Program-made: the position numbers and the translations under genes
Assembly: GCA_032622095.1 (NCBI GenBank)
Contig: CP136061.1
Location: 42,165,797-42,229,796 of the forward strand
Length of the DNA: 64,000 nt
Reading direction: 5' to 3'
Source of the DNA: Siphonodentalium dalli
Taxonomy: Eukaryota > Mollusca > Scaphopoda > Gadilida > Siphonodentaliidae
Notes under the pieces: generated by a model
What the model was told of the DNA's origin: nothing
Database searches by the model: none
What the model saw: the letters and a program-made list of their open reading frames with translations, nothing else
Shown here: one piece after another, positions 1 through 64,000 of the stretch
How the letters are laid out: each line of letters begins with the position of its first letter
Position numbering within the stretch: the first letter of the stretch is position 1

Positions 1-1676
1 TCAGCTGTAGACTTTTCTGGGCCTAATGATTTTCCAGGAAACCACAGAATTAATGCTGAGCATGTTGCAATAATATGGCCGTAGACAATGGTTCTGATTG
101 TTGTCGACATCAACCAGTTTTGTAAATAACTGTTCGAACATTTTACGAATGGTCGTCGGAAAGTGAATTTAGTGGCGCTAGTCTGTTAGCGTCACCAAAT
201 TCGCCTTCTGTGGAGTTTATTCTTGAATACTAAAATACATTTTCTAAGCCCTTGAATTCCTTAGGTTTCCGACCCCATCCGGAAAACCCTTGATTCCCTT
301 CAAACCATGGGGAAAAAGTCACGAATAGTTGCCCAATATATAGAGCGATTGTAAGATCATTATAAATTATAATTTCCAATTACGCAAGGGGAGACTTAAG
401 CTGAAAGTCCGAGTTTAGTCCCCTGCTAGCTTAGCAAGGGGACTGAATTGTTTTACGGAAGAGTGGTAACGTCGGAAGAGCTATACTCCTCCTTGACCTC
501 GGTTAACGGGTATACTTGTATGGCACGCATCTATACTCACAAATCGACTCCACTCAATTTTAGTTATAACTTATATATCAGGATGTTCCACCCACTTTGG
601 TGTTCTAAAAACCACCGGAAAGAGATCCGTTAATTAGTTTAATATAACGTGACTGCCATTCTGGGGTTGAAGGTCGGAGTATAGCTCTTGCGACGTTACC
701 CCCGCCACCCTGTTTTGCAGCTTGGGGAGACCAGCGATGTAGCACTCTGATCCCAGTTTGACCTTTGCACTGGCTTCCACATTGCACCAAAGTTTTCATG
801 TCTGTCCACATTCCTAAGATTTCAGTAAACCACCTTTAAAAAAACGCTGGGTGCTTAGTCCGAGAATGCACATTTTTGCGAGCACCGTTTACAGAAGGAC
901 ACTGGTTGACATCCTCATTCGTTTCTGAAGGCACCGTCTGCCGTCGTGATTGTGTCGGTAGGAAAACTTTGCTACCGTCCATCGTTAGCCGATTAGATGT
1001 GACATGCTGATGGCACGTGCATGTGTATTTCTCCGTGTCTCAGATGCATGGAACTGGCGTTTCTGCCGCTGTTGTAAAACGGAACATTTTTGTATGCATG
1101 CACGAACCATGGTCGCTCCTGCCGAACTGTGCCCCCCCCCCCCACCCAGGAACGGACCCATTTATATTTCCCTAGCGGAAACCCTGGTTCATGTGAAGTG
1201 GGTTCATATAAAGTGGGTTCACAAGAAATAACATGAATTTGATAAAAATCTGTAAAACAATTTATCATCAACAAGTGCATGTAAAATAGGTCAAGTTTGT
1301 TATCATTTTCATTATCAATAACTTTCCAATGACAAGATTTAGCATATTAAAACCATTGTTATGTAAACATAACTATTACAGTGGCATTACCAATCAATGT
1401 GTTCTTTATAACTAACATGGAATCTTGCAGTTTGGAAAATACTGTGTTTTCTTTTCAAACGATCATCGTATGAATGGTTAGAATCGTAGTATGTAATTAG
1501 TTAATATGAACGAGAACAGATCAGTAGAAGTGATGCAAATAAATTTGTCAACTCCCAGCCTCCCTTATAAATTAATGTCCTTGAAAGATAAGTATTAAAG
1601 TGGCATAACTTTTTATCAGCAATTACATAATTCAATGACAAGCAAGTGCGAGTTAGATATTGTATTTATTACTCAC
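1..1676 (-). other. intron after exon 26, no recognised gene
   Basis: Contains a run of about 11 C's near 1132-1145 and a short GTGGGTTCA-type repeat at 1190-1230. No continuation of the UTP20 frame, no conserved motif and no clear transposon end was seen. Confidence 0.6.
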
Positions 1677-1843
1677 CAGAATAGAGATGTTTGCAGGAAG
1701 AGAACACGAGATCCATGAAGACATTCAGTTCAACCTTACTGCAGCCATTCAGGAAGCGGAAGATTATAGCTCGCCGGAAGTCAACGCTAGACCGCCCAGC
1801 AGCATTCTTACCAGTCTTTCGTTGTAACTTCCCATACAAAATT
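1677..1843 (-). CDS. UTP20: UTP20 located exon 26 (last in window)
   Basis: Phase 2 to 1, 55 full codons. (R)ILYGKLQRKTGKN and RRAIIFRFLNGCSKVELNVF then MDLVF match human ILYGRMKNKTG and MAIVLRFLAGTQPEEIQIFL then DLLF. From general knowledge of the family, this lies in the conserved DRIM/UTP20 N-terminal Pfam region. Acceptor TTAACTTCCAG, donor GTGAGTAAT. No following exon was found below it. Confidence 0.95.
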
Positions 1844-4800
1844 CTGGAAGTTAAGCATGACAAAGTGTTATAATTGCACGCTTTATATTTGAGAATGTCA
1901 CATGTCGCCCCTCCAGCATCGAGGTGACTTCCTACACTCAGTGTGGGTATAGGCTATATGTTGGAAGAGACACGGGTTCGTCATATGATACAAGGCAAAG
2001 CTCATATCTCATATCGGTGTAGGTAAAGGGAAATAGAAGGTTGGTTCAAATTACATTGTTTATGTTGCTTTTATCACTGACATGAATGAGTCAAGAATAG
2101 GTACAGTGATGCCCTAAATAATCGACCCCTTAACCACAGCAGAATTATGGGCAGTTTTTCAGGATTTAGTTGGAAATATGGCTAGTTGTCATTCATCAGA
2201 AAGCTCTCACAGAGAGCTTTCCGATGAATGGCAACAAGCCATATTTCCGACTAAATCCAGAATAATTACCCATAATTCTGCTGTGGTTAAGGGGTCGATT
2301 ATTTAGAACATTACTGTAGGTCAAGCCTTAAAATCAGAATGATTCTCATTTTGATTCTCAAAAGTCTTGATTCCCTGTAGAAATGCAATGTTTTGATTCT
2401 CGTAAAATAAAACTTGATAGATTATAAAGCCTGTAGGGGCTTGCTTATGTATGTATTATGTATGTATTGCTTATGTATGTATGGCTCAGATTCTGAAAAT
2501 CATTTATCATCAATGGGAAGCTTCAAAATCAACTGATTCCTATGTATAATGGCTCAGAGGAGAGAACATTTTTGGCAGAAATTTGAAATCAGAATATCTT
2601 GGAAATTTTTTCTTTTAAATTACAACAAAAATCTGATGAAATGGGACAAATAAAGTTGTTCCAATAATATCTCCTGTGAACCAGTCTAATAGGATTCTGA
2701 GGATTGAGCCTCAACCTGAGTTTAAAGTTTATCATCATCGCCATTCTCAACCATAAGCATCGCTGCTCGTGGGAGCCACTCAGATTGAAAACTATATTCC
2801 TGGTCACCATCAATGCCATCTGTTACCAGATGATGTGATTTCCATTATGAGTTTTACATCACTGTGGCTCCAATGAAAGGAAACAGGCCCCCACCCCCAC
2901 CCCTAACCTCACATCAACATTATTCCCATGAGATGTCATTTCTGGCGTAAGTTATACGTCACACAATTGCCATACTAAATTTATTTTTTTCCCACATATT
3001 TTGAATTATTTTTCACAGTTCTAAAAACAATCTCATCTATATATCACCAACCCACAAATCTAATAACAATCCAATTAATAAGTTTCATACAGATCTCTAC
3101 CACATATAAAAAATAATATTATCCAAACAATACTCAATGACTTCGGCAATGCATTAAGTTTGAAAGCCACTTTGAAGTTTTGGTGAGGAATGTACAGTTA
3201 AACTATCTATACTAAATACTCATTGGTGAGTAGTTCCCTTATTAACCCTTTCTATACTAAATACTCATTGACGAGTAGTTCCCTCATGATATATTCATAT
3301 AATAAGTTTAACCCTTTCTATACTAAATACTCATTGACGAGTAGTTCCCTTAGAAAATGTTCAGATAATAAGTTAAACAAACAACTATGGTCATTTGTTG
3401 AACTTATTATCTGAACATTTCTCAGTGAATATGAACCCTTCTGCAATTATTCTTTTGTATGTCTGCTCATTTTTTCTGGACACCCAGGCTTGCAGATTTC
3501 AAAATTGTGCGTAACCTTTTTTTTCCCCTGGTTTGTGCTTAGATAACCCATAGGTTATACCAGAAGATTTACACAAACTATTATAATCACTTCAACTGGT
3601 ATTAACTATTAATGGACAACTTATTGGTATTATCATACAGTTGTCGCCCGCGATTGAGTGAGACACGGGGATTTGTCGCCCGCTCGAGACATGGAATGTC
3701 ACCCGAGGGCCGCCAGGCCCAAGTGTGACATTCCAGGTCGAGAGCGGCGACAAATCTCCGTGTCTCACGAAAACAAGGGTGACAACTGTTTTGTTATCTG
3801 ACAAAGGAGTACACACAAACCTTCTTAATGGCATGCCTAAGTACGCGCGTATAGTCATTAATCCAGCTCCAAGAGTTAATTTTATGTTGGAATCCTCGCT
3901 TTTTAGAAAATAAAACATTCACATTTTGGATCAATTGATACACCCATCATTTGCGGAGCTATTGTCCGGTTAGTTTGCTGGTCGCATGGTGAAAATCGGT
4001 TCACGGAAGGAGGAGTAAAGCAATTTCGAAATTAAGTAACCATGCGGCGAAATGTTCGGTGTCGTTTTAAATGAGCGTAAAGATGCAGGTAGACGTGTTA
4101 ACTTCAAGAACGCTAAAATGTGAAACTTACACGTTGTAGTGGTGCCAAAAGAAATTGACAACTGTTACGCAACATAAGGGTATTCCTGTGAAGTCGGAGG
4201 AATGTATAAACGAAGAAAATTGTCGATTGATAAATAGTAAAGCGTGGCTATTTGATATTTAGAGCTTAGCACGAAACGTATTTGTGACGTATGTACGTGT
4301 GTGCAATTGTCTACAGTACATACAAACTGCTTAATAAGGTTTATCTATGTGTTCCACGGCATTCATTATTGTTATAAAAAGGTCCAATAGAAACATTACA
4401 TTAAAGGGATTTATGTCCGTGATAAAACCATTTATATATAGCGTGCTTTAATTGCAAATTAAAGACAACAATTATGCAAATTAGCAAATACCACAGTTCG
4501 CGGGTGTTACAAAACAGTAGGGTTTATAAAATGCGTGTTTTCGGAAATTATTAGAGAGCTGTGAGGTAATCTCTGCGCGTTGAGTTCTTCGTAGTTCTAT
4601 GTTTACTGGGAACAGCTGAGCGGTCAACAACTGCCAAAATGTTACCCACGAGGGCAACAAGTGATTTGCGGCCCGCCATGTGACGCAACCTCAGCCAATC
4701 AGAAGAGAGGAAAATGGGATGAAGATAACAATAACTTGTTAGTGGACCTCATAATTTTGGAACATTATACGCCTCTAAATGAATGATAGACTATTCCAAT

Positions 4801-7800
4801 GTATGCATTTGTAACCGAATGGGAGAATCTATTTAGTTAGAAAGTGTTAAAGACAGCAGGATACCTGTCCGGGTCACATCAAAGGGAATTAATAGAATGT
4901 TATGTTTGTACTGCTATTTTATTGACTTATATCAAATTAAAGACATATTATGTACTTGTTCGGGTGTGTGAAATTGTTAAGTTAGAATTCAGGCGCTATG
5001 ACAACTGGAGCATTGAGGTAACTTCCTACTCTCGGTGTAGGTATAGCCTATATGTTAGAAGAGACATGGGTTCGTCACTTGATACAAGGCACAACTCATA
5101 TCCCAAATTGGTGTAGGCAAAGGGAAATAGAAGGTTGGCTGAAATTGTTTATGTTGCTTTTATCACTGACATGAATGAATCAAGAATAGGTAGCAAGCCT
5201 TACACCTCAGCAGAATGAGGTTCCCAGAGGGTGTATTTGGTAATGCTAGCCCGATATGCAGGATAGCATCACTAAATTCACACTCTGGGGACCTCATTCT
5301 GCAAATTACAGACACACTATTTCAAGGCTTGGTAGGTAGGTCAGGCCTTAAATCCAAATGATTCTCATTTTGATTCTCGTAAAGTCTTGATTCCCTGTAG
5401 AAATGGTATGTTTTGATTCTCGTAAAACTTGATGGATATAAGGCCTGTAGGTGGTTGCTTAGGTATGTACGGCTCAGATGCTGAAAATCATTTCTCATCA
5501 AAGGGAAGCTTCAAAATCAACTGATTCCTATGTATAATGGCTCATAGGAGAGAATATTTTGGCAGAAATTTGAAATCTGAATATCTTGAAGAAAAAAAAG
5601 GTTTTTAATTACAATAAAAATCTTATGAAATGGGACAAATAAAGTTGTTCCAATAATATTTTTATGAAATTAAAATATCTCCTGTGAACCAGTCTAATAG
5701 GATTCTGAGGATTGAGCCTCAACCTGAGTTTACAGTTTATCATCATCGCCATTCTCAACCATAAGCATCGCTGCTCGTGGGAGCCACTCAGATTGAAAAC
5801 TATATTCCTGGTCACCATCAATGCCATCTGTTACCAGATGATGTGATTTCCATTATGAGTTTTACATCACTGTGGCTCCAACGAAAGGAAACAGGCCCCC
5901 ACGCGACGACAGATAATGAAAGTGCTGAAACGAGTCCAATTTATTGGAGGGAAATGTTCCGACAATAAGTTCAACAAACCTCCTACAAATTTCCTATGGG
6001 ATAACTACTCATCAGAGTATTTATTTAGATTAGAAAGGGTTATATAAACTGATTTCATCGTGTCCACACCATAATACTATAGACTCACCGCATAAGGACG
6101 GGTAGGACGTCATGTCTGTGATATGATTTTATTACGCTCTGTTCTTCTTCAACACTGAACAACACAATTTCATTCCTGAAGGTTTTCTCGTCCAGCAACC
6201 TCTCAAAATTCTCTCTGCCAAGATTAATTAAAAATTTAGTTATTTGTGATGTGCCACAAGCCTAAGAATATGGTGCTGGACATTTGCAGAATGAGGTCCC
6301 CCAGAGGGTGAACTTAGTGACGCTATCCCGCACTAAATTCACTCTATGGACCTCACTTGTGCTTTGTATCCAGCACAAATGAAGATTATTCAATAATGAA
6401 TCTGAATGAATGACAACATTTTGAAAGGAATTTGGCCAACTAATAACATATAGCAAGTTGAAACATCATTCAATCCTTAGTAGATTGACATTGAGGTAAA
6501 TTTTCATGAAGAGGGGCAACGACTAAAGTCCACCCTATTCATGCAATACGGTATCAATAATTTGATCACACCCAAGGATACGGCTAGGAGGTCAATATGA
6601 TGACAATCCATAGTTGGCGTGGCTGGATTGGCCATAGCCAAAAGTTGGGCTCAGGAAACAAAAGTTTAACCCTTTCATGACGGGAGCTGTGCTGGTGCAG
6701 CCTTAAAGATCATGTGCCAGTGTATTCTCTTATATATGCTAGTCTCCAACATGGAGCTTCGCATATATAAGAGAAGGCAATGACTTATAGGTCAAAGTAA
6801 ATATTGTTAGGTCAATGTATTCTAAATATGTGAAGCTCCCTATAAGAGACTCGCATATATAATAGAATGCATTGGCACAGGGTTTTTGCAAAGTTTCAGG
6901 AAGCTCCAGTCATGGAAGGGTTAAACTACCCTTATGGAGCCCCTCACAGACGTGAGCAGACGACACTCAGCAATACAAGCTGCCACCTGTATGGGGATCC
7001 CAACAGGAAGCTCCAGTCATGGAAGGGTTAAGAAGAAAACGAGAAGATCAAGCCTTGAAATAGGGTGTCTTGTCATTTGCAGAATGAGGTCCCCAGAGGG
7101 TGTATTTAGTGATGTTACCCCGCATAGCGGGCTAGCATCACCAAATTCACCCTCTGGGGACCTCATTCTGCTTACACCTCAGCAGAATGAGGTTCCCATA
7201 GGGTGAATTTGGTGATGCTAGCCCGCTATGCGGGGTAGCATCACTAAATTCACCCTCTGGGGACCTCATTCTGCAAATGACGACACCCTATTTCAAGGCT
7301 TGGAGAAGAGTAAGTTTCTCCAGGGATATCCCCACCTATGACTATCATAGGCACTTGTCTAGTAGTTCTGACTATGTTAGACTTCATCAGGATCATGTGT
7401 TGCAATGCTCTTGCCTGTCTTATAGTTTTCCAGGTGTCCTGCTTTTTTTCCGATTTGCTAGAACCACCACTGGAGAACCACCTCCTTTGCACACCTTCAA
7501 CCAAGGAGAACCATGAGCAACACAAATGATTCCACTCCTGTTTGAGGCCAAGCCAGTTCCAGCAAATCAAAAACAGCCGGACACCTGGAAAACTATAAAA
7601 GGTAGGTAAGATCGCATTCAAATGATTACAACACACAATCATGATGAAGTTTAACATAAACGAAAAAAGTAGACAAGTGCACATGATAGCCATAGGTGGG
7701 AGATATCCCTGGAGAATCTATTTAACAAGTACACATGATAGCCATAGGTGGGAGATATCCCTGGAGAAACTATTTAACAAGTACACATGATAGCCATAGG

Positions 7801-10800
7801 TGGGAGATATCCCTGAAGAAACTATTTAACAAGTACACATGATAGCCATAGGTGGGAGATATCCCTGGAGAAACTATTTAACAAGTACACATGATAGCCA
7901 TAGGTGGGAGAAACTTTTGCTTCTTATTTTCTGTAACTGTAATAATAACAAAGCATGGAACATTAACAATGAAACAAAGCAAAAGGATTATGCGAGAAAA
8001 CTTACAAAATCACATTATAAAATTAGAAGAAACTCAAAGACATAGGAGGTATAACCATCATCTAATTATTACATTTACATAATCAAAAGTTGAAAAAACA
8101 TTTTCAACAATTTCTACGACTCATTTAAACCCAAAGTTAATCAAGATTTGACTTACTTGTAGTCAGCTAGGTTTGGGAGATTATAGGTCATTAAGCAGTC
8201 GAAGGCAGTTCTCTGTACATCGGAGTCAACATGAACAAGGAGCTGAAATTTAATTATAAAATAGACTATCAGTCATAAAAAAATCAAAAACTGTTCTCTG
8301 TCGGAATTCAGCATGAACATTAAGAGCTGAAATCATATTTGTAAAGCAGATTCAGAGACCAGCCTGGAGGGCAACTTGGGAGACATCTTCTCCCTAAACA
8401 TCTTCTCCCTAAAATGTGCCACTTCTCCCTATTTTTTTCCAAGAGAAGTGACTTCTCTCTGATATATCAATTTAAATATTTCAAGAGTATTTACTGACTA
8501 TAATGGGGCACTTTCTCATTATAATGAGTAAAATAAATGAGCTCTTGTACTGCATAAAAAGTATAGGCTCACAGAAAGGTGATAAACTTCAGCCTTTATG
8601 ACGTCTCCCTGGTAACAGTCTATTTCTCCATAATAATCTAAAATTTGAATTCGCTAGGCTGGTTACTGAGCAGATTATATGATTTCTAAGAAACAAAGTC
8701 TGTACTCTGGTATCAATGCATGATTTCATGGGTTTGTAGGAAGGCTGAAAATAGAATTTTAAGCATGTAAGGGCTATAACTGTCAGTATGTTATTCATGG
8801 GAGTAATGGTTTGATGGTTTAATTATTTTACAAAGGTGCCATAGTATACAAAATGGGATGATGTTTGATTACAAAGTATGTTTTTGGAATATGTTGTGGG
8901 CCAGCTCTGTATGGCACTCCACCGGAGAAGAGCTCGATTTATCTCCCTTGAAATCAGTCGTCTGCACTTCCAAGACAAAATTTCAAAATTGATATTTCTT
9001 TATTTTTTAAATCATCTTACATATATCTAGGTTCTATCAGCTCATAAGGTGATTATATAGACTGATATTCACTCTGTGATGGTCAAACATTGGTTAAAAT
9101 GATGATTCTGCAGTCAGTATAAGGGAGATAATTCAACTTGTAATGTGACAATTCCTGTACAAAATACCGACAGATAATGCTCTGACCATTTATGTATATT
9201 GTAACCAAGCATTCATGTGCTTTTTATCAATGAACATGGCACAGCAGAAGGTTATAGTACAGTACCCCGGCTCAAAATGGTGAAAATAGCCATAAATCGT
9301 GTATTGCTACCTCTACATCAAATTCAGCACAGTCCATAGAGCCTCCCATATATATTGGCCTAACAATATTTACCTTGACCTTGCTTGTAAGCCAGCGCAT
9401 TCTCTTTTATATGTGAGGCTCCCTATGGGAGACTCACATATATAAGAGAATGCACTGGCACAGGATCTTTCATGCTGCACTAGCGCCACTCCGGCCATGA
9501 AAGGGTTAAATTCCCAAAGTACTATTTTTCGCTTAAGTTTTAAATTTGAGTACCATGATGCGCGATTTCAAAAATGACGGAAATAATTCAGCAAAAGTCT
9601 CGTCTCCCATGGCAGTTCCCAAAAGCAGCATTATAAAACCACAAGCAGCGAGTAGAATATACATTTTCATATGAGTATTTCTATACTCTTGTTTTGTTAC
9701 AATATTCTATATAATTATGGTACATGCATTTAGGCATCATTGATAAGATATTTGCATATCATATAATATAAAACCTTTTTATTGATTGTGATTCACCATT
9801 TTACACCTGTTTGTGTACAAATAATTAACAATATATAAAAGCTATTTGTTAAAAAAGCTTTACTTTTCCGGTGGATTCACTAAACTCTTCATGAGTCATA
9901 CTATATTTTGCTCATTGTAAATTCACACACCACCAGCGCAAATTTAAATACAAATAATTTAAATGATATGGACTTTCACAAACTAAATAAATAATTGTGT
10001 GATAATTTCAGAGATTAAACCAAGGAAATAGAAATTGAAGACTAAAACATTAAAGGGGTACTGTACACAGAGATAGGCAATTTTTTTTTTTACTCCCATT
10101 GAAATAACTTTCAAGTTAGATTGTGTTCGTGTTATATGAGTTTCGTAAAAACCTAATTTAGGGAAGAAAATATTGATCTTGGAAAGAAAAATATTACGAT
10201 TTCAAACTACGCACCATGTTTTTCACCTTCACCGGAGAAGACGCAGGTCTCAGGAAGAACCGGAAGTTCATTGCTCACAGCTTCGATTGATGCATTCAAT
10301 CTCTTCCATCGAACAATCTCACTCCCTATAAAAGTACTTGACGCTTTATGATTCTTGTTTCTTTCTCCTTTTTTCCGAATCGGTTATAACGGGCCTTCCT
10401 TTTGCAGGTAACATGTTTTGTTTGCAACTCAATAATGTTCGCGAACGGTCGTCAATAAAAGACACGCAGCAGATGCGATTTCAAGAACGGTAACTCGTAA
10501 TGGCATAATTCGCCATTTTATGACTCCAGCCATAAATGAATTTATATTAAATAATTCAATTTTACTTTTACGATAGCCTGTTAACTGGAACGTTTTGAGT
10601 AGACATCGTCGACTCAAATTAGTTATTTTATAATATAATATTCATATTAGATCGCTATTGTTACCGGGAATTTATTGAAATTGGTGTACAGTACCCCTTT
10701 AAACTCACATCGTAATAGAGTTCTCTGAGACTAAAACATTAAACTCACATCATAATAGAGTTCTCTGAGACTAAAACATTAAACACACATCGTAATAGAG

Positions 10801-13800
10801 TTCTCCGAGACTAAAACATTAAACTCACATCGTAATAGAGTTCTCTGAGACTAAAACATTAAACTCACATCGTAATAGAGTTCTCCGAGACTAAAACATT
10901 AAACTCACATCGTAATAGAGTTCTCTGAGAATAAAACATTAAACACACATCGTAATAGAGTTCTCCGAGACTAAAACATTAAACTCACATCGTAATAGAG
11001 TTCTCTGAGACTAAAACATTAAACTCACATCGTAATAGAGTTCTCCGAGACTAAAACATTAAACTCACATCGTAATAGAGTTCTCTGAGACTAAAACATT
11101 AAACTCACATCGTAATAGAGTTCTCTGAGACTAAAACGTTAAACTCACATCGTAATAGAGTTCTCTGAGACTAAAACATTAAACTCACATCGTAATAGAG
11201 TTCTCTGAGTTGTGTTTCTTGATATATGTTCTTTGGATTCATGAATCTCGTGTAGATCTCTAAATGTGCTAGGAGTGACCTGCAACACAATTCAAATGAT
11301 TAAAGAATAACTATTCCATATAAGCATAAACAAAGCCTAGAAACCTAATGTGAAAACACAGGCAAGCCTGAGTTTAGTGTGCCTGTCATTTGCAGAATGA
11401 GGTCCCAAGAGGGTGAATTTAGTGATGCTATCCCACACAGCAGACTAGCATCACTAAATTCACCCTCTGGGGACCTCATTCTGCATGGGAGACATAGACT
11501 CAGATTGAAGTTCCCAAATGGTGAATATTGTGATGTACCCCTATTGGGAACCTCGATTATGCAATGTGTCATCTGGCAATTTGAGGATATCGAGAAACTA
11601 AACTAAAAATGAAATAGAATCTATGTGAAGAATTTTCTATAGAAATCTGATAATGAAGAAACTTTCCAGAGAAGATGAGACCTAAGCAGAATGAGGTTCC
11701 CAGAGGGTGAATTTAGTGATGCTAGCCCACTATACTGGATAGCGTCACTAAATTCACCCTCTGGGGACCTCATTCTGCAAATGACAGGCACACTGAACTC
11801 AGGTTTGAACACAGGGCCAGGAATCTACATCATAATTTGCCCGAAATTGGCAGCAAAATGACATAGAAGTAATAATTTATCGTTTTCTTAACCTACATAC
11901 ATAACTCAAACAAAACAGATAGTGAATGAGCTATACATCAATTGTAGAGGCACAAAATCCACAAATTTCCAAGTCAAATAAGGGCCGTAACTCTGATAAA
12001 AATTAATGGACAAAACCTGTAATATCTGGGTATCCTTTCCCCCAACCTGGACTATCAACATCCCAACGACAAAAAACTCTGATAAATAAAACCAGAGTTA
12101 CAAGGTGATATGTTCAGACAGACAGACGGACGGACAGAGCCCTCGACTATATGCCTACCGGGGTCGGGGGCATAATAACTAGGGATAGTTCCTGTCAAAA
12201 ATGATGGGTCTATACAGTAATGCCCTAAGTAATAAACTCCTTAACCACAGCTGAATTATGGGTAATTTTTCAGGATTTAGTCAGAAATATGGCTTGTTGC
12301 CATTCATCGAAAAGCTCTCACTGAGAGCTTTCCAAAAAATGGCAACAAGCCATATTTCCGACTAATTCCTGAAAAGTTACCCATAATTCAGCTGTGGTTA
12401 AGGAGTCGATTACTTAGGGCATTACTGTAGTTTAGTCGGTTACTGATGCAAGTGGTGTAACTCTATCATACAACTATCATGTACTTTATACAGAACATAG
12501 ATTGCTATAGAGTTTTCTGAAGAGTTCTTAGCGGTGCCCATGCTTTCGTATGCTAAAATACTAATCGACGACGGAATTTTTGACATTTTGGAAAATGTGC
12601 TATATCTCATCTTTAACCGAACAGCCTGATAATTTGCGTGTCGTATTCTAAGATGTATCACAACGTATGTTCCAAATTTGGGCTAATATGGACGTAAGAG
12701 TGAAAATTTATAAATGCGCAAATAGCGTGAATTGGTTACACGCACAGACAGACAGACGACAGGTTTATATAGAAATAATAGTATTACTTTGTGGCTGCTC
12801 TCCTCTTCATTTGTGGTTTGTTGTTCGACTCGATGATATCTCCCGTCTCCTCCTCCGTCTCGATGATATCTCCTGTCTCCTCCTCCTCCTCATTCTTCTC
12901 TTCAGCTGATTCTTCCGGCTCCAGAACGTCTTCCTTCAGTTTCAGTATGTTCTGCGTCTTAGCAAACGACGCATCAGACAAACAGTACTCATTCCTGAAA
13001 TAGAGCGATATCATTTATACAAATTTCCTATGTGCTTTGAGAACAATTCCTCCATTAAAACCTAACTAGAGATGGGTCTGTCCCAGGTGGGATTAAGGTA
13101 TACCCCACTGTATAAAATTTTAAAACATGGAATAACTCTGCAAAAAATGTCTGACGGACCTCATCGTCGCAGGTTCCAATGGTACTAAATATATGTTCCA
13201 AGTTTAAAACAATTTACTGAAAATTGGAGGAATAAAAGCTCGGACAAAATTCCCAGACAAAATTGTGTCCACAGATGGACGGATGTCTAGGCTTGCGGAA
13301 AGGCAGACAGACAAGCTGATTCCAGTATACCGAGCCCCACCCCAACCCACAACTCGTTGTGGGGGGTATAAAAACAGAATGGAAAATTAGAGCGGTAGTT
13401 TTGTTGACGATTTTCGCAAGATACTCGTCAAAATTGCAGAAATTTAAAACTCTTGTGTTTGACTTGCCATGCATGTTGTTGTGACAATGTCGTCCATGTA
13501 CATTTAGACTTTTGTGTTGATAAAATAATCGGAGAACCAAATCAAACAGTTTCGCAATATAGTTCTTTGGTTCTAGTGGGACTTTCCAAACTTAGCATAT
13601 GAGATTTTTTTTTTAAAAGAGTGTAAATATGCTTCCTTAAGAGAAAAGTTGTGCCTTCCGATACCTTCAATCTTCTCGCTTTCATTCAACCTTCCCGACA
13701 CTAGGTTAGCCCCTGTGTAAGTGCTTTCTCCCAAGTTGAAGCCTCTAGGCTAGTCCCTGAATTGATATGTTGCTTCAAAAGCTGAATATTTTGTGATGGA

Positions 13801-16800
13801 CGATAGTATAGAGCTATTGGGTGTGTTTGGGCACAATGGCATGCTCAAAATAAATCTCTTATTTTATTCATAACTAAGGCGACACCAATTTTAAAGTCTG
13901 GTTTACGAACATGCGGGGAGAAAAAAAGTAGATGCAGGAGGGAAAAAAATAAAAATAAAAAAATTTGTCCCCCCAATTTATATCAAGTAAACCGTGGAAT
14001 TTTACATAAATTTTACAAAAATTGTGAAAAAATGTTAAAACAGTTTTGAATGAAATTCCGAACCAAACAAGACATTTCTTGTCATGAAATACATGAAAAT
14101 ATGGATCTGTAAATGATCATAAGCAGAACCGGATGCGACAGCAAATGAAAATCAGTACGCGTGTAAAAAAAATTGGGAGAATTTTTTTTTTTTTTTTTCA
14201 TGAAATGGAAAAAAAGTTGTAGGAGGTGTTCGTAAACCAGTCTTAAAAATTGGTGTCGCCTAATCATGTAAAACTCTGAAATGTGTTTATCGCGGAAAAC
14301 TATGAGTCAAGAATTTTCATCATGAGGTGAGAATGAGAGATCTCTGTTAGAATGGGGAATGGCACAAGGAAGCCAGTAGATGCTCCGATAAAAAACTCCA
14401 ACCTGGTGATAAATTCACACATTGAAATTTAATTGAGAATGCATGTTAATCTTTAGAAATTTGATTTGTTTAGAAACCATCTTTTATTCATCCTGTTAGA
14501 AAGACATTTGTTCAGTCCTTTGTGAGAACAGGTGGAAAATGAAGAGCACTTACTTGAGGAATCTCATCAATACAGGGGTGAACATTCTCGAGCTCGGCTC
14601 ACACAGATGTGGGAATTCTAACATCGATTTCCACAACAGAATCCTGTAGTGAACGTAATCTGGCTTGCTTTGTGAGGTGGCGCCCTCTATCTGTCCCATA
14701 AATAGACAGGCGATGTCCACACTTTCCTCGTCTGAATCCATCTCTTCTTGGTCATTGGATGAAGATTCTAATATAGTCTCTGCAGCAAAAAGATGTTTGT
14801 TTCAGAGAGATTCTAACTATAAAGGCGCCCACATAGTCGGCGTTCAGAGAGATTCTAACTATAAAGGCGCCCACATAGTCGGCAATAAGAGTAACTACAG
14901 TAATTCCCTAAATAATCGACTCCTTAACCACAGCAGAATTATGGGTAATTTTTCAGGATTTGGTCGGAAATATGACTTGTTGCCATTCATCAAAAAGCTC
15001 TCGGTGAAATCCAAAGCATGTTGATGAATTCCACATCAGGTTACTTTGTCTATTTGTCATTGAAAAAGCTATAAAACACGTCAAACAAAATGCAATGCTC
15101 AATGAAAGAATAATCCTATTCTTGCGATAAGACGCTTTGGTCATGATGGCATATGAATGCTGGCAGCCGCAACGATATTATGACTGTTCTAATTGAGTGT
15201 CATATGCAGAAGTCGTGAAGATTGCAATTCAAGCATCGCCCTTAAGGCTTTGAGACGTCGCTTGCAAGGTGACAAGCCTTGAAATAGGGTGTCTGTCATT
15301 TGCAGAATGAGGTCCCCAGAGGGTGAATTAGTGATGCTACCCCGCATAGCGGGCTAGCATCATCAAATTCACCCTCTGGGAACCTCATTCTGCTGAGGTG
15401 TAAGCAGAATGAGGTCCCCAGAGGGTGAATTTGGTGATGCTAGCCTGTTATGTGGGGTAGCATCACTAAATTCACCCTCTGGGGACCTCATTCTGCAAAT
15501 GACAGACACCCTATTTCAAGGCTTGCAAGGTGATACTTATTATTGCTGAATATCAAGACAACTCAAGGCCCTCTATATTAATTTGAGCCCTTGGGAGGTC
15601 ATTTGTAAGATTCAGGATTATTCCAGTCATTCAAGGCCTGGCAGAAATCCCTATCAACCCAGCTGTGTTGGCATTGTCAGAATGATGCAAATTAATTGGG
15701 GTTTAATGTTGCATTCAGCAACTAAGGCCAATATCACGACATTGCCAGTTTTAGTGTTGGCTGAAATATGCACGCTCATGGCTAATCTATTCAATGGCTG
15801 ATAAACTCATCGACCATGTGCGGCAAACCACCGGCCATCGGCGGGCAACAGGCAAATCCACCAGATAACGATTTTGAGTTACAGTCCATCATGGAAACAT
15901 GTGGATTTTGAACCCCCATTGCCAGCACTGGAGGACGAGACCGCTTAGAGTTGTACCCCTAACTGACTGACCCACCGAGGCCCCTCAGAATTATGCAGAA
16001 CTAAGACAATAAAGAGAAGATTATTGAAAGAAGCATATGTGATATTGTTTACCATTTTTCTTCGCAGCAAAATCCAGCTGATTCTTAAATATTTCCCAGA
16101 ATTTCTCCTTCTTCAGTCCGTTGGCATAGGATGCGATAAGTTTGTATATCGGAGGCCATAGGAGCTTCAAGTTGTTATGTAAGCTGCCGAATAGAAACCT
16201 CAAAGGAGCCTGAAATAGACCAATGAAAATCAAATATCAAACTGACGGCCAAAATCATGAAAAGGCAGTTTGGTTTGAATAGAAGAAATTGGTCGAAATC
16301 AATATCATACAAATACAATTCATAGTATCTGTCTTGGTAGGGTATGTATAGGGAGAATTAGAGTCGAGTGTGTATAGGGTTATGCCTGATACATGTACAG
16401 GAGACAAGAGTTGAATGCATATAGGGTTAGGAACATTCCTAGATATGTTTTAAACTGGGTCGATTAACTCGTTTCCTTTACATATTAAATGCCAGAAAAG
16501 GTGTGCGAGACCAATAGATGAACTAGCTAGGTAGGTAGGTCCTATTTAATCATTAATTAGATTCCAATGGCCGATAAGTCCAATAACTTACCTGAGATAG
16601 GTCCTGATCTGTTGGTAACTGGATTCTAACCGCTGAAAAGTCCAGCTTATTTAGATACATCACTTTCTGTCTGTATTCATGAACAGTGAGGGGAACTTTC
16701 TCTGCTTCCAGACAAATCCTGAATACTCCAACCTGAGTGTCCTAAATTGTACAAGAGCAATTATCAATTAACCCTTCAATGATGGGAGCTTCCTGCGAAA

Positions 16801-19800
16801 ACCCTGTGCCTCTGCATTCTCTTATATATGCGAGTCTCCAATAGGGAGCTTCCTGAAATTTTGCGATAACCCTGTGCCTCTGCATTCTCTTATATATGCG
16901 AGTCTCCAATAGGGAGCTTCCTGAAATTTTGCAAAAACTATGTCAATGCATTCTCCCATAGGGAGCCTCACATATATAAGGGAATGCATTGGCCTTATGA
17001 TATTTACTTGACCTTGTAAGCCAGTGAATTCTCTCATAGACTTGCATATAGAGAATGCACTGGCACATGATTTTTAATGCTGCACCAGCGCAGCTCCCGT
17101 CATGAACCCCATTTAAAATGATGGGAAACACTCCGGTAGGTTGATCAAATAGAAATGGAGAATAACCTTTCTCAAAGTAGCTATTTTTACAAATATTAAT
17201 CCAAATTGACAACAAACACCGTCATTCTTATACATTAGACTCCCAGTGGGGAAATCATTTGTGTTAGTTTATCGCCGAGAGCTGCGTCCCGAATCGAGAT
17301 CTAAATATTTACATTTGAACATAGTTCAGACAATGTTTTCTCTGGATTGGTATGGTCGATTTCTTAGAAATTTTCACAATGTTAGTAGAATGCTACATTA
17401 CCCGAGTTGGCATAGCGCCTGAGTACTAACTTATCAGTTCCACGCACCCGAAGTCAATAATGTCTTTAAATGCATGTATGACTTGTTGGAACCTCCAAAC
17501 AATATCTACATAAGTTTGAAAAATGCATATCAGAACATGGTGGAATATTTTGACTGCTTGCTTTCTTCTATTGCTGGAGAGTTTCATGCAAAAATTATTG
17601 GAAGGAAAAAATACCCCTTTTTTGTCTCCAAAAGATCATTTCTGCGCCTTCAATAAGTATGTCTGTGGCATATAAAGTCTGTATACAAGTAACTCACATA
17701 GTCATGTTCCTATTCAAGTCTGAGTTTAGTGTGCCTGTCATTTGCAGAATGAGGTCCCACTTAGTCTCATAATGGGCTAGCATCACTAAATTCACCCTCT
17801 GGGGACCTCATTCTACTTAGCCTCAACTTCTCTGGAAAATTTCTTTATTACCAAATTTCAATAGAAACTTCTCCACATAGATTCTATTTCTTTTTTAGTT
17901 TAGTTTCTCTATATCCTCAAATTGGCAGACGACACATTGAATTATCGAGGTTCCCAATGTGTGTACATCACAATATTCACCATTTTGGAAATTCAATCTG
18001 AGTCTATGTCTCCCAGAGCAGATGAGGCCATGCAGAATGAGGTCCCCAGAGGGTGACTTTGGTGATGCTAGCTCACTAAGCAGGATAGCATCACTATATT
18101 CACCCTCTGGGGACCTCATTCTGCAAATGACATACACACTAAACTCATACTTGATTCATGGTCCTATTGATCCAGGACCGGAAAGAAATGTGACTCAAGC
18201 AACAATCAATTATAGTTAACCATTTCTATACTAAACACTCATTGATGAGTAGTTATCCCATATGAAATGTTCAGATAATAAATTCAACAAATGACCATAG
18301 GTCGTTCGCTGACCTTATTAACTGAACATTTCCCAATAATAAATTGGACTCCATCTGTACTTTTATTATCTGTTGTCTGCTTATTTTTCCTGAAAACCCC
18401 CTACAGATGAAAAATAGACCATTCCAATGTTTGCTTTGATGACTGAGAGGGAGAATCTATTTAGTATAGAAAGGGTAAAGGATCCAAACCACCATGGGCC
18501 TTTAACATTAAATCAAATTTCAAGTAACTTATGTTTTGCATTTTATAATAACCATGTACATATGCTATATTCTATAGAAAGCCGATGTCGAATATCACCA
18601 TTATCAATCACATTTGTATTTGATTAGCTTTGTATTTGTTTCCATTTAAGTGGTTTTCTCATTTAAATTTTACCATAACTCACATCATCTTCATTTTGTA
18701 AAAGGTCAAGGTCAAATTGTGAAAGAATCCTCAAGGACAGCAACCGCACCTGGAATAAAAAGTTAAATACAATGTTAAACCTTTCATGACGGGAGCTGCA
18801 CTGGTGCAGCATTAAAGACCCTGTGCCAGTGCATTCTTTCTCCCACAGGGAGCCTCACATACATAATAGAATGCACTGGCTTACAAGGTCAGTGTAAATA
18901 TTGTTAGGCCAATGAATTCTCTTATATATGCGGGGCACCCTATGGGAGACTCGCATATACATGTATAAGAGAATGCATCGTCGCAGGGTTTTCCTAAAAA
19001 TTTCAGGAAGCTCCAGTCATGAAAGGGTTAAACAGTTGCAGGGATGTTCTTTCTTCAACATGGGGCCAAATACAAACCCCTTTTCATCAAGAATGTCCTT
19101 TTTCAGCCAAGCCTTGAAATAGTGCGCCTGTCATTTGCAGGATGAGGTCCCCAGAGGGTGAATTTTACACCTCAGCAGAATGAGGTTCCCAGAGGGTGAA
19201 TTTGGTGATGCTAGCGCGCTATGCGGGGTAGCAGCACTAAATGCTACACTCTGGGGACCTCATTCTGAAAATGACAGACACACTATTTCAAGGCTTGTTT
19301 TCAGCCAACCAGGTATTTGAAATAATCTTAGGACATACCTGTGGATCATAAGAAGTGAGGCTCCAGTAACTATATCCTACAGGGAGCCTCACATGGATAG
19401 AATGATGTAATGCAGGGTGTCGTCTGCTCACATATGCGGGGGGCTTCTTATGGGTGAGACATACCTGTGGATCATAGAGTGAGGCTCCAGTAACTATATC
19501 CTACAGGGAGCCTCACATGGATAGAATGATGTAATGCAGGGTGTCGACTGTTCACATAAGTGGGGGGGGGGGGTCCTTATAGGCGAGACATACCTGTTGA
19601 TCATATGGAGTGGGGTTCCACTGCCTATATCCTACAGGGAGCCTCACATGGATAGAATGATGTAATGCAGGGTGTCGTCTACTCGCGTTTGTGGGGGGGG
19701 GGGGGGGGGGGGGGCTCCTTATGGCTGAGACAAACCTGTGGATCATATGGAGTGAGGTTCCACTGCCTATATCCTACAGGGAGCCTCACATGGATAGAAT

Positions 19801-19918
19801 GATGTAATGCAGGGTGTCGTCTGCTCACATAAGCGGGGCTCCTTATGGGCGAGACATACCTGTCGATCATATGGAGTGAGGTTCCTGTAACTACAGGGTG
19901 TCATCTGCTCGCGTTTGT

Positions 19919-19968
<50 letters not shown>

Positions 19969-22900
19969 CTCCTTTTGAGTGAGACATACCACATGGATAG
20001 AATGATGTAATGCAGGGTGTCGTCTGCTCACATAAGTGGGGGGGGGGGGGGGGGGGGGGGGGCTCCTGATGGGCGAGACATACCTGTGTATGATATGAAG
20101 TGAGGTTCCTGTAACTACAGGGCATCATTTGCTCACGTTTGTGGGGTGGGGGGCTCCTTATGGGCGAGACATACCACATGGATAGAATGATGTAATGCAG
20201 GGTGTCGTCTGCTCACATAAGTGGGGGGGGGGGGCTCCTTATGGGCGAGACATACCTGTGGATGATATGAAGTGAGGTTCCCATGCAGACTGGAGTAAAC
20301 TGAACTGAACAACTGTTTGTCCTTCTGATCAGCTGCGACAGTAAAGTAATAGTCAGCTGCCCTCAGGGCGTGGACTTCTGATGGATGTCTCCTGGAAATA
20401 CAAATTTTAATCGTCATGAATCCTTTATTCAGGCTTGGCATTCCAATATCGAGGAACTCATATAATTATATTGTGCTACAGAATTAATGCCTCAAATTAT
20501 CTAATATTTAGAAAAACATTTGTTCTAAATATCAACTGTTTTCAGAACTAAGGCCAAACAAAAAAAGGGTTTTGGTTCTCGGGCAATTTTGTTTACAAAT
20601 CAACGAGGGAGGGTATTATTTTTATTTTTTTCTGCACATAGTAGAAGCATGGACAAAGATACCTTCCTCTGTCTAGTAATAACCAGAAATGTAGAGGGAA
20701 CTGTTATGCATATAAACTCATTTAATCTTATATAAAAATGACATTGTACTACCAGTGTATGACTGGGATTACTGAACATTATATAATGCCCCTGACATTC
20801 ACTATTGTTATTGTTGTCTAAAACTGATACCTCTCCATTCTAATATGTGATCCTGAAATTCATCCTGTATTTTTGTCATAACATTAGGCATCGCAATAAA
20901 AAAGCCAAACGCAGCCCTTGTTATTCAATGTGGCTCAGCCTGAGAACCAAAACCATTTTATTTTTGGCCTATTTACAATAATGAGGGAATCCACATAAGG
21001 ACTTCAGTTTCTATTATGAGGATATAAAATAGGACGGAAATGATCTGATCAAGCCTGAGTTTAGTATGCCTGTCATTTACAGAATGAATGAGGTCCCCAG
21101 AGGGTGAATTTAGTGATGCCATTCTGCATAGTGGGCTAGCATCACTAAATTAACCCTCTGGGGACCTCATTCTGCTTAGGCCTAAACTTCTCTGGAATGA
21201 TTCTTAAAGGACACATTGCATAATCGAGGTTCCCAATGGGTGTACATCACAATATTCACCATTTGGGAACTTCAATCTGAGTCTATGTTTCCCATAGCAG
21301 ATGAGGCCATGCAGAATGAGGTCCCAAGAGGGTGATTTTGGTGATGCTATCCCACTATGCAGGATAGCATCACTATATTCACGCTCCGGGGACCTCATTC
21401 TTTAAATAATAGGAACACTAAATTCAGGCTTGGATCTGATGGATAGTCAAAGGTGCAATTAAGTTTACTCCTCAATAAAATGCTGTCGAAAATGCCAGAC
21501 CTGGTAATCCATTCAAAATCATTACTGTCTGCGAGAAAATAAATCGAACATGTTTCATTGCATATTTCAGTTTTTTGGTAGCCATTTGCAGAACAGGACA
21601 AAAACAACAGAAAATATCAAATATTATTCAACTACATTTGCAATAATATGGCAGACATAAACACTCTATACTGATTCATCTTTTCAGACATTGTTTTTTT
21701 TAATGATTTTTCCTCCAAAAAAATAGTTCTGCAAATGGCTACCAACTACAGGGTATCTGCCCATTTCTGGTGAATGAATTCAAGGAGTTTCAAGGAGGTT
21801 CCAGTAGTCAATTCAAGGATTTTCAAGGACTGCCCCGACAATTTTCAAGGAGTTTCCAGGAACCAACTGTTGAACATTACATGTCATACCACGTTTTCCA
21901 CCATAATTTTAGCATTTTGGGCTTTTTATGAAGGTCATGAAATGAAATGAAGGTCATCGGAAGCGGATGTGATTTTTTCATTTCGGTTTCGTTTTTGTTA
22001 ATTTGTACGTTTTGATGTAAAACACGGGTTTCTAATGTTGAATATCTATATAATATACAAAATACCTCGATCCGATACAATAAAAATACACTAATTACGG
22101 TACCTGAGTTTGAAAAGCTCGGAACTATTTTTTGTCATGTTCAATTTTATGATGCTTCATAGGGGGATCACATAATTGAAATAGACTCGAGAGAATTGGT
22201 GTTGGCGGGAAATGGAGTTACGTCCCATATACCAACAACAATACCACACTTCATTGGGGGGGGTCACACAATTACAATTGACTCGAGAGAATTGCCGCCA
22301 GGGGAAATTCAAAATGGAGTTACTTCCCATATACCAACAACGCGTTCGGAACTAAACTATATTTATTGACTCCCGATGAATCGATATACCTGGGTTTTAG
22401 GGCTACACAAAATTCCAGGGTTTTCAAGGGCCCTGGAAAATTGATTTTCCAAATCAAGGAGTTTCAAGAAATTCAAGGAGCCGCGGATACCCTGCAACAA
22501 AACTAAAATATACCATGAAAAATGGTTTTTATTTATCGTCTCGCAATCATGATTTCAGATAGTAGACAGAGTGTAGACAGAGTGTAGACAGTAGACAGAG
22601 TGTAGACAGAGTGTAGACAGAGTGTAGACCCTAGTTGGATTCCCGTGAGTTTTTTGCAAATATGTGAATTTCTTGTAAAATTCTCAAATGACGACCTAAA
22701 AAAATATTCTTTTTTTTAAACCACCTTTTTACATAATTATAACTTATCATATTGTGAGGGTAAACAGGCGTTGTTATAATGCTATAGCATACATTGGTTA
22801 AAGAGGATAATGATTTTTACCTTCAAATTGATAGTTTGAAATTGAGATTTTTTTTTAAAGCCTTCTTAAGTTCATAAAGCTAATTTGCACTGTTATATAT

Positions 22901-25900
22901 GGGTTCATAATCTCTCCTGTATATAGAGACAAACCTGATAAGTTCCTCGATGAATGTATGAGGCAGCCATTCAACCATCTGATCTTCATCCTGCATCAAG
23001 ATCATTGTGTGTACAGTCTGGCACAAAATAAACAACATCTTGGCTGGAACAAAAATCATTAAATAGTTGCTGAATTGTTATGAGAGCCAAATTAAAATTA
23101 AAATACTCGACCTACGAACTAAATCAGAGCTGCATTATCATGACTTTAAATTCCAGGAAAATCAGATGAGGAAACGGTATGTCCAAAATAGTACCAAAAA
23201 TTTACATTTGAAAGCATGTTTTCATCAGAAATTGGATAGCTAATTTTTCATCTGCTTGACAAATGTGTTCTGTTGCATATTTTTTTATACTATCTTAACT
23301 AATTAGAAGAATCTATCTTAACTAATTAGAAGAATGGTATTTCACTCATAAAGCATACTTCTAACTTTTAATGTATAGAGCAGGAGTGGGTAAAATTGTT
23401 ATAAACACTATGTCACACCGTCTAAAAATAGCGTAATTAAAATCCTGTTAAACCATATTTGTCCATCAGTAGGACATCAAACGTCATAGGGAATTAATAA
23501 CCCTTTCAGTGCCAAGTCCAATTTTTGTATCAACCCATATTTCCTTGATCATTTTTCAAATTTATTGATTATAATAGTGGGATACATTGATGGAAAGAGC
23601 TCTAAGAGCTCTTTCCATCAATGTATCACATTATTATAATCAATAAATTTGATTAAGCAGTATACAACGTTTTCCAATTCAAAAGACTGCCAAAATTGAT
23701 TTGATACACACCGGTTATATTCTGTGGAACATCTTCCCTGCCAAGAGCTTTATCAATTGATGTCATCAGTGTTTTCAGTTCTGTTGCCACATCTTCCGTG
23801 TCCAGAGGCCTGTTAATGATTGATTGATTGATTGAGGTTTAATGTCGCTTTCAGCAACTAACGCCATATAACAACATTGTCAGTTTTAGTGGTGGAGGAA
23901 ATCCACTCTTTTACGGCTTATATAAAAGTGATTTCAATGGCTGATAAAGTCGTCAACCATTTGGGGCAAACCACCAGCCATTGGCGAGTAACTGGCAACT
24001 CCACCAGATAAAAAATTTTGAATTACAAAGTCCACATTGGAAACATGCAGATTTGAACCCTCATCGCCAGTGCTGGAGGGCGCTTCCAACTGTCTATGTT
24101 AAAGATGGATTATCTCTTTAAATAACAAATTTGAAATAGTTGCGTGGGTATAAAATAATAAATATGAACTGAAGACCCCTGTCTGAAAAGGCTTCTATCA
24201 ATTAATATTGATTTTATTTTGAATATTTTATTATGCAATGAGATGATTAATTGGGACACTTTATTTGTCTATTTTTAGAACAGACCATTCTGGGGATACC
24301 ATATAGCGATAGAGAGCATTAGGCTGTTCATATGGCTATATACCGGACATCTAATGTCCCAGATTGATTGGGTGTATTGTTTTATTCAATAGTTATAAGC
24401 GATAACGAGTATAATTAACGTTTGTGACAAAATTACACAATAAAATTTCTGGCCTCTGTTAACAGTAAACACTATTGTTTGTCAGCTAAACAACCACACC
24501 TTTTTAGACCAGAAAATATTCAAAATAAAATGAATAATCGATAGGATTTCAGGACAGGAGTCTGCTTTTCCGATCTAATATTTTATACCACGGTAACTAT
24601 ATAATACTTGTTTACAAAGAGATAATCCACCTTTAACACACCTAGTTTTATATGATTCAAAACCAGAAAATAAGTAAATTTTGAAACTATGAAGTTATCG
24701 TTCAACAAATCTCATAACTCCAGGAATGAAACAATGTCAATGACACTGTAGCTCAACTTGGAGAGGGGATAATGTGATAAATTAATGTCTATGGAGCGAT
24801 AATGAATGCAGAAAGTTAAATGTTGAGGTAATACCAGAGGTCAACCCAAAGAGTCCTATGAAGTTTGGAATCAATTGGATAAAAAATGTTGGCTGTAGGG
24901 CATACCAAAGTATTTATGATGCAAAGAGTAAAATCCACGGCTCACATGACCCAGCCTTACTGTATGTGAGGTAGACAGCTCACATAACCCAGCCTTACAG
25001 TATGTGAGGTAGACAGACCGCGGATCACATGACCCAGCCTTACCGTATGTGAGGTAGACAGACCACGGTTCACATGACCCAGCCTTACTGTATGTGAGGT
25101 AGACAGACCACGGTTCACATGACCCAGCCTTACCGTATGTGAGGTAGACAGACCACGGTTCACATGACTGAGCCTTACCGTATGTGAGGTAGACAGACCA
25201 CGGTTCACATGACTGAGCCTTACCATATGCGAGGTAGACAGACCACGGTTCACATGACCGAGCCTTACCGTATGTGAGGTAGACAGACCACGGTTCACAT
25301 GACTGAGCCTTACCATATGCGAGGTAGACAGACCACGGTTCACATGACCGAGCCTTACCGTATGTGAGGTAGACAGACCACAGCTGCCCACACTTTAGGG
25401 AGACATGAATGATCAGTTTCTGGTGATGATTCTTTGATTATCTTCAACACGGCATCAGGAAACGTCTCACCAGTTTTTGAACGCAGACTGTGAAGTGAAA
25501 CAGATACAACACATGAAAACTGAATTTCTAATCATATCTAATGACATTACGTCAGCATGTTGGCGCAAAAAAGTGTCTATTCATAATTAATTATTGATTA
25601 ATTAAATATCCATTAGGTAGAAATAGGTCACAATTGTCCATAAGAAGGTGACTAAAGGTCAAAACTCATGACCATTTTCGAACTTGACTTGTGTTTACTG
25701 AAATGTTTCTGGACAACCCAAAAATTAGAAGACGCATAACTCTGTCAAAAAACATTGGACCAAGACCAAATTCGAATTTGACACGTGTCTTATCAAATGT
25801 AAACTACCTACCAAATATCAAGAAAGGGGCATAACTACATAAAACATGAGGTGTGCACTCGAGTGCTAGCATACCCCCACCGTGGCAAATTCAACCCGTA

Positions 25901-28900
25901 TTATCCGTAAACCCAACAAAATAAAACTTGTAACTTTAACCCTTTGAGTGCCAGGTCCGATTTTTGTATTAACCCATATACCCTGTGCCAATGCATTCTC
26001 TTATATATGCGAGTCGACCATAGGTCGCCTCGCATATATAAGAGAATGCATTGGCCAAACAATTTTTCATTATTTGTTATTATTTTTTACAATTATTTAC
26101 AATTTTAATAATTTTTTCTTATATTCTTTAACAGACTTATTTTGTAGGTTTAGTGCCAGGGAATCTTATGTTTTTCATGGGCATCAAAATTATTACTATG
26201 AATACTTGGTGATAGTTTTGAGTTATAACATGCCCCTAAGATTTTATCCAGTTTGTTTTTAAATTCGCTATAGCATGCTTAAACATACCAAAAAATATTC
26301 AACCCCAAAAAAAAAAAATCTAACTGTAAATTAGGGCCGATGAGATTGGCCCTGGCACTCAAAGGGTTAAAGAAAAATTCGGACTAATTATATCGATATG
26401 GTGTCACAAGAAGCTTGTACAGAAAAAATTATTCAAATTGGTTCATATTTGTTAAAGTTATTAAGTCAGACAGAATTTTCTAAGTCAAAATAAATCGAAA
26501 ATTAAGTGTAATATTACGAAAAACAGTTTGAGCCAATCCCTAGCCACATCGTGGAGAGAGGGTATTGTGAGAACAATGTATACCAAAAATTATTGAAATC
26601 GGTTCATATTTGTTAAAGTTATTAAGTCGGACAGAATTTTCTAAGTCAAAATAAGTCGAAAATGAGGCGCAATTAGCATCATGCGGAGAGACCGTCCTAA
26701 GGAGATTGCATACAAAAAATTATTGAAATCGGTTCATAGTTGTTCGAGTTATGAGGTCGGACGGACGGACGGAGTCAATCCAGTATACCCCCCATTTTCT
26801 TCGAAAGTGGGGGTATAAAAATATCAGACAGTTAACGAATTTGAACTTGGACTTGCGCGTTCTCAAATATCAACTATATACCAAATCCCATGGAATTCTG
26901 ATTTTTATTGTTAGTTAAAGTTATGATTCAGACAACATGGACAGACAGACCACACCCCCTCCCCACCCCACATGGATATGCTGATTATAATAGTCCTCCG
27001 AAAATGTTTAGGGGCAATAAGAAAGCACATACGACGTATAGACTATAGTATTCCCGAATCAAGCATACAACATGATGTATTGCCGATTAAAGCACATATG
27101 ACCTGTTGTATTGGCGATTAAAGCACATACGACATGTGGTATTGCTGATTTTAGTACTAAAATTTTTTGACTTGTAATTAGATGTTACAATTTTAATACA
27201 TTGGCCACATGTCCCAGTATGGTATATCTATCAATGGCCGGGCACCGTAAGTTAAAGTGAAATGAGACTGTGGTGTCCCTTGTCATGTCTCATGTTGTTG
27301 TAACATATTGCTTCTTTTTTATGCGTTTGTTGATTGTCAGCAATATATGCATGGAAGACAATTTATTGCAAAGTGGTACTTTGTCATACATATATATGGA
27401 GTTTGGTCATGAATCAGCGACGTGTCTAGCTACAAACTCTTGTCTCTGGTAATTATATATTGCACCTGTTTATTTAACCCTTTCAGTGCCAGGTCCAATT
27501 TTTCTATCAACCCATATACCCAATGCATTCTCTTATATATGCGAGTCGACCATAGGTCGCCTCGCATATATAAGAGAATGCATTGGCCTAAAAAAAATCA
27601 TCATTTGTTATTATTTTTTACAATTTTAATAATTTTTTTCTTATATTCTTTAACAGACTTGTTTTGTAGGTTTAGTGCAAGGGAATCTTACGTTTTTCAT
27701 GGGCATCAAAATTACTACTATGAATACTTGGTGATAGTTTTGAGTTATAACATGCCCCTAAGGTTTTATCCAGTTTGTTTTTAAATTCGCTATAGCATGC
27801 TTAAGCATACCCAAAAAAAATTCAACCCAAAAAAATCTAAAAAAAACATTTATAATTTGTTTCGGGCCGATTTTACAGACCGTAAATTAGGGCCGATGAG
27901 ATCGGCCCCTGGCACTCAAAGGGTTAGCTACAAACCTTTTTGAGAATGGAGAGAAGTCTAATAGATATCGAGTTTGGTCTTGAATCATTGATGCATCGAG
28001 AGGTAGTGGACATTTGTTGACGAGTAAGTTAGCCAGTAGCTGTAGAATTGAGTCCTTCTCATCACCAGCAGCTTTACTCACTTTATGATGACAAAACGAC
28101 AGCAACGGCGGAAGCAGATCCTACAAATATTAACTATTAATATACGAGAAAGACAGGGTGATGCCTCTGCATTAGCATATTGCTACAGTAATACCCTAAT
28201 TAATCAACTCCTTAACCACAGCAGAATTATGGGTAACTTTTCAGGATTTAGTCGGAAATATGGCTTGTTACCCATAATTCTGCTGTGGTTAAGAAGTTGA
28301 TTAATTAGGACATTCCTTTATATTACATATTGCTACATGTCTGATATTGTTTGAGAAGTGCAATTTTTGCATCCTAGTTTAATAACAAATTTTGCTATGT
28401 TTCGTAATGTTACTTTGGCCTTAGTGACAGTGTCACCCAAATGCACTAATGTGATGGCGATACCATGCATGAAGTAAGTGCCACCACAGATTGTGCAATT
28501 TTATATCGCATATGGGCGAAATCGCGGGTGGAGAAATGGGATGTTAAATCCTACTACTATTTGAAGTTCTGTATCGGACTCTAGTGTGAAAAAGGCAAAG
28601 GGTTATATTTCATTCTTCTCATTATGCAATTATAGATATATGTCATGTATCTCAAGTTTCTAAACTAAACACTAGGCTATTTTTTTATTTGAACTTGGAA
28701 ATTGAACATGAAAAAAATATATATTTTTCAAATTTTTATTATTTTGTACCCGTCAATTTCTGCCCAATGGGTACTACAATAATAAATCAACTTCTAGAAA
28801 CTAGATGACTAAACAGCATGGAAACAAAACAGGAACACTTATTATAACAAGAATGTTGACCGCGGGTATTAACCCTTTGAGTGCCAGGGGCCGATCTCAT

Positions 28901-31900
28901 CGGCCCTAAACCTACAAAATAAGTCTGTTAAAGAATATAAGAATAAATGATTAAAATTGTAAAAAATTGTATATAAAAAAAAAAAAAAAAAAAAAAAAAA
29001 TTGTTAGGCCAATGCATTCTCTTATATATGCGAGGCGACCTATGGTCGACTCGCATATATAAGAGAATGCATTGGCACAGGGTATATGCGTTGATACAAA
29101 AATCGATCTGGCACTCAAAGGGTTAACACAGAACCAAACAGTTATGAAGGAGTTGAACTTTATCACACTCGTCTTATGCAACAAGGTACAATTTGAGCCT
29201 AAAGGCTCTTGTATCACTGCACCACAACAAACTCGTGCAATGATGATCACCTCCTTCGGTTCTGTCTTATCTTTAACATTTGCCTGGGCTAAAATATGGC
29301 AGATCCAAAAACACGATTCTTCAATTTACCTTTTCAAATATCTGGATATCAAACAACTTCTCCACAAAATCAGATATCACAGAGCTGTCAAAGTCTTTGT
29401 TCAAAACCTAAAAATACAGTTTCATAACATTGAATTAACATAACATTACACGGTCAGATAAATTAACGTAACATTAAATGGTCAGATAAATTAACATAAC
29501 ATTAAACGGTCAGATAAATTAACGTAACATTAAATGCTCAGATAAATTAACGTAACATTAAACGCTCAGATAAATTAACGTAACATTAAACGCTCAGATA
29601 AATTTTAACCAGCTGCAATAATAAGCTAGTTATTGACGTGAATGGCAATAACAGCAAATGTGGGATAATCCAGTATTACGCACATATTCTATACCGATCT
29701 ATTATGCAGGCATGAGATCAGCCCGCACTCAAATTAGCTAAAATCACTGGGTTTTCTTGAAATTCTGCATGATTTTGCAATAAATCCACCTAATTCTTCA
29801 TATGAAAATAGCTGAGTTCAGCTAATTAGCTGAAGAGTCTCATCCCTGATTATGTATACCTAATTCAGCATTATCTATACATATTTAACCATATTATATG
29901 AACCCCAAATCCATGTGTTACTATACCATTATGATTATATATAGCGTGTTGGTGATCGGAATATAAGGCAAATATGAGGGCTTATACAGCAAACTATTAA
30001 TCCAACCTCTCTGTATCGAGCACACTGGTCAAATGATGACCAGAAGTAATTAACATAAAATATGCGGAACATGTGTTCGACCCCATGTTAAATCAATTAG
30101 CTGAGTCATAGTACCAAGCTATCCTATACAATGCTCCTGGGTGATATAAATACAAACATCTCATCATTCTGGGGCAATCTGATTCAGATTCCAGTTATCC
30201 AAGAGGAGTCCATCTGAGAGGCATCGTTAAAGACGGGTTGTGATTTATCAACCATTTCTGGTCACCAAACCACGCATCTATTCATCTGATATTACAATTA
30301 AATATTATCTCCCACAAGACTGTGCCAAATCCATAACCCCACACAACTTAACTCGAGCTTTTTTATTATTGTGCTCTGAAAATAACAGCAACTCTACTCT
30401 TTCAATAAATTTTAACCAGTTTAGATGTGGTTTCCATGGAGATCTTTGACCGAGATTGCAGGATCGAGTTGCTGTTTTATCAGACAACAATAATAAATTA
30501 GTAAATTTTTATTAACCAGCTAGCAATAATAATCTAGGGTATTTTACACATTGGTATCCAACAATTATGCTATGCAAAACACTATCAAGCACTAGTTTTT
30601 TCACAATGATGCAGAAATCGACAGAATACATGTAGCTATAAATGCATTGTAATTTGCTTCCATATCAGATGTAAACATATTGAGATCAGCATGTAATGCC
30701 ACATCTGAATTCTACCAGCTAACAACCTCCATTGACGTTCCAGAGTGAATAAATATATTAACCCTTTACCCAACAGAACGGCCCTGTGCCAATGCATTCT
30801 CTTATATATGCGAGGCAACCTATGGTCGACTCGCCTATATAAGAGAATGCATTGGCACAGGGCATAACTGTGAATGAGCCGGTTCCAATGATATCCATAT
30901 TTGTATGGTTTTATTGAGACAGACCCAAGATAATTTAGGCTGTTGCAGCTTTATTTGGACGTTTTTGGCCGGTTTGTTGGGTAAAGGGTTAATACAAAGA
31001 CTAAATATTTGGGAGCGATTGGGGGTTACAGCAATGAACAAAATAAGTAAAGTAATAAGTGCTCATATCCTTACCAACGGTGTCAGTTTAGCTGTGGTTT
31101 CCATGGAGATCTTTGACCGAGATTGCAGGAGTAGAGTAGATGACAGATCCAGTAAGCATGACACCATATCCTCAGATAAACTGCTCATCTTCAAAAGTGG
31201 GAAGAGGGACTGGAAGAAAAAAGGGGTAAATAAATAAGCGATGAGGTTAATTGTTTCGATTTTTCAGATAAGTGAGGAATAGGGTTTTTATGTTTATTTA
31301 TCAACCCTTGCATGACGGGAGCTCCGCTGGTGCAGCATTAAAGATTGTGCAGGTGCATTCTCTTTATATATGCGAGTCTCCCATAGGGAGCCTCGCATAT
31401 ATAAGAGAATGCACTGGCTTACAAGGTCAAGGTAAATATTGTTAGGCCAATGTGAAATTTCAGGAAGATCCAGTTAAGTAAGGGTTAAATGGAGGGGGTG
31501 TCAATATTCTTTATCTTCATCCGGATTTAGCCAGATGTATCAAAAATTCACTAAATTAGTCTCAGTTTCATCAGGATGGATGAAATTCCCTGTTCTTCTC
31601 TCACCCATCAATATTATCTTGGCTATGTGGCAGGCCATCTTGAACCAGCCTGACCTACCATTTCCTTATGTTTTTGCCATTAAAAGTTATTTCAGACCAC
31701 AATTACTTTTGTTCTGAATTCCAAAAGTATCGAATTTCCAGATGTCATACCAACATTAAGACAGTGCTGCCAAAAATGGTAAGCTCCCCTCTAGAGATCC
31801 ATATCAAATTTGCAGACAATCGGATGAGAGATGTGACCTGTAGGGTGTGCTAAAGGAATTAGTAAAACAAAAGTAAAAAACAAAATGGCTGCTGGCAGCC

Positions 31901-34900
31901 ATGTTTTTTAACAGAATTCGGCCTGTAGGGTGTAAAGATCGATATGAAATTTGGTGATGATCGGATGAGAGATGTGACCTGTAGGGTGTGCTAAAGGATT
32001 TAGTAATACAAAAGTAAAAACAAGACGACCACTAGCAGCCATATTTTTAAACAGAATTTGGCCTGTAGGGTGTGACAAAGGATTTAGTGATTCAAAGAGT
32101 AATATCCAAGATGGCTGCCAGTGGACATGTTTTTCATCGAAAATTGGGAAAAAAATGGTGAGCTCCCATCTAGAGGCGACCGTGATGATCCACATTAAGT
32201 TTGGTGACGATGTGAAATCCAAGATGGCTGCGGGCAGCCATGTTTTTCAAAGAAATTCGGAAAAAAGTTAAAAAAGATAGGTCACCCCGAATATCCCTAT
32301 GAAGTTTGGTGATGATTGGATGAGGAATGTGGCCTGTAGGGTGTGCCAAAGGAAATTGTTGACAGACACACCAATTCATGCACACACACAAGTACGGTTC
32401 TACGGACGATCAGCCCATGGCAATAGCTCAAACTTTACAGAGTGAAGTTGAGCTAAAAAGGGGTTATAAATATATGAACTTGATAAATTCAGTTATAAAG
32501 GGTGTGTCATAAATACCTGCACAACTTGGTTAGGGTCGGTGACAATAAATCCTTTCCTCATTTCAACTATGAGTAGAATTAGTCGCAGCAGACGGCAAAT
32601 TGTCTCCCCTACTGCATCGCGATATTCTCCCTTCGACTGAGCATAACTCTTCTGTAATTCTTGTAAATGTTCCTAAATGAATAAATATATTTTAAAGACA
32701 TATTATGGACTTGTTTGGGTGCATGAAATTGATAAACTAGTGCTCAGGCGTTATGCCAACATGGGGAATGTAGCATTCTACAAACATCGCCAAAATTTTC
32801 AAAGAAATCGACCATACAACTCCATAGAAAACATTGTCTGAACTACGCTCAAATTGTAAATATTTACATCTCGATTCGGGATGCAACTGACAGTGATATA
32901 CAAACACAAATGATTTTGGTATCCAGAGTGATTGCACTTAATTAATAAAAAAGAATGATGCTGTGTGTCATCATTTTGGAATAATATTCGTAAAAGAAAT
33001 TAAAACTTTGAGCAAGATTATTCACCATTTCTAATTGGTCACTGGAAAGTTTCACATCACTTTAAAGATGTACTCAGGGTTACAAGCCTTGAAATAGTGT
33101 GTCTGTCATTTGCAGAATGAGGTCCCCAGAGGGTGAATTTAGTGATGCTACCCCGCATAGCGGGCTAGCATCACCAAATTCACCCTCGGGGAACCTCATT
33201 CTGCTGAGGTGTAAGCAGAATGAGGTCCCCAGAGGGTGAATTTGGTGATGCTACCCCGCTATGCGGGGTAGCATCTCTAAATTCACCCTCTGGGGACCTC
33301 ATTCTGCAAATGACAGGTACACTATTTCAAGGCTTGGCCAGTTACTATAACAACCAGAGATGCGGCTATCCCAGGTGGGACTGAGGTATACCGCCCATAT
33401 TCAACATGTTATTTGAATGAAGTAGCCAGTACCATTATTATATTGGCCACTCAAATTATGTCAACAGGTAACCCTAACCCTAAAGACATAACCCTAGTCC
33501 TAAACAATGAAAAATGTAGGAATAAAAGCTCGGACTAAATAATACAAGTTGCGAAAAATATTTAAGTAAAAAACCACTACAACAATATATGTAATGAACA
33601 TGGGTTATTTGAAGCTTTGCACAAGGCCACAGAAAGTTGATTACCGGTATCGGTTTCTGACACTTTTTCAAAAGGGCAGGCAGGCAGATTTATATATCCA
33701 TTTTTTTACCTACAAAATTACCCAACAGGCAAATTTGTATTCCCACGTTTTATGACCCAAAGTTTACGTGTTTTGTGTTTACTCACAATTTATCAAAAAC
33801 ATTATTTGGCATGAAAAATGAGTTTTCATTGTTAAGTGTGAATACCATTTTAATGTAACAGTCAACCCCAAGTACATACAGTTTAAAGATATGGGCGCCC
33901 TTCCCTGTGGATATAGGTGTTAAAATAGTCACATCCACTAAAAGCACCATAAACAGAAAGCATAATATATAATAGAAAGATATTGTTCTTATACCAATCA
34001 CAAATATCGCGTACATTGCATGTTATTGTCAAGTTTGTAACCTTGGTTATGTAAACAAACATCAAAAACTGATTGTTTATAGACAAACACTTGGAAGTAC
34101 AGTATGGAAATGTTCTGTTGCGCTGTGGAATGCGTAGATCAAATTGTTGGAGCAATCAACAATCACATTCAAATCACACCAAATTTTATTTAACCCATTC
34201 TACCCACTGTCAGTTCAAAATCAAATTAATCCACACATTACTTCATGATTGGGAAATGATTATACAGAAAACGTGTACATTATATAATTGTTCTTGCAAA
34301 GAGATGATTACTTTTCAATCCAGTTAGTATTTTCTCCTAACTTATATATGGTAATACATACCAAATAAGAAATATTGCTATGAGTCGTATTGTGAGTTGT
34401 AAGTTGTAGGTGCACCAAATTAGGGGTTTTACAACCAACGTATAAAGCGCACAAATCTAAATAAGGAAATGGCGCAATATCGTGACTTTACTTATAAACA
34501 ATCTACTGCGCTTTTTGCGAGAAACTAAACATCAGCCTCAGACACAAAGGGTGTTTTGTGAATAATATCGCATTCATATCATCATTATGCTATACTAATA
34601 GTATATTCTTGAGGAAATTATCATTATTTGATGTTATTTCTAAATTATAACCTACAATGAAGGGCGGACCATCCCTTTAAACAAATCAAAAAAGGAAATT
34701 AACAAATTGAAGTTGAAATGTGTCTAGCCAGATTCATAGCCAGTACCGGACAGATTTATAGCCAGTACCGGACAGATTTATAGCCAGTACCGGACAGATT
34801 TATAGCCAGTACCAGACAGATTTATAGCCAGTACCGGACAGATTTATAGCCAGTACCGGACAGATTTATAGCCAGTAGCCGACAGATTTATAGCCAGTAC

Positions 34901-37900
34901 CGGACAGATTTATAGCCAGTACCGCACAGATTTATAGCCAGTAGCCGACAGATTTATAGCCAGTACCGGACAGATTTATAGCCAGTACCGCACAGATTTA
35001 TAGCCAGTAGCCGACAGATTTATAGCCAGTACCGGACAGATTTATAGCCAGTACCGCACAGATTTATAGCCAGTAGCCGACAGATTTATAGCCAGTACCG
35101 GACAGATTTATAGCCAGTACCGCACAGATTTATAGCCAGTAGCAGACAGATTTATAGCCAGTAACGGACAGATATGTAGACATTGCATTGTTAAGTTGAG
35201 TGGCAGGATGATTAGTAATTTTTATAGACATTGGGAGAGCAAATATAAGCCTTACATATGGTGATCAATTTAAACTTATTTTGTCAGTATCCTGTCAGAA
35301 AATGTATCTTGTAAATTACCTTTGGGATTGTTTGCTCATTTCAGTCCCTGACAAATGTTTTATTCCTTATGTTTGGTTTAGGAATATGCATTGTTGTTGG
35401 GATATTATTACAACCAGTCTTATCTTTGGAAGAGATCGATTGTAAACCAATTTGTTAGATATCAACCAGGATGAAAGAATAATGATATCTCCCATGGTGT
35501 CACCATCATAATGATATCTCCCATGGTGTCACCATCATAATGATATCTCCCATGGTATCACCATCATAATGATATCTCCCATGGTGTCACCATCATAATG
35601 ATTTCTCCCATGGTGTCACCATCATAATAGCATCAACCAGAATGAAAGAATTATGATTTATCCCATAGTGTCACCATCATAATAGCAGATGGATTGTCTC
35701 TTAAAAGCGATTCAAATTGACATAAATGCAGGGTTGGTGCTGGACGAAAATTTTCTCTTGCCAAAATTTTTGCCAAATGAAATTATTTTTTGCCAAATTA
35801 AAAAAATATTTGCCAAATTTAATTGCGCATATAATTGGGGAATTTATTGTGTTTTTATCTTTGTTAAAAACTAACAACAGGCACAGGTAAAATGAGCTAC
35901 TAGAAAAGCAAGTTAGTATTATTAATAGATATCAAAGTAGCAATAAATATCTATATATATAAGCGACACCTGCCTTGAAACTACATTTAATGTTGCTACA
36001 GTCATCAAGCATACATATTATTTTGCCTTGTATCACTGCTAAAATCAATGAGCCATAAATTAATCCGTCGTCATTCACAATCGGCTGATTAACCTATTGT
36101 CTTATACTCACTGGTAATATAACGCTGACATCATAAATATGTGCTATATAAAGTCGCCATTACTATGCATTGTTACAATGACTACATGCGATAATCCAAA
36201 TGGACAAAGGGAGGATTAACTGTCAAAACAAATGATTAATTAACTTTTGTTGTATCTACATTGAGATCATGTTACAAAGTGCTTACAAAAGGCTCAATGA
36301 AAAATTTACAGAACATTGCAGTTTTTTGGACTCACATATTAACCACGGTCGATTAGCTGCTTGATGAAAGTTTAATTATGACAGAAAGATGGGATTACCA
36401 TGTTGTGAAAACTAAAGAAGATTACATTTAACTGTTGACATAACACTGCTGACTGCGCTGCATGTAAATTGATAGATTTCTTGTTTTGATTTCCCATTGT
36501 TTTGTCTGTAATTCGGCACACATAACGAATAACCCACGTTCGATGATGTTTTATGACTAAATAGATCACATATTAAAAACTCAATTTTTGCCAAATGAAA
36601 ATATTTTTTGCCATTGGCAAATTTGGCAAACGGCAGAGCGAACCATGCATAAATGCATACACCGGATGTCCCGTACATTGGAGTACAACCAGATAATTCA
36701 CGATAATCACAGGAGCCGTGAATTTATAAAGACTTACGATAATCATAGTCCATATGTTAGCAGCAAATTCTGGAGATGTATATTTCACCATCGACTCAAA
36801 TGTGTGATTGATTGCCGTTTCTACATCAGACCAGGGCAGCGTTACATGATCGGATGCAACAGGTCCAAGCTTAGACAATAGAATAGGGAAAAGCTGAAAT
36901 AAATATGAAAATCATGTGATGCAAACCTTGAAATAGTGAGTCTGTCGTCTACAGAATGAGGTCCCCATTGGGCGATTATAGTGATGCTATCCTGCATGGC
37001 GGGCTAGCATCACCAAATTCACCCTCTGGGAACCTTGTTCTGCTTTGGCCTCAACTGCTGTGGGAGACCTGGGATCAGATTGAATTTCCCCAGTTGGAAT
37101 TGGTGATATTCACACCCATTAGTCGCCTCGATTTTACATTTTTTCTTCTGCAAATTGGGGGATATAAAAACTTGCATTTCATTAATTTTATTTTCAAAGC
37201 TGTTTTTAAAAAGATTTGCTCCACCTCTGTCATGGAAAGAACATGAAAACATAACTGTTTATAAAGAACATGAAGACATAACTGTTTATAAAGAACATGA
37301 AAACATAACCGTTTATGAAGACATAACCGTTTATAAAGAGTCTTACTTGATCTGAGCAGCTGTGAAATTGTTTGCGGACTCCTTTTAACATCTCGAACAT
37401 GAGCCGCCCAACACCAAATGCTTTCTGAAAAAGAGAGGTCAATCACAAAAATGAGTTTAGAATGAGTGTTCAGCGATGATGTACTGACAATTATTTTGGA
37501 TTAAAAGGGACATTTAAGAGTTGTTGGTAGATTCATAATTCCATCACTCTTACATATACTTTCTTTTCATCTGTTGTATTGCAATATGTTACGCCTTCAG
37601 AGAAATGATGAGTTGATGAAATACGATAGATTCAGCATGACATTCTCATAAACTCATCATTTCTATATTACTATTTTTTGTACATCTTACTGCATCTTAC
37701 CCACATTTTAGAATTTCTTATTTCCAGTATCCGGTGTTATGTAAATGTTTAGATTGGATGCTTTCATAGTGACATATTTTCGGATTGTTGCTCAGGCCAA
37801 TATAACAAAAAAATGCTTGATTTGACATCCCCTCCCGACCCTATTTTCAGTCCCCTCCTCAATTTTCTTTATTTTTATTTGGATATCTTTTATGTAAACT

Positions 37901-40900
37901 TTTTTCTCATATGCCTTAACAGTCAAATTACATTTCAATGACGCATTAATCAGTCTATTTTGATCAAATTGGACAATCTAAATCACCTTGTAATATATAA
38001 GATAGGATACTGCTTCAATATATAGAACTGTCCATGACCATTTATGTTAGGAAAAATAAAATAGAGAAAATAAAATTTGCCCTCCCATTCCATTTTACTG
38101 AAAAACGTTGGATGTAAATCTAGCAATTTATTTATATTGTCATTAACCCTTTCATGATGGGAGCTGCGCTGGTGCAGCATAAATACCCTGTGCCAGTGCA
38201 TTCTCTTATATATGCGAGTCGACAATAGAGAGTCTCACATATATAACAGGATGCACTGGCTTACAAGGTCAAGGTAAATATTGTTAGGCCAACGCATTCT
38301 CTTATATATGCTCGGTGCCCTATGAGACATATAAAAGAGAATGCATTGGATTTTTGCAAAATTTCAGGAAGCTCCAGTCATGGAAGAGTTAAATGACAAT
38401 CAGGCCCACTGTTAGATCTGTGGGTTTGACATTCACTGAGACTATTAAAAGTTTACATCATACATACATCAGGCTGAGACTCCAGTGTCAGGAACATGAA
38501 ATCAAACAGGTCACCTGGATCCTTAGCCTGAAAGAAACATATTTATAATCTTTTAATGTTGACAAGGCAAAGTTGATTTATATTTGTGTATTCCCTGACA
38601 GCTTCAAATGTGAAACTATCAGTTAGCCCACAAACAACAAAAGTTAATTATTTGAGTCTCAGATAAAAAAAAAATTTAATCAATGAGGGAGGGAGGATTT
38701 TATTTTTATTTTTTATTTTGGCAATTTGCTGTACACATCGTAAGCATGGTTCATGATAGCTTCCCTTGTTACTCTCACTCAAGAGGTCTGAGAAATAACT
38801 GAAATAGAAATATGTAATCATCCGAGAGTTATCAGAAAATGTCGAGGAAAATTTGTTTTGCATATACACTCATTTAATATGATATACAAATTACATTATG
38901 TTACTAGTATACCCCTGACTATTCACAATTGTTATTGTTGTCTATAAATTGACATATCTATTATAACATGTGATCTGAAATTTCCTCCAGTGCCTTTAAT
39001 TGTTCTGGAGTTAATATTTTTCTTCAATGTAGTCATCAACTTAATGTTCTATGTCACTATGTGTAAACATGATAGTAAATCTATCCATCACAGATAATAT
39101 GTTAACAGTTGATGTATATTGCAATTAATGCTCAATATGTATGGAAATGTTGAAAAAAAACATACCAAAATAATTTGTCATAATATCAAAAATTGAAATA
39201 AAACGTCTATTGCGAGCCATTTATTTCAATGTGGCGGTGCCGGAGACTGAAATAATATTTTTTATTTGGCCAAAGCTAATTGCTTCCTTGATTAAAATAT
39301 ATGACGCCAGCAGTGATATACACCTAGTCAATTATTTTGTGAATGTGCGAGTTCATTCGGTAAAGATATTATAGCAATCAACAGTCCTCGAAATTGGCCA
39401 CGTCAATAAGCAATGGTGTGGAAAACGCTGTGGCAACATTTGGAATCTAACATGCCACATCGTTAGATTTGCTGTGCGACATTTTCCCTAATTTCGAGGG
39501 CTGAATCAAGGTGTCACTTTTCCACGATAGCCATGAAGTAGGCACACACCTGATGAGCAGTATGAATAAATTAGTTTGATTTGTTAACTTTTGAATACTA
39601 ACATACTCCTAGGGATTGTGACTGCAGATGATTCTCAAGGGTACTAATAATACTAATATGAACAAATTTCATAAATGTAAACAGGGCCTAAAAATAATAG
39701 TGATAGTTTCCTGTAACCTTGGGAAACAAGAACATCGCCAGTCTGTGGCATAATACGCCCATGATAATTCCAACAAAGGGCCATAACTCTGGTAAAAATT
39801 GGTGGGCGGAATCCATGTTCGAACTTGACCTGTATTTTGGGCTACTAAAGTTATCATCCAGAAACGAAAATTGAGTGCAAATTGCAACAAAAAGGGCCAT
39901 AACTCTGGTAAAAAATTGGCGGCTGAACCCGAATTTGAACTTGACGTTTAGTATGTGCTAGTAAACCCACAAACCAAATTTCAATCTATTCAGTTGAGAC
40001 CATCTAATGTTAACATCAAGAAATCAAAAGCGAAAGAACAGACGGACAGGACAGACTAATAACATAATACGTCTCGTCTTTTAAACATCCATATGTCCAT
40101 ATAATATAATGAATACATTCATTCTGAATATACGCCCTTGGCAGCACAAATAATATAACAGGACACAATGAGCATTTTACTGTAGGTTTTGGAAGATATA
40201 ATGAAGTCTTGTATTTTTAATAAAAATTTATCGTGACATCAACTGCTGGTTGAACCGGCCCACATACACAAGTGCATTGCCATCAGAAAAAATTGGCAGT
40301 TTGCACTTATTTATATTGATGGGGCAGGCGAGTCACTGAAACATCACTATTTTAATGTTTAGATCTTATGTTGCTGTAAGAATGCAAGTGTTGACTGGTA
40401 AGGGAGACCACACCTTTAACAAATGAGCCCCCACCACCACATCCTGAACATCAATTATGCATGAAGGCGGGTTCTGCAGGTGGGTTACTGGAAAATTCAC
40501 TATCTTAATGTTTAGATCTTATGTTGCTGTAAGAATGTAAGTGTTGACTGGTAAGGGAGACAACACATATAACAAACCAGTCCCAAACCCCCCCACCTGA
40601 ATTATGTATGTATGAAGCAGACGGAGAAGGTGTATAAATACCTTTCTCATGAGGAATGAAAAGCTCTCTGCAGCGAAGTTCCTCACATAAAACTTGTTAC
40701 TCTCACTCAAGAGGTCTGAGAAATAACTGAAATAGAAATATGTAATCATATGTATCAATACGATATTAAAGTCTTTCAGTTACTTATAAACGTCCTTGAT
40801 ATCTTGTCCCCCCCCCCACAATAAAATTAAACAGGTAAGCAATACATGTACTGCAAAATCATTTTAATTCATGGGAGTCCATTATTAATTGATTAATTGG

Positions 40901-43900
40901 TTTTACCCAACCACGAAATCAACATCCAATGAAATAATTATCTCAGAATTGGTAAAGTAAATCTCAATATACGAGATGGAAACAAAGATTGGGCATCAAG
41001 TCTGTTTTCAGCATGTCTTAAAATGGTTTGACAAAAAAACATGGAAGACGAGATGAATTGTAATTAATTTAATTTGTCGTGGCTTATTCAATTGTTAATA
41101 TTTGTCATCTGATAGTCATAGTTTGTATAAACAACGTTCGATGAAATGGTCTCTTCATAAAGGTTAATGTTTTCACCACACGCAGGTTACATAAAACAAT
41201 AAATGACTACCTCATCAGCGTGTGACATGAAGCCTGTAGCTAGGACACTGATTATGTGATGCCCTTCCGGTGACGGAATACCTGGAGGTCCGATTTATCA
41301 ATAATATTGACTCAAAGATGTCATAACCCTGCTATTGTAGGACCTGTTGATATGGATATCTGATCCACGAATTCATGTTCCCACAAAATAGCGTTTTTAT
41401 AAGAAACCACGAAAATTGAGGCCGATGAAATCAAAGCCATGCACAGTATTATAAATTACCAGACTTCATTATTTCTTTCTGAACCCCTAAATCTAAATGA
41501 GTGATCTACTGATCATACCTATAAACGTCCTTGATATCTTGTAGAAGGTAGCGCCACAGAAACTTGAACAGGTAACCCATACACGATGTTATCTTACCTA
41601 TAAAGTCCTTCATATCTTGTAGAAGGTAGCGCCACAGAAACTTGAACCGGTTGCCATACACGATGTTATCTTACCTATAAACGTCCTTGATATCTTGTAG
41701 AAGGTAGCGCCACAGAAACTTGAACAGGTAAGATATACACTATGTTATCTTACCAATAAACGTCCTTGATATCTTGTAGAAGTTAGCACCACAGAAACTT
41801 GAACAGGTAACCCATACACGATGTTATCTTACCTATAAAGTCCTTCATATCTTGTAGAAGGTAGCACCACAGAAACTTGAACAGGTAACCCATACAAGAT
41901 GTTATCTTACCTATAAACGTCCTTGATATCTTGTAGAAGGTAGCGCCACAGAAACTTGAACAGGTAAGCCATACAGGTGAACAGCTGTTCCAGTAACTCC
42001 ACATCCTGAAGTGACTTGTTCAGACACACAACCAGAATGTCGAAGAACTCTTTGAAGTGTCTATAGAAGTCAGACTGTAGGTCTCGCGCTAACTGTACAA
42101 CCAAACTAGAGGACAGAAAAAATATATTTATGGGTTAACTAACACAGGTTAGTGGGTGCCTGACAAGGTAACACATCTCCCCGGGTCAACAAAAATCACA
42201 CCTTGCTCTCTGGAATGACAATAACAATTCAGAATGGAGCACTGGCTGACAGACCTTACGGCCTTTCCGTTCGTCAACATAAGTATAGTGAAAGAAATAA
42301 TGGCTTACAACCTATCCGTCATATAATTTCCCCACATAATGAAGGTGGTACATAAATGTATGTATGTCAAAAGAAAGGGGAGGTTGTCTGCTAGGCATAT
42401 TAAAGTAGATTTGAGGCTAAATATGATGATGACCAAGGTCCCAATTTCTCGCAGACAAATAAATTGCTCCTTGTTCTGATGTCATGAATTTTGAGGTGGA
42501 AGCTGGATCCTGGAGCAGTTTATTGGAATTTTGAAAATAGTTTTAGAACGTACCCCACAAAAATAAGAGCTCTTTCCATCAATGTATCACATTATTATAA
42601 TCAATAAATTTGAAAAATGATCAAGGAAATATGGGTTGATTCACAAATCGGATTGAACTTGGCACTGAAAGGGTTAACATAAATTTGCCTGCGCTCAAAC
42701 CTTGAAATAGTGTGTCTGTCATTTGGAGAATGAGGTCCCCAGAGGGTGAATTTGGTGATGTTAGCCCGCTATGCGGGGTATCATCACTAAATTCACCCTC
42801 TGGGGACCTCATTCTGCAAATGACAGACACCCTATTTCAAGGCTTGCCTGCGCTAAAAAAATTGCAAGGTCCAGAATTTTTCCTCAGATGTGCATAACTG
42901 CTTGCTCAACACATAATATAACTTCAGTTTACAATTGTAATTTGGTCCATTGTCATGACAGACTTTTGGCAGGGCTGGCAGTCTAGAAAATCCAGGAGGG
43001 CTATTAATAGCCCTCCTAGATTTTCCTTGGAGGGCTATTTAGCTTAGCCCTCCTCAACTTTTACAGTTATGATTTATTTTACCTGAGTTACTACTGCTCT
43101 CAGTTTGTCTATTTTTGATGTTGTTTAACTTCATCAAAATTAATTTTGTTAGGAGGAAAAAAAATGTCCAGAGTTGTGAATGTCACATCCCCAACAGTAT
43201 TGGTGTTGAATCGATTAGCGATTTTAAGGAATCGACTAGTCGCCACAGGTAATCGACTAGTAGTTGACTAGTCGGACCCCTTCTATGCCCATATGACTTA
43301 TAAAATGGGCCATGTGGCATCGCAATTTTGAGTATCCAACTCTTTGTTTCAGAACTTTCAAACAAAAAGCATGTGAACTATGTATTCTCCCGTTTTGCCT
43401 GTGAGTCTCCCAATTTGATGTCTTAACCCGGCTCTCCTGCAACCTCCATATAATCTCACGGTTTGGGGAATGCAGGTAATAAAACCATTTTATTTAAACA
43501 AAATTGTCGCCGATAACCAGGAAATAGGCAAGTCTCGTTAGTAAGTCTCGCTAATGAGATGTCGGGTGTGTTCTATTGTCTCTCTGAATAGGCGCCTCAT
43601 GTCGCGGGGGTGGGGGTATGGGTGTTAGAATCTATTTAGTTACTGAGTTGACTTTACCAGCTTGACTTGTCGTGAAATATGTTTCGTATATCATTGAAGC
43701 CATTCTGTTGCATCATTACTCTAGTATTAAATGTGCCACAGTGAGAAGTTATCACTGGTCAATTGCGTCACAACGAACTAGACAGTGTTCAGTCAGCAGC
43801 GACACTTCATGTCTTTGATGATCAACGTAAAAGAAACCATGCCTACACGTGCATATTGGGTTCAGTGCAGGTCATGGAGTTCACCACCTGTGCATGACTG

Positions 43901-46900
43901 ATGGCAGTGGCATCCTTAAAGGAACAATGCAATAAGGCTTTAAGAAGTTAATATGTGTTAACTGTTACATATTACGTGATAATATGGCCGTGCAATGGCA
44001 CTGCTGGCATGAGAGCACATAGGTAGTGCTTTTTCCCCTGACTAATCGACTAGCAGATTTCAGGATCGACTAATTTAATAATTGCATCGACTTCGACTAG
44101 TCGATTAATCGTTTCAACACTACACATTATGGTATGGTGAATATTTAATTTATGTTTTATATCTAATGATAATTAATATGAACCACAAACAAAATGTAAG
44201 AGTGTTTGTACAATTTGTCAGTCGAAGTCCAACCCATGCACTTGGGTGAGTTTGTCAATGTTTAAAGCAATTTCTGTTGTGTAATGTTACATAAAATACA
44301 CAATCAAGTAGCATATTAAATCCAGTATATTTACAGTTGAATTGTTACAAATGACCGCTTTATTTGTCATAGTAATCCATATTCCATCACCGATTACAAT
44401 TTGGCATGACTGCGTTCAAGTCGCTTTGTGTAGATTTTTACTGGGTGTTTGCAATTGGGGACATAGAGAATAGTTTCTCAACTTTATTTTTTGAGTAACA
44501 TTGCACACAAGAATATTCACTTGGAGACATTAGCTCATTATAATTAAAAGATTGTCAATTGAAGCGAAAAAATGAAATGACACCACCAATTTTAGTGCTA
44601 TACAATTTTATCTGATAGGAACTGGAAACGGAACAAAAGGTTGAACTCAATCGAGAGAGTGACATTTGGTTATCACTATCCACAAACACATGTTGATTTT
44701 ATCCAGTGAAATATATTGTACGATCAATCTAATGAAGAGAAATAATTTATTTGTTTCTTAAAATGTGTGAGAATCGATCAAAAGATCCGATTTACGGAAC
44801 ACTTCGTTCCGGAATTTAATGATTCCGCCATTTGACATTACCATCAGTTGCCAACATCAGTCATGCGCACACTGAACAAAATAACTCTTTACGATTTTGA
44901 TTCTCATAAAACGCAATAAAATAACTAAATAAATTTCCTATTGCAGACGAGGTGGGCTATAAAATTGTTTTGCAATTCTAAAGGGCTCAAATATATACAC
45001 ATTGACTAGATACCGTGGATCCCGGTGCCTGAAACTATACCCGCAAAGATAGTGTCATAGTAGATACACCGATGCTGTGTTTATTATTTTTATTTCCTTG
45101 TATGCAATACATTTAAATAACAAACATGTGTGAAAATTCCAGCCTTGGAAAATTCTAGGCAGGCTGTAGGCGGGCAGCCCGCCAGCCCGCCTTGAGATTT
45201 CCAGGCCTGTTTTGGTCGGGTCTGGCTAAAAATTGCTGATTATCAAGATCTAGTCTTTGTTATATCGGTAGTCCTTGCCGTTGTTAGGTTGTTCCCTATT
45301 TGTTTTTACTTATTCTAAGGCCTAAAAAAATAATGTTTGTTTCCGCTAACCCGACCGACCCTATTTAAAAGCGCCGAGTCTAAACTTTTTATTCCAATCG
45401 AAAAACTGACTTTTAAAAAATAATGGTACCTGTGAATGTTTCACGCATTTAACAGACATAAAAGTATGGCGGTCGCTTCCAGTGGAAATACCCACATACT
45501 ATAAATAGATACGTATCTCCCATTGAAAACAACCAGAGCTTTGGAAAATAAATTGACACCACAACAACAATAACACTGACTACCTCTGTGTCAATGTATG
45601 TTTATGTCGCGGTACGATATGTATCATGATACAGGCCTCAGCTTACCAGGCGAGTAGGGCGAAATAGTCGCCCTCGACGCCTCGAAGTCGCCTTAGTGTC
45701 GCGTCAGGGAGAAGTGAAGTCGCCTTCCGATTTCGTCGGGAGTCTCCCGATTTTGTGTCATTTCTCCAGTGCATACTCCCGATTGGGAAACGAAATCTCC
45801 CTATTCAAAAGATAAAACCCGAAATTAGCCTACGGCTGTAGCAAGCGATAAGCCATGCATGCTATAGTGTTACAAATCAATTATGAATATATCGCCTGCG
45901 AGTCAAACAGTGACAAAATGTTGACACAAGGTCGACTCCTTTTGTTTAACAGCGCTGAGTAAGTAAATGCGGTCTTCAATGTCCAGACAAGGATTATAAT
46001 ATATCAAACAAAGAAGCCTTCTGTTTTGGCCATACTTAATAAAGTGTTGGTTTCTGCTCGTCCCGACTGACTGCTTTAAAACCGCCGACTCAAATTATTA
46101 TTATATTGCCGATTTAAACATTTTGTTTGTTTTAGTTCCGTTTCCGTCTTTGTGGTATTCCGTGTTTTTACGCAATAACAGAATGCTAATCGAACGGACC
46201 TCAAATAATTCTATTGAATCGTACTCCCTTTAAATTATCCGATGTTACCTGATGTTACTGAATATATTTGACGACAAAATTATCCGAGAGCACCATTTTA
46301 TAGTGTGCAAATAAAGTTTTAATCGTTGTATTGCCTTGTTCGAAATAAAACGTGATCCATAACCGGAAAATCGTAATTTTATTCCCAATGATTCAGTGAT
46401 TTTAGAGACTCGGTAGTCGATGTCAAGACTCAAGTCAAGGCCGTTAATTGTGGCATATATATGCAAACCAAATGCAACAAACAATCTATATTACATTTAA
46501 ATGAAAAATTTGAATTTTTTTTCCATGATAATGTTTTTTTCGTTTGTTTAACCTCATATTAAATAAATTATCAGATGAAATTATTCTCCAGTCTCTCACT
46601 TCTCCCTATTTTTCTCTCACTTCTCCCTATTTCTGCCAGAGGGAGAAGTCACTTCTCCCTATTCTCAACCTGCAAGCTGAGGCCTGTCATGATACACATG
46701 CCACGATACGATACATATCTAGATATATATCTTGAGTCAATGATAACTATATGTTGTCATGTTTTATTTAACCCAAATTCCGACTGATGGTACTAAAATA
46801 TACATATGGGTTAATTTCATGATTTCATCACACATGTTTGTTATTTAAATGTATTGCATACAAGGAAATAAAATTAATAAACACAGCATCGGTGTATCTA

Positions 46901-49900
46901 CTATGACACTATCTTTGCGGGTATAGTTTCAGGCACCAGGATCCACGGTATCTAGTCAATGTGTATATATTTGAGCCCTTTAGAATTGCAAAACAAATGA
47001 TAGCTAGTGTTCTAAAAAGTCCTTTTTGCCCCCAATTGCATATTTTCCTAACAGAGGATATTAAATGAAATATTAATTAATGCAGCACTAGTCCAAGTCT
47101 TCTCGTACTAAAACCAGCTAAGATATTGGTATGGCGAGATGCTGGATTTTAGTCCGAGATCGCGCCCATAGCCTTCTTATGACACGAGTTACGCCCAGGA
47201 TCTGTGGCGGGAATCTGTTATGTATTTTACTGGATTTACCTAACAAATCAATACATGATGCTATATACATCGGAAAGAGAGACATTGTATGGTCATAATG
47301 GTGTATAATAATCTAACTTTAATGTTAAATTACACATAGAATATTCCGGTTGATAGCCACAAACATCGCTTTTTTTTCTGTTTGTTTACGTTTTAACTGA
47401 AAGCCGAAGTGGTCCGAAGAATTCCGGCATAGTCCGGAGTTTTTTCTGGGTATACTAGTTTCCGTTTCTATATATAGCGCGGGGTTTTCCGAACAAAATG
47501 GCGAAAACCGATCGCCCCAACGTCAAATTTCCTATGCGCTTTGAGAACAATTCCCGCACTAAAAACTTAACGACATAATGGAGGATCAGAACGGTAGTTT
47601 TGTTGACGATTTTCGCAAGCAACTCGTCAAAATTGCAGCAAATTAGAACTCTCGTGTCTGACTTGACATGCGTGTGATTTTCGTCCATGTGCGTTTTGAC
47701 TTTTGTGTTGATAAAATAATCGGAGAACCGAATCACACCGTTTCGAAATATAGTTCTTCGGTTTTCGTGGGACTTTTCAAACTTAAGGTTCAAAATTTAT
47801 ACAATTTTTTTTTTTTTTTTTTTGTGCATAACAAGAGCAGTATATTGCTCTGTTCGCTTAGTATATATCTTAATTTCGCGGAAGTCCACCAAATGTGGGT
47901 GAAATGTAGCGCCATTTTTATTCTAATGCTCGTTGTGTTTACACTGTTTTAAACTTTGAGAGGGTAGTAATTCCCGTAATTTATTTAATGTATTACATTT
48001 ATATCTTCAATGTTTACTTAATCTATTTATTTTTTATTTATTGACACACATAATTACGATTACAATGGAGAATTCATCGTAATTTGCGTGGTTAGTCGAA
48101 AATCTACAGAATATTTTCAACGGAAAATGCCGAACACAGTTCGCGAGGTCAACTGAGTTCGCACTTTTAAAAATTTGTAAACACTGCGGTAAATGTCTCT
48201 TTTCACATTGAATTACTGCTTTCAATTCACAACTGATGTGGGTTTCAGATCAAATAGCAGGTCTTCTGCAGAAAATATCCATTTATTGTCGCAATTGTGA
48301 TATTTTATTTCATATAATTGTGGTTTTTGTTTGAGCGGGTCATTAACGCTTAACTCGTGTCATAAGAAGGCTATGGGCGCGATCTCGGACTAAAATCCAG
48401 CATCTCGCCATACCAATATCTTAGCTGGTTTTATTACGAGAAGACTTGGACTAATGCAGCACTTGACTGCATAAAATACACCTGCTTCTCGGAATAGCTC
48501 AAGTAGGTCAATCTATAAATAGTCGAATACCTGGAAATATTATGTTTCCAGGAAGTAAAAGTACCCGGATGTCAACAATGTGAACAACACGTGGTATTAA
48601 TATTACTGTCGGCATTTGATTCCTTTGATGAATACCTCTTTGAACTGTGCACTTAAAAAATGTGCTTTTGAGTACACAGACTGCAAGCCAACTGAGACAG
48701 GGCAGAACATTAGGAAGAGATTATAGAGATGAATATAATTTCATATATTATATACACACTTTATTAGGCCTATTTATTTTAAGGAAGCTGCATTTTGCGC
48801 ACGTTTTTGTCCAAACTCCGATTTAAAAAAATTGTGTGCTTGCATTTGTGGCGCCCTGTAGCAACATACGTCAAACTAGTATGCAACACTGAATTTATTA
48901 AAGATTGGGAGATAACTATGCAGGGTTTGTCACATTCTGTGGTAATTACCTTATTTTACCTGATGCGAGGGTGATAATTGAGGCAAGAATTTAACCCTCT
49001 TTGGGTAGTTTTCAAGCAGGACCAATGTATCGCGATACACGGTATTTGCGTGTTGAGACAGATGCGTGTATCGCGAGCTTGTGTATCGCGGTACACCAGT
49101 GTGGCAGTGTCACGGTGAATCATGACACCACTACCGTAGCACGTTGTGGTGGCTATCTATCTGGACGAATGTGTCCACGGTGGAAGCAAAAAAGAGATCA
49201 GATCGATAGACAACGAAGCCAAAATTGAAGAACTCTTATTTTTAATCCACCGGATAAGACTGACTTCAGTAAGGTTAAAGTGAGGGGCCGTACATCGGCG
49301 CCGTTCGACATACATGTTGAAATTAAAGTTAAGGAATTGTCAGCATTCAACATAAACCATATCGAGTTTGTTTGCGGTGATGGAGAGATCATGATACTAT
49401 GGAAATCACCACACAGAGGAATGCATTTGATATTCTTATGAAGAAAGAAATATATCATCTGTAACTTTGAATCTGAGTTTCTTGTTTCTATATCCCACAG
49501 GTTGACCACCTTGAGACTAAGAAGTCCACAATGTGAGTTCATATCAAGTATTATACACGTATTGTTAAAAATATAGAAAAAGAAAAATATTTAATAAAAA
49601 AAAAGTTTTGCCTGCCTACCGTTCCTATTTTTTTCCAGCTCGTTAGCGGAAACAAACGTCTTTTTTTTAGGCCTAATACAGGAGCCATTGCTAGGCTGTT
49701 ATTTGTTTTACTTACTCTAATATACGGGCCATTGCTAGGTTGTTACCTATCCATTATACTTACTCTAATATAGGAGCCATTGCTAGGTTTTTCACTATCT
49801 GTAACTGATTTTTCAACGTTTCCACAATAGCATCCTGAAAAAAAGTGACAACATGGACATGGCTTGTTTGAAATTTCAAATTATATGGACGTTTGGAGGG

Positions 49901-52900
49901 ATATAAAAACAAGCCTACATGGAAGAGTTTGAACAATAATTATTGACATCACTGAAAAATGAGTTACGTTTCTTAATTTTTATGTAAATGTTAATAGTTG
50001 TCCCGATCGTAAATTAGATGACTAATATGACCTGTTGTTTAAGCTAACATTTTAAGTTCTGCAATCTTTATCCAAATTTACTAAAAACAAGTGATAATTT
50101 CTCTGACTTTCTGTCGGGGGTAGTAACCGGTAGTTGTGGACTGTGCATGCTCAAGACAAGATTGTGAGTATAAAATGAATATCAAGCACTATTTGATTTC
50201 AGCTGCGAAATCATGGTGTATTCTTGGTTATCTCCACTTGCAACATAATCGAGTCGTGTGTACATAAAAATCGTTGATGGAAAGATCGTAGGGTAGTCAT
50301 TCATGTGGTTAACCATGGCTTACGATATCCTCATATGCAACGACATCGCAATCGTGTGAACCACTTTCCACGATTTTGTCGGGCCCAATTCCCCCATTTA
50401 TAATTGATTCGTGGTCGTCTGAAAGTTCACTATTAACATGAAGTTATTAAATGATAATCAGACCACAAAAAGTAAATTTCCTGTTTCTCATATCTCAGGC
50501 CCATGCATGTTTGAAATGCCGGAAAAAATTATAATCGGAACAAAATAACTGTGGTACATTTCTATTCAAATTTGCATTTAACTAAGACCCATTTCCCCCT
50601 AATCAAATTTCCAATTCATTACCGTAATTTGTAACCATGTGTTAAGGGGTTTCCACACATGAGCTATCTTAGGAGGTGGAAAGTTTAGATGGACCTACAC
50701 AGAAAACTTACTTAATTGTTAAGCTAGTGCATTATCTGAAGGAATCTATGCTATCTGAAAACCACATCAAGCATATATATAACCATAGAAATGATTGGAA
50801 ATAATTGGAAATGATTAACTACCATAAAAAGTACATGATCTGAAATAGTGCAAGGCTCGAATGAGTAAGTAACCCTTCACCCAACAAAACGGCCAAAAAC
50901 GCCCAAATAAAGCTTCAACAGCCTAAAATATCTTTGGTCTGTCTCAATAACACCATACAAATATGGATATCATTGGAACCGGTTCATTGACCACATTGTG
51001 ATGGTTACAGTTATGCCCTGTGCCAATGCATTCTCTTATATATGCGAGTCGACCATAGGTCGCCTCGCATATATAAGAGAATGCATTGGCCTTACATTCT
51101 TTAACATTTTTATAATATTTTTCTACATTCTTTGACAATTTTATCATTTTTAATATGTTAAGCCAATGCATTCTCTTATATATGCGAGGCGACCTATGGT
51201 CGACTCGCATATATAAGAGAATGCATTGGCACAGGGCCGTTCTGTTGGGTAAAGGGTTAATAGAGAGCAATACAGCTTCAAGACAGTTAACAGAATGTTA
51301 GTTTGTGCTGGAAATTTGTAAGAGAATGCATTGGCACAGGGATTTCACCAAATTTCAGGAAGCTCCCGTCATGAAAGAGTTAATAGACGCACCTCATGAT
51401 AAACGAGCTGAGGAAAAGTGCGCACTTTGTCTGCTACTTCCTTCTGGAATTTTCCTGTGAGTGAAAAAAACACACAAAATAGTATGTACTAGTATGTTAT
51501 AGAAAACAATATATCATAGTACATGTATATATAGATATTCATGATATATATGCAAGTAACCCAAATGAGAGTTGTTTGCTCAGGCAAGGTTTCCGCTAGA
51601 GGGGGGCAGTGGGTCCCTTTTAGGGTGCCTTTCTCCTGGCCCAAATTTCCCCTCCCACAATACTTTACCCATATAAGTCCCATTACATTGATTAATACTT
51701 ATATATATGTGTATCTTCCACAAAAACAAATCCAACAGGGAATGATAAACAATTGTAATTGTATTTCCCAGCTGACACTGACCGCTATAGAACCATATCA
51801 TGGATAAATAAGTCTGGTCGCCGCCGATAAACTAATACTAGATATTATCAGTTGGTTGCATGGTCTGACATTCAAGGCCGAGTTTAATGTGCCTGTAATT
51901 TGCCGAATGAGGTCCCCAGAGGGTGAAATTAGTGATGCTAGCCTGAGATTTTTACTAGTATAGCTGAGTCCTGAGACTCTTCTGGGCAGTATAGTTTTGA
52001 ATCATTTGCTTGAAACTTTACTATATCTCAAATCTATCAACTCTGTTTCAACCCATAACCATGTGTTATTTTTGAAAAGCATCAGAGATAAATATCCAGA
52101 AAGAGAAATCATTAATTCATTATTCTGGGTTCTGCACACTTATACAGAATAGTTTCACAACTGAGATCTGAAAGCTTACCTTACTATATACAGTAATGCC
52201 CTAAATAATCGACTCCTTAACCAAAGCAGAATTATGGGTAACTTTTCAGGATTTAGTCGGAAATATGGCTTGTTCCCATTCATCGGAAAGCTCTCACTGA
52301 GAGCTTTCCAATGAATGGCAACAAGCCATATTTCCGACTAAATCCTGTTACCATAGCCTGTTAAAAGCTATTCAGAGCTTGTGATAAGTAGAATATTTTT
52401 ACATTTGACTTTAAATTAATTTATCTTCTCTTACCATATCCAATATATCATAAATCAGACCATTTATGTAAATCTTAGCCGAAGTCATCATGAAATCATT
52501 CAATAGTATACTCACCAAAGTGGTCAGTGCAGTTTAGTTCGGACCATTTGTGTAAAGCCTCACCAAAGTACGTTGAGTCATTCTGAAATAAATAAATGGA
52601 GATTCCGAAGTAACTTTCATGTATATAGTACAATATAATTATAATATGTAACATAAATAATAAAACCGTTTACATTCTTGTTTACATTCATTTTATGTGA
52701 ATGAAGCATTTGTCTAGGTACTAAGAGAAATGTTCCTATCTGAATTTTGACAAGAGACACTAATTGGGACATTAGTATTGTGCCAATAATTATTAATTAA
52801 ACAAATTAATTTCTATTTTTGGCCAAAAAAGGAAATGTGGCAATTGGCACTATTAAATATAAAATTAATTAACCATGGCCTGGGTAGCTATATAATATTT

Positions 52901-55900
52901 TGGGCTGAGATACGTCTGGTTCAGTGTCGAGCTAGTGGCCTACATGTATATTGGTTTAAACTGAGCAACTTTTAAATATTTTAGGCTGACATACATCTCG
53001 TTCAGTGATAAGCCAGGGTTTCCGCCAGGGAACGCGACGGGTTGACAAAAATTTTGTCTGCTGGGAGATAATTTAGATTTTTGCCACTGAAAAGTAGCCA
53101 TTTACTTACACCTGAGACAAGAAGCAGAAACATTGAAGTTTCGTACAGAAATCAAACTGAAACAGAGCATGTTTCTTTGACCCCCAAGTTAACCCTTTAC
53201 CCAACAAACCGGCCAAAAACGCCCAAATAAAGCTTCAACAGCCTAAAATATCTTCGGTCTGTCTCAATAACACCATACAAATATGGATATCATTGGAACC
53301 GGTTCATTGACCACATTGTGATGGTTACAGTTATGCCCTGTGCCAATGCATTCTCTTATATATGCGAGTCGACCATAGGTCGCATCGCATATATAAGAGA
53401 ATGCATTGGCCTAAAAAAAATCTTTTTTTAACACTTTGTACCAATTTTTCTACATTCTTTAACATTTTTATAATTTTTTCTTACATTTAAAAAAAATAAT
53501 TTAATATTTTTCTACATTCTTTGACAATTTTATCATTTTTAATATGTGTTAAGCCAATGCATTCTCTTATATATGCGAGGCGACCTATGGTCGACTCGCA
53601 TATATAAGAGAATGCATTGGCACAGGGCCATTCTGTTGGGTAAAGGGTTAATGAACTAAAAGCATGTAAGCGACACAATGCGTAATTTAACATGGGATCT
53701 ACTGATTTTTACCCAACTTGTAGGTTGTTGAATACAGCGATAAAGCTTTGATTGACAAGCCATTGAACGCCTAGTAGAACCAAGCCTTAGTTTAGTGTGC
53801 CAGTCATTTGCAGAATTAGGTCCCCAGAGGGTGATATTAGTGACGCTATCCCACATAGCGGGCTATTATCACTAAATTCACCCTCTGGGGACCTCATTCT
53901 GCATGGCCTCATCTGCTATGGGAGAGAAAGACTCAGATTGAAGTTCCCAAATGGTGAATATTGTGATGTACACTCATTGGGAACTTCGATTATGCAATGT
54001 GTTGTCTGCCAATTTGGGGATATAGAGAAACTAAACTTTAAAAAATAGAATCTATGTTAAGAAGTTTCTATAGAAATTTGACAATAAAGAAACTTTCCAA
54101 AGAAGATGAGGCCTAGGCAGAATTAGGTCCCTAGAGAGTGAATTTAGTGATGCTAGTCCGCTATGCTAAATTCACCCTCTGGGACCTCATTCTGCAAATT
54201 ACAGGCACACTAAACTCAGGCTTGAGTAGAACAGTAGTTCACGTTTCTACAACAATGCCCTAAGTAATCGACTCCTTAAGCACAGCAGAATTAAGGGTAA
54301 CTTTTCAGGATTTTGTCGGAAATATGGCTTGTTGCCATTCATTGGAAAGCTCTCAGTGGTTAAGGAGTCGATTACTTAGAGCATTACTGTACATGAAGTT
54401 CACGTTTCTACGTGCAAGGTAAATCTTGCAGCGAAATAGTCAAGCAAATATCAATTTATCGTGCCAGGAAATTTCACGACATTGACCAGACATTGACTGG
54501 AAATTTTTTGGCAGGAAAGCGGACCATGTGTTATTGTTAACGTAGATTGAGGCCCAAAAGAGGGAAAAGTTACAACCGGTGTCATCACCATGCCAAAGGA
54601 TAATGAAATCAGAGAATTTAGACCAGAGTTACAAGGTGATATGTTCAGACAGACACAAAATTCACAATTTCCCAGTCAAACAAGGGCCCTAACTCTGGTA
54701 TAAATTAATGGACAAGCTCGAAATATGTGGAAATCCTTTCCCCCAACCTGTGCTATTAACATGCCAAAGGACAACAAAATCTATTAATTAACACCTGAGT
54801 TACAAGGTGATATGTTCAGATCGACAAACAGATGGAGCACTCGGCTATATGCCCCAAAATTCCTATGGGTGTCGGGTGCATAATAAAGAGTAGGAACGGT
54901 AAGCATAATGTTAAGAAATAGGGATTTACAAAATACGAAATGCCAAACAAAAATCGGTGCTAGAAGGTTTGTTTGATAATAGCAGGGTTTCCACCAGGGG
55001 TTAGGGGGATGGTACCCCAATAACCGCCTATAGTACTATAACAACACATGTTCACCCTCACAATATGAGCGATATGTTCAAAGTATGTAAAAAAATGGGT
55101 TAAAAAAAAAAAAAAACCCGTGTTTTTTTCATTTACATGTAGAGTTTGACATGAAAATATTTTCCAAAAACACATAGCATTATTTAAACTATGAACCCAA
55201 TTAGGGTATGCGCTCAGGCTACCATCTGATATCATGACTGTCTGCGAGAAAATAAATAACAAATTTCAATACATATTTAACTTTTTTGGTAGCCAATTGT
55301 AGAACTATTTTTTGTATCGTGTGAAGGACCAATAACAACATAAAACAACATTAAAATATTATTCAACCACATTTTCAATAATCTGGCAGACAAACACTCA
55401 ATAATGATTCATCTTTTCAGACGTTATGTAGTTTTATGGTGATTTTTCCTGACAATACTACAATTAATCATTTGCTTTATAAATGAATTGTATAGGAGAT
55501 ATTTTGATTAATATAGTGTCCCAATGTATATGTGCAATAGATTATAATAGCACAGTAAACAGAAAATAGACATAAATTAAAACAAATTATTGGACCCTTT
55601 TGACACAAACTTGTTAATAATTATTGCTATGACGTTGATGTTTTAATTCACGCATGACATCATGAATATGTTATAAATACTCTTCAAAAGGGTTAAGCTA
55701 TTGGCCTATACTAGTATGAATTTAAACAGAGCAGCTTTAGAAAATTTTGGGCTGACATCAGTTTTAAGCTATTGGCCTATATGGGTTTTAACTGGGCATC
55801 TTTATAAAATTTTGGGCTGACATCAGTTTTGAGAATGTTTATAATATTTTGGGCTGACATCAGTTATAAGCTATTGGCGTTTTTGGGTTTTAACTGAGAA

Positions 55901-56449: not shown

Positions 56450-56577
56450 CTGAAAAAGAGAAATATAATAATGTTAAATCTATTCTTGAAAAGATTGGCA
56501 TGTTTCCTTATAAGAGAAAGATTGGGTGGGTTATAATTGTGATCCGCCATATCAAATCCAGTCGGAAGTCGTGATTT

Positions 56578-56956
56578 TTTTACCCTGTGCCAATGCATTC
56601 TCTTATATATGCGAGTCGACCATAGGTCGCCTCGCATATATAAGAGAATGCATTGGCCTAACAATTTTTTATCATTTTTTTTAAATAAATGTTTCTGACA
56701 ATTTTTAGGACATAAAATAAAAAACATCCATTACCCTGCAGGGCGCCCCACATATATATAGAAGCATATAGAAGAGTGTCGTCTGCTCATGTTTGTCTGG
56801 GGCTCTGTATGGGTAAAATTATAAAATTGTTAAAGAATACAAGATAAAAATATTAAAATTGTAAAAAAAATTGTTAGGCCAATGCATTCTCTTATATATG
56901 CGAGGCGACCTATGGTCGACTCGCATATATAAGAGAATGCATTGACACAGGGTAAA
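56578..56956. mobile_element. MITE with TTTTTTTACCCTGTGCC ends
   Basis: TTTACCCTGTGCCAATGCAT and complement at the two ends, hairpin modules at both, middle with TCGTCTGCTCATG. It starts 128 bp upstream of exon 1. Confidence 0.75.
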
Positions 56957-57047
56957 AAAAAATCCCGACTTCCGACTGGATTTGATATGGTGGGTCACAA
57001 TTAAACAACAACCAACATATTTCCATCATTTTGACAGTTGTGATAAT

Positions 57048-57493
57048 CAAGCCTGCAAATATGGTGTCTGTCATTTGCAGAATGAGGTGCCCAGAGGGTG
57101 AATTTAGTGATGCTATCCCGCACAGCGGGCTAGCATCATCAAATTCACCCTCTGGAGACCTCATTCTGCTTAAGTCTCATCTTCTGGGAAGTATCTATAG
57201 TCTCAAATTAACATTGTTTTTAGTTATGTTTTCCCTTCTGAGAAGTTTCTATATCCCCTAATTTGCAGAAGATAAAATGCATAATCGAGGTGCCCGATGG
57301 GTGAACATCATCAACTTCAACAGGGGGACTTCAATCTCATCCTAGGTCTACCATAGCAGTTGAGGGACTAAACAGAATGAGGTACCCAGAGGGTGAATTT
57401 GGTGATGCTAACCCGATATGCGGGATAGCATCACTAAATTCACCCTCTGGGGACCTCATTCTGCAAATGACAGACACGCTATTTGCAGGCTTG
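57048..57493. mobile_element. hAT-type MITE, long two-core form
   Basis: CAAGCCTGCAAATATGGTG to complement; exact 8-bp duplications GTGATAAT (57040-57047 and 57494-57501). Confidence 0.93.
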
Positions 57494-57499
57494 GTGATA

Positions 57500-58260
57500 A
57501 TAAAAGCAACTAGGCCACACATCGCCCGAATAAGGTGGCTTTATTTGACCAGTTGCATTTATAACCATTAAAAGTCTTATTCTAAGAATAATCAATGAAT
57601 CAAACTCAACATTTGATTAGATAACAGAATAATAATCAGCAAATTCTGAGCCCAAATGAAAGTGTCAATGACACTGTAAGCTCAACTTGGATCAGAGATA
57701 ATTTCATGTGTTACAGCAGGGATTTCTCTGTCTATTTTGGGAATGGGTCCGGGTCCCTTCGATTTGAGAAAAATGTGTCTTCCAGACCAAAATTGGGAAT
57801 TTTCCATGTTTTAGAAAAAGCCATGGACACCAAACTTCGACAAGTATTTACTGTACACGTGTTTTATATAAATCAGCAATTTATTTAGAGTTATCCTCCC
57901 TCTTTCATAAATGCGCTGACTGGTAGATGGGAGGTAATTCGCATGTTAAGCTAATACATGTAATTAGGTCGCCGCGTGTACATTATACGATGCGGGCTCC
58001 CGCTGATTTACTACGGGTTTTCAGCTGTTTATCGATCGACTGAGTGTACAAAACATCGGAAAAAAGTTATAATTATTCAATACTAATAAGCCCGATGGAA
58101 TTATATACCTGCCTGCAATTGGGAATTTGGTGGTTGAAAATTGGGAATCAAGGTGCCTTTTTCACATTGGGAATGGGGCCGAATACCGGACCCTGAGGAC
58201 ACCTAAAAAAAATCCCTGTACAGTCAATGGAGCGATTGGGAATGCAGAAAGTTGAAATGT
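57500..58260. other. no recognised gene
   Basis: Repeated TTGGGAATTTTGGGAAT-like words (57740-57800 and 58115-58170). No ATG exon for UTP20 with a phase-0 donor could be found. Confidence 0.4.
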
Positions 58261-58499
58261 CTTCGTAATACTGGATGTCAACATGAAGAGATGTATCAAG
58301 TTTGGGATTCAGCAAGTATATACTTTATGGAATGACAAAGATTGTAAAATCATTATGTTAACTAGAATGTCCCTGGAGGAATTGCAGCAACAACCACCTT
58401 GTGATCAGACCATGGACACTATTACTGTTGTCAGAACATCTTTTTTATCAAATATCGGAAATGATCTTTAGAATAAATTGGACTACTAGAAGTCATTCT

Positions 58500-59340
58500 G
58501 AACATGTCTGTAAATTGTCAAAACATTTCTCTAATAAATGTCGGCTGAAGGGTGTTCCGATGGAATCAAATGTGACATCCAAGATGGCCACTGCCAGCAA
58601 TGTTTTTCAATGAAATTTTAAAAAATTGGATGGCACCCATCTGGTAGTCACCATGAAGATCCATATGAAGTTTAGTTCTTTAATATATTAGTAATCACAG
58701 TAACCAAATATGTTACATTATTTTTTGTATATTATCGTAACTGGCGGTGTGAAATCATGAATGACTTCGCAAGGTGCCGCGAAATGATAAAGAATGAAAA
58801 GCCAAAAAGTTCCAGTAAAGGTCTTGTATTGTTTAGATGAAATTATTTTCATTTCACACATTTCACCAATAAATGTGAGCTGTGGGCAGCAGGGTGTGCA
58901 GATGGATTCAAATTTGAAATCCAAGACTGCTGGCAGTCATGTTTTATAACGAATTTCGGAAATAATCGATGGCTCAAATCTAGAGGTCACCCCGAAGATC
59001 CATATGAAGGTTGGTGCTGATTGGATGAGGGGTATGGCCTGTAGGGTGTTCCAAAGGATTTAGTCATGCAAAGAGTGAAATCCAAGATGGCTGCCAAAAA
59101 ATTTCAAATTCGATGGCTCCCATCTAGAGATGATCCTAAACATGCCTGTGAATTTTCAAAACATTTCTCATCTAAATGCGGGCTACATGCTGTGCCAATG
59201 GATTAAAATTTGAAATCCAAGATGGCTGCTGGTGGCCATGGTTTTTTAACGAATTTTGAACAAAAATTGAAGGCTCCCATCTAGAGGTCATCCTGAAGAT
59301 ACACATGAAGTTTGGTGATGATTGGATGAGCCCAACTATA
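58500..59340. repeat. interspersed 'CCAAGATGGCTGC' repeat, tandem decayed copies
   Basis: Several units with TGAAATCCAAGATGGCTGC, CATCTAGAGGTCA and GAAGTTTGGTGATGATTGGA, like 31780-32460. Confidence 0.6.
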
Positions 59341-59399
59341 CCCCCTACCAAAAATAAGATATTTTTTTCAATATTATGGTGCTATTCAGACAAAATAGA

Positions 59400-60045
59400 A
59401 CCTAACCTATAGTAAAACCATGTATTGGTTTCTTTGACAGCCATTGGTGTATCAATAAGAGAGCAACCTAACCTATAGTAAAACCATGTATTGGTTTCAT
59501 TGACAGACATTGGTGTATCAATAAGAGAGCAACCTAACCTATAGTAAAACCATGTATTGGTTTCATTGACACATTGCCTAACCTATAGTAAAACCATGTA
59601 TTGGTTTCATTGACAGGCATTGGTGTATCAATAAGAGAGCAACCTAACCTATATTAAAACCATGTATTGGTTTCATTGACAGGCATTGCCTAACCTATAG
59701 TAAAACCATGTATTGGTTTCATTGAAGACATTGGTGTATCAATAAGAGAGCAACCTAACCTATAGTAAAACCATGTATTGGTTTCATTGACAGGCATTGC
59801 CTAACCTATAGTAAAACCATGTATTGGTTTCATTGACAGACATTGGTGTATCAATAAGAGAGCAACCTAACCTATAGTAAAACCATGTATTGGTTTCATT
59901 GACAGGCATTGCCTAACCTATAGTAAAACCATGTATTGGTTTCATTGAAGACATTGGTGTATCAATAAGAGAGCAACCTAACCTATAGTAAAACCATGTA
60001 TTGGTTTCATTGACAGACATTGGTGTATCAATAAGAGAGAAGATA
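59400..60045. repeat. 67/43-bp higher-order minisatellite
   Basis: Full unit CCTAACCTATAGTAAAACCA, GTATTGGTTTCATTGACAG, ACATTGGTGTATCAATAAGA alternates with a shorter unit lacking the last block. On the minus strand each unit ends TTTTACTATAG followed by GTTAGG, a donor-like junction, but no UTP20 exon phase fits. Confidence 0.92.
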
Positions 60046-60325
60046 ATTGATTTTGCTTTAATTATTTCTTGGAAAATGGACAAAATATAAGTGTTACCCT
60101 TCAAAAAAAATTATGAGACAAACTATTTTCAAGCTTATGACAGGCCCTGAGACAACTCGTCCTTCTGCTATTTTCAGGCGGGTTAGCCAGATAAATATGT
60201 GCGGATTCGCACGAATTTGTTAATAGTAATATGTTTTTTTATGATATATTATTAAACATTTTTACCAACAAATGTGTTTATTCATTAATTAAATGTATGT
60301 CAATGCAGTGTGCACTGGATCCACT

Positions 60326-61099
60326 TACTCTCGTGTCTGGAATAAACGTGCAGGATGGAAAAACTGACCAGAAGTAATATAAGTACAGACTGGAATAAAA
60401 GTGCAGGGTGGAAATACAGGATTTAATAACAGTTTGGATTACCCCCCTGGATTGCATTGCTAAAGTCGTGTCTACATACTAGTAATGACGTAGTGTCACG
60501 TGGCTCACGGGATTCCGGCACGTGGTTATCAATTTTTCTGCATGACGTATGCACGCGCGGTACAAATGCATACTACCATTGGTTAATTAGCGGAATCCCG
60601 GTTCCTGTATATTGATTTGTTTTGATCCTTCACACGGCACATAGGCATGGCTGCTGATTAAATATACCCATTTGGATAGGAATTTCATCCCCGTGGGGCC
60701 GTGGTAATTCATAGCAAGCTCTGAATTGCTGCGTGATTTATCTTCAAATATACTAAAATGTATTTGTAATCGAGAGCATTGCGCTCTGCATGTTTTAAAT
60801 CCATGTTCCCACCGGCACCAGTGTTTCGAGCGTCCCGCGGAACTTTGAATCATTCAACCGGCTCCCTCATTCAACAGAATAGCAATATTGTTGACACTTA
60901 CTAGCACCGTGCATAAATTTTATAAACAACACTCGATCAAGATTTGTTGTGGGGAAAAAACAAAAAAGCCTGTCAAGACCTGTCTTCCAAAATCACAATA
61001 CACAAAATTAAATAAACGTGCAGACTGGAATAAGCTTCGTGCAGGGTGGAAAATCTTCTGAAATTTAATAAACGTGCATTTATTCCAGACACGAGAGTA
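60326..61099. mobile_element. non-autonomous element with TACTCTCGTGTCTGG ends
   Basis: TACTCTCGTGTCTGGAATAA at the left, exact complement at the right, internal AATAAACGTGCAGACTGG repeats at both ends. Contains CACGTG motifs near 60500. Class unknown. Confidence 0.75.
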
Positions 61100-61229
61100 T
61101 AGGTAAATATTAATAAAAATATATTATATACAAGAGGTGGCATCAGAGATGCTGTGTCTCGTTTTCGGTGGCTTACCGCCGGTGGCTACCGCCAATTGGA
61201 GTGCATCAGTATCGGTAGACTAATTAATA

Positions 61230-61720
61230 GGTAAAATCGAAAAATGACTATCAAATTTTATCGGACCAGGCCGGTTTTCGAACTCTTCCGAGATATTCTT
61301 GGGAGACACTTTTATACCAAATTTCAATCAAATCGGATAACGTTTGTTGAAGTTATCGCGCTAACGAGCTGAAAATTCGTGAAAAATGACTAATTAAGGG
61401 CCATAACTCTATCAAATTTGATCGGACCAGGCCGGTTTTCGAACTCATCCGAGAAATTCTTGGGAGACACCTATATACCAAATTTCAATCAAATCGGATA
61501 ACGTTTGTTGAAGTTATCGCGCTAACGAGCTGAAAATTCAAAGGGCCATAACTCTGTAATAAATGTGCGGACGAACCCGATTTTTTGTCTGCAGCTTACG
61601 AGCATGGATATGTACTCACACACCAAAAAAATTTTAATCCGTCAATAAACGGTTGAGTTATAAGCAAAACACGCCGCCCGCCCGCCGTCCCTCATCAAAC
61701 TATAATTCGAGTTTTTAAAA
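61230..61720. repeat. interspersed repeat, two tandem ~170-bp units
   Basis: TCGGACCAGGCCGGTTTTCG and ACCAAATTTCAATCAAATCG occur twice, followed by GGGCCATAACTCTGTAATAA and a GCCCGCCCGCC end. Confidence 0.7.
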
Positions 61721-61825
61721 CTCAATCTACTTATAGGTAAATATTAAAAAAATATGTATTTTAAATATCTATCACTCACTCTTTAGAAGGCCTGTGGCAT
61801 GATTCATAATAAATTTCCTTATTAA

Positions 61826-62259
61826 CCCTTTACCCAACAAAACGGCCAAAAACGCCCAAATAAAGCTTCAACAGCCTAAAATATCTTCCGTCTGTCTCAA
61901 TAACACCATACAAATATGGATATCATTGGAACCGGTTCATTGACCACATTGTGATGGTTACAGTTATGCCCTGTGCCAATGCATTCTCTTATATATGCGA
62001 GTCGACCATAGGTCGCCTCGCATATATAAGAGAATGCATTGGCCTAAAAAAAAAAAATTCTGACATTCTTTAACAATTTTATAATTTTTTCTTACATTTT
62101 ATAAAAAAAATTATAGTATTTTTCTACATTCTTTGACAATTTTATCATTTTTAATATGTGTTAAGCCAATGCATTCTCTTATATATGCGAGGCGACCTAT
62201 GGTCGACTCGCATATATAAGAGAATGCATTGGCACAGGGCCATTCTGTTGGGTAAAGGG
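61826..62259. mobile_element. piggyBac-type MITE
   Basis: TTAA flanks, CCCTTTACCCAACAAAACGG to TTGGGTAAAGGG, two hairpin modules; near twin of 53193-53647. Confidence 0.9.
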
Positions 62260-62262
62260 TTA

Positions 62263-62920
62263 ATACTTAGGTCTTCTCAATCAACCAATTTTATTCAAAT
62301 AAAGACGAAAATCTCAGTAGAAATCACTTTTCACTTCAAGGACATTTGTTTACGTGGGATCATTAATATTTCATGGAGCAGCCATTTTTAAATCATGTGA
62401 CTATCAGCTGGTAATAGAGTGATCTCCCCTGGCAATTTTTTTTCCCCTTTGAACCGCCGACAATCACAATGATCTAAATACGGCTTTTTACTGCTTTTTA
62501 ATTTATAACTTCCCAGTGAGGAATAAAGCGTAATTGTGCGTAGTCGGAACTTTAAAATTAGAGTAATTTTCACAAATTTAACTAAAACATTTATGAAATA
62601 TAAGCGCGTGTTTTTAGTTTAGTAAACAAAGGGTATTCTATTCACTACCGAATTGTGCTATTTTTATTGGAAAATGACGAGTAATTGCTTAAAATAGCGA
62701 TGTTTACATCATCTACTGTCACCAAGCTCTCGAAGATTTCCTGGTGATGTAATCATTTGTTGAATTCCGGAAATGGGTGAGTTATCGTTCTTGTCCAGGG
62801 TTGTCTATTGCTAGTTTTAGTAGCACAATCGCAAATTTACTCATAATCACACATTGCAGACGATTTTCCCCAATAGCTGGATCGGGTAATAATAGCTTCT
62901 TCTGGCTATAGTAGCTCCAT
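62263..62920. other. no recognised gene; possible promoter-like motifs
   Basis: Holds AAAATGGCTGC on the minus strand (~62385) and CCGGAAATG on the plus strand (~62766), which resemble YY1 and ETS sites. No supporting exon on either strand, so this is only a candidate upstream region. Confidence 0.25.
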
Positions 62921-62924
62921 TTCA

Positions 62925-63490
62925 GGTTTAGTCGGTAGCGTACTGGTCTCTCATGCTAGCAGACCAGGGATCGCAACTTGGTCAGGGTATAAAAAACAGA
63001 ACTCGGTCAGATACCAAGTTTGTCAGGCTGAAAAGTCTGAGATCACTGAATACAGATCCAAATGCAAAATGCTGACTCCCCCCCCCCCCCCATTACAATT
63101 TACAACATTAGTCCAGGTGTGTTGTCGTGAGTGCAGTACGCTGTCCGATTGGGTGTGGACATTAACCCTTTCAGTGCCAAGTCCGATTGTATCAACCCAT
63201 ATTTCCTTGATCATTTTTCAAATTTATTGATTATAATAAGGTGATACATTGATGGAAAGAGCTCTTAGGTTGATACAAAAATCGGACTTGGCACTGAAAG
63301 GGTTAATGGCTGACCCGTGTACACGCCTCGGTGTGTGCACATTGAAGGTTACTAGAGTCACCACAAGGTTATAAAGTTACTCAGCCGTGGTACTAGTAGC
63401 TCCTGGTCCAGTGCGTCTATAACCGGAAGGTTCCTGCACTGCAATATCTACAGATAGACAGATTCCCAGACCTGATCAAGTCAGGTCTGA
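62925..63490 (+). mobile_element. tRNA-related SINE-like sequence split by a MITE
   Basis: GGTTTAGTCGGTAGCGTACT (A-box-like) and ACCAGGGATCGCAACTT (B-box-like) begin the sequence, which resumes after the insertion at 63166-63302. Confidence 0.55.
63166..63302. mobile_element. piggyBac-type MITE, intact short form
   Basis: TTAA exactly on both sides, CCCTTTCAGTGCCAAGTCC and GGACTTGGCACTGAAAGGG ends, 137 bp. Confidence 0.92.
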
Positions 63491-63499
63491 CACCACAGG

Positions 63500-64000
63500 C
63501 CTTCTAAACAGTGACTGAGATCTTAATAAATAAAAATTTAAATACATCTATTCCATATAGGAAAGAGAAGGTACCGGTAATATGAATTCAAATGTTTGGA
63601 AATTAACTAAAATCGACCCAAGTTTTTTCAAAGTGTTTCAAAACTTTCCAAATATTATATTTAACCACTATTTTATGCTCCAACATATGCTTCTAATTAC
63701 GAGAAACACGAATCCGCTGTCAAAATTGTCCCCCGCAATTTACATATTATGTTATAAACGTTTTGTTGCATGTTTTGATATTCAATAAACTATGAAAATG
63801 ATCAAATTCTCCTAGCTAACGCATCCATGCCCACTCACCTATAGTGATGTATCGAGAAATCTGATAATCCTCTTATTTTCTGCTCCAAAAGCCACACAAA
63901 TCAATGCAAAAATACAATCAGTTATCCTCCAGTTAATATCTTATCCCGAAGCCAGCAAGATAATCCTCTTATTTTCCCGATCAGAAATCACGTAAATTTA
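63500..64000. other. no recognised gene
   Basis: AT-rich. A donor-like GTGAGTGGG (minus strand, ~63835) follows a short open stretch, but no frame fits UTP20. GATAATCCTCTTATTTTC is repeated near 63866 and 63960. Confidence 0.35.

Follow-up and report, generated by a model that had tools for sequence, protein, structure and literature searches.

The window, a stretch of 64,000 nt, carries on its minus strand the 5' part of UTP20, which we modelled as 26 exons (E1-E26) running from position 56449 down to position 1677. Exons were placed by tblastn with a human UTP20 sequence as a guide, together with reading of the splice sites. The joined exons form one open frame of 1052 codons with GT at 26/26 donors and AG at 26/26 acceptors, and residues 3-1050 of the product align with human residues 18-1067 with an E value of 4.7e-218. 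A fragment of the protein matched PDB chain 7mq8_SP, the human 'small subunit processome component 20 homolog'. The exon numbering of the original prediction, which had been made from the letters of the window, is the same as that of our model. E1 is preceded by a pyrimidine-rich stretch and AG and so has its own acceptor, with at least one further exon before it; when the minus strand between 56450 and 64000 was searched with simple motifs, no convincing candidate for the first coding exon emerged. Also upstream of E1 is a complex array with 46/66/111-nt units (59399-60039), with no exon tied to it.

Table 1 Exons, repeat arrays and exon-derived copies in the 5' part of UTP20 (window coordinates)
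Feature	Position	Strand	Description
UTP20 E1	56369..56449	-	model, protein match; internal exon, exon 1 of the original prediction
Intron 1 array	55736..56347	-	65-nt unit without donor GT; begins near +3 of the E1 donor
Two diverged E1-junction copies	52891..52998	-	keep donor-like GTAT
UTP20 E4	49764..49834	-	gene model
E4 array	49673..49799	-	48-nt unit, 2.7 copies; covers last 36 nt of E4 and donor
Lone E4-junction copy	45277..45318	-	intron 4; 79% over 42 nt, weak; 4.4 kb downstream
UTP20 E5	41911..42105	-	gene model
E5 array	41512..41975	-	78-nt unit; covers last 65 nt of E5 and donor
Lone E5-junction copy, decayed	40780..40849	-	shortly before E6; 1.1 kb downstream
E6 copy, acceptor (-23) and 34 nt of exon	38765..38821	-	intron 6; 57 nt, 100% identical
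Intron 8 array	37236..37339	-	27-nt unit; begins 8 nt into the intron; junction not in unit
E11 3'-part copy	30417..30474	-	intron 11; 92%; ends 9 nt short of donor
UTP20 E14	25359..25487	-	gene model
E14 array	24935..25381	-	45-nt unit; covers last 23 nt of E14 and donor
UTP20 E17	20256..20391	-	gene model
E17 array	19332..20281	-	irregular 124-142-nt unit, poly-C runs; covers last 26 nt of E17 and donor
UTP20 E23	11189..11279	-	gene model
E23 array	10699..11209	-	40-nt unit; covers last 21 nt of E23 and donor
E24 copy, acceptor and exon start	8263..8350	-	71%; immediately upstream of E24

Arrays and copies derived from exons

A 30-nt probe (-20 to +10) was taken at each of the 26 modelled donors and copies were counted at 75% identity or more. 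Same-strand downstream copies were found for E4, E5, E14, E17 and E23 only, and after each of these exons the repeat unit consists of the last 21-65 nt of the exon, its 5' splice site and some intron. Six arrays built from an exon end and its donor had been claimed; the probe search upholds these five and leaves out E1. The arrays also have the layout ascribed to them, always extending into the intron, but this is no independent observation, as any donor-spanning tandem duplication yields it. All are minisatellites, as is the array beside E1, with head-to-tail TRF units of 40, 45, 48, 65, 78 and 124-142 nt, where about 10-100 nt or a little more is the usual range. Because poly-C runs break the TRF array at E17, we placed its upper (5') edge manually at 20281 from the alignment, also for the edge and unit-length tests below. 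The longest of these runs, 50 G at 19919-19968 (C on the coding strand), is accompanied by shorter ones within the E17 array.

Beyond the true donor we counted one extra donor-bearing copy in the E4 array, five in that of E5, nine in that of E14 and twelve in that of E23, and the E17 array holds six extra copies of the CAG/GTATGTC type and two of another type. Each unit of the E5, E14, E17 and E23 arrays has a donor-like site, with the true donor in the first unit, and GT is intact in 32/32 copies across these four arrays. At E4 there is a single further donor copy and the third unit is without a donor. We scored donors with a weight matrix derived from the 26 in the model; of the 33 extra copies listed, 23 come out level with their true donor.

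At E1 the prediction of a donor-repeat array failed, as the units match from about +3 and have a gap over the GT. The stretch just 3' of the E1 donor, ATGTCAGCCCAAAATATTATAAA, is common to the 65-nt array of intron 1, whose units have a gap in place of the exon end and GT, and we found one weak candidate donor there in place of multiple donors. Two E1-junction copies 3.4 kb downstream (52998-52891) have a CCAGA-like exon end followed by GTATGTC or GTATCTC. The 65-nt array is probably derived from the E1 junction and then lost the donor; it is no row of donors.

Single copies of parts of E6, E11 and E24 (Table 1) lack the donor, as does a weak match to E13 in an intron, so local duplication is general in UTP20 and is not confined to donors. 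Among the exon-derived copies the multi-copy arrays are the donor-spanning ones, and the copies of E6, E11, E24 and E13 are single. Two further candidates for decayed duplications were rejected: the match for E2 falls within the range of shuffled sequences, and for E9 there is only a 14-nt look-alike (12/14) about 36 nt downstream, seen by eye.

Several other repeats lie within the gene. A 28-nt array of six copies (29433-29604) comes to within about 26 nt of the E12 acceptor and has a branch-point-like CTGAC in several units by eye, a 42-nt perfect two-copy repeat (14801-14883) leaves a gap of about 22 nt to the E21 acceptor, and a 22-nt array of 20 copies in intron 9 (34729-35173) is distant from all modelled splice sites. 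Within E22 a 30-nt duplication (12829-12886) lengthens an acidic stretch in frame, with ETGDIIE repeated. Palindromic elements of near-identical sequence, with arms of about 100 nt and MITE-like by eye, are present at 7079-7274, 15302-15496 and 33112-33307, and related fragments recur in many introns. No hosted RNA genes that might act as drivers were found with Rfam gathering scores or ARAGORN, and a search for mobile-element proteins in 10 chosen minus-strand reading frames gave Pfam matches in 2/10, all below the cut-off.

Overlap with donors compared with chance

Repeats occupy about 9% of these introns, and the original prediction held that six exons of 26 was far beyond chance. In a coverage test donors lay in repeats in 5/26 cases against 2.2 expected, and 6.1% of circular shifts gave five or more. 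A downstream copy was present for 6/26 donors and for 402 of 3000 random intronic points (13.4%), and an upstream copy for one of the 26 acceptors (E24) and 436 of 3000 random points; the same comparison with random points gave 0/26 for donors searched for upstream copies and 0/26 for acceptors searched for downstream copies. An array at a donor overlaps the exon through its first unit only, so a test based on unit length fits the structure better. By this test 5/26 arrays span a donor junction against 0.43 expected (P ~1e-4), and lower TRF thresholds gave 5/33 and 5/40 arrays spanning a donor, again with P ~1e-4; these values supersede a less cautious version with P ~1e-5. An edge test gave 5/26 against 0.94 expected (P = 0.002). 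The list of arrays used for the edge and unit-length tests includes one exonic repeat (12829). It omits runs of a single base, rows that overlap or lie outside 1677-56449, and the three period-103 TRF rows at 7079, 15302 and 33112, which look palindromic by eye.

At the 26 modelled acceptors no spanning array was seen against 0.43 expected, an absence that is weakly supported, and the comparison of donors (5/26) with acceptors (0/26) gave P = 0.051. Three arrays fall short of an acceptor, by about 22 nt at E21, 26 nt at E12 and 53 nt at E19. Within UTP20 donors stand apart from acceptors when spanning is considered (5 versus 0) and barely from random intronic points when coverage is considered (6/26 versus 13.4%). 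'Far beyond chance' calls for caution, the unit-length result being strong and the coverage result weak. All of these tests are post hoc and concern a single gene. The donor bias is significant by the fitting test, yet post hoc, and the pattern itself is real and tidy.

Proposed origin and retention of the arrays

On balance we lean towards reading the arrays as minisatellites that arose from junction-spanning duplication and have been kept since the exon and true donor stay intact. Such an array would begin with a short tandem duplication across the boundary of exon and donor, and the introns of this gene hold many tandem arrays. Duplication across a donor leaves the exon and the first donor intact and places every extra copy in the intron, and the exon is the likely source of the units because it lies in conserved UTP20 coding sequence. 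The spliceosome would then take the first, exon-attached donor, which is transcribed first and closes the exon, and the extra donor copies would be removed with the intron and hence tolerated. A duplication spanning the acceptor would instead present the wrong copy first and would be expected to be purged by selection. Less certainly, selection may fix the exon copy and so maintain a well-matched partner for slippage or unequal exchange, purely intronic arrays being left to decay. Tolerance alone predicts about 0.43 donor-spanning arrays where five are seen, so this reading needs a retention step. It is supported by the five arrays across donors with none across acceptors and by the single copies of other exon parts, and it has against it that a diverged acceptor-side copy (E24) and an identical one (E6) exist.

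In the four larger arrays the identity of units to the exon copy falls with distance from it, with rho of -0.75 for E5 (P = 0.08), -0.48 for E14 (P = 0.19), -0.99 for E17 (P = 0.0003) and -0.47 for E23 (P = 0.13), three of the four not being significant singly. When the last unit is omitted the values are -0.56 (P = 0.32), -0.27 (P = 0.52), -0.97 (P = 0.005) and -0.29 (P = 0.38) respectively. In the E14 array the copy at +90 is identical to the exon copy across 44 aligned nt and a different variant is common to the copies at +45 and +135, a pattern suggesting steps of two units in which the exon unit took part or was copied. The trend with distance and the E14 pattern both fit growth of the arrays next to an exon copy that stays fixed, but a resemblance between adjacent units tends to arise anyway.

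One may ask whether the pattern needs a special cause at all, since in introns filled with minisatellites some arrays will fall on donors and the striking ones may have been picked out. The weakness of both coverage comparisons, and the fact that the pattern was spotted in one gene before any testing, lend this some force, but we think it unlikely given the outcome of the unit-length and edge tests. The alternative raised in the original prediction, that a donor-linked process seeds the arrays, makes donor junctions the start sites of arrays, with transcription-linked breaks or slippage of strands at the boundary as examples of a cause. The excess of units spanning donors with none across acceptors would be expected from it, as would the restriction of multi-copy arrays to donor-spanning units when the copies of E6, E11, E24 and E13 are single. 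Exon parts without a donor have been duplicated too, however, the difference between donors and acceptors has P = 0.051 and the mechanism is hypothetical, and we regard such start sites as unlikely too. The two processes originally offered, donor-linked seeding or retention, are both reasonable in view of the five spanned donors against no acceptor, with the richness of the introns in tandem repeats, the weak coverage, the P value of 0.051 and the donor-less copies on the other side; retention and growth of harmless duplications fits the data at least as well as donor seeding.

Rows of U1 sites could also be useful, either by aiding exon definition or by guarding the pre-mRNA against premature 3' processing. 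Besides the intact GT in 32/32 copies and the many copies that score as the true donor, substitutions are fewer in the donor hexamers (4/192) than in the remainder of the units (76/1257; one-sided Fisher P = 0.012), and with the last units omitted the counts are 3/168 and 55/1085 (P = 0.036). A window permutation of the same constraint on donor hexamers was not significant (P = 0.08, or 0.12 without the last units), and selection keeping the donor copies, suggestive by the Fisher test, was set aside on this ground. As the E1 units have lost their donor and young arrays keep everything, a useful role for the arrays seems to us very unlikely. We give hardly any credence to the idea that the arrays are remnants of the birth of these introns, with exon sequence that contains AGGT having been duplicated in tandem. 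Such a route of intron gain is presented as demonstrated in PMC3443670, and the E5 and E17 junctions of the model do read AG/GT, but those of E4, E14 and E23 do not and 0/26 acceptors lie in a tandem array. Probes for the 26 acceptors found a copy for E6 only, located downstream in intron 6, and the acceptors after the five exons are without a repeat copy, so that the acceptor is not a copy of the donor segment and intron gain of this kind was rejected. It is likewise scarcely credible that the arrays are artefacts of assembly: sequencing is difficult through poly-C runs such as those of the E17 array, which reach 50 nt, but the unit variants occur in ordered patterns and there are decayed lone copies at distances of 1.1 to 4.4 kb.

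Precedents and choice of donor

A minisatellite in the human interferon-induced gene 6-16 (IFI6) was reportedly found by Turri et al. in 1995 to supply multiple splice donors. Downstream units of this minisatellite are described in the account of PMC4526556 as being used as donors, giving several mRNAs. By description the E5, E14, E17 and E23 arrays of UTP20 are alike in having a minisatellite with a donor-like site in each unit, and UTP20 differs from the IFI6 case as outlined there in that UTP20 has five arrays in one gene and that use of the downstream donors would mostly add stops. A precedent in a single gene is therefore known and what is new is the recurrence, with five donor arrays in one gene; among the open-licence titles and abstracts listed we recognised no other gene with several such arrays, which is weak evidence of absence.

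In human genes within segmental duplications, tandem repeats at exon-intron boundaries have been described as affecting splicing (PMC2812944). These are likewise of minisatellite size and placed on exon-intron boundaries, and the summary given there has them as variable, retained or spliced out in different cases perhaps, and able to create introns in recent paralogs. The conserved UTP20 differs in retaining its exon, with copies predicted to lie in the intron alone. The UBC gene is described as having a tandem array of dual-specific splice sites (PMC10809524), in which splice-site motifs also recur in step with a tandem repeat; as characterised there, the UBC sites serve as both donor and acceptor and separate coding monomers, whereas UTP20 repeats donors only and no acceptor is spanned. 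AGGT, the sequence expected of a site with such dual use, is read at the E5 and E17 junctions of UTP20. Intron gain by tandem genomic duplication, as set out in outline in PMC3443670, shares with UTP20 the tandem duplication of exon sequence with a splice site, but there the duplicate gives both ends of the new intron and in UTP20 the donor side alone is repeated. For earthworm first-intron minisatellites the excerpted report (PMC12783039) notes no splice-site-spanning unit.

The frame of UTP20 stays open across the 26 exons only when the first donors are used, and from this and the conserved protein we infer that the first donor is chosen. For E4, E5, E14 and E23 each listed downstream candidate donor would introduce a stop codon, which for E23 comes after five codons and for the other three at once. 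Since downstream donors mostly add stops, normal protein is expected only if the first donor is chosen. As 23/33 extra copies equal the true donor in score, strength alone cannot decide and position or order of transcription must do so. When identical donors were duplicated and set in competition in classic tests, the one closer to the acceptor tended to be favoured, and on this background use of the first copy in UTP20 would be worth explaining. The downstream units used in IFI6, as described in PMC4526556, likewise mean that use of the first copy in UTP20 cannot be presumed.

Were RNA to show clean use of the first copy, UTP20 would offer five natural tests of exon definition in one conserved gene, and it would point to a one-sided tolerance in which donor-spanning duplications survive and grow and acceptor-spanning ones do not. 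A broader possibility, which we consider doubtful, is that donor junctions are hot spots of array birth and growth in this lineage, with many genes carrying rows of equal donors from which the exon-attached copy is reliably picked. If that were true, nature would have set up a competition between 5' splice sites across the whole genome, open to study as an experiment on how they are chosen, and the extra U1 sites would perhaps do useful work. Within UTP20 the E17 array alone offers open in-frame alternatives to the first donor, one at +81 that would add 27 residues and a weak one at +39.
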